Virus record (IMG/VR): IMGVR_UViG_3300036760_000182 | Coordinates: 1-46,937 of that record | Strand: one strand, 5' to 3' | From: a virus | Length of the DNA stretch: 46,937 nt | Shown here: in pieces, positions 1 through 46,937 of the stretch | Layout of the letters: each line of letters opens with the position of its first letter | Numbering within the stretch: the first letter of the stretch is position 1 | Position numbers and translations under genes: made by a program | Notes under the pieces: generated by a model | The model's database searches: none | What the model was told of the DNA's origin: nothing | Seen by the model: the letters and a program-made list of their open reading frames with translations, nothing else

Positions 1-107
1 TTGCAATCAGAGCAAATGGTAGCGATAGAGAAGTTCACTATCATTTCTACACACCAAATCAAAAGGTAATTAAGGATTTTGAGGTTATAGATGTTGGAGG
101 AGTTTGA
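1..107 (+). CDS. 3' end of possible small packaging protein (continues from 46271)
   Basis: The reading frame is open from the first base to the TGA at 105-107 and encodes the same C-terminus as the complete gene at 46271-46828. It is the same gene cut by the arbitrary opening of the circle. The GGAGGAG inside its last codons serves as ribosome binding site for the next gene. Confidence 0.9.
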   Translation, partial: AIRANGSDREVHYHFYTPNQKVIKDFEVIDVGGV

Positions 108-216
108 AAGTGCCAACTGATACTTCTGTGTTTCTATCAACAGCCGGTAGCGCTGTTGGAATGAGCTTTCTCATAGAAGCTCTTAAAGGATCTAATTGGT
201 TTCCTTGGTTAACAAT
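1..216. repeat. Terminal overlap, left copy
   Basis: This segment repeats at the right end (46722-46937) in the same orientation with 213 of 216 positions identical. The differences are C50/T46771, T86/G46807 and A89/T46810, all third codon positions of the same gene and all synonymous. The overlap shows that the assembly closes into a circle, so this is a complete circular or circularly permuted genome. It may also be a true terminal redundancy; the sequence alone cannot decide. Confidence 0.93.
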
Positions 217-430
217 GGAAACTAAAAATCTAAATCGTATTGTAGGTATTATTACTGCTGGATTGATTACAGTTGGAATTCATTTTACTTGGACTGAATC
301 TACTGGTGATACTGCTGGTATTCTTTCTATTGCAATTCCAACAATTCCAACATTTGCACATGGTGTTTGGACTTGGTTTACTACATGGGCATTTCAGCAA
401 TATGCTTATAGGGTTGCTGTGAAATCATGA
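110..430 (+). CDS. Small membrane protein, holin candidate
   Basis: 106 residues. I chose GTG at 110 because GGAGGAG lies 7 nt upstream; the in-frame TTG at 104 is too close to it. Three hydrophobic stretches are visible, at about residues 5-22 (Ser/Ala/Gly-rich), 44-58 (VGIITAGLITVGI) and 68-95 (with aromatic WTWFTTWAF). Size, several short membrane segments and a position two genes before a peptidoglycan-binding or cleaving candidate fit a holin, but no family is recognised. The gene is complete only because the circle closes; its first part recurs at 46831-46937. Confidence 0.6.
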   Translation: MPTDTSVFLSTAGSAVGMSFLIEALKGSNWFPWLTMETKNLNRIVGIITAGLITVGIHFTWTESTGDTAGILSIAIPTIPTFAHGVWTWFTTWAFQQYAYRVAVKS

Positions 431-440
431 ATTCTGACAA

Positions 441-665
441 ATGACAATTTTCTCTCAAGAGAATCTTGATAGGATAATAAAAGAGACACTACCACCAACT
501 CTTCCTCCTGGTAAAACAGGAGCATTAGTTGGTACAGTTGATATGTCTGGTGCTCAAGTAGTTGTAGGATATAATTTTAATGATACATGGAAAGTTACTG
601 GTGCGTTTAGACATGATTGGTCAGGTAATAATGAAGCTGTCGCTAGCGTTATAGGTTATTTTTAA
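441..665 (+). CDS. Small conserved phage protein near lysis genes
   Basis: 74 residues. The C-terminal half reads as alternating beta-strand pattern with GTVDMSGAQVVVGYNF and FRHDWSGNNEA. I believe proteins of this pattern recur beside holin genes in metagenomic phages, but the role is unknown. There is no strong Shine-Dalgarno; expression probably depends on the upstream gene, 10 nt away. Confidence 0.7.
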   Translation: MTIFSQENLDRIIKETLPPTLPPGKTGALVGTVDMSGAQVVVGYNFNDTWKVTGAFRHDWSGNNEAVASVIGYF

Positions 666-666
666 A

Positions 667-1050
667 ATGATTACAGTAAAGGCTACTCGTGAAGGACTTC
701 TTGGGCAAAAGACTTCAGTTGGATGGAGAATAAACAATTCCACTCCATTTGTAGCGTTGCCATCTGGGGCTGCATTAAGGCAGTGGGTTGTTGTAACTAA
801 TCCGCTTAATAATAAGTCAATAGCGGCATTAGTATTAGATATTGGTCCTTGGAATGAGAATGATGATGCATATGTATTTGATCTTAGTGGTAAGACTAGG
901 CCACAGGCTGAATCTGGTATTGATACTTTTGGTAGGAAGACTAATGGGGCTGGAATAGATTTAGGAGAGAAAGTCTGGAATCAGCTTGAAATGACAGACA
1001 ATTCCTCAGTTAGTTGGAGATTTCTAGTGCCTTTTGGAGGAGATAAATAA
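667..1050 (+). CDS. Double-psi beta-barrel (RlpA/barwin-like) protein, endolysin candidate
   Basis: 127 residues. The order VVVTNPLNNKSI (about 41-52), LDIGPWN (57-63) and GIDLGEKVW (96-104) matches the core of the RlpA-like double-psi beta-barrel, in which an Asp before GP and a late Asp in the IDLS-type strand are conserved. In RlpA and related enzymes this fold binds or cleaves glycan strands of peptidoglycan. No signal peptide or SPOR domain is present, so a phage lytic enzyme or virion-associated wall protein is inferred. It sits directly after the holin candidate and the small gene at 441. Cleaving activity is not proven by the motifs. Confidence 0.6.
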   Translation: MITVKATREGLLGQKTSVGWRINNSTPFVALPSGAALRQWVVVTNPLNNKSIAALVLDIGPWNENDDAYVFDLSGKTRPQAESGIDTFGRKTNGAGIDLGEKVWNQLEMTDNSSVSWRFLVPFGGDK

Positions 1051-1052
1051 GA

Positions 1053-1418
1053 ATGCCATCACAACTAGCTGCAATGTCGGGTGTTCCATTTCTATTACAG
1101 GATGCTCAAACTACTGGAAATGGAAATGTATTAGCTATCCCTCCTTCATTTAGGAATCACACTTTTATTATTAAAGGAAATGGAGCTATTGGCGCTGGTG
1201 CTATTCAATTAGAAACAGCTGATGAACCGGATTATGCTGGAGTATGGGCAGCAATACCTAAACCGGATGGAACAGCATCAACTCCTATAACAGTTGTTTC
1301 ATCTGCTGATGTAATATTTACTTTTTTTGGTGTATTGAACTTTGTTAGGGCTAGAATTTCTACTACAGTAACTACTACTACTGTCACCGTCACCTATAGA
1401 GGCGCTAAGTCCTACTAG
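1053..1418 (+). CDS. Putative virion protein
   Basis: 121 residues, beta-rich and Thr/Ala-rich, with no cysteine. The C-terminus alternates hydrophobic residues with a run of Thr/Val (TTVTTTTVTVTY). It resembles in style the other small structural proteins of this genome (12413, 15393, 22682), so a decoration or tail protein is inferred. No specific family is recognised. Confidence 0.6.
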   Translation: MPSQLAAMSGVPFLLQDAQTTGNGNVLAIPPSFRNHTFIIKGNGAIGAGAIQLETADEPDYAGVWAAIPKPDGTASTPITVVSSADVIFTFFGVLNFVRARISTTVTTTTVTVTYRGAKSY

Positions 1419-1432
1419 CTAAACATAAACAC

Positions 1433-2728
1433 ATGAAGAGAATTAACTGTCCAATCGCTGCATCAGATGGAAACCCTTTATCAGTTGATACAACACCAAT
1501 TGCGGCTTGGGCATGGTTAGATTCATCACCTATAGTATTAGTCCCTATTGAAGCACATATGCAGATGAATGCGTTTCTAGTACTAGGACTTCCAAATGAA
1601 ATACCAGCAGGAATGGGATTAAATTATGAACTAGTAGTGGCAGGTTGTGAAACTTATCAAGGACGTGCATTAACTACACTTAAGAATGATGGAGATATAC
1701 AACTACAAAATCCTGAAGATAAAGGGAGCTACACTATTTGGTTAAAGGCGGGTAACAACCCTTTTCGTAAGTCTGTAATCCAACGAGAAGTTTCGTTAGC
1801 TTCATTAGTTGTTCCTACTGGTAAGAAATATTTTAGACCTTATGGAACAGCAATGGAAAGATTTACAGTAATAGGGTGTAGTGACTTTAATCTTTATAGC
1901 CGATTTTTGAAAAATGAAGATATAACTCCAGTTCTAGAACAACGCCAAGCGTTAGGTTATAATCTAAAAAGAATTTGGAGTCTTTATAGACAGATAGATG
2001 GAATTGGAAGTTTGACATTACAAGACCATCCTGAGCTATACGAACGGCTTCCTGAGTTTGCTTCTCTTAATGCAGGATATGGTAGTTATATAGAGCTAAC
2101 TGCTTACTTAGGTAGGATAAATGGAGTATTAGACATAAACCATTGGAGTAGATTAGTTGAAGCAGTGAAGGATTGTCCTAATATAATACTTGATTTTGTA
2201 AATGAGAATGATGCTCAACATGATCCAAATGATAGAATGGATACAAATCCTTATTCTAAGTCTCCATATAATCTGAGTAGTCATGGTTCAAATGGTTCTC
2301 AATCTTATCCTGTGGAACCATTTTGGGACTTTTCTACAGTTCATTTTAATGATGCTTTTGAGTGGTGGCGCAAAACTGGTCATAACTCAAGGGAGATTCC
2401 TGGCTGTGTCGTCGCGGACGAGAATACAAGATGTCCTGATAAAGATAGCTCAATAATTCATTATTATGATTCAGCTAGAGCAGCAGCTTATCTATGTGCT
2501 GGTAGTGTATTTCACTCTGTACATGGTAAGTTAAGTTTAAAGTGGCCTGATGGCCCAGAGTTAAATTGTGCTATAGCTCATGCTAATGGTGCTATGAGTG
2601 CTAAATTAGAATTTCAAGATGGTACATATCTTCATCACCCTGAAATGGAAATTCCAGGAAAAGACTTACGAGTTTATGGAATGAAGCTTTCTGATGGTCG
2701 TGAAGAAATCATAGAGATTAGACTTTAA
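1433..2728 (+). CDS. Glycoside hydrolase-like TIM-barrel protein, depolymerase candidate
   Basis: 431 residues. An N-terminal beta domain (about 1-130) is followed by a region with the rhythm of a glycosidase barrel: FTVIGCSDFNLYSRFL, YNLKRIWSLYRQID, YIELTAYLGRINGV, IILDFVNENDAQHD and PGCVVADENTR. The ILDFVNENDA segment near residue 255 looks like a strand-4 acid motif (Asn-Glu) of clan A glycosidases. If right, it could degrade a surface polysaccharide or act in lysis. The gene abuts the terminase gene with no gap. Family assignment is inferred from pattern only. Confidence 0.5.
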   Translation: MKRINCPIAASDGNPLSVDTTPIAAWAWLDSSPIVLVPIEAHMQMNAFLVLGLPNEIPAGMGLNYELVVAGCETYQGRALTTLKNDGDIQLQNPEDKGSYTIWLKAGNNPFRKSVIQREVSLASLVVPTGKKYFRPYGTAMERFTVIGCSDFNLYSRFLKNEDITPVLEQRQALGYNLKRIWSLYRQIDGIGSLTLQDHPELYERLPEFASLNAGYGSYIELTAYLGRINGVLDINHWSRLVEAVKDCPNIILDFVNENDAQHDPNDRMDTNPYSKSPYNLSSHGSNGSQSYPVEPFWDFSTVHFNDAFEWWRKTGHNSREIPGCVVADENTRCPDKDSSIIHYYDSARAAAYLCAGSVFHSVHGKLSLKWPDGPELNCAIAHANGAMSAKLEFQDGTYLHHPEMEIPGKDLRVYGMKLSDGREEIIEIRL

Positions 2729-4423
2729 ATGCCAATCTCTCTAACTAATGGTATTGAAAGTAAAGATCCCGGTAATGGCTTTCAAGAAGATTATATTCGT
2801 GACAAGAATATTAAACCACATGCTGTTCAAGAACAATTACTAACTCTTCCAGATCAAATCTTTGAGGCTCTTTATGGAGGAGCCGCCTACGGTGGGAAGA
2901 GCTGGATATTAACATTACTTCCACTATTTAGAGGTTTTTATAAGTTCAGAGGATATAAAGGAATTATCTTCCGTCGTAAGTTTCCAGATCTCGAACGTGA
3001 GATTATACGTCTAAGTAAAGAATACTATCCAAAAACAGGAGCTAAATATAATGAACAAAAGCATAGCTGGGAATGGCCAGAGTTTAATTCCTATCAGGAT
3101 TTTGGTCATGTACAGCATGATTCTGATATTGTTATGTATGACTCTTCCCAGTATAACTATTGTGCATTCGACGAGCTTACTCATTTTTCTGCCCATCCTT
3201 ATCATTATATGGTTGGTAGCCGCGTTCGTCCTAGTAGTTCATTTAATGTAGCTATTGCTCGAAGTGGAACTAATCCTGGTGGGATTGGACAGACATTTGT
3301 TTATAATAGATTTGTACGACCATATGAAGATGGTTTAAAAGTTATACGTGATACATCTACTGGACTTCTCCGTATATTTATACCCGCGAAAGCGGAGGAT
3401 AATCCTTATGGAATGGAATATGATCCATTATATGTTAAGAAACTTGAGATACTAAAAGCAGTTTCTGAGGCTGAGTATAGAGCAAAGAGATATGGAGATT
3501 GGCACGCCTATAAAGGATCTGTATTTACAACTTTTAGACCTATACGATTTCCGGGCGAGCCAGATAGTGCATTGCATGTTATTAAACGGTTTCAGATACC
3601 TGAATTATGGCCTCGTATTCTGTCAATAGATTGGGGTAAAAAAGCAATGTGTTATGCAATGTGGGGAGCCGTTGCTCCAAATCATAAAGTTTATATTTAC
3701 AGAGAGCGTGCTTGGTATGGAAGAGATATCCCTTATTGGGCTAGTGAAATAAGATTGATTCATAATGAGAATAATGAAACTCCAGTTCATACAGTATTAT
3801 GTGGTAGTGCATGGCAGAGTAGAGGTGGAGAGTTAATTGCTGATGAGTTCCAGAAGTATTCAGACTTGGTTCCAAGTAGCTCAGAAAACACTCCGGGAAG
3901 CCGCGTAGCAGGCTTGCAATTGATTCATGATTTTCTAAGATGGGAGAAGAAGACTTCTCTCATATCAAAAGAGAAATTTTATGATATGCAAATAGCTCAA
4001 GAGATATATAGAAATTATGGACCAGCAGCTCTAGAGAATTATAAGAAGAAATTTTATGATGAGTCTGATGAAGATAATCTTCCTATTTTACAAATTTTTG
4101 AGAATTGTAAAATTCTAATTGATACAATTCCAATGTGTATATATGATGATAAAAAGATTGAAGACATTGCTGAATTTGAAGGAGATGATCCAATAGATGA
4201 TCTTCGTTACTTTTGTAAAGCAGCTAAGAGATTCATTGCTGGAGAAATAGGTCATCTTGATATTGCCTCTAAGAAACAAGAGGCTATTGATCATTTACAA
4301 GTGAGTGGAGATATGACTTCTTTTTATCGCCAAATGGAGATGATAGAGAAACAAGATATGACAACATTAAATGATTGCATTCCTGTCAGTAGAAGAAGTC
4401 GCTTTGCAAGGTTAAGACACTAA
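2729..4423 (+). CDS. terL: Terminase large subunit
   Basis: 564 residues. The ATPase domain has a Walker A-like GGAAYGGKS (50-58) and Walker B CAFDE (145-149). The C-terminal nuclease domain starts with ILSIDWG near residue 298, where the Asp is expected to bind metal. The protein drives packaging of DNA through the portal. Its last codons carry the first copy of a 15-bp repeat whose second copy follows the homing endonuclease gene. Removing the insert would change only the last residues, from SRFARLRH to SRFARRMH, so the present C-terminus seems to be a by-product of the insertion. Confidence 0.95.
   Translation: MPISLTNGIESKDPGNGFQEDYIRDKNIKPHAVQEQLLTLPDQIFEALYGGAAYGGKSWILTLLPLFRGFYKFRGYKGIIFRRKFPDLEREIIRLSKEYYPKTGAKYNEQKHSWEWPEFNSYQDFGHVQHDSDIVMYDSSQYNYCAFDELTHFSAHPYHYMVGSRVRPSSSFNVAIARSGTNPGGIGQTFVYNRFVRPYEDGLKVIRDTSTGLLRIFIPAKAEDNPYGMEYDPLYVKKLEILKAVSEAEYRAKRYGDWHAYKGSVFTTFRPIRFPGEPDSALHVIKRFQIPELWPRILSIDWGKKAMCYAMWGAVAPNHKVYIYRERAWYGRDIPYWASEIRLIHNENNETPVHTVLCGSAWQSRGGELIADEFQKYSDLVPSSSENTPGSRVAGLQLIHDFLRWEKKTSLISKEKFYDMQIAQEIYRNYGPAALENYKKKFYDESDEDNLPILQIFENCKILIDTIPMCIYDDKKIEDIAEFEGDDPIDDLRYFCKAAKRFIAGEIGHLDIASKKQEAIDHLQVSGDMTSFYRQMEMIEKQDMTTLNDCIPVSRRSRFARLRH
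4397..4411. repeat. Left copy of 15-bp direct repeat around endonuclease gene 1
   Basis: AGTCGCTTTGCAAGG occurs here inside the last terminase codons and again at 4985-4999. The distance is 588 bp, a multiple of three. Its AAGG lies 11 nt before the endonuclease ATG and may serve as its ribosome binding site. Confidence 0.9.
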
Positions 4424-4986
4424 TGAAAGCTATAAAAAATATTTCTTGGTTGGCAGGTATATTAGAGGGAGAAGGTTCATTTTCTTGTGATGATAATGGA
4501 ACTAATGCTGTAATAAAAGTAGGTATGACTGATAAAGATGTTATTGAGAAAGTAGCTATGGTAGTAAATTATAATGGTAAAATATGTGAACAAGCGCGTG
4601 AAGGATTTAAAATTATGTATATAGTTCAATTATATGGTAATGAAGCTATTCAATGGATGATGACCATTTATAGTTTAATGGGAATTAGGAGAAAAGAGAA
4701 AATTAAATCTATTTTAATTTTATGGAGAGAATATGAAAGAAAATATAGAACAGTTTGTTTACGTGGTCATGAAGTAGTTGGAGATAATGCATACTTAGCT
4801 CCAGGAGACACTAATAATTTTAAATGTAAAGAATGCTTAAGCATTGCTAGCAAGAAAGCTTATGCAAAACATATTTCTACTGAAGGAAAGCAAAAGTCTA
4901 TTGAGAAGATGTTAGCAAAATTACATAATATTAGTATAAATGAAGCTAGAAAACTTATTGAAAATGATAAAAATAATGTTCATTAG
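4423..4986 (+). CDS. LAGLIDADG homing endonuclease 1, free-standing
   Basis: 187 residues. The N-terminus ISWLAGILEGEGSF (about 7-20) is the LAGLIDADG helix with the acidic residue of the active site; only one clear copy is present, so it would work as a homodimer. The C-terminus has a zinc module CLRGH ... CKEC followed by basic helices. The ATG overlaps the terminase stop (TAATG). It lies between the two copies of a 15-bp repeat, so it is an intergenic insertion, not an intron gene. It is more AT-rich than the terminase gene. Confidence 0.9.
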   Translation: MKAIKNISWLAGILEGEGSFSCDDNGTNAVIKVGMTDKDVIEKVAMVVNYNGKICEQAREGFKIMYIVQLYGNEAIQWMMTIYSLMGIRRKEKIKSILILWREYERKYRTVCLRGHEVVGDNAYLAPGDTNNFKCKECLSIASKKAYAKHISTEGKQKSIEKMLAKLHNISINEARKLIENDKNNVH

Positions 4987-4999
4987 TCGCTTTGCAAGG
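4985..4999. repeat. Right copy of 15-bp direct repeat around endonuclease gene 1
   Basis: Second copy of AGTCGCTTTGCAAGG. Reading on in the terminase frame gives an alternative terminase end with TGA at 5009-5011, overlapping the TTG start of the next gene as TTGA. This is the likely arrangement before the insertion. The AAGGAG here serves the gene at 5008. Confidence 0.9.
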
Positions 5000-5007
5000 A
5001 GAATGCA

Positions 5008-5358
5008 TTGATTAGATTCATCTGTTTTCTCCTCGGCCGTCCTTATGAGACTTGCAAGTCATGTGAGACATTAAAAGAGCAACTAGCAATAGCTAACGAG
5101 GATAGACAACGGCTTACTGATACACTATTAAATATAATTAAGCCTAAAGAATACGAAGCTCCTCCTATAGAGATGAATCAAATTGCTCAAAGTTCTGCGT
5201 TGTTTTCACGCCGTCGTGCAGCTTTAGAAGCAAGAGATAGACAAGAAGCCCAAATATTATCTGAGAAGAAACATTTAGGTGTTCCTGATAAACTTAGAGA
5301 TATTTCTGTAGAAGGTTTAGAAAAAGAACTTGGTGTCGAAGAAAAAGAAGGAGCTTGA
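5008..5358 (+). CDS. Small CxxC coiled-coil phage protein
   Basis: 116 residues, TTG start with AAGGAG 6 nt upstream. The N-terminus is hydrophobic (FICFLLGRPY) and followed by CKSC, then a Glu/Lys/Arg-rich helical stretch that could be a coiled coil. A membrane-anchored or head-completion role is possible; no family is recognised. It originally followed the terminase gene directly. Confidence 0.75.
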   Translation: MIRFICFLLGRPYETCKSCETLKEQLAIANEDRQRLTDTLLNIIKPKEYEAPPIEMNQIAQSSALFSRRRAALEARDRQEAQILSEKKHLGVPDKLRDISVEGLEKELGVEEKEGA

Positions 5359-5361
5359 AGA

Positions 5362-5595
5362 ATGCCAAACACATCACCGGCTACTGTAACAATAACTGAG
5401 ACTACTGGACCAGGATTATCTGTTAGTGCATTGAAACTTACTGATGTTGTAGGTATTGAAGTTGATTTTTTTAGAAATTGGTTGAAAGTAACGCGAGATG
5501 GTGCTGGTGGTATTCAATATTATGATTATTCAGCTCTTGCAACATTAACGTGGACTGTTTCTGGTGGCGTTACTACAATAGTTCTCTCTACGTAG
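5362..5595 (+). CDS. Small beta protein, paralogue A
   Basis: 77 residues, GGAG upstream. The last 50 residues (IEVDFFRNWLKVT ... ATLTWTVSGGVTTIVLS) align by eye with the next gene, so the two are tandem paralogues. Probably a minor virion protein; function unknown. Confidence 0.7.
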   Translation: MPNTSPATVTITETTGPGLSVSALKLTDVVGIEVDFFRNWLKVTRDGAGGIQYYDYSALATLTWTVSGGVTTIVLST

Positions 5596-5617
5596 TGTAG
5601 AAGTAGTGTAGAAGTAG
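5593..5617. repeat. Tandem 11-bp repeat after a stop codon
   Basis: Two units of TAGTGTAGAAG plus TAG start at the stop codon of the preceding gene. The same 25 bases occur in reverse complement at 43526-43550, again just after a TAG stop. Because 11 is not a multiple of three, the repeat places TAG in several frames. Confidence 0.8.
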
Positions 5618-5620
5618 AAC

Positions 5621-5857
5621 ATGCCAACAACTCCAGCTATCACAGCTACTGTTAAGATTACTGCAAAAGATATCAATGGAAATAATATAGCTAAACAGTT
5701 CGACTCTGTTTCATTTTTATTCTTTGATTATAATAAAGGTATGGTTCAAGTTACTGATGTTACAGGACAATTTTATTTCTCTCTTACTGCAATAACAACC
5801 CTGACTTATGTAATCGTTAGCGGCGTCGGTGGTGTTACCACTGTAGTGATGAGTTAA
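5621..5857 (+). CDS. Small beta protein, paralogue B
   Basis: 78 residues. VSFLFFDYNKGMVQVT and TLTYVIVSG..GGVTTVVMS correspond to segments of the preceding gene. The spacer between the two genes is filled by the 11-bp repeat, and no ordinary Shine-Dalgarno is visible unless AGAAG in that repeat acts as one. Confidence 0.7.
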   Translation: MPTTPAITATVKITAKDINGNNIAKQFDSVSFLFFDYNKGMVQVTDVTGQFYFSLTAITTLTYVIVSGVGGVTTVVMS

Positions 5858-5861
5858 TATT

Positions 5862-6152
5862 ATGTTTAGTTCCAGTTCTAGCTTAGCAGTTTCTGAAAGT
5901 CCTAAACATGAGCCTAATAGACATAAGAGTAGTGGTCTCTTTAGAAGTAGCAAACAGCATATAGTAGAGAAGAAGATGTTTGGTAAGAAGTTTAAAGGAA
6001 AAGGTAAAGGAATGAAATCTCATTTTTCTGGAGATATGAAGTCTTCTGGGATCTCACCTAGTGTAGAAGAATTTGATAATATGATGTCGAAGATTAGTGG
6101 TTCTAGAAGTAATAAGAAGAAATCTATGTTCTCACGTAAGTCCTTTGGTTAG
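5862..6152 (+). CDS. Basic Ser/Lys-rich protein
   Basis: 96 residues, low complexity: Ser clusters at both ends and a central GKKFKGKGKGMK. No cysteine and no recognised domain. A nucleic-acid-binding or internal head role would fit the charge, but this is only inference from composition. The next small gene ends in a similar motif (KKRSMFTKK against KKSMFSRK). Confidence 0.65.
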   Translation: MFSSSSSLAVSESPKHEPNRHKSSGLFRSSKQHIVEKKMFGKKFKGKGKGMKSHFSGDMKSSGISPSVEEFDNMMSKISGSRSNKKKSMFSRKSFG

Positions 6153-6154
6153 AA

Positions 6155-6313
6155 ATGCCAGCCGTTAGCGGTCGTCAATATAAATTCATGCAAGCTATGA
6201 GGAGTGGAGCTAAGCCATATGGTGGTGGTGTTGGACCTAGTAAATCTGTTGCTGAAGAATTTATTCACAAGACACCTAAAAAGAAAAGATCAATGTTCAC
6301 GAAGAAAAAATAA
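6155..6313 (+). CDS. 52-residue DUF3008-like phage protein
   Basis: Short gene starting MPAVSGRQYKFMQAM. The pattern MPAxSxxQxxFM is typical of a small phage family (DUF3008-like) found near portal genes. The C-terminus is Lys-rich (PKKKRSMFTKKK). The stop TAA overlaps the ATG of endonuclease gene 2. Before insertion of that gene it would have been immediately upstream of the portal gene. Confidence 0.7.
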   Translation: MPAVSGRQYKFMQAMRSGAKPYGGGVGPSKSVAEEFIHKTPKKKRSMFTKKK

Positions 6314-6825
6314 TGCCTACAGAAATTGAGATTGCTTGGTTGGCAGGTCTACTAGAAGGTGAGGGATGCTTTATGATTCAGCATCATGCCTCACCTAGTA
6401 TTCAGTTATCTATGACTGATTTAGATGTTGTAATTAAAGCAGCTAAAATTATGGAAATTAGTTTAGATAGAATTCATCCTAAAAGAGATAATCAACCTAA
6501 TCATAAACCATGTTATGTTCTCAGATGTGATGGTCCAGAGGCTTTTATTTGGATGAGAGCTATTAGACCACATATGGGAGATAGGAGGGGAGCTAAAATA
6601 GATGAAGTTATATCTACTGTAAAAGCTGCTCGTCCTCATATCGATAAAGGGAGAGATGTTTGTCGTAAAGGTCATAGTATTAAATATTCATATGAATACT
6701 ATGTTGGTTCAAGTGGTCAAAGACAATGTAAGAGATGTCTAGGAGTTACCCCAAGACAAAAGACTATAATTAAAAGTAATAATATAAAATTAATCAGTCC
6801 TTTTAATAAGGGAAAGATTGCATAA
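6313..6825 (+). CDS. LAGLIDADG homing endonuclease 2, free-standing
   Basis: 170 residues. IAWLAGLLEGEGCF (about 7-20) is the LAGLIDADG helix. The C-terminal zinc module is CRKGHSIKYSYEYY ... CKRC. Similar in layout to the gene at 4423. It overlaps both neighbours by one base (TAATG on each side) and lies just before the portal gene. No flanking duplication was found here. Confidence 0.9.
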   Translation: MPTEIEIAWLAGLLEGEGCFMIQHHASPSIQLSMTDLDVVIKAAKIMEISLDRIHPKRDNQPNHKPCYVLRCDGPEAFIWMRAIRPHMGDRRGAKIDEVISTVKAARPHIDKGRDVCRKGHSIKYSYEYYVGSSGQRQCKRCLGVTPRQKTIIKSNNIKLISPFNKGKIA

Positions 6826-9440
6826 TGAAAAATGATTTTGATGAAGACATTGCTACATTATTAAAAACAGTTAGTGATCATTTCATTCTGGAAGATCGCA
6901 TGACCAGAGAAAGGCAAATACGTCATTGGAGAAGACTCAAGCTTTACTGGAATAACTTCTCTCAAATTTATTGGTCAGAGGTGGCTCATGATTACAGGAT
7001 CTACAACAGGGACATCAATGCTACTGATACAGACCAAGACTATTATGATAAACCTATCAACGTCTTCAAAGCCTTTCTGGAAACTATTATTGCAGCCTTA
7101 TCAATACAAATTCCAGCAATAAACTGTGTTCCTGATGATGCAGAGAATCCTCTTGATGCACTAACAGCTAAGGCTGGAGATAAGATATCTGAACTAGTCT
7201 ATAAACATAATAATGTAATGTTTTTGTGGCTACATGCTCTTTATATTTATTGCACTGAGGGTATGATTGCTTGTTATAGTTATCCAAAAGAAGATAAATC
7301 TTATGGAACATATGATAAGCCTAAATATAAGGATGAAGAAATAAATGCTTATGTATGTCCTCAATGTGGTGCTAGACAGCCAGATGAACAATTCTCTGAA
7401 AATGAGTTATATGAATTTGCTCCAGGAGATGATGATGTTGATATTAAGAATACTCTACTTGGAAATAGTTCATCCTTACTAAACACAGATTTAGGTCCCT
7501 GCTCAAATTGCTCTATGTTCTTAGCAGATGAACAACGCTGTACTATTCATCAGCCTAATGATGAGATTAAGCCAGAAGATACGTGTGATTATCATGAAAC
7601 AGGCCCTGTAGGAAGCGATGGAAGTTATCCTCGTGGTGAAACTAATAAAGAAGAATCTAACTACCGTCCATACAACGCTGCCGAAGGTAATGAAGAAAAA
7701 GGAGGACCAATCTGCTTTGAGTGTGGAGCAAGATTAGATCCTGAGCTAAAAAAGACTAAACTTGTTATTCCACGTCTTGTAGGAACAACGAAAGAACCAA
7801 AATCTAGAATTTGTCTAGAAGTTTATGGTGGATTATATATTAAAGTTTCTAATACTGCTAAAGTACAAGAAGATACACCATATCTAATATATTCATATGA
7901 AACTCACTATGCTAATGCTTTGGAGTGCTATCCAAACTTAAGAGAGAAAATTCCTCATGGAGGATGGTCTAATGTTGGAGTTAATGATCCTTATGAACAA
8001 TATGGAAGACTGAACACACAATATCGTGGTGAATTTCCAGAAGAGAATGTAACAGTTAAGAATTGTTGGCTCCGCTGCGCGGCATTCAACGTGTTATCAG
8101 AAGAAGATTATAAGAAGTTAAAGAAGAGATTTCCCGATGGAGCTAAGTTTGTAATGGTTAATGATATTCCTGCAGAGTATGAAAATGAGTCATTAGATGA
8201 TCATTGGACATTAACTGAGAATCCTATGTCTGACTTCTTAAACCATGATCCTCTAGGAGAATTGTTAACAAACATTCAGGATATTACTAATGATCTTATC
8301 TCACTAACTCTACAAACAATTGAACATGGAATTGCTCAGACTTATGCTGACCCAGCCGTTGTCAACTTTAATGCTCAACGTCAAATAGAGGCAATGCCTG
8401 GAACAATAACTCCTACTAAACCAGTATCAGGCACTAGAAATATTAGCGAGTCTTTTTATACATCGAAAACGGCTTCGTTATCTCCTGAAGTATTTAATTT
8501 TTATAGAATTATACAAGAACTTGGGCAGTTTGTTTCTGGTGCTCTTCCATCTATATTTGGTGGTAGTCAAGGTGCTGGAAGTTCTAGAACAGCATCTGAG
8601 TATGCAATGTCTAAAGGTATGGCTCTACAAAGATTACAGACTCCATATAGGATGTTGACTATTTGGTGGAAGGAAATATTTAGTAAGGTTATACCAATGT
8701 ATATGAAAGAAATGAAAGAAGATGAGAGAGTAGTTGAGAAGAATGAACAAGGTAACTTTGTTAATGTCTTTATTCGAAAAGCCGAATTAGATGGCAAGAT
8801 AGGATCTATAGAACTTGAACCAGATGAAAAACTTCCAGTCTCTGATGAGCAACAAGCTGATATGATAATGCAGTTATTTACACTAAATAATCAAGAGATT
8901 ACAGCCGCTCTAATGGACCCAGATAATCTACCATATATTGCTAAGGTAATTAAGATTCCACAATTTAAACTTCCTGGATTGGATGACAGGCAGAAACAGT
9001 ATGAGGAAATTGTTGAACTAGTTAATTCAGCTCCTATTCCTCCATCACAAGAAGAAATTCAACAATATCAATTAGCTATCCAACAAGGACAACAAGTTTC
9101 ACCACCTGAAGAAAAGCCTTCAGTTGAAATTGATGTAGATGTAGATAATCATCAAATTGAGGCTTCTATTTGTAAATCTTGGCTTATCTCTAGTGCAGGA
9201 CGATTGGCAAAACAAGAGAATCTTAATGGATATAAAAATGTCTTATTGCATATGAAAGCACATATGGCTATTGTTAATCAACAGATGCAAGCTCAGCAAA
9301 TGCATGAAGATCAAATAAGATTAGCTACTAGTGCTGAAACTAAAAAAATCGGTGAGCCCTCTGACCGTGTTCAACCTCCAAAGGCGAAACAAAGTCAGAA
9401 AATAACTGGAGAAAGAAATGCCAATACCCCAGTCTTCTAG
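6825..9440 (+). CDS. Portal protein with Cys-rich insertion
   Basis: 871 residues. It follows the terminase region and precedes scaffold and capsid genes, the usual place of a portal. Typical portal features include long helices, the region LGELLTNIQDITNDL and the SSRTASEYAMSKG segment, and an acidic/Gln-rich C-terminal part. An insertion at about residues 175-310 carries CPQC, CSNC, a single Cys pair and CFEC, which look like zinc ribbons, with acidic linkers between. The protein forms the ring through which DNA enters and leaves the head and, in podoviruses, ejects the DNA. AAGGGA precedes the start. Confidence 0.85.
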   Translation: MKNDFDEDIATLLKTVSDHFILEDRMTRERQIRHWRRLKLYWNNFSQIYWSEVAHDYRIYNRDINATDTDQDYYDKPINVFKAFLETIIAALSIQIPAINCVPDDAENPLDALTAKAGDKISELVYKHNNVMFLWLHALYIYCTEGMIACYSYPKEDKSYGTYDKPKYKDEEINAYVCPQCGARQPDEQFSENELYEFAPGDDDVDIKNTLLGNSSSLLNTDLGPCSNCSMFLADEQRCTIHQPNDEIKPEDTCDYHETGPVGSDGSYPRGETNKEESNYRPYNAAEGNEEKGGPICFECGARLDPELKKTKLVIPRLVGTTKEPKSRICLEVYGGLYIKVSNTAKVQEDTPYLIYSYETHYANALECYPNLREKIPHGGWSNVGVNDPYEQYGRLNTQYRGEFPEENVTVKNCWLRCAAFNVLSEEDYKKLKKRFPDGAKFVMVNDIPAEYENESLDDHWTLTENPMSDFLNHDPLGELLTNIQDITNDLISLTLQTIEHGIAQTYADPAVVNFNAQRQIEAMPGTITPTKPVSGTRNISESFYTSKTASLSPEVFNFYRIIQELGQFVSGALPSIFGGSQGAGSSRTASEYAMSKGMALQRLQTPYRMLTIWWKEIFSKVIPMYMKEMKEDERVVEKNEQGNFVNVFIRKAELDGKIGSIELEPDEKLPVSDEQQADMIMQLFTLNNQEITAALMDPDNLPYIAKVIKIPQFKLPGLDDRQKQYEEIVELVNSAPIPPSQEEIQQYQLAIQQGQQVSPPEEKPSVEIDVDVDNHQIEASICKSWLISSAGRLAKQENLNGYKNVLLHMKAHMAIVNQQMQAQQMHEDQIRLATSAETKKIGEPSDRVQPPKAKQSQKITGERNANTPVF

Positions 9441-10674
9441 TAGTGTTCTATCTCCTGAAAAGTCAGACAGTCCTGCAAAGTCTTTAACGGCTGATGATAT
9501 TAATGATCTATTTAGTAAGGACGAAGTTGAAGAGGTTAAAGAGAAACCTAGCAAGGAAGTAAGAGAAGTTAAAGAGCCTAAAGAGAAAGTAGAAGAAGTC
9601 GAAGATGATGAGTTAGAGCTAAAAGAACCAGATGAAGAAATAGAAAAAATAGACTTATCAAAGGAAAGCGATGTCGAAGACATCGAAGCTCCTCCTAGAA
9701 AGAAGGAGATTCTAGCTAAGTTTCCAGACTTGTTTAAGACATTTCCATTCCTAGAGAAGATTCTTTATCGCGATAGACAGTATTCTGAGTTATTTGGATC
9801 ATTTGATGATGCTAAGGAAATAGCAGAAAAATCTGAAGTATTCAATAACTTTGAATCCCAGTTATTGGAAGGTAATACAGAAGAAATTCTTAAAGAAGTA
9901 AAATCAACTGATGAGAAAGCTTTCAATATCATTGTAGATGAATATCTTCCAACTTTAGCGAAGGTTGATAAAGAAGCTTATTTTCATGTAGTTGGTAATC
10001 TTAATAGAAGGTTAATCATGGAGATGGTACAGGAAGCTAATGATACTGATAATGATGACTTGAAGCAGGCTGCTCTATTAGTAAACCAATTTGTCTTTGG
10101 TAGTTCAAAATTTACTGCTCCCACCCTACGGGTGAAAAAAGAGCCTGATTCTGAGCGTAGTAAAGTAGAAGAAGAAAGACTTTCTTTCACGCGCGAACGC
10201 TTTGAGAGCGCAAGAGATGATCTACAATCTAGAGTTGATAATACGTTAAGAGCAACTATATCTGATTACATTGATCCTAAAGGTAATATGAGTAGTTATG
10301 TTAAGAAGAACGCTGTATCTGACGCTATGAAGATTCTTAGTTCTGCTATCGCTAACGATAGTTCAGTAGTAAAGAATCTTGATAATCTTTGGCGTTCTGC
10401 TTTTAATTCTAAGTTCTCTAAAGATTCGTTAAGTAAGATACAATCTTTTTATCTCTCTAAAGCTAAAGGTAATCTTAAGAATGCGATTCTGAAAGCTCGT
10501 TCGGAAGCATTGAAAGACACACGTCCTGCAAATAGGGACAAAGAGACAGATGAAGTAGAAGAAGAAACTCCTCGACGAAGAGGACCAATTACACCTGGCA
10601 GACCTAGCCAATCAAAAGGTAAAAACGAACAACGAAAAGGAGAAAGTGTAGCAGATTTCTTTGCTAGAGACTGA
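9418..10674 (+). CDS. Scaffold protein
   Basis: 418 residues. It starts 23 bases inside the portal gene. The first 90 residues are highly acidic with Lys/Glu repeats, the middle is helical, and the C-terminus is basic (RRRGPITPGRP, KGKNEQRKGE), ending SVADFFARD. Lack of cysteine, charge layout and a place between portal and capsid genes are typical of head scaffolds, whose basic tail contacts the coat protein. The function is inferred from these features. Confidence 0.75.
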   Translation: MPIPQSSSSVLSPEKSDSPAKSLTADDINDLFSKDEVEEVKEKPSKEVREVKEPKEKVEEVEDDELELKEPDEEIEKIDLSKESDVEDIEAPPRKKEILAKFPDLFKTFPFLEKILYRDRQYSELFGSFDDAKEIAEKSEVFNNFESQLLEGNTEEILKEVKSTDEKAFNIIVDEYLPTLAKVDKEAYFHVVGNLNRRLIMEMVQEANDTDNDDLKQAALLVNQFVFGSSKFTAPTLRVKKEPDSERSKVEEERLSFTRERFESARDDLQSRVDNTLRATISDYIDPKGNMSSYVKKNAVSDAMKILSSAIANDSSVVKNLDNLWRSAFNSKFSKDSLSKIQSFYLSKAKGNLKNAILKARSEALKDTRPANRDKETDEVEEETPRRRGPITPGRPSQSKGKNEQRKGESVADFFARD

Positions 10675-10685
10675 GGTGAATGCTT

Positions 10686-11939
10686 ATGCCAGGTGCTGTT
10701 GTTGAATCAGTTGTTGCCGGAACTGAACTTGAAAGAGTTCTTCCAAAGGTAACTACTGTCTTTGAGTCTGACGATACTTTTTTTGGTAATATTGTAAAGC
10801 GTGATGTAGAAATAGTTAGTTATAGAGAGATGAGAGCACCTATGGAATTACGTCCTGGTGGTAGATTCCAGTATTTTGATCCTAATGGTGGAGATATGGG
10901 AAGAGGCGGCGGTCCTACTTGGGACAAAGCCGTTCTCAGACCAGTATTCCTGTCAGAGAATATTGAATATACAAAACTAACTCAGTGGTCTACTGATGAC
11001 CGCCGGAAATCTGTAATAAATGCTGTTCGTCGTTTGACAGCAGGAGCTACAGTTGAAATCAAACGTCAACTAGATGCTCAATTGCAGGGTTCTGGAACTG
11101 GTCAAGTAGGAACTATTACTGTTGTTGCTACATCAGGAGGTGTTGATACTTATACACTAGATAGTGAATTTGGTGCTCGTCTTGTACGATATGACCAAGT
11201 AGTTCAAGTTTATGATACTACTCTTGCTACATTTAGAGGTAAAGGTGTTGTTACATTATGGGATGTTGAAAATAAACAGATTCAGGTAACTCCAGCTATT
11301 GCAGGTGCTATTGCTACTGATGTATTGATTGTTGATGGTCTATCTAATCCAACTGCTCTACCAGCTCTATATGGTATTCAATATCATCATTCAAATGCTA
11401 GCACTGGTACATGGTTGGGTTATGATCGTGCAAGCACGCCTGAGATAAGAAGTAATAGAGTCAATGGTGGAAATTCTGCTTTAACATTACCATTGCCTAG
11501 ATTAGCTATCAATAAGATTGGTAATAGGGTTGGTATTGACAATAATTTTGATCCTCATGCTTGGACACATCCTTGTCAAGCTCAGGCTTATGAGGAAATT
11601 GGGCAGCTAATTTCTATTATCCATAAGGCTCCTAAGGATGAATCTCTTAATCTTTATTTTGGTGATAATATGCAGCTTGCTGGTGCTCCTATTAAACAGC
11701 ACTTTAATTGGTCTAAAAAGCGTATTGATTTTGTTGTTAGCTCAGTATGGGGACGTGCAGAGATTCTTCCTATTGGATTCTATACATCTGATGGTAGACG
11801 CATATTTGAACTTAGAGGAGCATCAGGTGGCGTAGCCGCTGCTGATATTTTCTATATGGTTGTTGGATTTCAGACGTTCGTACTCAACCCCGCGGCTACG
11901 GCTTACATTGACGCATTAGCGATTCCTTCTGGATATTAA
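10686..11939 (+). CDS. Major capsid protein
   Basis: 417 residues from ATG 10686, which has GAGG at a proper distance; the ATG at 10680 directly abuts GAGGTGA and is less likely. It has an N-terminal helix, an extended Gly-rich segment (LRPGGRFQYFDPNGGDMGRGGG) and mixed alpha/beta sequence with no cysteine before the C-terminal part. Position after the scaffold gene identifies it as the coat protein, expected to have the HK97 fold. Confidence 0.85.
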   Translation: MPGAVVESVVAGTELERVLPKVTTVFESDDTFFGNIVKRDVEIVSYREMRAPMELRPGGRFQYFDPNGGDMGRGGGPTWDKAVLRPVFLSENIEYTKLTQWSTDDRRKSVINAVRRLTAGATVEIKRQLDAQLQGSGTGQVGTITVVATSGGVDTYTLDSEFGARLVRYDQVVQVYDTTLATFRGKGVVTLWDVENKQIQVTPAIAGAIATDVLIVDGLSNPTALPALYGIQYHHSNASTGTWLGYDRASTPEIRSNRVNGGNSALTLPLPRLAINKIGNRVGIDNNFDPHAWTHPCQAQAYEEIGQLISIIHKAPKDESLNLYFGDNMQLAGAPIKQHFNWSKKRIDFVVSSVWGRAEILPIGFYTSDGRRIFELRGASGGVAAADIFYMVVGFQTFVLNPAATAYIDALAIPSGY

Positions 11940-11958
11940 TGATTTTTTTGAATGATTT

Positions 11959-12420
11959 ATGGTAACTATTAGAGAAATAGCTTGGGCCGCTGGAGTTTAC
12001 GAAGGAGAGGGTAGCTTCAGCGGTGACCGAGTAGTAATAGTTCAGAAAGATTCTTGGATATTATATAGATTAATTAAAATATTCAAATTTGGAAGTGTAA
12101 GATTACATGGTGATAACTGTCAGAAATGGTGCGTCTCTGGTGAAGATGCTCGTCAATTTCTCCTAACTATATTTACTGAGCTATCTCCCAGAAGAAAAGC
12201 TGAGATACTGGAGCATAAAGTATTCTTTATTGATAGTAAATTTAAACAGCAAAGAGTATGTAGAAATGGCCATATTAAGACCGAAGAAAATACTAGGCGC
12301 AAGTATAATCATCGCAGAAAAGATTGGGATGTTATCTGTTTGGATTGTCAAACAGATAGGCTCAGAAGAGCTTGGAGAGTGAAGAAAATGATAATCCAAA
12401 GGAGAACATCTAATGTCTGA
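11959..12420 (+). CDS. LAGLIDADG homing endonuclease 3, free-standing
   Basis: 153 residues. EIAWAAGVYEGEGSF near the N-terminus is a diverged LAGLIDADG helix. The C-terminal zinc module is CRNGH ... CLDC, followed by RLRRAWRVKK. It is smaller than the other two and lies between the capsid gene and a small virion gene, with an 8-nt overlap into the latter. No good Shine-Dalgarno is seen before its ATG. Confidence 0.87.
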   Translation: MVTIREIAWAAGVYEGEGSFSGDRVVIVQKDSWILYRLIKIFKFGSVRLHGDNCQKWCVSGEDARQFLLTIFTELSPRRKAEILEHKVFFIDSKFKQQRVCRNGHIKTEENTRRKYNHRRKDWDVICLDCQTDRLRRAWRVKKMIIQRRTSNV

Positions 12421-12724
12421 CCTACTTCATCAGCAACTCTCTACAGTACAGAGTAATTTACAGCCTGGTGCAATTACAATTGCTTCTGCAACGACTATCT
12501 CTCCTACTACACTGTTAACTAAATTGACTGGTTCAACTGCTCTTGCAACTATTAACCCACCTGTGAGTGGAGATCATGTACTATATCTAGTTTCAGTTGA
12601 TGGAGTTATCGTAATTGGAACTGGTGGAAACATACTAGTAGGATATAGCACAGTTCAGAATAGACCTATTGCAATGATATATGATTCAATACAAGGTAAG
12701 TATTACATCGCTGCTGTTGTTTAG
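12413..12724 (+). CDS. Small virion protein, possible head decoration
   Basis: 103 residues, strong AAAGGAG inside the preceding endonuclease gene. Beta-rich: NPPVSGDHVLYLVSVDGV, IVIGTGGNILVGYST and PIAMIYDSIQGKYY. The position after the capsid gene suggests a decoration protein, but the family is not recognised. Confidence 0.65.
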   Translation: MSDLLHQQLSTVQSNLQPGAITIASATTISPTTLLTKLTGSTALATINPPVSGDHVLYLVSVDGVIVIGTGGNILVGYSTVQNRPIAMIYDSIQGKYYIAAVV

Positions 12725-12732
12725 TTAACAAC

Positions 12733-12768
12733 TTGGTGTTGCATATCAATTCTGGTGTGCAACATCAA
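12733..12768 (+). terminator. Stem-loop before the beta-helix gene
   Basis: TTGGTGTTGCA pairs with TGCAACATCAA over 11 bp with one G-U pair and a 14-nt loop. A pyrimidine-rich stretch (TTCTCTGTCTCATTT) follows. It could be a partial terminator, a processing site or an mRNA stabiliser after the capsid genes. Confidence 0.6.
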
Positions 12769-12812
12769 TTCTCTGTCTCATTTGAGATGGCCTTAAAAGG
12801 CTGGAGAACAAG

Positions 12813-13727
12813 ATGACACAACAAGGATATTGGAGAAATTATGCAGAAGAGAATCGTAGAGCGATTCTTCAAGATTATGGTGTAATTAATAAAGTATGGT
12901 ATTTGTTTCCTCAAGGTGGTGGTCCTAGAGGTGCCTTTACTACATTTACAGATCTAAAACCAAATCTTCAAAGTAGAGATTTAATACTTCTTTCTGGAGT
13001 GCTACGAGAACAAGCTGTAGCTCCGAATGGTATTTTTGATGTATCTATTATTGGTGCTGCTAATAGACCACGACAAGCTACATCTGGTGGAACTCCTACA
13101 GGTGGTGGAGCTTGCTGGTTAGCTCCGTCTTCAGGAGCAGTTGCTTCTACACCATTACTCGAATTAACTAGACAAGGATGGCACCTTGAAAATATTGAGT
13201 TTACTCCACATACAAGTTCTGCTGCTATTCGTTTAACACGTTCAGCATCTGTTGATTTAATTGATGCTTCTCATTTTTCAATGTATGGATGTTATATTGA
13301 TGGAAATGGTGGTAGTGGTCAAATTGGCATTGAAGATAATGGAGGTTGTGGTCATGGTATTATTGAAGATTGTAGATTTGCTAATTTAACAACTGCAATT
13401 AAAGGACTAAATACTGGAGCTGCTGTTCCTCTTGGAAATAAATATAAGAGAAATACATTCTATCAGAATACAAGTGATATACAAATGTCTCTTTCATATA
13501 GTCTAATTGAGGAAAATAGATTTATGACACCTTGGACTGGTGGTGCTGCTTGGGTTATTGATACTAGAAACCTTAGTGCTCAAGGAGATCATAATATGGT
13601 AATTCTAAATCAAACTCCTGATACAGATATTGACCCTGCAAAAGGATATAGGGGTTCTGCTACTGATGTTTGGAATAATTATCAGGCTGGAACTGCAGCA
13701 TTAGTTGTTGTTTCACCTCCTGCATAA
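12813..13727 (+). CDS. Right-handed beta-helix protein (pectate-lyase-like)
   Basis: 304 residues, GGAG before the start. The middle carries repeating short strands of a parallel beta-helix: HLENIEFTPHTSSAAIRL, FSMYGCYIDGNGG, HGIIEDCRFANLTTAIKG, NKYKRNTFYQNTSD and SLIEENRFMT. Such proteins in phages are tailspikes, virion glycan-binding proteins or depolymerases. No S74 or other chaperone domain follows. The gene stands alone between two structured intergenic elements. Confidence 0.75.
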   Translation: MTQQGYWRNYAEENRRAILQDYGVINKVWYLFPQGGGPRGAFTTFTDLKPNLQSRDLILLSGVLREQAVAPNGIFDVSIIGAANRPRQATSGGTPTGGGACWLAPSSGAVASTPLLELTRQGWHLENIEFTPHTSSAAIRLTRSASVDLIDASHFSMYGCYIDGNGGSGQIGIEDNGGCGHGIIEDCRFANLTTAIKGLNTGAAVPLGNKYKRNTFYQNTSDIQMSLSYSLIEENRFMTPWTGGAAWVIDTRNLSAQGDHNMVILNQTPDTDIDPAKGYRGSATDVWNNYQAGTAALVVVSPPA

Positions 13728-13736
13728 TAGTGAGTT

Positions 13737-13811
13737 GGGCTGCTTTCATGCTGGGAGAAACATTCAGTTACTCACAATTTCGTGAGAGCGGAATGAGTGT
13801 GAGAGCAGCTC
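13737..13811 (+). ncRNA. Long structured element after the beta-helix gene
   Basis: A 12-bp outer stem (GGGCTGCTTTCA with TGAGAGCAGCTC, two G-U pairs) encloses CATTC/GAATG (13761-13765, 13791-13795) and CTCAC/GTGAG (13771-13775, 13782-13786). The nested stems suggest a folded RNA in the untranslated region before the zinc-ribbon gene. It could control termination or translation. Confidence 0.5.
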
Positions 13812-13817
13812 ATTAAT

Positions 13818-14015
13818 ATGCCAAGTCCAAATCCAGTTCCTGTTGTATTTCCTACAAATAATAAGTCTTGCCCTAAGTGTGGATATTCAGTAAATTATCC
13901 AGATAGTGGGTCACCAGGACAAACAGTAGGTTTGTTTTACAATACTATAAATGATAAAACTCGACTTACTTGTAATAAGTGTGGATTCTCAGCAGAATAT
14001 CCACCGGCATCATAA
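13818..14015 (+). CDS. Zinc-ribbon small protein
   Basis: 65 residues with CPKCGYSVNY and CNKCGFSAEY separated by about 30 residues, a classic zinc-ribbon spacing. First of three cysteine-motif genes in this stretch (with 14585 and 15307). The role in a virion gene block is unknown. Confidence 0.75.
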   Translation: MPSPNPVPVVFPTNNKSCPKCGYSVNYPDSGSPGQTVGLFYNTINDKTRLTCNKCGFSAEYPPAS

Positions 14016-14024
14016 GGACTAAAA

Positions 14025-14561
14025 ATGGAACTAAGAGAACAAATTGAAGATATAAATAAGAGACTACTAAATGAGTATGGCAGAGAATTTGATAACCAGC
14101 CTCGCTTTCGAGTAGTTTTTAGTGAAGATCAGTATGAAAAGAGATTAACTGATTTTACAGATGAAGGATTTGAGTTAATCCATCCAGAAGTTCGTCTTCT
14201 TCCAAAATATAAACAGTGGATTAGACATAAATATATTCTTGAACGTCTTGTGCCAATCGTAGGAGAAACTGATTTAACAACAAAAGTTTCATACGAGCCG
14301 GCTTGGGTATTCCAAGATAAAGATGGAAATTATCTTCCTCCTTTCTTTGAGGGTTGTAAACATATAATTGAGAGTATGTTCAGTGCTATTGGTAAAGCAA
14401 ATACTCATACAAGATATAAAGATAAAAATGTCTCTATTGAAGAACGACGAGCTGAACTTCAGCGAGTTGAAGATGAGCTGTTTGGGAATGAAACAAGCGT
14501 TGGTGATGCGTTAGCTTATAGAACTGGTGTTACTGTTCCAGAGAGCAAACTGGTTAACTAG
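14025..14561 (+). CDS. Conserved phage protein, unknown
   Basis: 178 residues with AAGGA before the start. Charged and mostly helical: a basic/aromatic middle (RFRVVFSEDQYEKR, PKYKQWIRHKYILERLV) and PPFFEGCKHIIESMF. No signal peptide or domain is recognised. It lies between two zinc-ribbon genes and probably works with them. Confidence 0.7.
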   Translation: MELREQIEDINKRLLNEYGREFDNQPRFRVVFSEDQYEKRLTDFTDEGFELIHPEVRLLPKYKQWIRHKYILERLVPIVGETDLTTKVSYEPAWVFQDKDGNYLPPFFEGCKHIIESMFSAIGKANTHTRYKDKNVSIEERRAELQRVEDELFGNETSVGDALAYRTGVTVPESKLVN

Positions 14562-14584
14562 CACCAAAACAGAAAAGAGAAGAG

Positions 14585-15310
14585 ATGCCTGACGAAGTTG
14601 GATTACCAATTCGAGCTGGAAATACTCAGATGGAGTTTACAGCTCCATTATTCAATTCTAGAAGACTTATTAGAGCTACTAAGAATCCAATGGATAGATG
14701 TACTGTTGTATCAATCTTCCCTAAGGAAATTAATGAGGTTAAATATACAATTGAGCCAGGTAGATTTCATATTAATCCTGGTTCGTTTGAAAGTCCTGCG
14801 ACGCTAGTCGTAGGAAGTTCTAGCTGGTGGAAAGATATTGACATAGATCAACCTATGTTAGAGATCCCTGTTAGCAGTATACAGATTGCAGATTCTATTA
14901 TTAAAGATTATTGTAATGGTATGTTAGGTTGTAATATGGGAGATGCTATGCCTGGATTATTCTTTGTTCTTGGAGAAATTAATGTTTTGGAGATCAAACT
15001 GAAGTATAAAAAGAAACTAGAAGAAACTAGTGAGAGGCAGAATAACTGGTATAAAATACTTGTTAGATTAGCAGATAGTCTATGGGCTCGTGCAGCCGGA
15101 AACCCATTAGTTATTAGTGATGAAATGCGCCTAGCAGCGCGGTCCTTAAATTTTAATGACAAACCTTGGTTAAAAGATTTTCAGATAGTGGAACTAGTTC
15201 GTTGTGTTGCTTGTGGTGGAATGAGAAATCCACTCTATCCTATTTGTCCTACATGCAAGTATATTGATACAAATCATCCATTAGCAAAAGATTTGAAGTT
15301 TGCTGTATGA
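14585..15310 (+). CDS. Unknown protein with C-terminal zinc ribbon
   Basis: 241 residues. An N-terminal domain with RCTVVSIFPKEINEVKYTIEPGRFHI is followed by a helical middle and a C-terminal ribbon CVACGG ... CPTCKY. The stop overlaps the next small gene (ATGA). The family is not recognised. Confidence 0.7.
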   Translation: MPDEVGLPIRAGNTQMEFTAPLFNSRRLIRATKNPMDRCTVVSIFPKEINEVKYTIEPGRFHINPGSFESPATLVVGSSSWWKDIDIDQPMLEIPVSSIQIADSIIKDYCNGMLGCNMGDAMPGLFFVLGEINVLEIKLKYKKKLEETSERQNNWYKILVRLADSLWARAAGNPLVISDEMRLAARSLNFNDKPWLKDFQIVELVRCVACGGMRNPLYPICPTCKYIDTNHPLAKDLKFAV

Positions 15311-15393
15311 AGAAATGTATTCATTGTAACTCTCAAATGTCTAAAGATAATAAATTTTGTATAAATCCATTTTGTAAATCCAAGAAGAGATAA
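15307..15393 (+). CDS. 28-residue zinc-ribbon microprotein
   Basis: Short gene coupled on both sides: ATGA with the gene before it and TAATG with the gene after it. It contains CIHC near the N-terminus and CINPFC near the C-terminus, then SKKR. Four cysteines in 28 residues and exact coupling make it very likely real. Confidence 0.7.
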   Translation: MKKCIHCNSQMSKDNKFCINPFCKSKKR

Positions 15394-15749
15394 TGAGTGT
15401 AACTTCTAGTAGAACAATTCAAATTCAGTTTTCTGGTGATATCACTACAGGAGTAATTCAATCTGCTCTAGATAATATAGTTAGTCCTGGTATGGAAGTT
15501 ATTCAAACATTAGCATTGGGAGCTAATACTATTACTGCTCCTGTCATTAGTGGAATTGTGATAACTGGTCTTTTGATAATTCCCCCAGCCGGAAACGTCA
15601 ACCTAATAACTCTTAAAGGAGTTGCTGGAGACACAGGTGTAGCACTACATAAGACAGATCCTACTTCTTTATCACTTAATACTACATTTGTAAGTTTGGT
15701 ATTGAATGCTGCGGCTACGATTGTAGGAGTTAGATTGGTTTGGAGCTGA
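15393..15749 (+). CDS. Small beta virion protein
   Basis: 118 residues, no cysteine, Thr/Val/Ile-rich with repeated short strands (TLALGANTITAPVISGIVITGLLI, PPAGNVNLITLKG). Likely a structural protein of head or tail; unrecognised. Confidence 0.65.
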   Translation: MSVTSSRTIQIQFSGDITTGVIQSALDNIVSPGMEVIQTLALGANTITAPVISGIVITGLLIIPPAGNVNLITLKGVAGDTGVALHKTDPTSLSLNTTFVSLVLNAAATIVGVRLVWS

Positions 15750-15750
15750 T

Positions 15751-15948
15751 ATGTTAATTACAGATCTTCTAGAAGATCTTTATAGGATGGGAAAAACTGA
15801 GATAGAATTTCATCATATTGATAAAGATGGAAATAGTAAAAAGCTAGAATTATTCATAACTGATGGTAAATATCTATATAAGCATAAAGATAAAGATGGT
15901 AATGATACTGATATTATCATTTTAGGGTTGGAGAAGCCAGATGCCTAA
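15751..15948 (+). CDS. Small acidic protein, unknown
   Basis: 65 residues, GGAG before the start. Charged strands (FHHIDKDGNSKKLELFI, YLYKHKDKDGNDTDIIIL). It overlaps the head-tail adaptor gene by 8 nt. Confidence 0.65.
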   Translation: MLITDLLEDLYRMGKTEIEFHHIDKDGNSKKLELFITDGKYLYKHKDKDGNDTDIIILGLEKPDA

Positions 15949-16636
15949 ACCCAGTGAAATAATTACGACTGTTGCAGGACTGATGAATGATTCTTCTCAG
16001 AGTAGATATACAAATACTGTCTGTTTGCCATACTTAAATCTCTCTCTAGATGAACTTCAAGAATTATTTGAATTAAATGATATTCCAGTTACACATGAGA
16101 CAAGTGCAGCTATTACTATTAAGTCAGGAGTTAATAGACTTGGGTTTGATACAACTCCTGCTCTCCCATCAGATTTAATTGAAATACAACAATTATGGGA
16201 GTCTACAAGTGGATTAAATAAATGGACTCCTATGGTAAAGAAAGATACTATTCCTCACTATTTAGAAGATAACACTACCATTTCTATGTTTCTAATTTGG
16301 GAGTTGGAGCATGGAAGAATTAAGTTAATAGCCTCTAATGCAGACAACGATTTAAAAATAGATTATATTGCAAGTTTATTCAATACACCCATTCTAATTA
16401 AAGATATTAATGTAAATCTTCCATTTATTAATGTTAAAACATATTTGGAATATAAGACAGCAGCTCTAGTAGCAATGTTTATTGCTGAAAATGAATCTCG
16501 TGCTCTTGCTCTTGATGCCTTAACTGGAACTGCATTAAGCCGAGCACTTGGAATTCCTATCAAGGGAATGCAATCTATTGTCACTCGTCGCCGGCCGTTC
16601 AGACATAGCTTTAAACATCGAGGGGTTTCTTACTAA
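15941..16636 (+). CDS. Head-tail adaptor (connector) protein
   Basis: 231 residues. The start MPKPSEIITTVAGLMND, then YLNLSLDELQELFELNDIPVTHET, ITIKSGVNRLGF and LPSDLIEIQQLW, is the common pattern of podovirus adaptor proteins (P22 gp4-like and related). The position before the tail-hub gene supports this. It would bind below the portal ring. Confidence 0.7.
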   Translation: MPKPSEIITTVAGLMNDSSQSRYTNTVCLPYLNLSLDELQELFELNDIPVTHETSAAITIKSGVNRLGFDTTPALPSDLIEIQQLWESTSGLNKWTPMVKKDTIPHYLEDNTTISMFLIWELEHGRIKLIASNADNDLKIDYIASLFNTPILIKDINVNLPFINVKTYLEYKTAALVAMFIAENESRALALDALTGTALSRALGIPIKGMQSIVTRRRPFRHSFKHRGVSY

Positions 16637-16661
16637 TAGTTAAAAAAAATGAGGAAAATTA

Positions 16662-18173
16662 ATGCCTGTTCGTGACCATCAAGGGATATCAATTTCAGAA
16701 TTTAATGGACTTTGGCTTCGTGGAGATCCAGATACTACTCCATTAGATCATTTTTCAGATGGTAATAATTTTGATTTTATAGGAGATTCATCTGTTATAA
16801 CACGTCCTGGTGTTGGAATCAGTCAGACTGTTAGTATTCCTCTATCAAATGTTAAAAGAATCTATAATTATCCCACACAAACTGCTAATACTCTAATAGT
16901 TCTTACATATGATGGAACAAATGGAAAAATTTATCATGTCATTGATTCCGCTACCATATTTGGTCCTCTATTAACTATTGCAGGGATGACTGATTTTGCA
17001 TTTATTCCTTATGCTGGCCGTGGTTATATTAGTCCTTTTGGTGATTATGCTAATGGAGATTTAACTTTTCAAAAGGGATTAGCTTCTCAGTTCTTATATG
17101 TTTATGCTGGTGATGGAACTGCCGCCAGAAAAGCTGCTGGTTCTGGTATGTCTGGAGTAATGACAATAGCTAATGGAGCCGCTGGTCATACAGATCCAGG
17201 ATTTCATGTATTTGGGTTTGTATCACAAACTGTGTCTGGATACAACTCTCCTCCAACTATTTTGAAATCTTTTACTACTATTGCTCTTTCATCAGTAAGT
17301 TTTGGTTCTATCCCTACAAGTGGAGATCCTAACGTAGTTAAGAGATTATTAGTAGCTACAAAGGTCATTCCTAGTTTTAATGGTGATTTGTCTGGTTATC
17401 AGTTCTTCTTTGTTCCAGGTGCTGTACTTAATGACAATACTACTACTGCACTAAATAATATATCATTTTATGATGCTGATCTTTTATCTGATGCAAGTCA
17501 TCTACTGAGAAATTTAACTTCAATTCCAGCAGGAGCTTCTTTAGCATTATATCATAATAGACTCATAATTGCAGCTACTAGTACAGATATTTCTTTAGCT
17601 CTAGTTTCACAACCTGGAGAGCCAGAGGCTTTTGATTCAATTTCAGGATTGATAGTCGTTCCACTTGATGGAAATCCTATTACAAACCAACAAGAGATGA
17701 GAGATGTTCTATATATCTTTAAGAGATCTAGAACAGTTTCTTATTCTGATAATGGTGAAGATCCATCTTCATGGCCTTTTATTCCAGTTGATACTTCTCT
17801 TGGGACATCTGTTCATGGTATAGCTACTGTTCTAGATTCAGGAGGTTCAGGAGTTGATTTTCTAATTATAGCTACATATCAAGGGATAAACATGTTTAAT
17901 GGTCGCTATGTAGTTCCTGAATTAACTTGGAAAGTCGAGGATTATTGGAGAAACTTAGACCGTAATGGTTTTGGGAGAATTCAAATTGTAAATGTTCCAA
18001 CTCAGAAAAGAATTTTGTGCGTTCTTCCAAGCCGCAACATATTAATGGGAAATTATACTAAAGGGATGGACTCAAAGAATATTAGATGGGCTAAATGGTC
18101 ATTCTTTATGGGTCTTAATGCTATCGCAGTACAAAATGTTGACAGCATTATTCTAGGAGCAGACTATGGTTAA
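16662..18173 (+). CDS. Tail hub / stabilisation protein, P22 gp10-like
   Basis: 503 residues, GAGGA before the start. The opening FNGLWLRGDPDTTPLDHFSD and ITRPGVG is typical of phage tail-hub beta-propellers, in which a short N-terminal motif is followed by repeated four-strand blades with conserved segments such as LYHNRLIIAATSTDI, RDVLYIFKRSRTVSYSD and GIATVLDSGG. It closes the tail and carries the fibres in short-tailed phages. Confidence 0.75.
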   Translation: MPVRDHQGISISEFNGLWLRGDPDTTPLDHFSDGNNFDFIGDSSVITRPGVGISQTVSIPLSNVKRIYNYPTQTANTLIVLTYDGTNGKIYHVIDSATIFGPLLTIAGMTDFAFIPYAGRGYISPFGDYANGDLTFQKGLASQFLYVYAGDGTAARKAAGSGMSGVMTIANGAAGHTDPGFHVFGFVSQTVSGYNSPPTILKSFTTIALSSVSFGSIPTSGDPNVVKRLLVATKVIPSFNGDLSGYQFFFVPGAVLNDNTTTALNNISFYDADLLSDASHLLRNLTSIPAGASLALYHNRLIIAATSTDISLALVSQPGEPEAFDSISGLIVVPLDGNPITNQQEMRDVLYIFKRSRTVSYSDNGEDPSSWPFIPVDTSLGTSVHGIATVLDSGGSGVDFLIIATYQGINMFNGRYVVPELTWKVEDYWRNLDRNGFGRIQIVNVPTQKRILCVLPSRNILMGNYTKGMDSKNIRWAKWSFFMGLNAIAVQNVDSIILGADYG

Positions 18174-18182
18174 GGTGAATTA

Positions 18183-19148
18183 ATGGGAACATTCACAATA
18201 ATACCAGATTCTTTCTCCATTAGTGGTGGAACATTTCGAGATAACACTTCTGCTGGTGTGTATGGAGCTCTGACTTTAGCCACTGTTCTCTCTAACAATA
18301 TTATCTCAGGGGGTCCTCCACCATTTCCTCAAGCTATAAATAGTTTTGCTGGAGCTGGAGTTCTAACAGAGGATGCCATTCTTCGATTAGGGTTTAGTTT
18401 AGTTGGAAACATTATTAGTTTAGATGGTAATCCTGCTATTAGTTTTGCAGGTCTTCCTTCTGGATTTACGATAATTAGTGCTCTTATCAGCATATACACG
18501 ACGAACAATGGTTCTGATGTAACTAATCATTTTAGGGTCACATTCGATACTTCAGTAGAATCTGGAGATTTAAACTTCATCAATCCCCGGACGTTTGCAT
18601 ATCCGGGAGTACTACCTTCAACATTACTATTTTTCCTTCAAGGATGCGGAATTCATGTTAATAATCTTACTGTTGGACAGCAAACATCACGATGGTTTGG
18701 TAACTATAAAGTTACTGGAACTTATATTATAGTTAGTACTAACTGGACTCTGCCATTATCAAGTATTAAAGCTGGAGATAAAGTAACTCTTACTAGCGTT
18801 TCTCCATTAGCGCAGGGAGTTACTCAAGTTCTAATTCAACATTCTGGTCAGACTACTGAGATAGCTGCACAAGATTTTCTTGAACAAACTCCGACTTTTA
18901 TTACATTTTACATGCCAGAGTTTGGGAACTATAATGGCCCTGTAACTGTAACAGTAGTAGGAAATGGTGTTCAATTCTCTGGATCAGTTCTAATAGGAAA
19001 TTTAACAGTAGCATTTGTTGATGCTTCTGGTATTTACGTTCTAACTCCTCTTAAACCAACTGATACTGTCTATGATAGAACTACTCCTGGAGCTACTGTA
19101 GATGTAGCCATACAAGACCCAACAATTGAGACAGCATTTCTTCCATAA
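18183..19148 (+). CDS. Tail protein with Ig/TIG-like C-terminal region
   Basis: 321 residues, AAGGTG before the start. Beta-rich throughout. The stretch KAGDKVTLTSVSPLAQGVTQ to GPVTVTVVGNGVQFSG (about 197-275) has the pattern of an Ig-like TIG/IPT domain. It overlaps the next gene by one base (TAATG). Tail or fibre attachment role inferred. Confidence 0.6.
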   Translation: MGTFTIIPDSFSISGGTFRDNTSAGVYGALTLATVLSNNIISGGPPPFPQAINSFAGAGVLTEDAILRLGFSLVGNIISLDGNPAISFAGLPSGFTIISALISIYTTNNGSDVTNHFRVTFDTSVESGDLNFINPRTFAYPGVLPSTLLFFLQGCGIHVNNLTVGQQTSRWFGNYKVTGTYIIVSTNWTLPLSSIKAGDKVTLTSVSPLAQGVTQVLIQHSGQTTEIAAQDFLEQTPTFITFYMPEFGNYNGPVTVTVVGNGVQFSGSVLIGNLTVAFVDASGIYVLTPLKPTDTVYDRTTPGATVDVAIQDPTIETAFLP

Positions 19149-19450
19149 TGGCAAGACGTTCTTCCAGTTCTAGAGGAGAAGAAACAGTAAATCATTATGG
19201 TCTAATAAGACTACGTGTTAATGGAGCTGGAAATCTTCGGATGACTCTATATAGCTTAGATAAGGTTGAGTCAGACGTTCAGACTCCACTTGTTTTGCAG
19301 AGTTTAACTAATATAGAACCAACTGTGTTGTCTAATTTCACACAGCAAAGATCTAAACTACAGATTAAAACTACTGGTATAGGTGAGACTTTTCAAATTT
19401 CAAAAATTATTATCTTTGTTAAGCCAGTAGCGAAGTCGCTCCCACAGTAA
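19148..19450 (+). CDS. Small tail protein, unknown
   Basis: 100 residues, coupled to both neighbours by TAATG. The N-terminus is basic and Ser-rich (ARRSSSSRGEE), followed by beta strands (LIRLRVNGAGNLRMTLYSL). Unrecognised; likely part of the tail. Confidence 0.65.
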   Translation: MARRSSSSRGEETVNHYGLIRLRVNGAGNLRMTLYSLDKVESDVQTPLVLQSLTNIEPTVLSNFTQQRSKLQIKTTGIGETFQISKIIIFVKPVAKSLPQ

Positions 19451-20427
19451 TGGCAATTTTCGACCCATCACGTCTGTATTCAACTCTATTAAATACAGGT
19501 CTGCAAGTTAAGGACAATGCTCTATATCAAGTTGTACATGATTTAATTGCTGCTCTAGTAACTGTAAATAAGCAATTAAATGGAGTTATCTCGTCGAGTA
19601 GTTCTAGTGTAACTAACATAAATAATGTAATACAACAATTAGTGGAAGTTTCTGAATTTAGTTCTGATGATTTCCAAATACCTGGTCCAATAGGTCCAGC
19701 AGGGCCAATAGTTCCATATCATATTGGAATTAATGAAACTTTCTTAGTTCCATTATATAAGCAAGCATTATTTTCAATGAATATTGATAATGAAGGAATT
19801 ATTGAAGTAGATGGATTCTTAATTGAAGTAGATGGAATTCCTGAATCTATTATCGCAGTTAATCAATTTAATCTTGGTGATGAAAATATACAGGATGAAT
19901 TAATTATACCCGGTCCACCAGGATTAAGAGGTAATAATGGCATAAATGGCATAAATGGGATAGATGGAATAGATGGAGAAGATGGGCTTTCAATTCCAGG
20001 TCCTTCTGGTATTAATGGAACACAAGGATTACAAGGATTACAGGGTTCATCAGGATTACAAGGTGATGATGGAATAGATGGAGATGACAGTTTTATTCCT
20101 GGAATACAAGGAATACAAGGAATACAGGGTGATGCTGGAATACAGGGTTCACAAGGATTTCCAGGTTTAGATGGAATAGATGGAGATGATTCTAATTGGC
20201 CACAGGTAGTTCCTGCATATGGATTAACTGGTGTAAATGATACAAACGTAACACTTACATTAGGAGGCTCTCCCGCAAACTCATTATTAGCAGCAACATC
20301 TATAACATTAGGATGGTCTGGAACATTAGCAGTTGGACGTGGAGGAACAGGAGTAGCAACCGTGAGTGCTGGCTTTAATGCGAATATTGCCGCCTATGTT
20401 GCTTGGCGGGCCTGTGTAGGAATCTAA
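19450..20427 (+). CDS. Collagen-like tail fibre protein
   Basis: 325 residues. An N-terminal attachment region is followed by Gly-X-Y tracts at about 77-84 (GPIGPAGP) and 154-245 (IPGPPGLRG, GINGIDGIDGEDG, GLQGLQGSSG, GIQGIQGIQGDAG). Near the end is GRGGTGVAT, a motif common in fibre shafts. The last 25 residues are in GC-richer DNA and stop soon after, so the protein looks cut off or joined at a recombination point. Confidence 0.8.
   Translation: MAIFDPSRLYSTLLNTGLQVKDNALYQVVHDLIAALVTVNKQLNGVISSSSSSVTNINNVIQQLVEVSEFSSDDFQIPGPIGPAGPIVPYHIGINETFLVPLYKQALFSMNIDNEGIIEVDGFLIEVDGIPESIIAVNQFNLGDENIQDELIIPGPPGLRGNNGINGINGIDGIDGEDGLSIPGPSGINGTQGLQGLQGSSGLQGDDGIDGDDSFIPGIQGIQGIQGDAGIQGSQGFPGLDGIDGDDSNWPQVVPAYGLTGVNDTNVTLTLGGSPANSLLAATSITLGWSGTLAVGRGGTGVATVSAGFNANIAAYVAWRACVGI
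20339..20362. repeat. GGTGVAT-coding 24-bp repeat, left copy
   Basis: Matches 20866-20889 at 23 of 24 bases, same orientation. Both encode GGTGVAT in fibre proteins. The base composition changes from AT-rich to balanced right after this copy. Confidence 0.85.
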
Positions 20428-20429
20428 CT

Positions 20430-21794
20430 ATGATTATTCTTGATTCAACGTTGAAATCGCTTGAAGTGATACTCTCTGGAGCTGTTACGACCAATCAGTT
20501 ACCGATTGTGGCTGCATATGTCGATGTGGATCAAACAACGTTTGCGATGGTCAATGCTTCAGAAAATGACACCCAAACAAATAATGGCACAGCCGTAACG
20601 GCAGTTGCAGCACCAGCATCTGGGAAAAGTCGGCAAATCAAATTCTTGTCAGTGTTCAATACAGACACCGTGTCGGCGACAGTCACAATTCAACTCAACA
20701 ATAACAGCACCCTCCGGACCATTATCAAGGTGACACTCTTAACGGGTGAGTATTTACGCTGTGTTGATAGTGGCTTTACCGTATTCAATGCGAGCGGGAA
20801 TGCTAAGATCGTTATTAGTGGGGTCAGTTTGACTACGGATGTCACTGGCACGTTACCTGTGACAAGTGGAGGAACTGGAGTAGCAACCGCATTCACCGCT
20901 GGCTCAGTTGTGTTCGCAGGTGCATCTGGAGTCTACGCGCAAGATAACACGAATCTCTTTTGGGATGATTCAAATAATCGACTTGGAGTTGGGATTTCTA
21001 CACCAGGCACTGGATTGGAAGTTCGTGGAGCAGGCGGACGTTATGGGGCGTATGACACTCCCCTGCGTATCAAAGGCACCACTTATACGTATCTGGAGAT
21101 TGAAGGAACAAGTAATCAAGCGGGATTCATCTTGAACAGAGATGGATCAACAGGATTTATCAACCTGCTCAACAATAGCGGATATTTTCGATTCTCACCT
21201 GCAGCCAGCATTGACCAAACGGGTGTTACTAATGCGAAAGACGGCAATACGGGTATCACAATCGATACAAGCGGAAACGTGGGAATTGGCGCCGCTGCTC
21301 CTTCTGCTCAATTGCATACAACGAGCACAGTGCGTTTTGCCAACTTCGGAGCTGGAACAGCAACTTTTGACGCCTCTGGGAATGTATCCTCTGTATCAGA
21401 CGAGCGATTGAAAGACATTCAAGGACCGTTCACTCCTGGTTTGTTAGCTGTGTTGGGTATTAAGCCCATTCTCTATCGCTATACTGCCGCTTCAGGATTG
21501 GATAAACTAAACACTTATGCAGGATTTGCGGCGTCCAATGTACGAGAGTATATTCCAGAAGCCATTGGCGTAAATGTCAATGGGATATACAGTTTAAACG
21601 TGATTCCCATCCTCGCAGCGGCCGTAACTGCAGTGAAAGAACTGATGGCAGAAATTGACGAATTGCGCTCTATTGTGAATGGCGTTGCGCATATGAGTGC
21701 AATGCCAAAGAATCGAACAATGACACCTGTGGCTGATACTGATTTGACTCGGTGTGTCAGGAGTCTATCTGATTCGCTTGTGAGAGAAGAATAA
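20430..21794 (+). CDS. Tail fibre with C-terminal S74 chaperone domain
   Basis: 454 residues from ATG 20430, just after the stop of the collagen-like gene; the in-frame TTG at 20403 is less likely. The N-terminal region holds beta strands and SGGTGVATAF. The middle has the shaft pattern NRLGVGISTPGTGLEV and GNVGIGAAAPSAQLH. The C-terminus DERLKDIQGPF ... YAGFAASNVREYIPEAI ... LLAAAVTA-type coiled coil is an intramolecular chaperone of the S74 family, which trimerises and then cuts itself off; the Ser of SDERLKD is the expected nucleophile. The gene has much higher GC and different codon use than its neighbours, a sign of transfer. Confidence 0.88.
   Translation: MIILDSTLKSLEVILSGAVTTNQLPIVAAYVDVDQTTFAMVNASENDTQTNNGTAVTAVAAPASGKSRQIKFLSVFNTDTVSATVTIQLNNNSTLRTIIKVTLLTGEYLRCVDSGFTVFNASGNAKIVISGVSLTTDVTGTLPVTSGGTGVATAFTAGSVVFAGASGVYAQDNTNLFWDDSNNRLGVGISTPGTGLEVRGAGGRYGAYDTPLRIKGTTYTYLEIEGTSNQAGFILNRDGSTGFINLLNNSGYFRFSPAASIDQTGVTNAKDGNTGITIDTSGNVGIGAAAPSAQLHTTSTVRFANFGAGTATFDASGNVSSVSDERLKDIQGPFTPGLLAVLGIKPILYRYTAASGLDKLNTYAGFAASNVREYIPEAIGVNVNGIYSLNVIPILAAAVTAVKELMAEIDELRSIVNGVAHMSAMPKNRTMTPVADTDLTRCVRSLSDSLVREE
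20866..20889. repeat. GGTGVAT-coding 24-bp repeat, right copy
   Basis: Second copy of the 24-bp sequence at 20339-20362, with one mismatch. It is a candidate crossover site for exchange of fibre modules. Confidence 0.85.
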
Positions 21795-21833
21795 ACAGCA
21801 TAACAGTAGTGCTTCCTCTGGAGAACGGTTGTA

Positions 21834-21998
21834 ATGCCAAGGACGCCAGAACAAATTCTTCGGGAAATTGTAGCAGATCAAGTATTTAGAATTGCTCAGT
21901 TAATATCTGAAAATGAGAAATTAAAAGAAGATTTCAGAGTTTTGTCTACACAACTAACAGCCGAAGTAGAAAGATTGAAGAATGGAGAGCATAAATAA
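21834..21998 (+). CDS. 54-residue coiled-coil protein
   Basis: Short gene starting MPRTPEQILREIV. Heptad-like pattern in IAQLISENEKLKEDFRVLSTQLTAE-type sequence predicts one long helix. The stop overlaps the next start (TAATG). It lies where composition returns to AT-rich. A fibre-attachment or chaperone role is possible. Confidence 0.7.
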   Translation: MPRTPEQILREIVADQVFRIAQLISENEKLKEDFRVLSTQLTAEVERLKNGEHK

Positions 21999-22669
21999 TG
22001 CCGGGTGGAATTACACTCTTAGAATCTAATCCTACTAATATTCCAACTCCAGGAGTTAATAAGGATACTATATTTATTGATAATACTATAGTTCCACCAG
22101 CTCCATCATATAAAGATAGTTCTGGAATAACACGACCATTAGTATCTACTGGTTCTACTGGTGTTCAAGGTTCTCCTGGTGTATCTATATTTGTTGAAGA
22201 TGGATTAACTGGTGAAGATGGTATTCCTGGTCCTCCAGGAGTTGCTGGTGCTTCTGGTGCTTCTAGTACACTTCTTACTGCTACTCATTTATTAACTGCT
22301 GCTGAATTACGATCACTCAATACTGTACCTATTCAACTTGTTGCAGCTCCTGGTTCAGGTTTTTCATTATTTCCTCTTTGTTTAATAATGGAAAAATCTG
22401 TCTCAGTGGGATTTTCAGGAACAGGTGGTTCAATTATTATTGTTTATGCAGGACAAACTGTTGACTTGTTGAATCCTGGTGCAGTATCACTCGCATTATC
22501 ATCAGTTGCAACAGCTATTTATACAAAACCTATAAATACTGGTGTTACAGCAGGTTCTTTAGTTGGTTATAGCAATTCTGCATTAAATATAAAGAGTGGA
22601 GCAGATATTACTGGTGGAACTGGAGACGTTTGGGTCACTCTGTCTTACATGAAATGCACGATTCATTGA
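21998..22669 (+). CDS. Short collagen-like fibre protein
   Basis: 223 residues. The N-terminus (MPGGITLLESNPTNIPTPG and IFIDNTIVPPAPSYKDSSG) looks like a fibre base. Gly-X-Y stretches GVQGSPG and GEDGIPGPPGVAGASGAS follow at about 55-89, then a globular beta head of about 130 residues. Probably a second virion fibre. Confidence 0.7.
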   Translation: MPGGITLLESNPTNIPTPGVNKDTIFIDNTIVPPAPSYKDSSGITRPLVSTGSTGVQGSPGVSIFVEDGLTGEDGIPGPPGVAGASGASSTLLTATHLLTAAELRSLNTVPIQLVAAPGSGFSLFPLCLIMEKSVSVGFSGTGGSIIIVYAGQTVDLLNPGAVSLALSSVATAIYTKPINTGVTAGSLVGYSNSALNIKSGADITGGTGDVWVTLSYMKCTIH

Positions 22670-22681
22670 GGAGAGTAAAAG

Positions 22682-23056
22682 ATGGCGGCAAACAAAATAA
22701 TTCGATTTGGGCCTGTAGCAATGGTTACAGGTTCGACTCCAAATCTAATTAATCCAAATGTTACATCATTGGCTGGACCAGTTGGGTTCACAATGACACA
22801 ACCTTATGTTATTGTTAAGCATATTAGATTAGTAAATAAAACAGCAGGTGCAATTACAGTATCTTTATATATAGGTGCAACAGGAGCTGCAGCAGCAGGA
22901 ACTGAATTTTTAGGAACATCTCTCAGTATTGCTGCTAATTCATTTTTGGATTGGTTTGGATTACTAAGATTAGATGCAGCAGATTTTTTAACTGGAAGTG
23001 CGAGTGCTAATACTTCTATTACCTTTGAGGCTGAGGGAGAAATTGGATTGGTCTAA
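22682..23056 (+). CDS. Small beta virion protein
   Basis: 124 residues, GAGGAG before the start. PYVIVKHIRLVNKTAGAITVSLYIGATGA is typical of small phage tail or decoration proteins with a jelly-roll or Ig-like fold. No cysteine. Exact role unknown. Confidence 0.65.
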   Translation: MAANKIIRFGPVAMVTGSTPNLINPNVTSLAGPVGFTMTQPYVIVKHIRLVNKTAGAITVSLYIGATGAAAAGTEFLGTSLSIAANSFLDWFGLLRLDAADFLTGSASANTSITFEAEGEIGLV

Positions 23057-23114
23057 TAAAAGAATTGATACTATTTATGACAGAACAAACCTTCATTCAT
23101 GAAAGGATAATATA

Positions 23115-23948
23115 ATGGCTGGAACAATTTCGAGGGGCCCTGGCTGGTACCCTGGTATTGATAAATCACAAGATAAACCATCAACTTCTCTATTTGGTGA
23201 TCCAGCTACATTTACAGCAGCCGCTCAGACTCAAGCAGGTGATTATGATCAAATAATGAAAGATTACTCTGATTTTTTAAGTAGAAGTGCTTCTAATCCA
23301 CTAACATCTACTAATGTTACTCCACAAATGGCTAGGTATAATCAATCAGCCGATGTAACTGGATCTTTAGCTAATTTATCAGACTTAACTAAAACAGGTG
23401 GATATTCTGAAGGTGATATTGCAAACATTAGAGAGAGAGATATTTCTCCTATTCGTTCTATTTATGCTAATGCCCAACAGAATGTAGAGAGGCAGAGAGC
23501 TTTAGCAGGTGGATATAGCCCTAACTTTAATGCTACACAAGCTGAAATGGCTCGTAATGAATCTAGTGCAATAGGTGATAGAACTACTGCTGCTAATGCT
23601 GGTATTGCTGAAATGGTAGCTAGAGGAAAATTATCTGCTGCATCTCCTTATGCTTCTGCTAGTGCAACTGCTAATGCGGCACAAACAGAATCTGATAGAG
23701 CTAATGCAAATATAATTAATCAAATTAATGAATCTAACGCAAATAGAGCTTTAGAAGCCCAAAGATTTGGTAGAGCTAATATTCTTGGTGCTATAAGTGG
23801 TAAAGCATCTTTGTATGGAACTACTCCAGCATTATCAAGCACATTTGGAAACCAAGTAGTTCAGGCAGGGCAGTTAGGGCAGACTCAACAACAGCTTGAG
23901 CAGCAAAAACAGAGAGATCAATATGGAGCTATCAGTAGGTTCGTCTAG
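23115..23948 (+). CDS. Internal virion (ejection) protein candidate 1
   Basis: 277 residues, AAAGGA before the start. Ala/Asn/Gln-rich and mostly helical, without cysteine, ending with a Gln-rich segment (QLGQTQQQLEQQKQR). Position at the end of the virion block, before two more helical proteins, matches the three ejection proteins of podoviruses. Assignment by position and composition only. Confidence 0.6.
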   Translation: MAGTISRGPGWYPGIDKSQDKPSTSLFGDPATFTAAAQTQAGDYDQIMKDYSDFLSRSASNPLTSTNVTPQMARYNQSADVTGSLANLSDLTKTGGYSEGDIANIRERDISPIRSIYANAQQNVERQRALAGGYSPNFNATQAEMARNESSAIGDRTTAANAGIAEMVARGKLSAASPYASASATANAAQTESDRANANIINQINESNANRALEAQRFGRANILGAISGKASLYGTTPALSSTFGNQVVQAGQLGQTQQQLEQQKQRDQYGAISRFV

Positions 23949-23965
23949 TAGAAAGGATTAAAAAA

Positions 23966-24850
23966 ATGTCATTCATGGATTCACTTGCTGCTAATCCTTC
24001 TGGTAGTTCAGGAATATATAATAGCGGTGGTGGTTCTAGTTCTCCTGGTATGGGAGATGTTCTTAATATAGTAAACCAACTAAAAGATAGAGAAATGCGA
24101 GATTTTCAAGCTAAATCTAATTTTATGTCAGATTTGTCATTAAGACAAGAAGCTAGGATGAGAAATTTATTTAATCCTGAAGGAGCTACTCAAGGAGGAC
24201 AAAATACTCAAGGTATGAACACAGTAGTAGCACATGATCCTAATCAAATAACTGGATTTCAGAGAGGAGAATTAGGAGTAAGACAAGGTGAATTAGGAGT
24301 AAGACAACAACAATTAGCTCAAACTGGTAAAATAGGACAAGAAAGAATTGATATACAATCAGCACAGCAGAAGTTAAATCAACAGAAAAGTGATCAAATA
24401 AATGCAAATAAGCAGGCTGATATGCAACGTAAAATTGATGAATCTAATCGAAAGTTAGAATTAGCCCAAGCTGATTTAGATCGTAAAACTAAGGCTGGTG
24501 AAGATACAATACAGGCTCATAAAGATTATCAAAGTGCAATAGAAGAGAGACATAAGTTAGAGTTAGCTCAGAAACAACATCAATTTGATGTGACTAGTGA
24601 GCAACATGGTAAGCAGATTAAAGCCTTAGAGGAGAGAGTAAAGCAAACAGGAAAAACTACTACTAAAACTAGAGTTAACGCAGAAGGAACAGAAAGAACT
24701 ACAGAAACTAGACGTGGAGCTGCAAGCGACACAGTTCAAGTGACTGGAAGAGATGGTAAAACATATGAAATTCCTGCTGATAAAGAAGATGATTGGAATG
24801 CTAATCACGCACCTGAAGAAGAGGGAGCTCCTGATGGTGGAGAAGATTAA
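23966..24850 (+). CDS. Coiled-coil ejection protein candidate 2
   Basis: 294 residues, AAAGGA before the start. After a Gly/Ser-rich N-terminus, a long helical region runs to about residue 220, including a short tandem repeat GELGVRQGELGVRQ. The C-terminus is acidic (EEEGAPDGGED). The stop overlaps the next start. Probably an internal virion protein. Confidence 0.6.
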   Translation: MSFMDSLAANPSGSSGIYNSGGGSSSPGMGDVLNIVNQLKDREMRDFQAKSNFMSDLSLRQEARMRNLFNPEGATQGGQNTQGMNTVVAHDPNQITGFQRGELGVRQGELGVRQQQLAQTGKIGQERIDIQSAQQKLNQQKSDQINANKQADMQRKIDESNRKLELAQADLDRKTKAGEDTIQAHKDYQSAIEERHKLELAQKQHQFDVTSEQHGKQIKALEERVKQTGKTTTKTRVNAEGTERTTETRRGAASDTVQVTGRDGKTYEIPADKEDDWNANHAPEEEGAPDGGED

Positions 24851-27800
24851 TGCTTAGTGAAGATGTAGAAAATACTGAATGGACTCCTCCCTCTTATGCT
24901 TCTCCTATAGAGACGAGCGAATCTGCGAGCGAGTGGAAACCTCCTTCTTATGCTAGTGCTGTAGAGAAAGAGACTCCAAAACCTAGCGTATTTTCTAAAA
25001 TTAAAGAATTTCTGACTCCTCCTAAACGTCTTCATCCTTCTGATATTACTGATGTTGTAAAAGAATCTATTGATACAGCATCTAAATTTCTAAAAGAACA
25101 TCCTTCTATTAGAGAAGCAGGTAGAAGATTCTTATCTGGTCCTTCAAAGGAAGAACTAGAAGGAAGAGAACTATCTGGTACTGAATTAATGAAGATTCCA
25201 GGAATGGAGAAGTTAGGTAATAAAATTAAAGAGACTGGAATAAAAAGTGGAAACTGGTATGCTGGTGCTTTAGGTAGTATTGTTGGAGATATTGTATCTG
25301 GAGTTAGTACTGGATTTGACCCTCGTACTGCTGGAATAAAAGGTTCTGAATTATCTATTAGACCAAGAGGTTGGATTGGTAAATCTACTGAAGCTCCAGC
25401 ATATGAAACATCTAGATTGTATGATGAGGCTATTAAAGAGGGATATAGTGATGCCGCTGCTCGAAAAGCGTCTGGATTAAAACGTCCTACTCCTAAAGCA
25501 GTAGCTCCTAATATTGCTGAAGAAACTCCTTCTATTTCAGCTCCTGAAGATTTACCAATAAGACAACAAGTTACTCCTAGTCCTTCTGTAAAAGAAGGTA
25601 AGACTTTTGAGCAGATTCTTGCAGATTTTGGTGGGAGTGGACATCCAGAAAGTCCTGAATATGTAGATAAAGTTCTTAGAAAAGCTGGTCCTGGAAAATC
25701 TGGATTATCTGTAGAGCCTATTGAAAGTGATAAGGTAGCAGATCTTAACACACAGCATGTAGTATATAGAGATAAGAAGGGTAGTCCAGTAGCTGTAGCT
25801 AAGATAGTTCAGGATCAAAATGGTAATAACTTAGTGCAGGACTTAGCGGCTGACAAATCTAAAGGACTACTAACAGGTAGAGCTATGAAATCTATTGGTG
25901 ATAAATTAGTTGAATTAAAAGCTACTGAACCTGCTGGAACTATATCTCCTGATGCTCAGAATTTTATGTCTAAAATGAAAGAATCTAATGCCAGGAGAGC
26001 TGAGAATATAAATAAGTTTGCAGAGTCTGTTGGTAGAGAAGTTAAGACTCCAGAAGTAGTAAAACCTGGGGAGAGCCCATTTGATTTTGAGGAGCAATTA
26101 TCTCAATTAGAAAAAGGCTTACCAAAGATAGAATCTTATAAGGCCGTAGATTGGACTCCTCCTGAATATGCTAAATCTGTTTCTGAAGAAGCTAAAACTC
26201 CTGAAGTAGTAAGTGAGGGAGCTCCTCCTATTAGAGAGAAGACTGGTAATTTCTTTATAGATGATAAAAATAGAATGGAAGATGAAGCTTTATCTAGGAG
26301 AGCTGATCCTATTCGTGCTGCAGAAGATAAAGCTAAGATAGATGAATGGAATAGGACTCAAGAGAATTTGAGGAGATCTGAAACTCCACTAAGAAAAGAA
26401 TATACAATAGAAAATGCACCTCCTAACCAAAGAGCTAAAATGATGAGAGGTGCTAATGAACCAGTAGATATCTTATTTAAAGATCCAGTTGATAGACAAA
26501 TATTTGGAGCTGGTTCTATCAGTAATCGTTTTAAGGGAACAGATGCTTCTAGAATAGCAGGAGAGAGATTAGGACACGAATCCAAATATGTATCTAGTAA
26601 ATTTAATGTATCTGAGCAAGAAGCTAGAGGTGCTATACTTGATTATAATGCAGAAGTGAGACGATTAGGTAGTACTGTAGATAAAGAAGGTGGAAATATT
26701 ACTGCACCTTCATTTGAAGAATTTATTAAAGATAAGATATCTCCTGAAGAAGAAGTCACAATGATGCATGGTGGCTTAGGTTCAATTGGTGGAGGAAAAA
26801 AACAGTATCCACCATCTACAGGACCAGCAGGAGCCGCATTAGATAAATTATTCAATGCTATGGGTGGGACTTTAGAAAAGAGATTGCAGCAAGATGTTAT
26901 TAATAAGACTGAACGTGCGAGGCGTTTTGCAGCCTTCGCAGGAGTTAAGGAAGAAGGAGTTTCTGGAGCCGCTAAGAGTCTAGGAAAATTAAGAGGTGAA
27001 TTTGAAAAGATTAATCCAGTTGAAGGTTTAGATATAAGTGATAGAGAAGCTGATACATTGTTCACTGCTGTTAAAAGGGCTAAAATTACTGAAGGAGAAA
27101 AAGCTCGTGGTTATACATCATTATTTGCAATTTTAAATGGTGATAGACTTCCACAACGTAATGAATTGAAAATTCTAGATGAAGTATTTGGTAATGGATT
27201 TGCTGATAGAGTCACAATGATGCATGGGGGAATTGGAGCTGTTGGCATCAAATTATCAAAGCTAGCTAATACTATGAAATCTATGATGTCATCTGTAGAT
27301 TTATCAGCTCCTCTGAGGCAAGGGATTGGATTAATACATAGAAGGGAATTTGGACCAGCATTTGCTGATATGTTCAAGTTCTTTGGTAAAAAAGAATTTT
27401 TTGATTCTTCTATGGAAAAAATAACAAGTAGCCCAAATTATCTTCTTAAGAGAGAAGCTGGATTGTTCATAGCAAAACCTGGCAGTCTTCAGAATTCTGA
27501 AGAAGCATTCTTGAATAGCTATGTTGGTGATATTCCTAGATTGACTGGTGTTCCACAAGCCGTAGAAGCGTCGGATAGAGCTTATACTGGATTTCTTAAT
27601 AAGTTAAGAGATGATGTATCTGAAAATATGCTTAAAAAGGCTGAAAGTTTAGGATATAAAAAAGCTACAATTGTTGGAGAAGGTGATAAGGCACAATTTA
27701 TTCCAACTAAGGAAACAAAAGCTATAATGCGATTTGTTAATATTTTCTCTGGCAGGGGAGAATTGCCTTTTGGATTAGAGAAGATGACTAATGAACTTAA

Positions 27801-28458
27801 CACAGTTCTTTGGTCCCCAAGAATGATGGCATCACGTATTCAGATGTTTACTAACCCTAAGATTTATACGGATCTTCCTAAAGGAATGAGGTTGGAAGGT
27901 CTAAAATCACTGTTAGCAATAGCATCTCTTGGAACTGTCGTTGATACAGCTCTAGCTTTTGCAGGAGCTAAGGTTAGTTACAATATCTTATCAACAGATT
28001 TTGGTAAAAGCCGCTTTGGAACTAAGTTATTAGATCCTTGGGGTGGATTACAGCAATATGTTGTAGGAGCAGCTAGATTCTTAGCAGGAAAAACAGATAA
28101 TTCTACTCCAAAGAGTCGGATAGAGATAGCAGGACGTTTTTTAGCTGGTAAAGAAAGTCCTGCGGCTTCATTAGCTCACACGTTGCTAGCGGCTAAGAAG
28201 TTTACTCCAGAAAAAGGAGCTGGAAGTTTTACTACTCAGTATGGTCAACAAACGTCAATTCAGAGTGAAATTGGAAAAAGGTTTATTCCTATGTTCATAC
28301 AAGATTTAGGAGATTTAGCCACATCAGAACCAGATTTTTCTGAGAATATTGGTTTGAACACAGCTTTAGGAGCAGCAGCATTACTTGGTATGGGTGTTCA
28401 AAATTATCCAGAAAAGAAGACTGGAAAATTAGGATTCAAGAAAATGAAACTACGATAA
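24850..28458 (+). CDS. Large virion ejection protein, polyvalent-protein-like
   Basis: 1202 residues. Three W(T/K)PP(S/E)YA motifs occur at about residues 11, 32 and 435. The region ADLNTQHVVYRDKKGSPVAV ... LAADKSKGLLTGRAM (about 295-345) looks like an acetyltransferase-like fold. The motif VTMMHGG occurs twice, near residues 636 and 790. The C-terminal part has LSTDFGKSRFGTKLLDPWGGLQQYV, a pattern of the LPD38-type domain found in large phage polyvalent proteins. It is the last gene of the block and probably enters the host with the DNA. Domain names are from pattern memory and need a profile search. Confidence 0.65.
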   Translation: MLSEDVENTEWTPPSYASPIETSESASEWKPPSYASAVEKETPKPSVFSKIKEFLTPPKRLHPSDITDVVKESIDTASKFLKEHPSIREAGRRFLSGPSKEELEGRELSGTELMKIPGMEKLGNKIKETGIKSGNWYAGALGSIVGDIVSGVSTGFDPRTAGIKGSELSIRPRGWIGKSTEAPAYETSRLYDEAIKEGYSDAAARKASGLKRPTPKAVAPNIAEETPSISAPEDLPIRQQVTPSPSVKEGKTFEQILADFGGSGHPESPEYVDKVLRKAGPGKSGLSVEPIESDKVADLNTQHVVYRDKKGSPVAVAKIVQDQNGNNLVQDLAADKSKGLLTGRAMKSIGDKLVELKATEPAGTISPDAQNFMSKMKESNARRAENINKFAESVGREVKTPEVVKPGESPFDFEEQLSQLEKGLPKIESYKAVDWTPPEYAKSVSEEAKTPEVVSEGAPPIREKTGNFFIDDKNRMEDEALSRRADPIRAAEDKAKIDEWNRTQENLRRSETPLRKEYTIENAPPNQRAKMMRGANEPVDILFKDPVDRQIFGAGSISNRFKGTDASRIAGERLGHESKYVSSKFNVSEQEARGAILDYNAEVRRLGSTVDKEGGNITAPSFEEFIKDKISPEEEVTMMHGGLGSIGGGKKQYPPSTGPAGAALDKLFNAMGGTLEKRLQQDVINKTERARRFAAFAGVKEEGVSGAAKSLGKLRGEFEKINPVEGLDISDREADTLFTAVKRAKITEGEKARGYTSLFAILNGDRLPQRNELKILDEVFGNGFADRVTMMHGGIGAVGIKLSKLANTMKSMMSSVDLSAPLRQGIGLIHRREFGPAFADMFKFFGKKEFFDSSMEKITSSPNYLLKREAGLFIAKPGSLQNSEEAFLNSYVGDIPRLTGVPQAVEASDRAYTGFLNKLRDDVSENMLKKAESLGYKKATIVGEGDKAQFIPTKETKAIMRFVNIFSGRGELPFGLEKMTNELNTVLWSPRMMASRIQMFTNPKIYTDLPKGMRLEGLKSLLAIASLGTVVDTALAFAGAKVSYNILSTDFGKSRFGTKLLDPWGGLQQYVVGAARFLAGKTDNSTPKSRIEIAGRFLAGKESPAASLAHTLLAAKKFTPEKGAGSFTTQYGQQTSIQSEIGKRFIPMFIQDLGDLATSEPDFSENIGLNTALGAAALLGMGVQNYPEKKTGKLGFKKMKLR

Positions 28459-28469
28459 TATTTTAAGAC

Positions 28470-28568
28470 TTACTCCCAATCTCCCCATTTTCTATCTTTA
28501 CGTGAGACATAAACATCATGACGATAATAAAAGTACCACCTATACAACCATCTGAAGAACTTTCTCAT
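28470..28568 (-). CDS. 32-residue aromatic basic microprotein
   Basis: The ATG overlaps the stop of the gene at 28568-28783 (TAATG). The sequence begins MRKFFRWLYRWYFYYRHD and is extremely rich in Trp, Tyr and Arg. It is the last gene of the minus-strand operon, only 11 bp from the end of the plus-strand operon. Coupling makes translation likely; the role is unknown. Its composition recalls the 29-residue gene at 45828. Confidence 0.55.
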   Translation of the reverse strand: MRKFFRWLYRWYFYYRHDVYVSRKDRKWGDWE

Positions 28569-28783
28569 TACTTCCCTACAAGAATCTCCCTAATCGTCTC
28601 CAAATAAACAATCTGATCAATAGCTTCGTCAATAGCTTTATCAATAAGTGATAGAGTATTATCGTGTATTAAATCTCCTCCATGTTCTTTCTGTCCAGCT
28701 CTGTACTTCTTATCAACTTTTTGTTCAAAATTAAGTTTAATATGATCAAGATGAGCTTCTTGCTCTTTGCTCATTTTCATCAT
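28568..28783 (-). CDS. Small helical phage protein
   Basis: 71 residues. The pattern KKYRAGQKEHGGDL ... LIDKAIDEAIDQIVYLETI is a conserved phage type that recalls all-alpha nucleotide pyrophosphohydrolases (MazG-like), though it is short. Coupled to the gene before it by ATGA. Confidence 0.65.
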   Translation of the reverse strand: MMKMSKEQEAHLDHIKLNFEQKVDKKYRAGQKEHGGDLIHDNTLSLIDKAIDEAIDQIVYLETIREILVGK

Positions 28784-28995
28784 CTCTTTCCTCCCTCATC
28801 CTCAAATTCTTCCCAATCTCTAATACTCCATACTCTTTTAAGGACTGACAAAGCAGCTAAGGCTATTGTTCCAGCTACATCAATAGATGTATAGATTACT
28901 TTTCCATTATAAAAATCTAAACACATGAAAAGCTCATTACCTCTTCCTTTTATTTTCTTTATCTCAATGCCAACTCCTCCGCTAACTAAAATCAT
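28780..28995 (-). CDS. Small protein, unknown
   Basis: 71 residues. A beta start (MILVSGGVGIEIKKIKG) is followed by strands and a helix (AGTIALAALSVLKRV) and a charged end. Coupled to its downstream neighbour; one base separates it from the ATPase gene upstream. No family recognised. Confidence 0.6.
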   Translation of the reverse strand: MILVSGGVGIEIKKIKGRGNELFMCLDFYNGKVIYTSIDVAGTIALAALSVLKRVWSIRDWEEFEDEGGKR

Positions 28996-28996
28996 T

Positions 28997-30244
28997 TCAT
29001 TTCTCTCCTCTCGCTCTAAATCTAATCAGATTCTCTCTTGGTTCCCCTGATAGAACATAAAGATAGTCTGAGTTCATTCCAATACCAATCTTCTGTCTCT
29101 TTATCCACTTCATTTCCATTAGTGTATCTATAATTTTGTCCAACGTAACAGTATCATAATCTCCGTAGCCTCTAATCAATAGCTCTCTTCTCATAAGCTG
29201 ATTTTCTGGAGCTGAGATTAAATAATCTACAACTCTTTTAGTCTGAGCGGCTAGAGGATCTAATCCCCCACCTGAAGCAGCTTTTTCACTTGCATAAATT
29301 AGACCAGAAACTTTTTGTATAGCTTCGACTACGTCACTTTCAATAATAACTGTACTATTTTCATATCGAGATAATGCTAAGCACATAGCCACCTTTAATA
29401 CATGATCTGGAACTCTATTAACAAATCCAGTCTTATCATTATATTGGGATTGGTTAGCTCTCCATTCCTTTCTCCACGTATTGAAGATATGTCTAGCAGG
29501 TTCAGAAGGTATTAAACGTGCCTTATTAATGGATATCTTGATTAAGTGTGGAACATATTTAGGAACTATATAATTCGTAAATCTATCTTCATCAATAGAT
29601 TCTTTCTCACTGTCAAGAAGGTCAACGTCTTTACTTCTTTTTTCTTCGTAAATGACAAGGTTACGTCCGATATATCCACCTTCAATATTCGCTTGAGGTA
29701 TTGAATCGTAGAAATGTGCAGGGGAGCTGCCAAAAAGACATGTAATGTAAGGTTCTTTGAGTTTTTCAGCACCATCACCTTTCAGAAGATTCACCCAAGA
29801 TGGATTGTAGTTTCTATCATATAAGTCAGTTAAGATTGTTAAACTATCAGGATCTTGTATTATTGCTGTTGATAGCTCACCATTCACAACAGCCATTCTA
29901 GAATCTGTTATTAAAGGTTTTCCTTTTTCCGAACGTGTCGTTGCACCTTCCTTAATAATAGCTTGAATCGAACTTCTTCCCGCGATAACTCTAGTAATAT
30001 TTGCTTGTTGAAGTAATCTTTTGGCGAGATTAACTGGATAACCTTTACCAAGACCGGACTCTCCCATAAGAATAATATACAAGTTAGGATAATAAAGTAG
30101 ATTGCCTTTAAGAGTTCTAAGTGTGTACGCATTTGCGGCTGCTGAGCTTATACAAAACATTAAACTCCAATAAATCCATGATTCTGGAGTTTCTACACTT
30201 TGATTTTCCTGAATCAAATCTTCTATCCACGAAGTACTTATCAC
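28997..30244 (-). CDS. DUF3987-like replicative ATPase/helicase
   Basis: 415 residues. A P-loop-like LMGESGLGKGYP (about 59-70) is followed by an AGRSSIQAII segment, an acidic strand (MAVVNGELSTAI) and a LFGSSPAHFYDSI sensor-like segment, then a winged-helix-like C-terminus. This layout fits the DUF3987 primase-helicase family of phages. The Walker A lacks the usual Ser/Thr after Lys (GKG), which I believe some phage members share. It overlaps the methyltransferase gene (ATGA). Confidence 0.7.
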   Translation of the reverse strand: MISTSWIEDLIQENQSVETPESWIYWSLMFCISSAAANAYTLRTLKGNLLYYPNLYIILMGESGLGKGYPVNLAKRLLQQANITRVIAGRSSIQAIIKEGATTRSEKGKPLITDSRMAVVNGELSTAIIQDPDSLTILTDLYDRNYNPSWVNLLKGDGAEKLKEPYITCLFGSSPAHFYDSIPQANIEGGYIGRNLVIYEEKRSKDVDLLDSEKESIDEDRFTNYIVPKYVPHLIKISINKARLIPSEPARHIFNTWRKEWRANQSQYNDKTGFVNRVPDHVLKVAMCLALSRYENSTVIIESDVVEAIQKVSGLIYASEKAASGGGLDPLAAQTKRVVDYLISAPENQLMRRELLIRGYGDYDTVTLDKIIDTLMEMKWIKRQKIGIGMNSDYLYVLSGEPRENLIRFRARGEK

Positions 30245-30717
30245 TTGACAACTTTAATATAACTCTCACCAGTTTTATCCCATATCATCCACGCACAAGT
30301 GACTGAATCTGTTTTACCATCTCCACTAAATGAATATCTTGGTAATACTATTAATTTATTAGGAGGGTGTCTAATAAGAAATGGAGCTCTACTTTTTGTA
30401 GGTTCGAGAAATGATAATCTTAGTAAGAATGCAGCACCTAAAATTGAGTAATAAATAGCAAAAGGTATTATGTCAATAGCTTGTGAAAAGGGTGGATTTG
30501 TTACAGTCCAATCTGGCTTGATCCTTTCCCAAATTGGAAATTTTGCTGCATTTTCTTTATATTGAGCTGGCATAAAAAGATCATTAGTTATTGGATTGTT
30601 TAAGTATTTAGATATATGACCACTACCAGAACAACATTCAAATACTCTACCCTCTAATTTAATATTTTCTAGTAAAACATCTACAAGTCTTTTACCAGTA
30701 GGATAATATTCGCTCAC
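30241..30717 (-). CDS. N6-adenine-type DNA methyltransferase
   Basis: 158 residues, GTG start overlapping the preceding stop (GTGA). Motif I is VFECCSGSGHIS (about 26-36) and the catalytic motif IV is NPPF (74-77), the signature of N6-adenine or N4-cytosine methylation. There is no target-recognition domain, so it is a small orphan enzyme, as often used by phages to protect their DNA. The Cys-rich motif I is unusual. Confidence 0.8.
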   Translation of the reverse strand: MSEYYPTGKRLVDVLLENIKLEGRVFECCSGSGHISKYLNNPITNDLFMPAQYKENAAKFPIWERIKPDWTVTNPPFSQAIDIIPFAIYYSILGAAFLLRLSFLEPTKSRAPFLIRHPPNKLIVLPRYSFSGDGKTDSVTCAWMIWDKTGESYIKVVK

Positions 30718-30887
30718 AGAGACTCATTTTTGCCAGTTACTTCTTCTATCTTACGTTTAATTCTGGCATACAACATTATTGAAATCATTTCATCTTCTTT
30801 TTTAGGTATATAGCTAGCAATAGTATTACAGATAATTCTAGCTTCACTTATAGTTAGTTCTAGTTTTACTGCTTTAAGACTTTCCAA
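30714..30887 (-). CDS. 57-residue helical protein
   Basis: Short gene with TTG start; AGGA lies about 10 nt upstream and an in-frame TAG just above rules out an earlier start. Its stop overlaps the GTG of the methyltransferase gene. Helical, charged, with one Cys (ARIICNTIASYIPKKEDE). It fills the only gap in this part of the operon. Confidence 0.65.
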   Translation of the reverse strand: MESLKAVKLELTISEARIICNTIASYIPKKEDEMISIMLYARIKRKIEEVTGKNESL

Positions 30888-30888
30888 T

Positions 30889-31119
30889 TTAAAATCGTCC
30901 TATTCTACCACGTTCTAGTGCAAGATTATAAATTTGTTCAAAGAATGATGATGGAACATTTTGTCCGGCTGTTCCTATGACTAAAACATGAAAGTTTGAC
31001 TTGAATATAAGGTCGTTAATATCTTTTGGATAGAAATATTGATCTTTATTTAGATTCTGATTCCTAGCCCACTTGTAAGCTTCCTCCTCATTACCAGCAA
31101 TTAAGCAGAGTTTAGTCAT
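30889..31119 (-). CDS. Small conserved phage protein
   Basis: 76 residues. LCLIAGNEEEAYKWARNQNL and HVLVIGTAGQN suggest a small Rossmann-like alpha/beta unit. Often seen in phage replication operons as far as I recall; function unknown. Overlaps the next gene upstream by ATGA. Confidence 0.7.
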   Translation of the reverse strand: MTKLCLIAGNEEEAYKWARNQNLNKDQYFYPKDINDLIFKSNFHVLVIGTAGQNVPSSFFEQIYNLALERGRIGRF

Positions 31120-31451
31120 TCTTCATCTCTTATAAGGAGGTTAATTTCGATTACTTCTAAGTCATCAGATGTTCTACCATCATCTTTAAAATCTACAATA
31201 TCATCATATTCTCCAGTATAATTATTTTGACTGCCTGAACGTTTTCCATTAGGATTAGCAACCCACATTGTTATACATCTAGCCGCTCTACGTCTAGTAT
31301 CTATTAATCTAGGAACTCCTAATTTCTGTCTAAATTCATGCTCAGGATGGCTTGGATTCCAATGAGAATAGCCTCTATCTCTCTTAGCTTGTGGCATTAA
31401 TTCTCCAGTTGCTTTGTGCCTAATAGCGTAGTAGATAAAACTTTTAGTCAT
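31116..31451 (-). CDS. Conserved phage protein
   Basis: 111 residues. YYAIRHKATGELMPQAKRDRG is a common phage signature, followed by HWNPSHPEHEF, LGVPRLIDTRRRAARCITMW and a predicted loop. Function unknown. Coupled on both sides by ATGA. Confidence 0.72.
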   Translation of the reverse strand: MTKSFIYYAIRHKATGELMPQAKRDRGYSHWNPSHPEHEFRQKLGVPRLIDTRRRAARCITMWVANPNGKRSGSQNNYTGEYDDIVDFKDDGRTSDDLEVIEINLLIRDEE

Positions 31452-31630
31452 TCTTTATTATCCTCAATATATTGATTAAGTCTTTTAATTAGTACAATCA
31501 TTGGCAAATCAAATTCATAACTAATGTAACCAGCACGTTTAATAAAATAGTCATATAATGCCTTGACTTCATCAGTTGTAAGAGTAAATAGCTCTACTAA
31601 TTCACCATCAAATTCTCTTGCATACTTCAT
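31448..31630 (-). CDS. Small protein, unknown
   Basis: 60 residues, acidic, helical. ATGA overlaps on both sides show a tight operon. No motif. Confidence 0.6.
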   Translation of the reverse strand: MKYAREFDGELVELFTLTTDEVKALYDYFIKRAGYISYEFDLPMIVLIKRLNQYIEDNKE

Positions 31631-31839
31631 ACTAACTCCAGCAATTCAAATGGCAGAAATCCTCCATTAATTGCATCTAAAACAACCTCCACTCTTCTAC
31701 CATGATTATAATCAACATTAAACCAATCAATTTCAGTTTTAGAATCTAGTTCAATTAAATACTCTGTACCTATTAGAGCTTCTACAATTTCAATTCCATC
31801 TAAACTTTTAGTCTTCAATCTAGCCTTGACAATCATCAC
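31627..31839 (-). CDS. Small protein, unknown
   Basis: 70 residues, mixed beta/alpha (MMIVKARLKTKSLDGIEIVE). It overlaps the polymerase gene stop. No motif recognised. Confidence 0.6.
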   Translation of the reverse strand: MMIVKARLKTKSLDGIEIVEALIGTEYLIELDSKTEIDWFNVDYNHGRRVEVVLDAINGGFLPFELLELV

Positions 31840-34313
31840 ATTTTCACCTTCTCAAAACTAGCATAATTAGTTCTTGACATTTCAATATCACAAGGAATAA
31901 CTAGTTTAATATTTCTTTTCAATGTGCAATATGTAGAAAAATCAACTGGAGTCTCCATATGTTTCTTCATAAGCTTTGCGTAGACCTCCCAATTGTTTTC
32001 AGGTGCTTGCAGATATAAAGCATCATGCTTTTCTTCTGCCCACATCACCTGAGTGTTACCATTTAATTCTTCGTCAATCTTCAAACCAGCTCCCTGTATT
32101 ATATGTGCTACTGTTCTCTGTGGAATATTTGCGTAGGCTTCTTTGTAAATATCATCCATACGTCCATTAAATATTCTAACACCACCCATAGGATCTATTA
32201 GTACTCTTGAACTATCAATTGCCTCTTTAATATCTCTATGAAAAACATCTCTTATTTTTGGAGAAGCTTTATGAAAAATGTCAAGCATCTGCCCTGCCCT
32301 CCACTCTGATATATCCATAGGAATATCATACTTCTGAGCATTTGTATTGAAAGTAATCATAAATGTATGCTTTCCAGTATCATAACTTGCTGCATATCTA
32401 ACAGTTTTACCTGTATATCGCTCTGGGCCATCTTTAGGAAGAAAATCTACAATAGGATGATGAAAGTCAACTCCTAATTCTAAATTGCTTGTATAACCAA
32501 ATAGAAGAGCGGCTGTACGTCTATGAACATCAATTTTATCAAATGCTTCTAGAAGCTCCCAATCTTCACTTAGAACTGCGACTATACGAGCTTCTGCTTG
32601 ACTTGCATCTGCCTGGATAATAACTCTTCCTTCATCAGCAATGAACATACTTTTGATATCTTTACCAAGTCGTCCATGCGCAGAGATAGTGTGGTCTGCC
32701 AAGCCGATTTTCTTAGGTCTAAGCGGTTTCTTAAGAATTCCAGTAGAGCTTCTGCAAGTTTCAGTTGCTGATATGTTGTAAGCTGATTTGCATCGTCCAT
32801 CATAGTCAGGGCAGAAAGAGATTTGACGACTCTTTTGATCTCTAATTCTGCGTTCTTCAAGGACTTCATTCAGAATTTCCTTTTGCTCCTTCTTTTTGCA
32901 AGCTCCTAATATAGCAACAATAGAGTCTTCACTTGTAGGATCTCTTTTTCTTACCTTAAATTTCATGATTTTATATAACAACTCAAACATCTGTGGATAT
33001 GATTTAACATTTACTTCCTGTCCGATCTTTTCTATTAATCTTTCATGTACAACACGCTGCATCTCTGTATATTTTATCTTCAATTCTTTTTGTCTAGCTA
33101 AATCGACACGTTTTCCTGTAGTCTCTAATTTTAGATAAAACTTATGTTTCTTCATCATGTAGTCATAATAATACTCTTTTAAAGGAACATTAAATTTCTC
33201 TGCCATCTCTAATAAATCTATTTCTTGCGCTTCATCTACTTCAAATTCGACAGCGCAATCTCTAGCATTGTATTTAAGTAACTGATCAACTTTAACTTTT
33301 CCAAGCTTGAATTCTTTCCCTTCATCCTTATAATATGGTTCTCTCGTCCATAATGAACTGACAACACATAATCGTTTGTCTGGAAGTTCTGGGAAGAGAA
33401 CTCTAGTTTTAATAAGGGTGTCTGAATAGACATTTGGAGTTTCAAATCCGATTAAACCTAGTTTATATTCGTCGTATTTAAAATTATGTCCAATTACTCG
33501 AAGCCGTCGTAATTGCTGGTCAATTATCCTCCAACATTCATCCAACTCATTATCACCCATATCAGTAATAACATTAGTACCAATATGATGAAGGAGAGGG
33601 ACACTGATAGCATGATGTCTGTTGAAAGCAAATCCAATACATACAGGAACGCAATTAATGGACTCAATATCAACTGCTGCTTTCTCACATGCCTCATATT
33701 CTCTGAAGAATCGGTGCAGATCTAAACTGTTGTGTGCTATTGATAATGTCCTCTCAGGTAATATTAGTGAAGATGTTAAAGACTCCTCAGCGGCTCTGAT
33801 AATATCAGCTTCAATTAACTTTGTATAGACCCAACTTAGGCCACCTTTTGTTTCTCCTTCTTCACCCCAAGAATGTGAAAACAGAGCGGCTGGATGTAAA
33901 GTTGGAACTACCTTAAAAACACCATTACGATCCGTTAATATTGAACCACGATAATTTAATATTCCAGAAACATCACATACGGCCTGAAGAGCTAAATCCC
34001 CTACTGCTAATATACAGTTAGGATGGAGTTTATTAATTTCATTGTCCCATAACTCCTGCATCGACTGCCCAATGTCAACTCCTATAAGATGGAGCTTTTT
34101 GAGATCATTAAGAGGAGGGCGATACTTAATTACATTCGTAATATATGTATCAGAGCGTCTAATACCTGCCTTAAATAAATAATCATCAAGCATCTTTCCG
34201 GTGGGACCAACAAATGGAATACCTTGTTCATCTTCATATTTGCCTGGAGCTTCTCCAATAATCATTAATTTTGGCTCAACGGAGCCAATTCCACCTACAT
34301 ATTGAGAGCTCAT
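31836..34313 (-). CDS. DNA polymerase I with N-terminal uracil-DNA glycosylase domain
   Basis: 825 residues. The N-terminal UDG family 4/5-like domain has IIGEAPGKYEDEQGIPFVG (18-36) and TLHPAALF. The 3'-5' exonuclease domain follows with AVDIES (Exo I), GHNFKYDEY (Exo II) and YNARDCAVE (Exo III). The polymerase domain has motif A DASQAEAR, motif B TGKTVRYAASYDTG and motif C HDA. It would replicate the genome with proofreading. The UDG part lacks the N-terminal CxxC pair that helps hold an iron-sulphur cluster in family 4, so it may only bind uracil or serve as a structural domain. Confidence 0.9.
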   Translation of the reverse strand: MSSQYVGGIGSVEPKLMIIGEAPGKYEDEQGIPFVGPTGKMLDDYLFKAGIRRSDTYITNVIKYRPPLNDLKKLHLIGVDIGQSMQELWDNEINKLHPNCILAVGDLALQAVCDVSGILNYRGSILTDRNGVFKVVPTLHPAALFSHSWGEEGETKGGLSWVYTKLIEADIIRAAEESLTSSLILPERTLSIAHNSLDLHRFFREYEACEKAAVDIESINCVPVCIGFAFNRHHAISVPLLHHIGTNVITDMGDNELDECWRIIDQQLRRLRVIGHNFKYDEYKLGLIGFETPNVYSDTLIKTRVLFPELPDKRLCVVSSLWTREPYYKDEGKEFKLGKVKVDQLLKYNARDCAVEFEVDEAQEIDLLEMAEKFNVPLKEYYYDYMMKKHKFYLKLETTGKRVDLARQKELKIKYTEMQRVVHERLIEKIGQEVNVKSYPQMFELLYKIMKFKVRKRDPTSEDSIVAILGACKKKEQKEILNEVLEERRIRDQKSRQISFCPDYDGRCKSAYNISATETCRSSTGILKKPLRPKKIGLADHTISAHGRLGKDIKSMFIADEGRVIIQADASQAEARIVAVLSEDWELLEAFDKIDVHRRTAALLFGYTSNLELGVDFHHPIVDFLPKDGPERYTGKTVRYAASYDTGKHTFMITFNTNAQKYDIPMDISEWRAGQMLDIFHKASPKIRDVFHRDIKEAIDSSRVLIDPMGGVRIFNGRMDDIYKEAYANIPQRTVAHIIQGAGLKIDEELNGNTQVMWAEEKHDALYLQAPENNWEVYAKLMKKHMETPVDFSTYCTLKRNIKLVIPCDIEMSRTNYASFEKVKM

Positions 34314-34598
34314 CTATTTAAGAAGATCTTTGATATCTTGTTTAAGATGGCTCAAATCAGCCGTTTTCTTATCCCACTCCGGACCATCACATGATTTGAG
34401 ATCTATTTCTTTTAGAAATTCTTCCTGCGAGCGAATGTAAGATTCTTGTAGACCACAATTAAAACATATTCTAATAGTTTTTCTATCACCATTCTCTAAT
34501 ATAAATGGAGCTACATCACTACTAGCTCTAAACATAAAGTAATGCTTACAATTCATTTCAGGATTTTTAGCTCTAATTCTTTCTTGATGTGAAGGCAT
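34314..34598 (-). CDS. Small Cys/His protein, unknown
   Basis: 94 residues. NCKHYFMFR and CFNCG could form one zinc site. The C-terminus is an acidic helix. It precedes the polymerase gene with direct abutment. Confidence 0.65.
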   Translation of the reverse strand: MPSHQERIRAKNPEMNCKHYFMFRASSDVAPFILENGDRKTIRICFNCGLQESYIRSQEEFLKEIDLKSCDGPEWDKKTADLSHLKQDIKDLLK

Positions 34599-34778
34599 CT
34601 AATTTGAAATTTCATCATAATGTAAAAGTATATGTTTAACTCTTTCAATCTTCTCTATTCTAGAAAGAAAAATGTTTATTTCTTCTTTGATTTTGTAATT
34701 CGTTTTATCAAGATCACCTTCTTTATTATTTTCTACATCTAAACTGAATTTAATCTTGACTAAAGTATATTCAGTCAC
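34599..34778 (-). CDS. 59-residue protein, GTG start
   Basis: Short gene coupled to its upstream neighbour by GTGA, with AGGAGG a few bases before the start. Sequence begins MTEYTLVKIKFSLDVENN and continues as a charged helix. The strong ribosome binding site makes it very likely real. Confidence 0.7.
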   Translation of the reverse strand: MTEYTLVKIKFSLDVENNKEGDLDKTNYKIKEEINIFLSRIEKIERVKHILLHYDEISN

Positions 34779-35077
34779 TCAACCTCCTCTAACTCTTGCT
34801 CTCTTTTCTTTTTATGAATAAATTCTAATGCTTCATAACCATAATTAAATCTCTCCAACTGTTTCTCATGAGTTTTCAGCCATCTAACTATTAATAAATC
34901 TTCACTTATTCCTCCTAGACTACGCCTGAGAGATTTAGCTGTATCCTGAACACGCCACTTATCATGAGATTGAAGTTTAGAGAGATGAAATTTATGTGTC
35001 TCCTTTGCTTTCTCAAGCCATTTCTGCTGCATTAATTCTCCAAAAAGATTACTAGGAGTTGGCTCGCTAAAGGCCAC
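34775..35077 (-). CDS. Small helical protein, unknown
   Basis: 100 residues, basic, helical, with LRRSLGGISEDLLIVRWLKTHE. Follows the Acb2-like gene after a 64-bp spacer. Conserved style; function unknown. Confidence 0.68.
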   Translation of the reverse strand: MAFSEPTPSNLFGELMQQKWLEKAKETHKFHLSKLQSHDKWRVQDTAKSLRRSLGGISEDLLIVRWLKTHEKQLERFNYGYEALEFIHKKKREQELEEVE

Positions 35078-35141
35078 CTAAAGCGGGCTTTATTCGTGAG
35101 TTAAAAGGCAACTCCTTATTTCCGCCCATCCTAGCAAACTG
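35078..35141 (-). other. Spacer with weak stem-loop
   Basis: Largest gap in the lower minus operon. GAGTT pairs with AACTC (35098-35102 and 35110-35114) and GGGC with GCCC outside it (35085-35088, 35124-35127). No T-run follows. Could be a processing site after the Acb2-like gene. Confidence 0.35.
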
Positions 35142-35357
35142 CTATCCTACTTCAGATTTAGGGTCATTAAATACAACAGCTTTGATAGCCCACATAGCGG
35201 CTGTTTCTAGTTCTGTTAATGCAATACTTTTCTGTCTACTGTTTGGGCAATTGTCTTCAACTACTTTAGCAATATCAGAAAATTTCTCGCGCAGATAACT
35301 AATTCTTTTAAATCCATCATCGCTAGGCTTGTGATAAGCGAAAGGCTTATCTATCAT
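35142..35357 (-). CDS. Acb2-like anti-CBASS cyclic-nucleotide sponge
   Basis: 71 residues. The C-terminal helix-hairpin SRQKSIALTELETAAMWAIKAV (about 40-61) fits the Acb2/Tad1 hairpin signature, in which sREkSlAlTkLEeAmMWAnaAI is conserved; the N-terminal AYHKPSDDGFKRISYLREKF also fits. Acb2 proteins form hexamers that bind cyclic di- and trinucleotides and so block CBASS defence. The length is as expected. Coupled to the gene upstream by ATGA, so it is co-expressed with replication genes. The W and LE residues are present, and Arg replaces nothing essential that I can see. Confidence 0.75.
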   Translation of the reverse strand: MIDKPFAYHKPSDDGFKRISYLREKFSDIAKVVEDNCPNSRQKSIALTELETAAMWAIKAVVFNDPKSEVG

Positions 35358-35734
35358 GACATCGGCTTGAAATCAACTACGTCATTAAATTCGTTACCTT
35401 TGTTACTCTTACCACGCTTGGTATAAATCATCAGTTTATGTCCAACAGTCTGCTCAAATAGCTGAGTTGAAAGTTCATATCCCTTAACTGGATCATATGG
35501 AAAAGCTAGTGTCTTCCACAGAGACTTACCAAAGCCTAGAGCTTTCTCATTAAACAGCTTCTGACAGATAACTCCTTTACCAGGACCATCAATAATCTTA
35601 AAATAGAATAAACAGTTAGTAGACTGGTCTGTCTCTGCCTCTTTCTCCTTATATTCTACGATTTCAGATGGATGCCAGGTGGTTTCCACTAGGTCTCCAC
35701 GCTTAAGGTCGTCGGGGGTTAAAATTGCTCTCAT
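35354..35734 (-). CDS. Probable ssDNA-binding protein, DUF669-like
   Basis: 126 residues. KRGDLVETTWHPSEIVEY, LFYFKIIDGPGKGVICQKLF and GKSNKGNEFNDVVDFKP match the strand pattern of phage DUF669-type proteins that lie next to Sak4-like ATPases. It would coat ssDNA in annealing or replication. Separated from the Sak4-like gene only by an inserted HNH gene. OB fold inferred. Confidence 0.5.
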   Translation of the reverse strand: MRAILTPDDLKRGDLVETTWHPSEIVEYKEKEAETDQSTNCLFYFKIIDGPGKGVICQKLFNEKALGFGKSLWKTLAFPYDPVKGYELSTQLFEQTVGHKLMIYTKRGKSNKGNEFNDVVDFKPMS

Positions 35735-36204
35735 GGTTTTTGCCTTCTTTTTTGGTTGATTGTGTTTTTGTGTTTATTGTAGTGTTTGTTTCTAGCTATC
35801 CTAGCACATTCTCTACACTTTAATCTCTTACTAGTATCTAATCTATGTCTTCTTGTGATATATCCATGTATTTTTAAGGAATGACCACTTTTGCAATATT
35901 TTCTAGATTCTCTATAATCTCTACCATTATCAGATTGAGTACCTACATACAAACAGTTTGGGTTCCAACAATTTCTATATTTACATATTAATTTATGTAA
36001 TGCATTTAGTATAGGACTATCTAAATCTAATTCTAAATGAATATAAGCAGATAACCTATGCACTCCATAATGATTACCATCTTCTCTACTACCTACCCAT
36101 AGCATTCCATATCCTTGACTAGTTCTTCCCATCCATAACCAATGACCATCTTCGCTTATGATCGTATTGGCCCACAATCTGGATAGAACTTCTTCTTTAT
36201 TCAA
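35731..36204 (-). CDS. HNH homing endonuclease 1, free-standing
   Basis: 157 residues, TTG start right after the Sak4-like stop. NUMOD-like start GHWLWMGRTSQGYGMLWVG, then HRLSAYIHLE, ALHKLICKYRNCWNPNCLYVGTQSDN which is the HNH core (His, His, Asn and a Cys site). The C-terminus has the zinc module CKSGH ... CREC shared with the LAGLIDADG genes of this genome. It overlaps the next gene by ATGA. Inserted between the ATPase gene and the ssDNA-binding gene. Confidence 0.88.
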   Translation of the reverse strand: MNKEEVLSRLWANTIISEDGHWLWMGRTSQGYGMLWVGSREDGNHYGVHRLSAYIHLELDLDSPILNALHKLICKYRNCWNPNCLYVGTQSDNGRDYRESRKYCKSGHSLKIHGYITRRHRLDTSKRLKCRECARIARNKHYNKHKNTINQKRRQKP

Positions 36205-36205
36205 T

Positions 36206-37066
36206 CTACGTTTTCCAGGTTTGTGTTGTTGGTTGAGTGAATGGATTTGCTATTCTAGCAGCTAATTCTTCTTCAGTTAATTCTTTCTTAGGTTCAATAT
36301 CTCTACTCTTGTCAGCAAGTTCTTTCCATACAGTATAGAATAGCTTATTAGTAATATCAAATTCTTTAGGAATATCTAATGCAGTTTTAGCAAAATCATC
36401 TCCAACCATATCAGTTAATACTATTCTTCTATTTGTATTATCATTATAATCGACTCTACGTGCAAAGTGATATATTTCATTAAAATAGCCTGGGACTATT
36501 GCTCCAACTTTCTGACCATAACTCACAATAGATGTAACTTTACTTACAATCATACTACTTCCAGAGCCAGACATGCTTAAACTAGGAAGTGGGTGAGCTG
36601 TTAGGATTATATGACATGGAAGCATCTTCATTATATCTAATGCTTGACTAACTAATGAAGTCTCCACTTTATAGGCGTCAAAATCTGGAATAAGATTTGG
36701 TTCATTTGATTTTCTTACTTTAGATCCTCTAAATCCTAATGACCAATTTATAGCACTGGCTGTGAGACTCGTTACTGAGTCTGTTATAATTGCTGTATAA
36801 CGACAATCTTTAGTAAATCCTATTAGTTTATTAAGGAACTCATTCGCATTGTGACTAGAATATGTATCATAATTAACATTATCTAAAAGTTCCGGACAAT
36901 ATTTCTTAAAATATGTTAACACTGGAAGCATCCTACCATCAAAATCAAATACATATATTGGACCCTCTACTGCAAATGTACAAGCACTAATAGTTTTACC
37001 CATACCATTAGCTCCTTTAAGGAGCATTGATATATTCTTACTTGGTATTAATTGACTGAGCTTCAT
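36206..37066 (-). CDS. Sak4-like RecA-fold ATPase
   Basis: 286 residues. Walker A is GANGMGKT (18-25), Walker B is AIITDS (about 93-98), with DFDGR after the first helix as in AAA_24 proteins. Sak4 and related ATPases assist annealing and recombination of phage ssDNA, usually beside an SSB, which matches the gene at 35354. The C-terminus is NPFTQPTTQTWKT. Good ribosome binding site AGGAGGAAGAA before ATG. Confidence 0.8.
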   Translation of the reverse strand: MKLSQLIPSKNISMLLKGANGMGKTISACTFAVEGPIYVFDFDGRMLPVLTYFKKYCPELLDNVNYDTYSSHNANEFLNKLIGFTKDCRYTAIITDSVTSLTASAINWSLGFRGSKVRKSNEPNLIPDFDAYKVETSLVSQALDIMKMLPCHIILTAHPLPSLSMSGSGSSMIVSKVTSIVSYGQKVGAIVPGYFNEIYHFARRVDYNDNTNRRIVLTDMVGDDFAKTALDIPKEFDITNKLFYTVWKELADKSRDIEPKKELTEEELAARIANPFTQPTTQTWKT

Positions 37067-37494
37067 TTCTTCCTCCTTCTCTCATTGTAACAGTTAGCAC
37101 AATATCTTGTCCATGTAGTCTTACTAGTATTTCTATTTATTTGTTTATGTTTTCTGTATGGAAATTTACATTTAGGACAAACTTCTTTACTTGCATTATA
37201 ATGTGTTCCAGCCTTAATAGAATCATATGTGTTGTCTGAATCAGAGCCAGGTATAATATGTTCTGGATTAAAACAAGAACCATTATTACATTTGTGTCTT
37301 GCTATTATTTTCTTATCATCATAATTTATATCACTCCACAAACACATAACTAATCTACTCAATAAGAATCTATTACCATTTATTTTTATTCGTATATTAT
37401 GACAGGTTTCAGGAATATAATTTGATATCCAACAACCATTAGAATTTATAGTTTTAGGAATTAAATCAATAAATTCTTTAGTTATTAATATCAT
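37063..37494 (-). CDS. HNH homing endonuclease 2, free-standing
   Basis: 143 residues. GCWISNYIPE, FLLSRLVMCLW and IARHKCNNGSCFNPEHIIPGSDSDN give the HNH core. The C-terminal zinc module is CPKC ... CANC. It lies between the poly-Asp gene and the Sak4-like gene. The sequence GAGGAAGAAAT (ribosome binding site plus start) occurs just before it and again at its end, before the Sak4-like start. Confidence 0.87.
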   Translation of the reverse strand: MILITKEFIDLIPKTINSNGCWISNYIPETCHNIRIKINGNRFLLSRLVMCLWSDINYDDKKIIARHKCNNGSCFNPEHIIPGSDSDNTYDSIKAGTHYNASKEVCPKCKFPYRKHKQINRNTSKTTWTRYCANCYNERRRKK

Positions 37495-37505
37495 ATTTCT
37501 TCCTC
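37491..37505. repeat. Duplicated ribosome binding site/start context, copy 1
   Basis: TCATATTTCTTCCTC here is identical to 37678-37692; on the minus strand it reads GAGGAAGAAATATGA, the start region of HNH gene 2 and of the poly-Asp gene. A shorter version lies at 37063-37076 before the Sak4-like gene. Confidence 0.8.
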
Positions 37506-37513
37506 ACTTTTCA

Positions 37514-37681
37514 CTAGCTTGGAAATTCGTCTGGTTCTCTTATATCTCTTGCACTATCTTCTCCTTTTTCATAATCATTTTCGTCTTCATCATCTTCATC
37601 GTCATCATTTTCATCATTTTCATCTTCCAAATCTTCATCATCATCGTCATCATCATCATCGTCATCATCAGAAATTCTCAT
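37514..37681 (-). CDS. Hyperacidic 55-residue poly-Asp protein
   Basis: Starts MRIS followed by 11 Asp residues, then Glu/Asp/Asn repeats and the end REPDEFPS. 35 of 55 residues are Asp or Glu (24 and 11), with only four Lys/Arg. The ATG overlaps the stop of the previous gene (ATGA) and GAGGAAGAA is at the right distance. A DNA mimic or an acidic tail that binds SSB partners is possible; no family known to me. The GAT repeats make the length prone to change. Confidence 0.7.
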   Translation of the reverse strand: MRISDDDDDDDDDDDEDLEDENDENDDDEDDEDENDYEKGEDSARDIREPDEFPS

Positions 37682-37692
37682 ATTTCTTCCTC
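37678..37692. repeat. Duplicated ribosome binding site/start context, copy 2
   Basis: Second exact copy of the 15-nt sequence at 37491-37505. It gives the poly-Asp gene its ribosome binding site inside the end of the previous gene. Confidence 0.8.
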
Positions 37693-38118
37693 TTCTTGTT
37701 TTTGTTTTTGATGGATTGTTTGTTCAAGACGTTCTGATAGTGAAAGTTCTGCTGGTTTATCACTGTACATTCCTACTAATCCATTAATAATAGAGTCCTT
37801 CATATATTCTCCCATATCTCTAGTATCAGTTTCTTTTTTAGGCTTATGGCAATTATTGCAATGAGGTTTTGATAAACGAATAGAATATTCATTCATTACA
37901 AAAGATTCCCCACAACGCCAACAGATTGACCTTTTTCCTAATACTAGAGAGATGTTAGTTTTGAATGCACAGTCTGGTAGGGCGCAGAAGAATATATCAT
38001 TCCCAGACTTATATCTTAATCTTTTTAATTTATGCACATGACTGATTTTTGGCATTGTGGCGCTCATTCTGCTTTTCGTTTTTGCATCTTCTACAGTATC
38101 TAGTTCCTCTTTTTTCAT
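37678..38118 (-). CDS. Zinc-ribbon protein, unknown
   Basis: 146 residues from the ATG at 38118, which has GGGAG 8 nt upstream; the upstream ATG at 38136 has no such signal. It contains FFCALPDC, ICWRCGESF and HCNNC, six cysteines able to bind zinc, and an acidic Gln/Glu tail. It overlaps the end of HNH gene 3 by 89 nt in another frame. Perhaps a transcription or replication cofactor; unknown. Confidence 0.65.
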   Translation of the reverse strand: MKKEELDTVEDAKTKSRMSATMPKISHVHKLKRLRYKSGNDIFFCALPDCAFKTNISLVLGKRSICWRCGESFVMNEYSIRLSKPHCNNCHKPKKETDTRDMGEYMKDSIINGLVGMYSDKPAELSLSERLEQTIHQKQKQEEEEI

Positions 38119-38488
38119 GTCTATATCTCCCACCACATTTAGGACAATTAATCTTTGCTATATTTCTATGGGTTTTGGTTATAACTAAATCCTTGGCATT
38201 ATCAGTTTGTGTACCAACGTAAACATGCTCTGAATTAAAACACGCTCTATTATTACAAAATGTTTTATGGTTAACTTGTACGCTATCATCATTTATATCT
38301 AAACCTAAATAAACTGCTGCTGATACTCTATGGAGATATATCCTTTTTCTATTTATTGTAACTTCTCCATACCCATTGTTTAAATGTCCAACATATAGCC
38401 AACATCCAATTTCATTAGTAGTTCTTGGTAGACTTAATATAAATTCTAGGGTTATTGCATTGTTTACTCTTTTTCTTTTATATTTCAT
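38030..38488 (-). CDS. HNH homing endonuclease 3, free-standing
   Basis: 152 residues. GCWLYVGHLNNGYGEVTI, HRVSAAVYLGLD and VNHKTFCNNRACFNSEHVYVGTQTDN form the HNH core. The C-terminal zinc module CPKCGGRYRHEKRG ... CRRC lies partly in the overlap with the next gene. Weak ribosome binding site. It follows a 149-bp structured spacer. Confidence 0.87.
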   Translation of the reverse strand: MKYKRKRVNNAITLEFILSLPRTTNEIGCWLYVGHLNNGYGEVTINRKRIYLHRVSAAVYLGLDINDDSVQVNHKTFCNNRACFNSEHVYVGTQTDNAKDLVITKTHRNIAKINCPKCGGRYRHEKRGTRYCRRCKNEKQNERHNAKNQSCA

Positions 38489-38504
38489 ATATTCTACAAT
38501 AGGC

Positions 38505-38563
38505 GACAGAGCCGTTCTGAAGTGCGGTCACTTGGACGCAGACAATCAAGCAACGGCTCTGTC
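38505..38563. ncRNA. Perfect 12-bp stem with nested hairpin
   Basis: GACAGAGCCGTT (38505-38516) pairs with AACGGCTCTGTC (38552-38563) without mismatch. The 35-nt loop contains AAGTG/CACTT around CGGT. The block is clearly richer in G+C than its surroundings. It lies in the largest gap of the minus operon, before HNH gene 3. Could be a structured RNA, protein-binding site or the target area of a mobile gene. Confidence 0.6.
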
Positions 38564-38637
38564 TATTCTGCCTTTGCAGCACTAATATTCTCTCTCACCA
38601 CTTTCATGAGCACAGAATGGCTACTAAGACAGAAGTT

Positions 38638-38862
38638 TCAGTCTTTTTTATAAGAATCTACTTCCCGTTTATATCCATATTTTCTTATTGCTAATATAAA
38701 ATTACTTACTACATCATCTTCTAAGCATATTTCATTTTCAGGTTCTATACCATTAAATGTAAATATATATAATTGATTAGAATTCCTCTCAAGTCCGATG
38801 TGAACTGAGTCTCCTAAATATTCTATTTGGTTATATCTATCACTTATATTCATCTCAGTCAA
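38638..38862 (-). CDS. Small protein, unknown
   Basis: 74 residues, acidic beta/alpha (DSVHIGLERNSNQLYIFTF). It overlaps the nuclease gene upstream by 8 nt. No motif recognised. Confidence 0.62.
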   Translation of the reverse strand: MTEMNISDRYNQIEYLGDSVHIGLERNSNQLYIFTFNGIEPENEICLEDDVVSNFILAIRKYGYKREVDSYKKD

Positions 38863-39760
38863 CTCCTAATTTTGATGTAACATCCCAAGGCTCTACTGTG
38901 ACGTACTCATTCTCTAATTTATTATCTTTAGAATCTTGTCCACTACTGTCACACACGTTATAATATTCACATAAACGATTAAACTTATTACAACTTGTAG
39001 GCTTTTCAGGCCAGGCTTCACTTGCAATACAACCCATAAATTCATTTAATAGCATTTTAGTAAGATTATCTTTCCAATCAGCTATATAAATAGGATCATA
39101 TGACAGAGGAAGTCTTTTGAACTTCTCTTCTGCTGGCAAAGTCTTTTGTAAGCCTATTCTATTAACAACTAAATAATTAGATCCTACTGCTGCACAATAG
39201 TTAATAAACTGGTTGCTCTTTCTTAGTACTACTGAATCACGGCTAAATGTCTTGTGATCTATTGGTAGCCTTTCATAGCTTGCGTTACGCCCTATTCCAG
39301 TAAAATTCACTAGTAGGTCTATTTTTCCACTAATAATTATACGAACAGAATCATCCTCGTACAAAATATAAGCAAATGGCTGCTCAACGGCTAGGACTTC
39401 TAAACTATTCTCATCTTCTGCTCTCCAATAATCGCATGATTGCTCTACTGCTTTTAATAAAACTGCTACTTCTTCAGGTTCGCTATTTGATGCTTCCGCA
39501 TCACAAGATATTTCTCTAATCTTCATTAGAGTAGCTGTCATTCTATCATCATAATGTTTTCCTTCTCCTAGCAGATTGAAATATACTCCTAGACCTTCGT
39601 GTGCTAATGAACCTAAATCCAATGCTTTAGCCTTATGTATAATAGGAAGACTTTTGTTATGATTATGTCTGAAGTTGTATCTAGCAGGACACGTCTCGAA
39701 AAGGTCTATTTTAGACGCATCTAATATAATATTCGCCTTAGAACTTTTAATTATTTCCAT
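38855..39760 (-). CDS. Cas4/RecB-like PD-(D/E)XK nuclease with Fe-S cysteines
   Basis: 301 residues. ASKIDLFETCPARYNFRHN (15-33) holds the first cysteine and the RecB-family entry motif, LGSLAHEGLGVYF gives the conserved His, GKIDLL the Asp, and LPIDHKTF the D-x-K core. The C-terminal CNKFNRLCEYYNVC supplies three more cysteines, as in Cas4/AddB iron-sulphur clusters. It would trim DNA ends during recombination or degrade host DNA. Confidence 0.82.
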   Translation of the reverse strand: MEIIKSSKANIILDASKIDLFETCPARYNFRHNHNKSLPIIHKAKALDLGSLAHEGLGVYFNLLGEGKHYDDRMTATLMKIREISCDAEASNSEPEEVAVLLKAVEQSCDYWRAEDENSLEVLAVEQPFAYILYEDDSVRIIISGKIDLLVNFTGIGRNASYERLPIDHKTFSRDSVVLRKSNQFINYCAAVGSNYLVVNRIGLQKTLPAEEKFKRLPLSYDPIYIADWKDNLTKMLLNEFMGCIASEAWPEKPTSCNKFNRLCEYYNVCDSSGQDSKDNKLENEYVTVEPWDVTSKLGVD

Positions 39761-39766
39761 GATTAC

Positions 39767-39967
39767 TTACTCCAGATTGGTTCTCCCCCCAAATTTTATT
39801 CTATAAGCAATTTCGCTTGCAACATCCCTTTTAGCTTTAAGAAGATTAAATGAAGCTAATTCTTTAGATTCATATTTATTCATCTCCTCCTGATAATGCT
39901 CAGCTAATTCAAATGCTATAGTCCAACACTCCTGAACTGTTTGAGGTTTATGAATAACTTCAGACAT
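39767..39967 (-). CDS. Small helical protein, unknown
   Basis: 66 residues, all helical and charged, no cysteine apart from one near the N-terminus (VQECWTIAFELAEHYQEEM). Overlaps the next gene by 8 nt. Confidence 0.62.
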   Translation of the reverse strand: MSEVIHKPQTVQECWTIAFELAEHYQEEMNKYESKELASFNLLKAKRDVASEIAYRIKFGGRTNLE

Positions 39968-40139
39968 AATTCTTTAATCCTTTTTTTATCTCAGAGACTT
40001 GTTCAGGAGTGAGATAGTCATCATCTCCAGGTTTTGGAACATGAAAATTTGATTTAGAAATAATCCTCTGCTGTAACTCGTGAATATAATCATCGTTTAT
40101 ATCCTCGATGAAGTGATCAAGTTTGCTTGTTCTTTGCAT
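39960..40139 (-). CDS. Small protein, unknown
   Basis: 59 residues from ATG 40139 (MQRTSKLDHFIED), which has AAGGAA upstream and avoids overlap with the previous gene. A longer form from 40214 would overlap it by 62 nt and is less likely. Contains PKPGDDDYLTPEQVSEI. Confidence 0.55.
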   Translation of the reverse strand: MQRTSKLDHFIEDINDDYIHELQQRIISKSNFHVPKPGDDDYLTPEQVSEIKKGLKNYV

Positions 40140-40152
40140 CAACTTCTTTTCC

Positions 40153-40521
40153 TTATGGAGTTGTTTTCTTAAATGAAAATCTACTCGCTTCACGTTCATC
40201 ATATCTATTTTCATCTATGCTATCATCATTAACTAAATCAATACTATCTGTAGTCTTTTGTTCAGCCTTCCATTTTTCTCTGTCAGCTTTACTACGTCCC
40301 ATATTATCTCTAGTTCCCTTACATTCTGGATAATTTTTACATCCCCAAAATACACCAAACTTACCTGTACGCGATACCATTTCGCCATCACATTCAGGAC
40401 ATTTGACGTTTTCAGGTTTGCTCATCTCTCTGAGTCTCCTAATCTCATTGTCAGACTCGCTAAATGGATGTCCATCTTGTTCTCCGAGATATTCAATAAA
40501 TCTATCTTCATGATAACTCAT
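40153..40521 (-). CDS. Topoisomerase-type zinc-finger protein
   Basis: 122 residues. CPECDGEMVSRTGKFG ... WGCKNYPECKGTRD (about 40-72) is the C4 finger found at the end of type IA topoisomerases and in stand-alone nucleases. The rest is charged and acidic. It would bind ssDNA. Overlaps the peptidase-like gene by ATGA. Confidence 0.78.
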   Translation of the reverse strand: MSYHEDRFIEYLGEQDGHPFSESDNEIRRLREMSKPENVKCPECDGEMVSRTGKFGVFWGCKNYPECKGTRDNMGRSKADREKWKAEQKTTDSIDLVNDDSIDENRYDEREASRFSFKKTTP

Positions 40522-41123
40522 GGTTTGACCTCATATGAGAGCTTTGATATAATTGCATTCATTTCGTTATTGTCTCTAAATGTAAACTGTCCTAAGCGTC
40601 TAGTTATGTTATCTTCATGATTTTCATATATATCAGAAGCTATAATTCTGATATTATTACTATACATTTTATCAATAATTATTACAGTCCTCTCAAATTT
40701 AGGTTTAGGTTTCTCAGTAATCTTATAGACTGCTTCACATTTCTGTGAAAGTCTAGCAGAGCCTTCGGCAGGAAGAGGAAATTTAGAGTGATTATCTACT
40801 AGATAAATTTTATTATCTTCTGTAACTTCTACAGCTACCACATGTTTAGGAACTAATATGATATACATTCCATGCTTTGTAGATAGAGAAGATAAATTTC
40901 CAAATAATGTATAACTTGTTTTATTTATTGGAGTCATATCAAATCTTAATCTTTTGAATGCTTCAATTAAATATTTTACTTCTACTGCTCTAACTTCTGC
41001 CCTTCCTGTTATAGACATTATAATAGAAGCACATTCATCTGTTGACTTACCTGTTAATGCAGACATCACAGAAGGACCACAATATTGATTAAGACCAAAG
41101 TTCACTTCTTTAAGGCTTGTCAC
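40518..41123 (-). CDS. Papain/C39-like cysteine peptidase candidate
   Basis: 201 residues. NQYCGPSVMSALTG (12-25) has the Gln-x-Cys-Gly pattern of an oxyanion hole and nucleophile (Cys15). KHVVAVEV gives His94 and IYLVDNHS gives Asp110/Asn111. The order and spacing fit the papain-like fold of C39 and related peptidases. A phage replication operon is an odd place for this; it might process a phage protein or act on a host factor. Activity is inferred. Confidence 0.55.
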   Translation of the reverse strand: MTSLKEVNFGLNQYCGPSVMSALTGKSTDECASIIMSITGRAEVRAVEVKYLIEAFKRLRFDMTPINKTSYTLFGNLSSLSTKHGMYIILVPKHVVAVEVTEDNKIYLVDNHSKFPLPAEGSARLSQKCEAVYKITEKPKPKFERTVIIIDKMYSNNIRIIASDIYENHEDNITRRLGQFTFRDNNEMNAIISKLSYEVKP

Positions 41124-42715
41124 AGACTCCAGGCCTTTCTCCCTTTTGTTACAAGAATCTCAGCAAGCTCTTTCATCAAACTCTGCTGATTCCATTGAAT
41201 CTCTTTCTTATCCATCGTAGCCGCAACTATCGCACGTTTTATTTCAACAAGTTCAGTAAAGTATTCATCTATCGTTCCGCTGGCTAACATATAAGTTATA
41301 GACACGTTATTTAATTGACCAAATCGATGAAAACGTCCTTCAACTTGTTCTTCATTAGCTGGATTCCATTGACGCTCTAGGATAATCGCGTCGCTACAAA
41401 ATTGAAGATTAAGACCCTCTCCGGCAGCTAATGTGCTAGCAATCATCAGCCTTCGGCTGGAGTCTGATTTAAACTCTTCTACAAGCCTTGTTCTTGCATT
41501 TCCATCTAAGCCTGAATGAAGAACGCAAACCTTACCAAAATCACCCTGCATACACCATTCATTTAACTGAGATTCTAACATTCCCATTACATCTTGATGG
41601 TGTGTGAAGATTACTATCTTTCTATCTGTTGATAAGAGAAATTCAGTAGAGAAATCGATACACTCTGCTACTTTAGATATCCCGGTGATGTGTCTTAATT
41701 TAGACATGATAGCTATTGTATTAGTTGCTTTCTCAAATTCACTTTCGTCTGAATATAGCATATCATCTAACTCTTGCAGAGCCGCTGCATATGCTTTATT
41801 TAGACGCCTATCTAACTCTACGTGGTGAAATTTTCTATCTATTGAAGGAAGATCTGGCAGGACGTCGGCTTTAGTGCGACGAATTATGATATCTTTTGTA
41901 TCTTCATGAAAGCGTTCTACGTCTTTTAATCCACCTATTTTCTGTCCCCAACCATTACTATAAGCATCACAATAGTTGTCTATATATTTCTGGTAGTGTG
42001 GAAATAGTGTAGGTTTAGTCAGATTAAGAACAGTGAAATACTCTCCAGCATTGTTCTTAATTGGAGTGCCAGACATCGAAATAATGTGTTCTGTGCTCTT
42101 TGCAATCCTCTGACAAGCCTTAGCTCTATCAGAGAGATGATTTTTAATTCTCTGACATTCATCTATGATTATAGTCTTTATCATTCCTTCTGGTAAATAC
42201 TCAAATAAATTTTCTTTCTTTAACATATCATACGTAACTATATATATTTGAAATCCAGGCATTGCACGTTCTTTTCCTGATTGAATAACTTGAACTAGAA
42301 ACTTTGTATCTTTTGCTCCGTCAACACAGCAGATACGATGAATCTCAAACATCCATTGTAATTTGACTGTGGAGGGACATACGATAACGGCTGGCAGCAG
42401 CTTCGCTGGATGAAGTTTTAATAGGGATAATGCTTCTATTGTTTTACCTAAACCTTGCTCGTCAGCTATGATGCAACGAACATTTGACTCTTCTGCAAAC
42501 TTAACTGCATCTATTTGATATGGTCTTGGTTTACAGCCGTCACTAAATACTATTGAGTTGTAGTCTTGTTCTTGTGAAGCGAGAGCTTCAGAATGAAGAA
42601 TGTGACCACAAGCTAATTTGATAATTATTGTCTTTCCTATTTTTAGGCGAGACTGCTCAACGGCGATCTTTTTACAAGTAGGACATTCTTGACGGATGAT
42701 TTGAGTGAGGGCCAT
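41120..42715 (-). CDS. SNF2-type DNA helicase
   Basis: 531 residues. N-terminal zinc pair CPTC ... ACGH, then DEQGLGKT (85-92, motif I), IIDECQRIKN (motif II), SGTPIKN (motif III), VLHSGLDG, ASTLAAGEGLNLQ (motif V) and RFHRFGQ (motif VI). It resembles phage SNF2 proteins related to SMARCAL1 that remodel forks or rewind DNA. Overlaps both neighbours by 1-4 nt. Confidence 0.92.
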   Translation of the reverse strand: MALTQIIRQECPTCKKIAVEQSRLKIGKTIIIKLACGHILHSEALASQEQDYNSIVFSDGCKPRPYQIDAVKFAEESNVRCIIADEQGLGKTIEALSLLKLHPAKLLPAVIVCPSTVKLQWMFEIHRICCVDGAKDTKFLVQVIQSGKERAMPGFQIYIVTYDMLKKENLFEYLPEGMIKTIIIDECQRIKNHLSDRAKACQRIAKSTEHIISMSGTPIKNNAGEYFTVLNLTKPTLFPHYQKYIDNYCDAYSNGWGQKIGGLKDVERFHEDTKDIIIRRTKADVLPDLPSIDRKFHHVELDRRLNKAYAAALQELDDMLYSDESEFEKATNTIAIMSKLRHITGISKVAECIDFSTEFLLSTDRKIVIFTHHQDVMGMLESQLNEWCMQGDFGKVCVLHSGLDGNARTRLVEEFKSDSSRRLMIASTLAAGEGLNLQFCSDAIILERQWNPANEEQVEGRFHRFGQLNNVSITYMLASGTIDEYFTELVEIKRAIVAATMDKKEIQWNQQSLMKELAEILVTKGRKAWSL

Positions 42716-42960
42716 TAGAGCTTTCTCTTTATTCGTCCTAATATAGATTGATAACCATCCACAACATACGCAATATGCAGCTTTCTCTCTAGGTCAAGAA
42801 GAGAAAGATAAATTGTTTCACAACAATCTGATTGCACTGCATTCTTACTAAGATTATTATCATCTAAATATAAAATAGATTGATAACCATCCACAACATA
42901 TACAATATGCAATTCTTGATGTAATCCTAACTTCTCGTGCAATTTGATTAGGTCTGTCAT
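42715..42960 (-). CDS. Small protein with internal duplication
   Basis: 81 residues. LHIVYVVDGYQSIL and LHIAYVVDGYQSIL occur at about 17-30 and 61-74. The end ILGRIKRKL shares a 20-nt identical DNA stretch with the next gene upstream (ILGRIKNK). The gene looks like a patchwork of duplicated pieces. Coupled to both neighbours. Unknown function. Confidence 0.6.
   Translation of the reverse strand: MTDLIKLHEKLGLHQELHIVYVVDGYQSILYLDDNNLSKNAVQSDCCETIYLSLLDLERKLHIAYVVDGYQSILGRIKRKL
42727..42746. repeat. 20-nt repeat CTTTATTCGTCCTAATATAG, copy 1
   Basis: Identical to 43041-43060, same strand, both in the same codon frame of their genes (ILGRIK). Suggests copying of a gene segment between neighbours. 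Confidence 0.85.
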
Positions 42961-43517
42961 TGTTTCTTCTCAAATGGATTGAATAGTGGTTTGCTTTCTT
43001 CTACACTGTCCTGCTTCGACACTGCTTCGACACTTTTATTCTTTATTCGTCCTAATATAGCTCCGGCTGACATCAACTTCGTTGCATCTGATGTTGATAT
43101 TCCGAGCTTCTCTAATCCGGCTTGAATTTTCTCCATCTTTGTCATTCTTTTCTGTCTATCTTTTATTGCATTGATAGCATTAGTTGTAGCTTCGTCAGTA
43201 TTTAAACTACGTTCAAATCCTCGCACTTCGCGCTCGGATTTCTTTCGTCCACGCTCTTCGTCATCAACGGCCGTTAGTCTTGCTCGCGCCTCAAATGCTA
43301 TCTTAGCTAACTCTTCTCTATGTGCTCTGAGTTCTAGAATCTCCATATCTTTTACTAATATCTTCTCATGATTAAATAGTTGACTAAATAGTTCCTCTTG
43401 CGGAGTCATCTCTATTATCCTCTCGCTCACTTCTCTAACTCGATGAACATAATTGAACCCTGCAGCGACTATGTTTAATGCAGCAAGAGAAGGCACTGAA
43501 TACTCATCTCTATCCAA
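42957..43517 (-). CDS. Charged helical protein, unknown
   Basis: 186 residues. A long helical stretch (about 50-130) rich in Glu/Arg/Lys suggests a coiled coil. Near the end KSVEAVSKQDSVEES contains a small tandem DNA repeat AGTGTCGAAGC, similar to the 11-bp unit found after the next gene. It ends PLFNPFEKKQ. Possibly part of the replication complex; unknown. Confidence 0.65.
   Translation of the reverse strand: MDRDEYSVPSLAALNIVAAGFNYVHRVREVSERIIEMTPQEELFSQLFNHEKILVKDMEILELRAHREELAKIAFEARARLTAVDDEERGRKKSEREVRGFERSLNTDEATTNAINAIKDRQKRMTKMEKIQAGLEKLGISTSDATKLMSAGAILGRIKNKSVEAVSKQDSVEESKPLFNPFEKKQ
43041..43060. repeat. 20-nt repeat CTTTATTCGTCCTAATATAG, copy 2
   Basis: Second identical copy, inside the gene at 42957-43517. 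Confidence 0.85.
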
Positions 43518-43525
43518 TGCCTTCT

Positions 43526-43550
43526 CTACTTCTACACTACTTCTACACTA
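43526..43550. repeat. Tandem 11-bp repeat after a stop codon, minus orientation
   Basis: Reverse complement of the 25 bases at 5593-5617. It fills the spacer after the TAG stop of the gene at 43554. Unrelated genes on opposite strands thus share one post-stop repeat. Confidence 0.8.
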
Positions 43551-43553
43551 CTT

Positions 43554-43835
43554 CTATTGCTGCTCGTTCACAGAAACGAACTTAATCGTTCTGGTCGCCT
43601 TCAGTAGAGTTGCCAGCTTGAATACTAACGAAGCCGGAATTTCTACTTCGTCGTATTCTACTTCTCCTGCGGCTCCTGCAATTGGTACTCCAGCAGAAGA
43701 AATGAGAACCTTTCCATTCTCCTGTATCTTCGCGTGAATACCAAAATGCTCAATGGTTAACGGTTGGTGAACATACCTCTTAATCTTTCCAACATTGTCT
43801 TCGTCTCTCAATTCTGGAGTGTTATGGAATGCCAT
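43554..43835 (-). CDS. Conserved small phage protein
   Basis: 93 residues, beta-rich: KIKRYVHQPLTIEHFGIHAKIQ, KVLISSAGVPI and a final LLKATRTIKFVSVNEQQ. No cysteine. Unrecognised, probably an early protein. Confidence 0.65.
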   Translation of the reverse strand: MAFHNTPELRDEDNVGKIKRYVHQPLTIEHFGIHAKIQENGKVLISSAGVPIAGAAGEVEYDEVEIPASLVFKLATLLKATRTIKFVSVNEQQ

Positions 43836-43934
43836 TGTTTTAACCTCTCTCTTTACTCGCTATTAGAGCTTAATTGCTCTCTGCTTCGCAGATGAAAGAA
43901 TCTGTAAAGCAGGCAGAAATTAATCTCTTAATCT
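43836..43934 (-). other. Spacer with short GC hairpin
   Basis: Contains TCTGC-TTC-GCAGA (about 43881-43893), a short stable hairpin, but no T-run on the minus strand. May slow or process the early transcript between the first two genes and the rest. No gene seen here. Confidence 0.4.
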
Positions 43935-44156
43935 TTAGTTAATTGCTCTATCTAAATTCTCTGTATGAGTTAGTAACATATGGTTCAACAATCTCTCTGC
44001 TGCTGCATCTCGAAAACCTTGTGCATAAATACGCAGAATCATAATTGTCATTAACTTAATACTAAGTTCTTTCAACTCCTCTGTGTCATCTCTGTTAGCT
44101 TTCAATAATAGGCCTACTATTTCAGTAGCTTCTTTCTCTGCTTGTTCTAAATTCAT
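43935..44156 (-). CDS. Small helical early protein
   Basis: 73 residues, helical (LEQAEKEATEIVGLLLKANRD). Coupled to its upstream neighbour by ATGA. No motif. Confidence 0.62.
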   Translation of the reverse strand: MNLEQAEKEATEIVGLLLKANRDDTEELKELSIKLMTIMILRIYAQGFRDAAAERLLNHMLLTHTENLDRAIN

Positions 44157-44491
44157 TCTTCTCTCCTATAACATCTTAAACTTGGTTTACTCGGCGAAAC
44201 CGAATCAAAGCATATGAAATAGTGAAAGTGGTTTACAGCGTATTTCACAGAGTAATACCAACATGGATAACTAATCACTCGCTTGCAAAGAGCACAGCGA
44301 ATTTGTAAGTTAGATAATGCTGATAGTGCTAGCGGCTGAGAGAGGATTAGAACAGACTTACGTCTGATTGTCTGCTGAATACGTGGAGAACCTGAAGACT
44401 TGTCAAGAATACTGTCAACATTTATGTTTAGTTTAATCTCTTCGGCTTTACCATATTTAACTATTGATTCTAGAATTTCATCCCTCAACAT
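44153..44491 (-). CDS. First gene of the early operon, Cys-rich
   Basis: 112 residues, AGG 8 nt before ATG. IRCALCKRVISYPCWYY suggests a metal site; the C-terminus is CYRREE. It follows a long leader that carries the 10-bp repeats. It might be a DNA-binding regulator, but no HTH is visible. Confidence 0.6.
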   Translation of the reverse strand: MLRDEILESIVKYGKAEEIKLNINVDSILDKSSGSPRIQQTIRRKSVLILSQPLALSALSNLQIRCALCKRVISYPCWYYSVKYAVNHFHYFICFDSVSPSKPSLRCYRREE

Positions 44492-44506
44492 ACTTTTACC
44501 TGGACA

Positions 44507-44565
44507 GACGTTGACCGTTGTTGACAGACGTTGACAGACGTTGACAGGTGTCCTCGGACGTTGAC
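44507..44565. repeat. 10-bp phased repeats, array 1 (GACGTTGAC)
   Basis: GACGTTGAC is perfect at 44507, 44527, 44537 and 44557, with a degenerate copy at 44517. All lie on a 10-bp period and so on one face of the helix. Located in the leader of the early minus operon. A further half-site GGCAACGTG is at 44619, near the predicted transcription start. Confidence 0.85.
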
Positions 44566-44637
44566 CGGACCCCGTAAGTCGTTGATTCTAAAGGACTTAG
44601 GTTCAGTTTGTTTCATGAGGCAACGTGTCTACCTGAG

Positions 44638-44666
44638 AGTATAGCATACCTGGGGTGGGATGTCAA
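44638..44666 (-). promoter_or_regulatory. Leftward early promoter
   Basis: On the minus strand TTGACA (44666-44661), 17-nt spacer, TATACT (44643-44638) with TGC before it (extended -10). Near-perfect sigma70 promoter driving the minus-strand operon that begins at 44491; the leader is about 140 nt. Confidence 0.85.
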
Positions 44667-44687
44667 GTGTCCTATGTTGTGGACACT
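44666..44687. other. Stem-loop next to the leftward promoter
   Basis: AGTGTCC and GGACACT pair perfectly around an 8-nt loop, just upstream of the leftward -35. Might be an operator or a hairpin of the origin. Confidence 0.45.
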
Positions 44688-44698
44688 CTTGGTATTTC

Positions 44699-44750
44699 TC
44701 TTATATATATATAATAATATATATAAAAATATATAATAAAAAGAATAGAA
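44699..44750. other. AT-rich tract
   Basis: About 50 bp almost without G or C (TATATATATATAATAATATA). A likely duplex-unwinding element beside the repeat arrays. Confidence 0.6.
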
Positions 44751-44760
44751 CACACAACTA

Positions 44761-44783
44761 CCCCTTTAACCCCACCCTACCCC
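44761..44783 (-). other. G-quadruplex motif
   Basis: On the minus strand four G-runs: GGGG-TA-GGG-T-GGGG-TTAAA-GGGG. It fits the usual G3+N1-7 rule with short loops. Directly next to the AT-rich tract. Confidence 0.65.
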
Positions 44784-44877
44784 TACCGACACACCCTGAC
44801 GCGAACATGTTCATTTCGTCTGTAAGTCATTGTAAACGCAACGACTTAGCGACTGTTGCGAGCATCTGTCCACACCT

Positions 44878-44926
44878 GGCAACGTCTGGAAACGTGTGTC
44901 AACGTGTGTCAACATTTGTCAGGATT
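44878..44926. repeat. 10-bp phased repeats, array 2 (GTCAACGTG type)
   Basis: Half-sites at 44878 (GGCAACGTC), 44888 (GGAAACGTG), 44898 (GTCAACGTG), 44908 (GTCAACATT) and a weak one at 44918 (GTCAGGA). The period is again 10 bp and the orientation opposite to array 1. Ends 35 bp before the rightward -35. Confidence 0.8.
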
Positions 44927-44960
44927 AGGAACCTCTCTCGTCTAGTTACAATCTTAGTGC

Positions 44961-44989
44961 TTGACATTCTCCATACTCTTTGCTATACT
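44961..44989 (+). promoter_or_regulatory. Rightward early promoter
   Basis: TTGACA (44961-44966), 17-nt spacer, TATACT (44984-44989), with TGC before the -10. Near-perfect sigma70 promoter for the gene at 45026. The predicted start falls at about 44996. Confidence 0.88.
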
Positions 44990-45025
44990 TCTCTCATGGC
45001 AATCAAGCCAGTGAAGGAGACGAAA

Positions 45026-45475
45026 ATGAGCGAAGACGAAAAGACGGCACAAGAGCTTGCACTCGATTTGATGCAGGCCGAAGCGGATGAGAAGAACAAG
45101 GCCCGAAGCGGAAAAGGAACGCGAGTTGCAGTCGGCCAGACGAGAGGACGCAATCCACAAGTTATTTCTTGGGAGCGATTCGACGACCGACTTCCTGAGA
45201 CTCTGCCGAAGACTCTCAGTGAGTTCATGGAAATTGCCAAAGTCTCTGACGAAGTAACAATCGTTTCCTATCTACTTGATGGTTACAATTCCGCTGCTTA
45301 CACTGCCGCTTCTGACCCTGTAGCAGAGTTCGTGGACCCAACGTGGAACGAAGACGTTCAGAAGCAATTCCGTCTGGTCGTTAGGAACTACAGCAATGCA
45401 ACTGGCGTTTCAATCGAAGATGCTGTTGCTCTTATCAAGCCGGGAATTGTGAAGTCTCAGTCTGCTGCGAAGTAA
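45026..45475 (+). CDS. Early protein, unknown, GC-richer
   Basis: 149 residues. I chose ATG 45026 because AAGGAG lies 6 nt upstream and the promoter starts transcripts at about 44996; longer forms run through the promoter. Acidic N-terminus (MSEDEKTAQELALDLMQAEADE), then basic RSGKGTRVAVGQTRGR, and a helical C-terminus (FRLVVRNYSNATGVSIEDAVALI). Codon use is GC-richer than the operons. Its strong promoter suggests a very early role, perhaps a regulator of the phased repeats, which is speculation. Confidence 0.8.
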   Translation: MSEDEKTAQELALDLMQAEADEKNKARSGKGTRVAVGQTRGRNPQVISWERFDDRLPETLPKTLSEFMEIAKVSDEVTIVSYLLDGYNSAAYTAASDPVAEFVDPTWNEDVQKQFRLVVRNYSNATGVSIEDAVALIKPGIVKSQSAAK

Positions 45476-45487
45476 GAACCTGCTAGA

Positions 45488-45521
45488 AATGACCGGAGAG
45501 TGTAAAAGCTTTCCGGTCATT
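45488..45521. terminator. Shared hairpin between convergent genes
   Basis: AATGACCGGA (45488-45497) pairs with TCCGGTCATT (45512-45521); four more pairs including G-U wobbles extend it to 14 bp with a 6-nt loop. It lies between two convergent genes. T-runs are poor on both sides, so it is a bidirectional terminator of moderate quality. Confidence 0.65.
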
Positions 45522-45528
45522 CCCGCCC

Positions 45529-45792
45529 TTATTCATCATCCTGCGAAGCAGCGTAGTAATCAAGTGGGACTGTCTTGAGACTTCCACGCGAAGCGTGATG
45601 CTGTTCTGTTCTAACAGCGCCAAAAGCGGCTACAACAGGAATGAACATCGGCATTCCAAGCAAGTCTACATTAGACTGCCACTGCCTTGCCGGCTTGCCG
45701 GTCAGAGAATACATTGCAGGTATTGTCCCACAATTCTGGCAGTGAAGACGTGAAGAGTGATTGATTGAGAGACAGATTGAACACTCATACAT
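45529..45792 (-). CDS. Zinc-ribbon phage protein
   Basis: 87 residues from ATG 45792, which has AGGAGAA before it; longer forms lack a signal. CSIC ... CQNCGTIPAMYS (about 4-29) is a zinc ribbon, followed by a hydrophobic FIPVVAAFGA segment and an end DYYAASQDDE. GC-richer than the operons. Early protein of unknown role. Confidence 0.75.
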   Translation of the reverse strand: MYECSICLSINHSSRLHCQNCGTIPAMYSLTGKPARQWQSNVDLLGMPMFIPVVAAFGAVRTEQHHASRGSLKTVPLDYYAASQDDE

Positions 45793-45827
45793 GATTAGTT
45801 CTCCTCTTTTTTGATATGATGATTTGA

Positions 45828-45917
45828 CTAGCGGCCGCAAGCACAGTGCTTGTCTAGCCACTGCAACATGATACGACGACGATACCACTTGAAACGAAGT
45901 AGAAACAATTCAATCAT
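45828..45917 (-). CDS. 29-residue microprotein with strong signals
   Basis: Starts MIELFLLRFKWYRRRIM, ends with CACGR. AGGAGG lies 8 nt upstream, the best ribosome binding site of the region, and a sigma70 promoter is just before it. The basic aromatic helix may bind RNA or membrane, or it may be a leader peptide for the zinc-ribbon gene 35 nt downstream. Confidence 0.6.
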   Translation of the reverse strand: MIELFLLRFKWYRRRIMLQWLDKHCACGR

Positions 45918-45925
45918 TTCTCTAT

Positions 45926-45931
45926 CCTCCT
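45926..45931 (-). promoter_or_regulatory. Strong ribosome binding site AGGAGG
   Basis: Perfect AGGAGG on the minus strand, 8 nt before the ATG at 45917. It decides that the 29-residue gene is real. Confidence 0.75.
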
Positions 45932-45946
45932 ATATATACTATCGGC

Positions 45947-45976
45947 AGTATAACAGAAACCTTTAGAGCTTGTCAA
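45947..45976 (-). promoter_or_regulatory. Leftward promoter for the microprotein/zinc-ribbon pair
   Basis: TTGACA (45976-45971), 18-nt spacer, TATACT (45952-45947) with TGT before it. Same extended -10 style as the other promoters. Confidence 0.8.
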
Positions 45977-46027
45977 CCTACAAAATCTAGTGTCCCATCC
46001 CCATACCCCCACTATATCTAGTGGATG

Positions 46028-46055
46028 TTAATGGCCTTACAGTCCGGACCATTAA
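46028..46055. other. Inverted repeat TTAATGG/CCATTAA
   Basis: Perfect 7-bp arms (46028-46034, 46049-46055) around 14 nt that themselves contain GTCCGGAC. May be an operator or a terminator-like structure upstream of the late promoter. Confidence 0.45.
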
Positions 46056-46210
46056 GCACTCTCTAATGAGAATTTTAATGAGAGATATAATCATTAATTT
46101 TAATCATTCTTTATTAATCGAGCGAGTGAAGCGAACGAGAAGAAAAAAAATAAAATTAATAAAAACATCTGAAAATTTCAGAACACACGAATTTATTAAC
46201 AAAAACCTAC

Positions 46211-46238
46211 TTGACAACGTCTGGAAACGTGATACACT
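46211..46238 (+). promoter_or_regulatory. Late (virion operon) promoter with phased operator
   Basis: TTGACA (46211-46216), 16-nt spacer, TACACT (46233-46238), TGA before the -10. Two half-sites GACAACGTC (46213) and GGAAACGTG (46223) on a 10-bp period cover the -35 and spacer, and CAACGTCTGGAAACGTG is identical to part of array 2. Binding of a protein here would block the promoter, so late genes may be repressed early. Confidence 0.75.
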
Positions 46239-46270
46239 AGTGAGGTGATGGAAAAGTGTAGGAATTCAAG

Positions 46271-46828
46271 ATGATTATAGATAATAAATCAGCCGTTGCT
46301 CGATTAGCATCCCCAATGAATTTGATAAATCAGTTACGTAATACAACAGCTAGTAATAGAAAATCTGCTATGAGCTTATTTGGAATAGGAAAGAAGAAAG
46401 AAGAAATTATTCCATATCATAGACAAACTGCTGTAATAGAATTATGGGATAAGATACCTGAGAAAGAAATAGATTTTAATCCATTCAAGCCACAAGCTCC
46501 TCCACTTGAAATTGTCCCTCCTCCAGTAACAAATCTAGATAGCATCCTAGAAAATCATGAAGGTCAAATCAAACTTGGTTTGGCTCACGATAATGCATTA
46601 GACTTATTAACTAGATCTATAGGTATGTTGTCAGTTAAACTTGATGAAGTTTCCGCAGCGAAGCTGCCTACTGTGATAACGGCTGCTGGTAAAGTCGTAG
46701 AATCTATTCGTAAGGAACGAATTGCAATCAGAGCAAATGGTAGCGATAGAGAAGTTCACTATCATTTCTATACACCAAATCAAAAGGTAATTAAGGATTT
46801 TGAGGTGATTGATGTTGGAGGAGTTTGA
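46271..46828 (+). CDS. First gene of the late operon, possible small terminase
   Basis: 185 residues, AGGAA before ATG. N-terminal part basic (SAMSLFGIGKKKEEIIPYH), middle Pro-rich, then helical ALDLLTRSIGMLSVKLDEV ... VVESIRKERIAIR, and an end VHYHFYTPNQKVIKDFEVIDV. Being the first gene upstream of the lysis and terminase genes, with a helical oligomerising middle, it could be the small terminase subunit. No HTH is clear, so this is a weak inference. The end of the gene recurs at 1-107. Confidence 0.5.
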   Translation: MIIDNKSAVARLASPMNLINQLRNTTASNRKSAMSLFGIGKKKEEIIPYHRQTAVIELWDKIPEKEIDFNPFKPQAPPLEIVPPPVTNLDSILENHEGQIKLGLAHDNALDLLTRSIGMLSVKLDEVSAAKLPTVITAAGKVVESIRKERIAIRANGSDREVHYHFYTPNQKVIKDFEVIDVGGV

Positions 46829-46937
46829 AAGTGCCAACTGATACTTCTGTGTTTCTATCAACAGCCGGTAGCGCTGTTGGAATGAGCTTTCTCATAGAAG
46901 CTCTTAAAGGATCTAATTGGTTTCCTTGGTTAACAAT
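46722..46937. repeat. Terminal overlap, right copy
   Basis: Right copy of the end repeat described at 1-216. It holds the last part of the gene that starts at 46271 and the first 107 bases of the holin-like gene. Three synonymous differences from the left copy point to strain variation rather than sequencing error. Confidence 0.93.
46831..46937 (+). CDS. 5' end of holin-like gene (continues at 110-430)
   Basis: GTG start with GGAGGAG upstream, identical to 110-216. Cut by the window end only. Confidence 0.9.
   Translation, partial: MPTDTSVFLSTAGSAVGMSFLIEALKGSNWFPWLT

Follow-up and report, generated by a model that had tools for sequence, protein, structure and literature searches.

Among the closest described systems are the free-standing seg and mob genes of phage T4, which lie between conserved genes, with relatives that carry them and relatives that lack them, and one of which, mobE, begins within the sequence UAAUGA (PMC2988022). 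Homing in T4 is described as one-sided, with illegitimate joints at microhomology, and the text of this review does not use the word "duplication" (PMC2988022). In the Cluster J mycobacteriophages, LittleE gp14 is an I-CreI-related LAGLIDADG protein with a C-terminus common to HNH proteins, encoded within an intron of the capsid gene, and the HNH genes Courthouse gp46 and Omega gp51 are free-standing insertions in junctions with empty relatives. Complex joints have there been ascribed to repair errors or to a distantly related donor, and Omega lost 35 bp at its insertion site (PMC3706429).

Here, we describe HEG1, a LAGLIDADG gene between the terminase gene and a conserved small gene of a phage. 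The window, by which we mean the whole stretch of 46,937 bases that was analysed, is a phage record that is complete or almost so, and the ~216 bases at either end are nearly identical to each other (15-mers match at 1/46722, 51/46772 and 90/46811). Like the T4 genes, HEG1 is intergenic between conserved genes, with relatives on both sides of presence and absence, and like mobE it overlaps the upstream stop with its start codon; unlike the GIY-YIG and HNH enzymes of T4, it is of the LAGLIDADG type and lies in a junction of which 15 bp are duplicated. With the Cluster J HNH insertions it shares a junction that is empty in relatives, but 15 bp were gained here where Omega lost 35 bp. LittleE gp14 is the best annotated phage match to HEG1 (29.5%), yet it resides in an intron whereas HEG1 is free-standing. 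The features of the locus and the other homing-type genes are as follows.

2729..4423, plus strand: terminase large subunit, 564 aa, ending SRFARLRH-TAA (PHROG 979 terminase, E 3.4e-29; 44 viral relatives, most 63–89% identical)
4397..4411, plus strand: repeat copy 1, AGTCGCTTTGCAAGG, within the terminase 3' end
4412..4424, plus strand: terminase tail unique to copy 1, TTAAGACACTAAT, read as L-R-H-stop (from sequence; His-stop end in 32/40 relatives)
4423..4986, plus strand: HEG1, predicted free-standing single-motif LAGLIDADG endonuclease gene, 187 aa (profiles, AlphaFold2 model, fold match)
4985..4999, plus strand: repeat copy 2, running into the ancestral junction, its first two bases used by the TAG stop of HEG1
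4996..5010, plus strand: AAGGAG ribosome-binding site plus TTG start codon of the small downstream gene, both retained through copy 2
5008..5358, plus strand: conserved small downstream gene, 116 aa, TTG start (joined directly to the terminase in 27 relatives)
6313..6825, plus strand: HEG2, second LAGLIDADG gene, upstream of the portal gene, no flanking repeat
11959-12420: third LAGLIDADG gene
35731-36204, 37063-37494 and 38030-38488, minus strand: three HNH genes

The sequence-only reading had described an exact 15-bp direct repeat around the LAGLIDADG gene at a distance of 588 bp, and this is what we found: AGTCGCTTTGCAAGG occurs exactly at 4397-4411 and 4985-4999, bracketing HEG1 (4423-4986) with a spacing of 588 bp (3 x 196). 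Copy 1 is continuous with the terminase gene, copy 2 with the small downstream gene. The downstream copy runs on into AGAATGCATTGATT, and AGTCGCTTTGCAAGG plus AGAATGCATTGATT yield S-R-F-A-R-R-M-H-stop, the TGA of which overlaps the TTG start at 5008; the terminase end that had been deduced by deleting one repeat unit is read directly here. Copy 1 is followed by L-R-H-stop, in the same register and of the same length as the R-M-H-stop after copy 2, and this terminase stop overlaps the HEG1 start codon (TAATG). The suggestion that the duplicated segment holds a ribosome-binding site also held, with AAGGAG located 6 nt before the TTG of the small gene and AAGG ~11 nt before the endonuclease ATG. 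Shine-Dalgarno-type motifs precede 28 of the 52 window genes (about half), compared with a background of 12%; judged by these counts, they are in use in this genome.

Repeats of 15 bp are common throughout the window (26 groups on the plus strand), and AGTCGCTTTGCAAGG is found in it only twice, even allowing up to 3 mismatches. That both borders of a single insert match in this way has an analytic expectation of ~1e-5, and 4 of 20,000 random local segment pairs from this repeat-bearing genome matched at >=15. At the homologous site of 40 terminase relatives, the best agreement with the 15-mer was 13/15 and the typical one 7–10/15; therefore, shared codon choice cannot explain a perfect second copy. 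Because the 15-mer is not conserved among the relatives, we interpret the exact second copy as a real, recent and local duplication. A chance repeat was ruled out by the two-only occurrence, the mismatches in the relatives and the random-pair test, and conserved DNA yielding two similar copies by the absence of the 15-mer from the homologous site of all 40 relatives. Elsewhere, the 15-mer is present in 31 viral contigs, none of which (0/31) encodes this terminase or the small gene.

To obtain relatives, IMG/VR was searched with the terminase, yielding 44 loci, of which the 40 with a readable terminase 3' end were aligned. One terminase match sits in a small contig binned as Bacteroidetes. The terminase was joined directly to the small gene in 26 of the 40, and a degenerate junction-pattern search added L139 as the only further empty site. 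These 27 relatives, among them L006, L026 and L038, display the single-copy empty junction that had been predicted on the assumption that the endonuclease gene is an insertion. The usual form is ...RFARR(M/V/I)H-TGA overlapping TTG, with TAATG in some relatives; stop/start overlaps of the CACTAATG type are common among them. Two patterns in relatives lacking the endonuclease had been named beforehand as speaking against an insertion, namely retention of both repeats and a terminase with an RLRH end; 0/40 relatives showed either of them. We regard the insertion of HEG1 between the terminase and the small gene as solidly established.

Other inserts or spacers occupy the junction in 12 relatives (L001, L004, L007, L014, L015, L017, L018, L019, L024, L025, L028 and L042), the one in L018 containing a LAGLIDADG gene of another subfamily. 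Among 80 related loci, genes of the HEG1 family follow directly behind the terminase in the divergent loci L152, L153, L155/156 and L198, while others lie before the portal gene, between pre-capsid and capsid genes, or elsewhere at a few fixed junctions. These recurrent fixed junctions support a site-directed movement of the HEG1 family. The right-hand joint varies: L153, L155 and probably L198 have an overlap with the small gene, L152 has an additional stretch, and the window has the duplication. In L153 (1388-1960) and L198 (2123-2720), the 3' end of the endonuclease gene seems to run, in a different frame, into the start of the small gene, the N-terminus of which may be newly encoded there.

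If the two repeats formed a reversible cassette, recombination between them would delete HEG1 and regain it. Deletion between the repeats does restore the junction exactly, and occupancy of the terminase junction varies among relatives; however, the same 15-mer pair occurs in no relative, 15 bp is a short substrate, and the assembled record shows no mixed population. We consider such a cassette very improbable.

HEG1 is predicted to be a free-standing I-CreI-type endonuclease. Its motif reads LAGILEGEGSF, with G12, E15, G16, E17 and G18 invariant across 45 sequences; the Pfam LAGLIDADG_3 match fell just under the cut-off (E 4.7e-4), and profile matches included I-HjeMI and I-AniI (E ~1e-9). 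The AlphaFold2 model, built from the 45 related sequences, reached a pLDDT of 87.6, and its residues 1-108 aligned to I-CvuI, I-CreI and I-MsoI with Z 10.6-12.5 and rmsd 2.0-2.5 over 98-102 residues (I-CvuI: Z 12.5, rmsd 2.5 over 101 residues). HEG1 resembles these enzymes in the predicted fold and the invariant motif residues, but differs in its low identity of ~10-14%, the lack of an intron and an extra C-terminal CxxGH...CxxC segment with additional helices. Similar cysteine-bearing C-termini are predicted for the two further LAGLIDADG genes and the three HNH genes (CPKC...CRRC-like in the latter), and this 47-kb phage has six homing-type genes. No HEG1 was found in bacterial and archaeal genomes. 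A homologue of HEG2, 85% identical, occupies the same place before the portal gene in G003 (1175-1708; L087), and several relatives lack HEG2. The portal gene itself (6825-9440) contains at residues ~212-293 a cysteine-rich stretch of ~80 residues that is missing from many relatives; alignments to these skip from residue ~211 to ~294, and are continuous in others, e.g., G001, G004, G006 and G015.

The length of the 588-bp unit, divisible by three, and the restoration of the ancestral reading upon its removal would fit an intron or intein, excised after transcription or translation to give a terminase ending in RRMH. Against an intein, the TAA stop of the terminase lies 12 bases past copy 1, so that an intein is precluded. 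Against an intron, no Rfam match was found at 4000-7200; moreover, wherever a splice point is placed within the repeat, exon and intron end in the same base, contrary to the U/G rule for group I introns, and the bases at the outer edges are A and T. With its complete upstream terminase frame and border bases unlike those of a group I intron, HEG1 lies outside any intron or intein, and this reading is the least probable of those considered.

LAGLIDADG enzymes leave short overhangs, which counts against a 15-bp duplication made by a staggered cut. A transposition-like event that left a genuine 15-bp target-site duplication would nevertheless account for an exact direct repeat that directly borders the insert, and an imperfect inverted match (12/14) spans the two borders. 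The insert, however, holds HEG1 alone, with no transposase and no clear terminal inverted repeats, and homologous endonuclease insertions occur without a duplication, the HEG1-family insertions largely lacking one of 14-16 bp. Furthermore, the DNA after copy 1 is not foreign but a homologous terminase tail in register. Since copy 1 ends in a proper terminase tail (LRH-stop), it points to a donor terminase rather than to a staggered-cut target duplication, and we judge transposition improbable. On sequence evidence, transposon, intron and intein were each set aside for the HEG1 unit.

We infer instead that the duplication arose by one-sided double-strand-break repair of the terminase junction from a HEG1-bearing donor, filtered by selection; to this reading, which best explains the duplication, we assign a probability of about 0.55. 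In the putative ancestor, the terminase and the next gene would have shared TTGA, with the ribosome-binding site of the next gene inside the last terminase codons. An insertion at this place would be viable only if the terminase kept its tail and the next gene its ribosome-binding site. A break at or near the junction would have been mended from a related phage whose own terminase was followed by HEG1. Homologous repair on the left side would have copied the donor tail LRH-TAATG together with HEG1, and the tail at 4412..4424 is probably donor-derived; on the right side, an illegitimate joint would have been made to the recipient just upstream of AGTCGC. The outcome would be 15 bp of tail on both sides of HEG1, and the joint would have been retained since it leaves the start of the next gene intact. 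It is because the ribosome-binding site of the next gene lies inside the terminase tail that selection would have kept this outcome of break repair. As copy 1 retains the sequence through CAAGG and copy 2 that from AGTCGC onward, an endonuclease target destroyed in both copies would have to span the entire 15-mer and its flanks. No donor was found in which HEG1 follows a terminase with an RLRH end, a query consisting of the copy-1 tail and the HEG1 start returning four unrelated matches.

The main rival to this repair route is that the gene was gained in an ordinary way, either through illegitimate recombination or because the junction was locally duplicated in tandem, with the endonuclease as a passenger whose cutting was not involved; here too, selection would have kept the joint that leaves the tail of the terminase and the ribosome-binding site downstream of it in place. 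What speaks for it are comparable duplications around other inserts, namely an acidic ORF and HNH2 as well as a small ORF in the window and an HTH-like gene in the relative G003. Those in the window are as follows.

37678..37692, minus strand: second scar, copy 1, GAGGAAGAAATATGA, end of gene 37678-38136 (EEEI-stop)
37514..37681, minus strand: small acidic ORF, 55 aa, inside the second scar
37491..37505, minus strand: second scar, copy 2, GAGGAAGAAATATGA, start of HNH2
37063..37494, minus strand: HNH2 endonuclease gene inside the second scar
37062..37076, minus strand: second scar, copy 3, AGGAGGAAGAAATGA, end of HNH2 and start of gene 36206-37066
42715..42960, minus strand: third scar, small ORF whose 3' end carries a 21-bp copy of the 3' region of the upstream gene, before the helicase start

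The empty counterpart of the second-scar junction is present in G003 as AAGGAGGAAGAAATTTGA. The second scar provides weaker evidence than the terminase case because its motif is rich in purines and looks like a ribosome-binding site. The small ORF at 42715-42960 (minus strand) also has an internal 26-bp repeat (LHIVYVVDGYQSI / LHIAYVVDGYQSI). In G003, the gene judged HTH-like by inspection, the product of which has the C-terminus KKPMYKNPFAKK, ends in KKPMYKNPFAKKDK, a copy of KKPMYKNPFAKKENK of its upstream neighbour. In G002 (L091; ~18950-19290 of the oriented contig), an inserted gene comes after g1053, which ends GAKSY-stop, and the next gene is then preceded by a tiny ORF whose end reads EGAKSY-stop; the EGAKSY copy has two synonymous differences from the g1053 tail, and the tiny ORF is possibly an older tail duplication.

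Matches between adjacent junctions were also enriched, in favour of a passenger gain: in 17 relatives and the window, 4/520 adjacent junction pairs scored >=12, compared with 0/6,094 random pairs, although one of the four (G018) may represent similar neighbouring genes. As the gene calls were simple, this enrichment is suggestive and not final. Because like scars surround non-endonuclease genes, a self-made break is not required to explain the HEG1 scar. On the other hand, LAGLIDADG genes recur at the terminase junction in divergent loci and related ones at other fixed junctions, which points to site-directed movement. We therefore favour one-sided repair over a passenger gain, which we hold to be possible yet less probable; both include the selection step, and they differ in what made the break.

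The sequence-only reading had also taken the short duplication as a sign of unusual homing, a view that did not survive these comparisons, given the like tail duplications around non-endonuclease genes here and in a relative. We scored flanking repeats for 65 other LAGLIDADG loci and for 21 endonuclease instances in this genome and its relatives, HEG1 included, and a perfect or comparably exact 15-bp repeat flanked none of about 86 other endonuclease insertions. Among the 21 instances, HEG1 scored, HNH2 did so weakly and the rest not at all; the next best of the 65 loci were L216 and L209, at tmRNA/tRNA genes, and L201. A general habit of this endonuclease family to duplicate its site is ruled out by these 65 loci. 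In L216 (2580-2989), a LAGLIDADG gene of the same family lies directly behind the tmRNA gene, and in L209 (2896-3616) another one lies within a 29-tRNA array. L201 (2930-3500) has a LAGLIDADG gene between 11-bp repeats, and LQVQLF is encoded on either side of it by differing codons (CTTCAGGTTCAGCTGTTT / CTACAAGTACAATTGTTT), as though a gene start had been imported in recoded form. As other endonuclease insertions lack the 15-bp duplication and other insert regions have a like arrangement, it does not appear to be a homing signature.

Phage genes are tightly packed, their ends overlapping the starts of the next, and it is an open question in phage mosaicism how entire genes can enter while the phage stays viable. 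Where the ribosome-binding site of a gene B lies in the coding tail of a gene A, an insert would have to bring a new one or duplicate the tail of A, and one-sided repair would yield this duplication whenever the illegitimate joint falls upstream of the ribosome-binding site of gene B. We tentatively suggest that gene gain between overlapping phage genes may commonly duplicate the upstream tail holding the ribosome-binding site of the next gene. No report of such a tail-duplication scar was found in the literature searched, the scope of which did not extend to the older papers on boundary sequences of lambdoid phages. That a short direct repeat flanks an endonuclease gene does not by itself signify homing. 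If the suggestion is true, two junction copies would enclose an inserted gene, endonuclease or not, and recent insertions would be marked by the scar. Taken together, several like scars, one occupied site and its empty counterparts allow a rule, duplication of the upstream tail to preserve the following ribosome-binding site, to be tested across genomes.

Follow-up and report, generated by a model that had tools for sequence, protein, structure and literature searches.

Putative homing endonucleases of two catalytic folds in a phage genome carry an exchangeable, probably zinc-stabilised C-terminal module

The six endonuclease genes of the window, the 46,937-nucleotide stretch of viral DNA analysed here, are best explained, at a rough probability of 0.78, as free-standing homing endonucleases equipped with an uncatalogued NUMOD-like and probably zinc-stabilised DNA-binding module. 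In one soil phage, these genes would be selfish elements that have settled at the borders of conserved genes, with each product composed of an N-terminal catalytic part, either a single-motif LAGLIDADG domain expected to dimerise or an HNH domain of the I-HmuI/I-PpoI type, and an exchangeable C-terminal module, predicted to build a treble-clef-like structure from a C-x2-G-H knuckle, a beta hairpin and a C-x2-C motif that opens a basic helix. The module would most likely add DNA contacts beside the cut site, and its swap or mutation might therefore retarget the nuclease. A pool of tails consisting of the CxxGH finger, its CGH and CPxC variants, a GLCxxCY finger, a helix-turn-helix or no tail at all would recombine onto different catalytic cores, by which the module would work like a NUMOD, though without a Pfam model. 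Zinc binding, cleavage and homing are expected properties of the six enzymes, as is dimerisation for those with a LAGLIDADG domain, and DNA binding by the module is suggested by its basic helix, its replacement by helix-turn-helix tails and its fusion partners.

All six open reading frames recognised by a previous sequence-only reading were confirmed. Three are mini-LAGLIDADG genes and three are HNH genes, and all encode a cysteine module at the C-terminus. On the plus strand, L1 (4423..4986; 187 residues; LAGILEGEG motif; PHROG 5046, E=5e-12) is located at the 3' end of the terminase gene, L2 (6313..6825; PHROG 5046, E=8e-18) precedes a putative portal gene and the divergent L3 (11959..12420; EGEG motif; PHROG 5046, E=3e-4) follows the major head protein gene. 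On the minus strand, the His-Me finger gene H1 (35731..36204; PHROG 826, E=6e-18, residues 3-155) adjoins Sak4, H2 (37063..37494; PHROG 6254, E=6.5e-11) is situated between the zinc-protein gene and sak4, and H3 (38030..38488; PHROG 826, E=1.6e-15) is found upstream of the zinc-protein gene. The earlier phrase 'most conserved targets' is fair insofar as it describes which genes lie next to the endonucleases. Of these neighbours, terminase, major head protein and Sak4 have PHROG support, while the putative 'portal' and the zinc protein had no match in the PHROG search of neighbour genes.

The catalytic domains belong to homing families, LAGLIDADG according to PHROG 5046 and profiles of PDB structures and HNH according to I-HmuI and I-PpoI, with L3, on a long branch in the LAGLIDADG tree, as the weakest assignment. 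The AlphaFold model of L1 (pLDDT 91) has I-Vdi141I, I-MsoI and I-CreI as best Foldseek matches, and a LAGLIDADG profile (A5) matches solved LAGLIDADG enzymes; the catalytic fold of L1 is like that of I-CreI, I-MsoI and I-AniI, whereas the cores of L1-L3 span only approximately 100 residues and have the zinc module appended. Equally, the best homing-enzyme matches of the H1 model (pLDDT 93.5) are I-HmuI (HNH) and I-PpoI (His-Cys box), with VIA-align Z of 6.4-6.8, and a profile of the H1-H3 catalytic domain (A6) gives E=5e-5 against I-HmuI and E=6e-4 against I-PpoI, but these structural alignments end at H1 residue 102 and leave the module outside the match. The I-PpoI/I-HmuI-type pattern H...C...C...N-P-x-H...N is kept in H2 and H3, with N-S for N-P in H3. 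In H1, a cysteine replaces the last HNH histidine (N-P-N-C); the reading of H1 as a dead enzyme was not adopted because enzymes of the I-PpoI type use this position as a structural ligand of zinc and the relative L051 has the same cysteine.

The module, defined as C-x2-G-H...C-x2-C plus basic helix over about 40 residues, can be exchanged. Among sister enzymes, whether LAGLIDADG or HNH, its place can be taken by a helix-turn-helix or another finger, or be empty. Two sisters of L1 with cores about 50% identical (L003, L070) are devoid of the module, yet keep the far C-terminal tail of L1, as if, judged from the sequences, the module had been gained or lost as a cassette. A tree of 70 LAGLIDADG cores, weakly supported with its short alignment and 36 of 67 inner forks open, requires 11 module changes for 17 carriers, compared to a shuffled mean of 15.4 and a shuffled minimum of 11. 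Alternatively, the module might be a ruler that sets the distance between binding and catalytic parts, as does the linker finger of I-TevI, or a redox switch, as the I-TevI zinc finger is a distance determinant reported to be redox-responsive (PMC2988022; PMC10448857). However, the module is C-terminal and most proteins have no further DNA-binding domain behind it; equally, its alternation with helix-turn-helix tails in one slot and proteins that consist of little else or contain it in tandem (L374, L418, L372, L419) argue against such a role, which is considered rather improbable.

The free-standing genes are polymorphic among relatives. The heavy load proposed for the window holds, with six endonuclease genes here versus 0, 0, 0, 0, 0, 0, 2, 3, 3 and 4 in ten near-complete relatives (42-49 kb). 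At otherwise conserved sites the genes are present or absent, with empty sites in relatives in which nothing separates terL or the capsid gene from the gene that comes after it, or sak4 from g35354. The L2 slot is also filled in the relative G003 (78% identical) and the H2 slot in G008 and G015. Occurrence of an H2-type HNH gene in this one slot between the zinc-protein gene and sak4 in three phages would agree with the HNH genes, and perhaps also the LAGLIDADG genes, being resident enzymes recruited to phage DNA processing rather than selfish elements, but such recruitment is distinctly unlikely, as six of the ten near-complete relatives are without any such gene and slots are reused by unrelated nucleases, with the slot upstream of the zinc-protein gene holding H3 here and a LAGLIDADG gene in G003.

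At L1, a 15-bp direct repeat, AGTCGCTTTGCAAGG, has its left copy at 4397..4411 within the last terL codons and its right copy at 4985..4999, where it runs on as the native terL tail SRFARRMH* (4985..5011, plus strand), now displaced outside terL and containing AAGGAG as well as the TTG codon from which the following gene starts. The same arrangement of tail, AAGGAG and TTG is found at the intact terL junction of relatives, and removal of the L1 insertion to give an empty terL site restores the terL C-terminus of the relatives. L1 has thus inserted into the terL end, supplied replacement last codons and left SRFARRMH* downstream beside the 15-bp repeat. Occurrence of the repeat by chance was rejected, with a maximum of 13 bp at 45 control genes and 15 bp reached once in 2000 random pairs; similar repeats sought at L2, L3, H1-H3 and 15 insertions in relatives were not found. 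Mobile open reading frames of fungal mitochondria that come with duplicated C-termini of genes show a comparable arrangement, with an endonuclease gene inserted near the 3' end of a gene, a replacement tail and the native tail downstream (PMC3630166), whereas L1/terL is located in a phage and involves eight codons only.

That LAGLIDADG and HNH enzymes possess one module, as the sequence-only reading had claimed for the three LAGLIDADG genes and H1, was borne out by profile comparison. In hhalign, a module profile made from LAGLIDADG enzymes only aligns along its entire length to one made from HNH enzymes only, at 98.6% probability and E 9e-16, with at most 2% for control profiles, a LAGLIDADG-only module HMM recognises the HNH protein DrYang 96 with E=1e-12 and segment 162-215 of the HNH profile PHROG 826 matches the C-termini of L1 (7e-5) and L3 (1.6e-4). 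Seven of 2538 distinct open reading frames of window and relatives contain C-x2-G-H-x(8-32)-C-x2-C, six of which are endonucleases, namely L1, L2, L3, H1 and two in relatives, a concentration beyond what chance would give. A module HMM built without the window sequences detects the module of L1 (C-LRGH...C-KEC; residues 109-152; 4747..4878, plus strand) with E=5e-6, of L2 (C-RKGH...C-KRC; residues 113-154; 6649..6774, plus strand) with E=9e-4 and of L3 (C-RNGH...C-LDC; residues 97-144; 12247..12390, plus strand) with E=8e-4, but that of H1 (C-KSGH...C-REC; residues 100-151; 35752..35907, minus strand), which is co-linear with PHROG 826, only weakly with E=0.13 over the whole length. On these scores, a common module is well supported for L1-L3 and its extension to H1 moderately so. 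The proposed structural comparison gave no indication of differing folds, as AlphaFold models of L1 and H1 display by DSSP the same order of a short helix or turn, two short strands and a long helix starting from C-x2-C. A CGH sub-variant equally occurs across folds, on LAGLIDADG enzymes (L140, L148, L153) and on the HNH enzyme L258. Together with the sister enzymes with other tails, the hhalign match upholds the claim of exchange between unrelated nuclease folds. VIA-align matches of the module region to C-termini of ribosomal proteins (Z ~3) were dismissed as apparent long-helix matches, and a sequence search of solved structures retrieved none that matches the module. Convergent small zinc knuckles in the two nuclease classes, conceivable as short cysteine motifs arise easily and the CPxC forms of H2 and H3 match the G-H form weakly (19-42%), are very unlikely given the whole-module match, the cross-class HMM score, the like order of elements and the PHROG 826 segment matching across folds.

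The original claim that all six enzymes share this module stands for L1-L3 and H1, but H2 (CPKC...CANC; residues 103-143; 37066..37188, minus strand) and H3 (CPKC...CRRC; residues 112-149; 38042..38155, minus strand) carry a C-P-x-C variant with the above low profile-profile probability. H2 gave no match to the leave-out HMM and H3 matched it just in its second half (E=0.05), although the PHROG 826 alignment of H3 spans the module. In the HNH tree, the branches with CPxC tails fall within those with C-x2-G-H tails. Counts of CPxC tails among HNH relatives are biased, as one scan pattern contained CPxC. A common origin, judged from sequence, is likely but unproven, and the two forms were not adopted as one family despite this nesting.

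The sharing between two folds had even been understated, as further fusion partners of the module are GIY-YIG and Endonuclease VII nucleases, WhiB regulators and a tyrosine integrase. With LAGLIDADG, HNH, GIY-YIG and Endonuclease VII enzymes as carriers, its distribution over nuclease families is of the NUMOD type. Quite probably, phages and actinobacteria have in it a promiscuous, uncatalogued domain for DNA binding, which has spread among LAGLIDADG, His-Me/HNH, GIY-YIG and Endonuclease VII nucleases and onto WhiB regulators and a tyrosine integrase. In Pfam, none of the six proteins has a NUMOD match at an E-value of 5 or below, and LittleE gp14 and DrYang 96 match catalytic models, but no module model. 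Scans with single proteins were too narrow, with no relative retrieved for P0002 and one for P0004. On the practical side, as the tail alone gives profile matches, PHROGs labelled 'HNH endonuclease' are matched by LAGLIDADG, GIY-YIG and WhiB proteins, and LAGLIDADG genes such as LittleE gp14 and Liebe gp29 carry an HNH endonuclease annotation.

One case of tail sharing between LAGLIDADG and HNH enzymes has been noted in 2013, mycobacteriophage LittleE gp14 with a single LAGLIDADG core and the same C-x2-G-H...C-x2-C tail, reported without fold, survey or other partners (PMC3706429). While this sharing is already known, its breadth appears to be new; equally, LittleE gp14 is a lone gene carried by the group I intron that interrupts the major capsid gene, whereas here three free-standing LAGLIDADG genes occur together with HNH genes. 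NUMODs are similarly small, tethered to the catalytic domain and fused to several homing-nuclease families, but the module matches neither a NUMOD nor any other Pfam model; in a published review, NUMODs are assigned to HNH, GIY-YIG and EDxHD phage enzymes and LAGLIDADG enzymes are described as compact, multimerising folds. Zinc DNA-binding parts are likewise exchanged, including with non-HEG proteins, in T5orf172 homing endonucleases with CapR zinc fingers, but the CapR finger is CxxC...CxC on GIY-YIG-type nucleases (PMC10448857) and the module here CxxGH...CxxC on several nuclease folds.

Presence of the module on LAGLIDADG, HNH, GIY-YIG and Endonuclease VII cores and its alternation with helix-turn-helix tails make the question whether the tail sets the target directly testable. 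If the proposed role is true, one small finger helps to target enzymes of very different chemistry and can be regarded as a naturally tested add-on for nuclease retargeting. With targeting parts that pass from one nuclease to another, unrelated one, homing elements could reach new sites.

All six endonuclease genes proposed by the sequence-only reading are present in the window. The three LAGLIDADG genes, L1 (4423..4986, +), L2 (6313..6825, +) and L3 (11959..12420, +), encode short proteins with a single motif each (LAGILEGEG, LAGLLEGEG and AAGVYEGEG, respectively) and fall into PHROGs family 5046, while the HNH genes H1 (35731..36204, -), H2 (37063..37494, -) and H3 (38030..38488, -) fall into families 826, 1872, 6254 and 1492. 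At the C-terminus of each protein, two pairs of Cys residues (or one Cys/His and one Cys/Cys pair) precede basic residues. A search of 2538 distinct ORFs from the window and from its relatives for C-x2-G-H-x(8-32)-C-x2-C gave seven occurrences, six of which lie in these nucleases and their relatives. H1 and L051:2881-3342 show N-P-N-C, with Cys replacing the last His of HNH. In public records, the LAGLIDADG proteins LittleE gp14 (L115:2459-2992) and Liebe gp29 (L118:1489-1884) are labelled HNH endonuclease, as is PHROG 5046 despite its LAGLIDADG proteins.

The CxxGH form of this C-terminal module (C-x2-G-H...C-x2-C plus basic helix) spans both nuclease folds. Profile-profile alignment of LAGLIDADG-only with HNH-only modules gave 98.6% probability (E 9e-16), with control profiles (HNH core, LAGLIDADG core, GLCxxCY tails) at no more than 2%; the LAGLIDADG-only module HMM matched the HNH protein DrYang 96 at E=1e-12, and the tails of L1 and L3 were matched by the curated HNH family PHROG 826 (profile positions 162-215). 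A module HMM built without window sequences scored L1 at 5e-6, L2 at 9e-4, L3 at 8e-4, H1, with a hairpin longer than usual for the module, at 0.13 over the whole length, and H3 at 0.05 over half of the module only; H2 gave no match. The C-P-x-C (CPxC) variant of H2 and H3 could be aligned with the CxxGH form over its full length, at a probability of only 19-42%, so that the claim of one module shared by all six stands across the folds for L1-L3 and H1 and is weaker for H2 and H3. The HNH tree has the CPxC tails nested among those of the CxxGH form and puts H1 and H3 together in one weakly supported clade; judged from sequence, a common origin of the two forms is likely.

In AlphaFold models of L1 (48-sequence alignment, pLDDT 91) and H1 (28 sequences, pLDDT 93.5), the catalytic domain is followed by the same order of elements, a short helical turn, then a pair of short strands and a long helix starting at C-x2-C, in agreement with the expected likeness of the Cys segments in both nuclease classes. 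This predicted order is that of a treble-clef finger. The catalytic domains match I-MsoI/I-CreI (L1) and I-HmuI/I-PpoI (H1); by sequence, the module matched no solved structure, and no Pfam model covers it in the proteins tested.

Among 70 LAGLIDADG proteins of the window and relatives, the same position holds a CxxGH finger, a CGH variant, a GLCxxCY finger, a helix-turn-helix, a two-helix tail or none, and in the HNH relatives the tail is of CxxGH, CPxC, CGH or helix-turn-helix type. The CxxGH/CGH module has 17 carriers on the tree of LAGLIDADG cores and requires 11 changes there, versus a shuffled mean of 15.4, and is therefore only weakly inherited with the core; the HNH set shows 12 tail changes versus 27.8 shuffled, the core predicting the tail much better than in the LAGLIDADG set. 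The relatives L003 and L070, with cores ~50% identical to L1, keep the far C-terminal helix pair and lack the finger between core and pair. Alternative tails in one slot in both folds, together with the weak core linkage in LAGLIDADG, uphold the earlier suggestion that the module has been shuffled between nuclease families.

A conserved-module scan recovered at least 568 IMG/VR relatives and, among 84,980 genomes of bacteria and archaea, 90 more, mostly from Actinobacteria. Core profiles assigned 112 of 146 distinct sampled module-bearing ORFs to HNH and one to LAGLIDADG. Further partners identified by Pfam are GIY-YIG (L284, L287), Endonuclease VII with the module placed in front (L282, L310), WhiB regulators from three actinobacterial genera ending in the module (L358, L363, L380) and a tyrosine integrase (L367); PHROG 3377-type nucleases (L290, L330) also carry it, and it occurs in tandem or nearly bare (L374, L418, L372, L419), the LAGLIDADG-only HMM matching all of them, at values between 1e-6 and 1e-13. 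Two or three tandem copies per protein are seen in L202:608-1141, L374 and L418. Tail sharing between LAGLIDADG and HNH proteins was already stated in 2013 for LittleE gp14, whose C-terminal ~50 residues, which do contain this module, were described as relatives of Pham 6944 HNH proteins, the functional basis being unclear (PMC3706429), and domain exchange among phage homing endonucleases has been described for T5orf172 enzymes (PMC10448857). The literature searched, mostly without subscription papers, yielded no description of the module as its own domain or of its GIY-YIG, Endonuclease VII, WhiB and integrase partners.

Insertion sites were compared in 44 terminase relatives from IMG/VR, in which g5008 often directly follows the terminase gene terL, and g12413 the capsid gene; L1 or L3 was found at these sites in 0/44, an L2 orthologue ahead of the portal gene in one (G003), and H2 counterparts in the zinc-protein/sak4 slot in G008 and G015. 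Slots are reused by different nucleases: a GFFDGEG-type LAGLIDADG gene, another type than L1, occupies the terL/g5008 slot in G008 (L020:9674-10132), and one of the GFFDGEG type lies upstream of the zinc-protein gene, the place of H3, in G003 (L052:5193-5636). In one relative, ~1.5 kb separates terL and g5008 (L044:1109-2664). A small conserved ORF (6157-6312, MPAVSGRQYKFMQAMRSG...) immediately ahead of L2 runs straight into the portal gene in L017. The load of six genes in under 47 kb, considered heavy beforehand, is indeed at the top of the range, since ten relatives of 42-49 kb hold 0 (six phages), 2, 3, 3 and 4; T4 has 15 homing endonucleases (PMC2988022).

L1 is flanked by a 15-bp direct repeat, AGTCGCTTTGCAAGG (4397-4411 and 4985-4999). 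The right copy extends (4985-5011) as SRFARRMH*, the native terminase C-terminus of the relatives, and this displaced tail contains both AAGGAG and the TTG codon at which the next gene begins; in the window, the terminase has SRFARLRH* as its present C-terminus, upstream of L1. Repeat, displaced tail and new end argue that the L1 element entered the last terL codons and supplied replacements. As read from the sequence, the old tail is left as leader of the next gene, with both genes unbroken, the same insertion logic as in fungal mitochondrial mobile ORFs, where the scale is larger (PMC3630166).

The basic helix, the helix-turn-helix replacement in both folds and the DNA-binding partners point indirectly to the module as a DNA-contact part. 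It is predicted to be a zinc- and DNA-binding part of putative homing endonucleases, which most likely would add DNA contacts beside the catalytic footprint. Compact LAGLIDADG multimers are usually set against elongated HNH and GIY-YIG enzymes with NUMODs (PMC3943268); a LAGLIDADG enzyme extended by a module of this kind would depart from this split.

Follow-up and report, generated by a model that had tools for sequence, protein, structure and literature searches.

The virus record analysed here (IMG/VR; the window is its whole stretch of 46,937 bases) carries a small gene whose most likely role is counter-defence by means of a nucleotide sponge, probably of the Acb2 type. The gene is a new branch of the known Acb2 family, conserved and hitherto unannotated, and through it that family of sponges now takes in many uncultured phages.

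35142..35357, minus strand: acb2-like gene; 71-aa Acb2/Tad1 hairpin protein and candidate nucleotide sponge (PF24729, AlphaFold2 hairpin, Foldseek)

The open reading frame starts with ATG, comprises 71 codons at exactly 35142-35357 and encodes MIDKPFAYHKPSDDGFKRISYLREKFSDIAKVVEDNCPNSRQKSIALTELETAAMWAIKAVVFNDPKSEVG. The helix-hairpin peptide singled out by the first-pass annotation, which named no strand, is SRQKSIALTELETAAMWA and was located at residues 40-57. Relatives of the protein number 98 in viral contigs, with identities of 57-76% for the best 80 of the 98, and a core of 64 residues is free of indels across 81 sequences. The median dN/dS was 0.10 and the maximum 0.30 in 44 close pairs. 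Because of the family matches, the indel-free core and the low dN/dS, the frame is, as judged from these sequence comparisons, a real gene under purifying selection. That it could be a decayed or non-functional relic is hardly credible. A broken copy does occupy the same slot in one related contig (L144), and natural resistance to Panoptes is seen in T4-like phages whose acb1 or acb2 has lost its function (PMC12657230); against this stand the intact frame, the core and dN/dS just described, and the presence of all pocket-core residues.

The assignment to the Acb2 family originates from profile searches. PF24729 (Acb2_Tad1_hairpin) matches residues 7-61 with an E-value of 1.3e-14 and 54.6 bits, twice its curated cut-off of 27 bits, and phrog_1454, a family of unknown function, matches at 9.2e-15. 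T4 Vs.4, a biochemically proven Acb2 that binds cGAMP (PMC10097602), scores 71 bits on the same Pfam model. With the single protein as query against the PDB, phmmer gave one meaningful match, 9ptq (E 0.0067), the next rows (E 1.2) being chance, while a profile built from a diverse alignment (A2) retrieved 9ptq at 1.5e-9 and Vs.4 at 0.009. Tad1 chains were found too, over the SR..A.T..E..MW stretch. PADLOC and NCBIfam yielded no match. Acb2 sponges were already known from T4 and PaP2, and the homologue 9ptq was solved recently; phage announcements have begun to annotate putative Acb2 genes as well (PMC13348362). The branch described here, type A, has invariant ends of its own, IDKP[FY]AYHKPS and AIKAVVFNDPxS.

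Structure prediction points in the same direction. The AlphaFold2 monomer, based on 60 aligned relatives, has predicted helices at residues 13-36 and 41-63 that form a two-helix hairpin with a mean pLDDT of 89.7. Sequence conservation extends to residues 1-7 and 64-71, which are modelled with lower certainty and may be ordered only within an oligomer. In a Foldseek search of 350,542 PDB chains, Vs.4 in complex with cGAMP (7uq2) took ranks 1 and 2 and Acb2 (8h2x, 8h2j) ranks 3 and 5; the probabilities of these Acb2 chains were 0.82-0.99 and their E-values weak (0.07-1.4), because a hairpin of 71 residues has little shape information. VIA-align also ranked Vs.4 first, at Z 7.0 versus 6.9 for the next entry, with unrelated helical hairpins inseparable, and its rank was dropped as proof of an Acb2 fold since it did not set Vs.4 apart from generic hairpins. 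The Acb2/Tad1 relation proposed in the first-pass annotation, together with an HMM search as the way to find it wanting, is thus borne out by the 54.6-bit Pfam match, the hairpin fold and the solved Acb2 chains at the top of the structural ranking. We consider it quite probable that the protein acts as a sponge of the Acb2 type on a nucleotide signal of some kind, and we infer both the ligand and the counter-defence effect; the label 'anti-CBASS', which names a ligand and a biological effect, is accordingly a putative one.

Comparison with known proteins places the window protein close to, and apart from, each of the solved sponges. T4 Vs.4 (7UQ2), the top structural match, has the PF24729 hairpin in common with it; Y8, T68, M75, W76, A66 and A77 of Vs.4 are identical at the aligned positions, and K23 and R79 are conservatively replaced by R23 and K59. 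The two are nevertheless only 26% identical and differ in length (88 versus 71 aa), in the inserted interhelix residues of Vs.4, which the window protein lacks, in the replacement of F82 by V62 and of H11 by P11, and in genomic setting. Pseudomonas phage PaP2 Acb2 (8H2J, 8H2X) shares the hairpin fold, the conserved Tyr, the Lys/Arg and the C-terminal basic residue, and likewise has no Phe at the F82 position, but it is about 20% identical, carries MM in place of the MW motif and has a longer loop. The closest solved sequence, 'Acb2 homolog 43' (9PTQ), for which our literature search found no describing paper, belongs to the same length class and has the same RxKSxxxTxLExA motif, but lacks both the Tyr of FAYH (FDTH instead) and the MW motif. 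PF24729 proteins of Paenibacillus larvae phages (Sitara, Lily and others) and of Bacillota prophages are 41-46% identical to the window protein, share its FxYHxP and SRxKSxAxT motifs and look like the type-B proteins that related viral contigs carry in the equivalent slot, but they sit in a temperate-type setting with recombinase, HicAB and ArpU neighbours. The Paenibacillus larvae phage proteins are annotated as hypothetical or as 'phosphomannomutase'; the latter label, carried by PF24729-type proteins in Paenibacillus phage records such as KT361655.1 and MG727702.1 and in that of Brevibacillus phage NC_028805.1, seems to be an error passed on between annotations. A further arrangement was observed in Sulfitobacter phage phiCB2047-B (HQ317387.2), where L085 3593-4156 encodes 188 aa with a RyR domain (PF02026, E 3.3e-10) and a C-terminal PF24729 hairpin (E 5.4e-8); its neighbour is a thymidylate synthase gene, and the product may be a two-domain nucleotide sponge.

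The functional sites of Vs.4 allow the putative ligand pocket to be examined residue by residue. In Vs.4, cGAMP is contacted by Y8, H11, K23, R79 and F82, the hexamer interface involves L29, A66, A73 and A77, the changes T12I, S74N and A77I cause loss of function, and F82A lowers affinity more than 25-fold (PMC10097602); T68M is said to weaken binding (PMC12657230). The pocket residues correspond in the window protein to Y8, P11, R23, K59 and V62 (for Y8, H11, K23, R79 and F82, respectively), the interface residues to I29, A46, A53 and A57 (for L29, A66, A73 and A77), and the other sites to S12, V33, T48 and A54 (for T12, F33, T68 and S74). Ten of these 13 mapped sites (Y8, P11, S12, R23, I29, V33, A46, T48, A53, A54, A57, K59 and V62) fall among the 22 columns invariant in 60 sequences, compared with 4.0 expected (hypergeometric p 2.2e-4). 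The pocket core Y8, R23 and K59 is present and invariant in the 60 sequences, and the small interface residues and the helix cap are kept (A46, A53, A57 and S12, all except A53 invariant). In its N-terminal half the Vs.4 alignment has no gaps, but it scores low there and rests on weak sequence similarity, and the equivalence of Y8 and R23 to their Vs.4 counterparts is accordingly strong in position, not proven. The other refuting condition named in the first-pass annotation, a model without the ligand pocket, was assessed on the monomer, which keeps the pocket-core residues.

The two replaced contacts raise a concrete question of ligand specificity, namely what binds when F82 and H11 of Vs.4 are Val and Pro. 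The replacement of F82, which stacks on the base in Vs.4, and of H11 tells against the Acb2-type reading, and specificity may differ; the objection is softened by PaP2 Acb2, which has Ala and Leu at these two positions and was solved with cGAMP, so that neither residue defines the family. It is possible, though we would not favour it, that the same fold and sponge mechanism serve a ligand other than a CBASS cyclic dinucleotide, be it a cyclic trinucleotide, a type III CRISPR messenger or, with a Tad1-like target, the ADP-ribose messenger of Thoeris; this reading overlaps with that of an Acb2-type sponge because the latter leaves the ligand open. Consistent with another ligand are V62 and P11, the distinct invariant ends of type A, the scarcity of SMODS synthases in genomes carrying distant relatives (2/32), the second Acb2 pocket, which binds cyclic trinucleotides (review PMC12043709), and the helical hairpin shared with Tad1, as seen in PF24729 and in the matching Tad1 chains. 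Arguing the other way, the dinucleotide-pocket residues Y8, R23 and K59 are kept and invariant, ThsB_TIR is likewise rare in the carriers of relatives (4/32), and the N-terminal beta-sheet domain of Tad1, which serves gcADPR, is missing from the AlphaFold2 model, where PF24729 begins at residue 7 of a protein of 71 aa that is hairpin only.

Taken as an Acb2-type sponge, the predicted two-helix hairpin would probably assemble into a hexamer, by analogy with T4 Vs.4 and PaP2 Acb2. Paired protomers would hold a cyclic oligonucleotide between Tyr8, Arg23 and Lys59, the equivalents of Vs.4 Y8, K23 and R79, and the sequestered molecule would be kept from the host effector, so that abortive infection would not be triggered. 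The ligand class could be a cyclic dinucleotide, a cyclic trinucleotide or other. The gene would act as an accessory counter-defence gene in a variable slot directly after an ssb-like gene, presumably coupled in translation to that member of the replication operon.

Searches aimed at the host gave distant matches at most. Two peptide patterns retrieved no close relative from 84,980 bacterial or archaeal genomes, and the major capsid protein had no match among 50,697 phage records; the matches of terminase and PolA to cultured phages lie below about 31% identity and involve phages of unrelated hosts. The wider alignment of the acb2-like protein contains 48 loci, mostly of Bacillota, which at 29-46% identity are too distant to name a host. 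The first-pass annotation had taken the gene to imply CBASS in the host, and this is not supported. Only 2 of the 32 bacterial genomes carrying distant relatives encode a SMODS CD-NTase, and 4 encode a ThsB-type TIR protein, in what is a coarse test with one family per defence and no matched background, in which the carrier need not be the sole host of the phage. The scarcity of the SMODS synthase also tells somewhat against the Acb2-type reading.

The gene lies in a replication operon, the relevant features of which are as follows.

35354..35357, minus strand: ATGA overlap of the acb2-like start and the ssb-like stop; likely translational coupling, no clear Shine-Dalgarno (sequence read directly)
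35354..35734, minus strand: ssb-like gene, 126 aa, OB-fold, DUF669-like (below the Pfam cut-off), PrgE-like (AlphaFold2, Foldseek)
35033..35353, minus strand: cargo slot from ssb to the 34775 gene, holding in the window the acb2-like gene and a 109-nt spacer (synteny of related phages)
34775..35032, minus strand: conserved small gene downstream, 85 aa from an ATG at 35032 as homologues suggest, the listed frame starting with GTG at 35077 (homologues in all PolA-anchored loci)
36206..37066, minus strand: Sak4-like AAA ATPase/ssDNA annealing protein gene, same operon (PF13479 E 1.1e-9; phrog_124 E 2.7e-15)
31836..34313, minus strand: fusion of UDG superfamily and family A DNA polymerase, same operon; synteny anchor (PF00476 E 2.6e-28, PF03167 E 1e-24)

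A PD-(D/E)XK nuclease, a SNF2-type helicase and a DUF3987 protein are encoded in the same operon, and a Pfam search of the 34775 gene gave no match. The ssb-like product matches DUF669 at E 0.0084, below the cut-off, and its AlphaFold2 model (pLDDT 82.8) has PrgE of pCF10 as its top Foldseek match (8s4s/8s4t, a DNA-bound structure included; E 9e-5 to 1.5e-4, probability 1.00), which makes 'ssDNA-binding gene' a reasonable name for a gene with this modelled OB-fold. The proposed coupling to a gene of that type agrees with the junction, where the acb2-like ATG overlaps the TGA of the 35354-35734 frame; because this ATGA junction lacks a clear Shine-Dalgarno, translation of the two genes is likely coupled. 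Early production of the sponge, proposed from the same arrangement, fits the replication operon in the window and is weakly indicated there; it is at best local, because the position of the gene is not conserved, and it would not hold for relatives beside a terminase or capsid gene. Promoter-like sites (86 versus 69.2 in shuffles, s.d. 8.7) and terminator-like sites (8 versus 8.0) show a modest excess and no excess, respectively, and were dropped as proof of early expression.

Several other frames of the window are worth recording. In the 31836-34313 gene, the uracil-DNA-glycosylase-superfamily domain lies N-terminal to the family A polymerase. Three related HNH-like frames (35731-36204, 37063-37494 and 38030-38488) are interspersed between replication genes and two LAGLIDADG-like frames (4423-4986 and 6313-6825) lie amid structural genes, all with Pfam scores below cut-off; 11959-12420 resembles the latter two and has no Pfam match. 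A 55-aa frame at 37514-37681 consists mostly of Asp and Glu, encoded by GAT/GAC runs, and its coding status is doubtful.

Location in the operon could also mean that the protein is a replication accessory rather than a sponge, for instance a partner of SSB that acts together with the ssb-like and Sak4-like proteins. The start-stop overlap with the ssb-like gene is consistent with such a role, and among the 80 viral loci that carry a close relative the gene adjoins ssb in 5 (L003, L020, L023, L061 and L081) and has sak4 or polA close by in another 16. However, it is near terL in 26 loci and near a capsid gene in 8 (together 34/80), elsewhere in 9 and without any window-like marker in 16, these classes being approximate as they are based on distances to homologues of the window's genes. 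Two contigs (L138 and L139) with an ssb 94% identical to that of the window have no acb2-like gene in the slot, other contigs have either of two dissimilar Acb2 types or a broken copy there, and the invariant residues map to the pocket and interface of Acb2. We therefore regard a replication role as very improbable and rejected it, since the position and the presence of the gene both vary.

The content of the slot among near relatives was compared at 27 loci anchored on the polymerase rather than on the sponge (66-84% identical). The slot holds a type-A acb2 in L003, L155 and L158, a type-B acb2 in L150 and L156 (35-38% identical to the window protein, PF24729 62 bits), a broken type-B remnant with internal stops in L144, a tRNA-Leu(TAA) in L138, L139, L142, L147 and L151, and alongside acb2 in L150, and a spacer only in L143 and L162. 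In L156, ssb is 93% and the polymerase 83% identical to those of the window, compared with 38% for Acb2. Type-B genes also occur directly upstream of ssb (L148 and L160), and acb2 genes downstream of polA (L153 and L159). Among the nine polymerase-anchored records longer than 42 kb, a PF24729 match is present in six (in one as a fragment only) and absent from three. The acb2-like gene is thus accessory, phage-encoded and patchily present among near relatives, and the comparison suggests that the space between ssb and the next gene is an accessory cargo slot in which the gene is gained, swapped and lost, a pattern that supports counter-defence and speaks against a replication role. Such turnover would be expected where CBASS favours retention of a sponge and Panoptes favours its loss (PMC12657218, PMC12657230). 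As an observation the slot is new but modest, and its variants offer a natural series for studying the gain, swap and loss of sponges.

A more elaborate proposal combines two parts: that the type-A branch (IDKP[FY]AYHKPS ... AMWAIKAVVFNDPxS), common in uncultured phages and absent from the sequenced bacterial genomes searched, is a sponge for a nucleotide signal unlike those of T4 and PaP2 Acb2, and that the slot is a counter-defence swapping site whose content is moved by gene conversion beside a homing endonuclease. The interchangeable Acb2 types, the tRNA-Leu and the nearby HNH endonuclease gene can be cited for the swapping site, and we consider the two parts together unlikely, if conceivable. 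The window itself has no tRNA, and in other records, such as L003, L148 and L156, the tRNA-Leu(TAA) sits outside the slot. In L156, an HNH-like frame (2739-3852) lies between ssb and the type-B acb2 and ends in DIADFKPMS, while the ssb protein ends in VADFKPMS; the shared C-terminus would fit a duplication of the 3' end of ssb when the endonuclease gene was inserted there.

Follow-up and report, generated by a model that had tools for sequence, protein, structure and literature searches.

Facing arrays of 10-bp repeats with lineage-specific sequence around an AT-rich core in an uncultured phage group

Two arrays of 10-bp direct repeats faced each other around an AT-rich core in the control region lying between the early/replication block and the late block of an uncultured phage, and the same arrangement recurred in about 39 relatives. 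Its geometry was fixed whereas the unit sequence varied among genomes, remaining matched between the two arrays of each one, and this combination suggests that a single protein, specific to each phage, binds the DNA at what is probably a replication origin. We assign a probability of roughly 0.55 to the arrays being the sites of a single cooperatively assembling, phage-encoded DNA-binding protein, either of the initiator type or regulating the origin.

Arrays and control region of the window

The window, i.e., the whole stretch of DNA analysed, corresponds to an entire viral record of 46.9 kb (46,937 nucleotides) from an uncultured phage group. Rightward late genes occupied the first 28.4 kb or so of the contig as well as the stretch from 46271 onwards, and the early/replication operon (28997-44491) ran leftward from 44491, away from the core. 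This leftward block encoded a primase-like DUF3987 protein (28997), a family A polymerase with a uracil-DNA-glycosylase domain (31836), a Sak4-like product (36206), a PD-(D/E)XK nuclease (38855) and a SNF2 helicase (41120). Contig breakpoints differed among relatives, and the map is therefore probably circular or circularly permuted. Several other features of the block were observed. The frame at 31836-34313 encodes a single protein of 825 aa in which the glycosylase domain (PF03167) is N-terminal to the polymerase; a conserved protein of 201 aa (40518-41123) displayed, by eye, a CGP...H...DNH pattern like that of C39-type cysteine peptidases and had no match in a Pfam search; and the reading frame at 37514-37681 was full of Asp and Glu repeats. 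Genes resembling HNH/homing endonucleases (weak Pfam matches) were also present in the window phage.

The left array (44507-44566, plus strand) comprised six 10-mers at an exact 10-bp step, starting at 44507, 44517, 44527, 44537, 44547 and 44557; five were of the (G)ACGTTGACA type and that at 44547 was degenerate. The left half-sites of the original prediction were all recovered: GACGTTGAC was perfect at 44507, 44527, 44537 and 44557, and the site at 44517 reads GTTGTTGAC. Six 10-mers of the complement type (TGTCAACGTG and variants), starting at 44867 to 44917 and pointing the other way from those on the left, made up the right array (44867-44926, minus strand). Five half-sites of one type had been proposed here; their 10-bp step was exact, but GTCAACGTG occurred unaltered only at 44898, the others being degenerate (GGCAACGTC at 44878, GGAAACGTG at 44888, GTCAACATT at 44908 and GTCAGGATT at 44918). 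The exact step predicted for both arrays was confirmed by a lag-10 scan of the whole window, in which they gave the two highest peaks (0.72 at 44862 and 0.67 at 44498; mean 0.267, SD 0.063), and the arrays lay in inverted orientation on either side of an AT-rich core, as also predicted. With one mismatch allowed, GACGTTGAC matched 12 times in comparison with 3.6 expected and a maximum of 9 in 100 shuffles. These peaks and shuffles, along with the period statistics of the relatives given below, ruled out chance repeats.

From left to right, the control region contained the left array, the left dyad, the promoter PL, the AT core, the right dyad, the right array, the promoter PR and gp45026. The left dyad (TAAGTCGTTG-N5-AAAGGACTTA, 44575-44599) was imperfect, lay between the left array and PL, and was kept in relatives. 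PL (TTGACA-17-TATACT, 44638-44666, minus strand) was directed leftward into the early/replication operon and was conserved in the alignment with L091, the closest relative; the left array lay within the 5' leader of its transcript. The AT-rich core (TATATATATAATAATATATATAAAAATATATAATA, 44701-44743), a candidate unwinding element, was found in relatives too, and was followed by the right dyad (TAAGTCATTG-N6-CAACGACTTA, 44823-44848). PR (TTGACA-17-TATACT, 44961-44989, plus strand), also conserved in L091, was directed rightward into gp45026, with the right array upstream of it in the window. The array units were direct 10-bp repeats overlapping neither promoter. An Rfam search gave no match, and neither did a DNA search of cultured phages with the region.

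The two dyads, as well as those of L144 and the loci following it, resembled a widespread palindrome, TAAGTYNTTG-N5-CAANRACTTA. A scan of viral contigs placed this palindrome at no fewer than 120 loci, and the spacer was exactly 5 in 148 of the 161 matches listed. It was mostly intergenic (21 of 146 among the matches listed were inside long frames vs. 68% at random), and several loci among the matches listed held more than one copy. Cultured phages provided partial matches only, and none of the literature found by the palindrome sequence describes it as an element. Elsewhere the dyad was mostly not accompanied by 10-bp arrays; in another viral contig (L233, near 10972) a long 10-bp array, of the ATGCAATGGT type, came directly after one copy.

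The late promoter (TTGACA-16-TACACT, 46211-46238, plus strand) carried in its spacer a 17-nt copy of the right array, CAACGTCTGGAAACGTG being exact at 44880-44896 and 46215-46231. When the right array was compared with 740 other 60-bp windows the best match was 11 nt; the copy is far above chance, and the two half-sites predicted across this promoter are thus real. The link to an early-late switch that had been attached to them fared differently. Many relatives had a promoter of the same form in front of the late gene, yet in none of those examined did array units of that genome cross it, the copy being seen only in the window. An operator at the late promoter was consequently rejected as a group feature, the early-late link is unsupported as a general function, and any late-gene role is limited to the phage of the window.

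Geometry and unit sequence among relatives

Over 50 distinct loci were collected by using gp45026, the SNF2 protein and gp46271 as queries. For about 40 of them the surroundings of the AT core were extracted, and arrays recurred in about 39. Of 76 flanks scored for periods of 5-25 bp, 58 were best at 10 bp and 8 at 20 bp, with mean best scores of 0.645 at lag 10, 0.558 at lag 20 and 0.39-0.42 at all other lags; when a smaller set was compared with shuffles, p < 0.05 was reached by 39 of 45 flanks. The distance between left and right arrays (320-430 bp) was nearly constant around the conserved AT core, which in relatives displayed TATATA runs. Genome-wide scans of 15 genomes with their own matrices located the strongest two-unit sites at their own core, weakly in the case of G004. 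Weak or one-sided arrays were found in L007, L034, and L023, and four distant phages with a related polymerase presented no clear paired 10-bp arrays.

Measured against the condition under which the original prediction would fail, a lack of array conservation in close relatives, the outcome was split: the group kept the period, the place and the mutual orientation of the arrays, but not the unit sequence. The units were ACGTTGACAG in the window, CGTGTCGGAA in L017, GCGTCCAAAA in L038, CAACGTGCGA in L019, GCGGGTGAAC in L005 and GGAGCAACTC in L103, with a faint common theme around CGTCCGACAA. Conservation of the GACGTTGAC unit across the group was rejected, as units differed even in L091. In this relative, whose gp45026 is 82% identical to that of the window, long identical blocks extended over the dyads, PL, the AT core and PR, and both arrays were swapped for units of the AGAACCTTC/GTGAGCCATC type with the 10-bp steps retained. 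L091 sits on a 7.2-kb contig binned as Candidatus Pacearchaeota; its bacterial-type promoters suggest a bacterial host, and the archaeal binning is therefore doubtful. A virus whose host is given as Methanomicrobiales (vir526; L143:44158-44208 and 880-940) displayed a tandem array with an 11-bp period, as well as an AT core and a half-dyad, CAACGACTTACAG, near the junction of its divergent gene blocks.

The match between left and right arrays was evaluated with arrays chosen independently for each flank in the 36 genomes with both arms (21 in a first set). In inverted orientation, units matched those of the opposite array of the same genome better than those of other genomes (1.42 vs. 0.80), a difference reached in none of 100,000 permutations, whereas no effect was obtained in direct orientation for the same 36 genomes (p = 0.24). 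A private unit, inverted from one array to the other, is thus common to both arrays of a genome, which accordingly behave as targets of one protein. As far as sequence comparison can tell, this supports one DNA-binding protein per phage that would read both arrays with a fast-changing specificity; to this extent the single cooperative protein originally predicted is supported, though not its early-late link.

Could the match arise with no protein involved? The arrays might be the arms of a large inverted repeat whose complementarity is kept by DNA or RNA pairing: in the window, 44503-44551 matches the complement of 44872-44920 at 80% over 49 nt (inverted repeat I1), and left-right complementarity was maintained across lineages. 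Pairing does not require a 10-bp period, however, the loop would be about 320 nt long, and when the units of one array were put in random order the fit dropped by little (mean z 0.78; below 0.05 in 3 of 36 genomes), all of which makes this explanation very improbable. The slight effect of unit order thus favours a shared binding motif over base pairing, together with some copying of array pieces. Recombination alone, with tandem duplication growing the arrays and conversion copying between arms so that the match merely records copying, would account for this mild order signal, for the long identical words between arms (21 nt in L098, 16 nt in L091) and for the 17-nt copy at the late promoter of the window. 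Nevertheless, a strict 10-bp period and a fixed place in about 39 divergent genomes need selection, and the inverted homology of the window ends at the array edges; as a complete explanation we regard recombination as improbable, although copying of array pieces could explain part of the match.

A repressor, immunity-like or autoregulatory, acting on both PL and PR through pure operator arrays, with the AT core as a simple promoter-region feature, is a further alternative, modelled on the lambdoid OL and OR operators. The arrays do flank divergent promoters of the sigma70 type, the left one lies within the PL leader, and lineage-private operators common to both sides have the look of immunity specificity. 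Yet PL lies clear of the left array, the genes searched included no recognisable repressor gene, and in relatives such as L017/G009, where gp45026 is inverted, no PR of the form found in the window was seen and the array stays. We consider this alternative unlikely, and retain one DNA-binding protein at a probable origin as the preferred reading.

Candidate binding proteins

The best-conserved neighbour of the arrays was gp45026 (45026-45475, plus strand), a protein of 149 aa universal in the group; together with gp42957, the SNF2 protein and several other replication genes, it was present throughout most of the group. Its AlphaFold model (pLDDT 87.6) presented a beta-hairpin carrying TRGRNP and then helices. 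The model had no structural match in PDB or BFVD, and the sequence had none in PDB, NCBIfam or among cultured phages; the fold, though confidently modelled, thus gave no grounds for naming gp45026 as the binder. The window and L091 have the same hairpin but different array units, which makes it doubtful that gp45026 is the source of specificity.

Next after PL and the left array comes gp44153 (44153-44491, minus strand), which has conserved cysteines but was undetected in six array-bearing relatives that form a sub-group. In this sub-group (G009:C1:37801-38127 and relatives) a protein that by eye is SpoVG-like replaces gp43554 in the early operon. Identities between the window and L091 were 51% for gp44153, 82% for gp45026, 76% for gp43554 and 48% for the late protein gp46271. 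A short zinc-ribbon protein, gp45529, was present in only part of the group, and for gp42957 the model was too poor for use and the N-terminus of relatives gave weak zinc-finger matches only. Neither HTH or RHH proteins nor any known initiator family were recognised among the early genes searched, and array-unit similarity was not correlated with the distances of 14 proteins. No candidate is strongly favoured.

Tentatively, the arrays may be read by a novel class of protein whose specificity is swapped wholesale between close relatives with the rest of the origin/control region kept fixed, the two arrays acting as facing 10-bp filament tracks and the origin code diversifying. If this were true, superinfection exclusion, satellites or origin-targeting nucleases would be the selection behind such a code.

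Origin reading and known systems

By analogy, the control region most likely represents an iteron-type origin joined to a divergent early control region. Repeated, helically phased sites, of which each 10-bp unit holds nearly the same helical face, and an adjacent AT-rich region between the arrays were found in the window and in the relatives alike. Cumulative GC skew turned at the core and near 28.5 kb, a switch that coincides with that of gene strand. The protein would coat both arrays, with the complexes meeting across the core and helping to open the AT-rich stretch, leading to bidirectional replication; on the left array, inside the PL leader, it could also dampen the replication operon. 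Phages may gain by keeping their origin/operator code from competitors (superinfecting relatives, satellites or origin-targeting nucleases). Because an unshared code would be of benefit, specificity would diversify fast, and array and protein would therefore change together.

Nature here offers a clean series of about 39 site arrays, with both arms available for 36, that differ in sequence but share one geometry. This series allows the co-change of a DNA-binding assembly and its sites to be tested, and also whether phage origins stay private under the same pressure as plasmid incompatibility sites. In addition, a probable origin is marked for a whole group that is known only from metagenomes and has no close cultured relatives.

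Iterons of iteron plasmids are about 20 bp long. As a rule these longer repeats form one array, in contrast with the two inverted arrays of 10-bp units found here. The likeness lies in helix-phased direct repeats next to an AT-rich stretch, the plasmid repeats being initiator-bound (PMC5043065). Both in these plasmids and in lambda, initiator-bound repeats open the adjoining AT-rich stretch, and the lambda origin, like the present region, has repeated sites beside an AT-rich region, in its case an unwinding region of about 40 bp (PMC5043065, PMC7466680). Its four iterons, of about 19 bp and each with inverted-repeat structure, all lie within the O gene and on a single side, whereas the present region has 10-bp direct units in two facing intergenic arrays. 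Internally symmetric iterons of that kind, embedded in an O gene, were absent here, and no O homologue or O-like protein was found in the genes searched. Fast change of the sites, here at a probable origin, is shared with the Vibrio PLE, where iterons and the DNA-binding part of the RepA initiator change together and escape from the origin-directed nuclease Odn of ICP1 is one driver (PMC8263062). The PLE possesses three semi-palindromic iterons of about 30 bp and a known RepA_N initiator, as opposed to 10-bp units and a putative binder.

Repeat arrays beside a promoter are likewise known from ParMRC centromeres, and terminase-site specificity diverges among phages. A partition or packaging site, with 10-bp direct-repeat arrays bound by a ParR-like or terminase-like protein, would fit the likeness to centromeres made of short direct-repeat arrays with diversifying specificity (PMC9426499). 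We judge it quite improbable: no ParM/ParA or ParR-like gene was found among the genes searched (parM and parR had no match in Pfam or PHROGs among the genes neighbouring the arrays, although a diverged ParR might escape such a search), the gene for the large terminase (2729) is several kb distant, on the far side of the late promoter, and neither class needs facing arrays around a conserved AT core, which in the comparison with ParMRC belong only to the present region. In lambdoid phages, a lineage-private site is common to the two operator groups next to divergent promoters, and the operators are 17-bp palindromes around the repressor gene. Here, palindromic operators overlapping PL and PR were absent, and 10-bp direct units surround an AT core.
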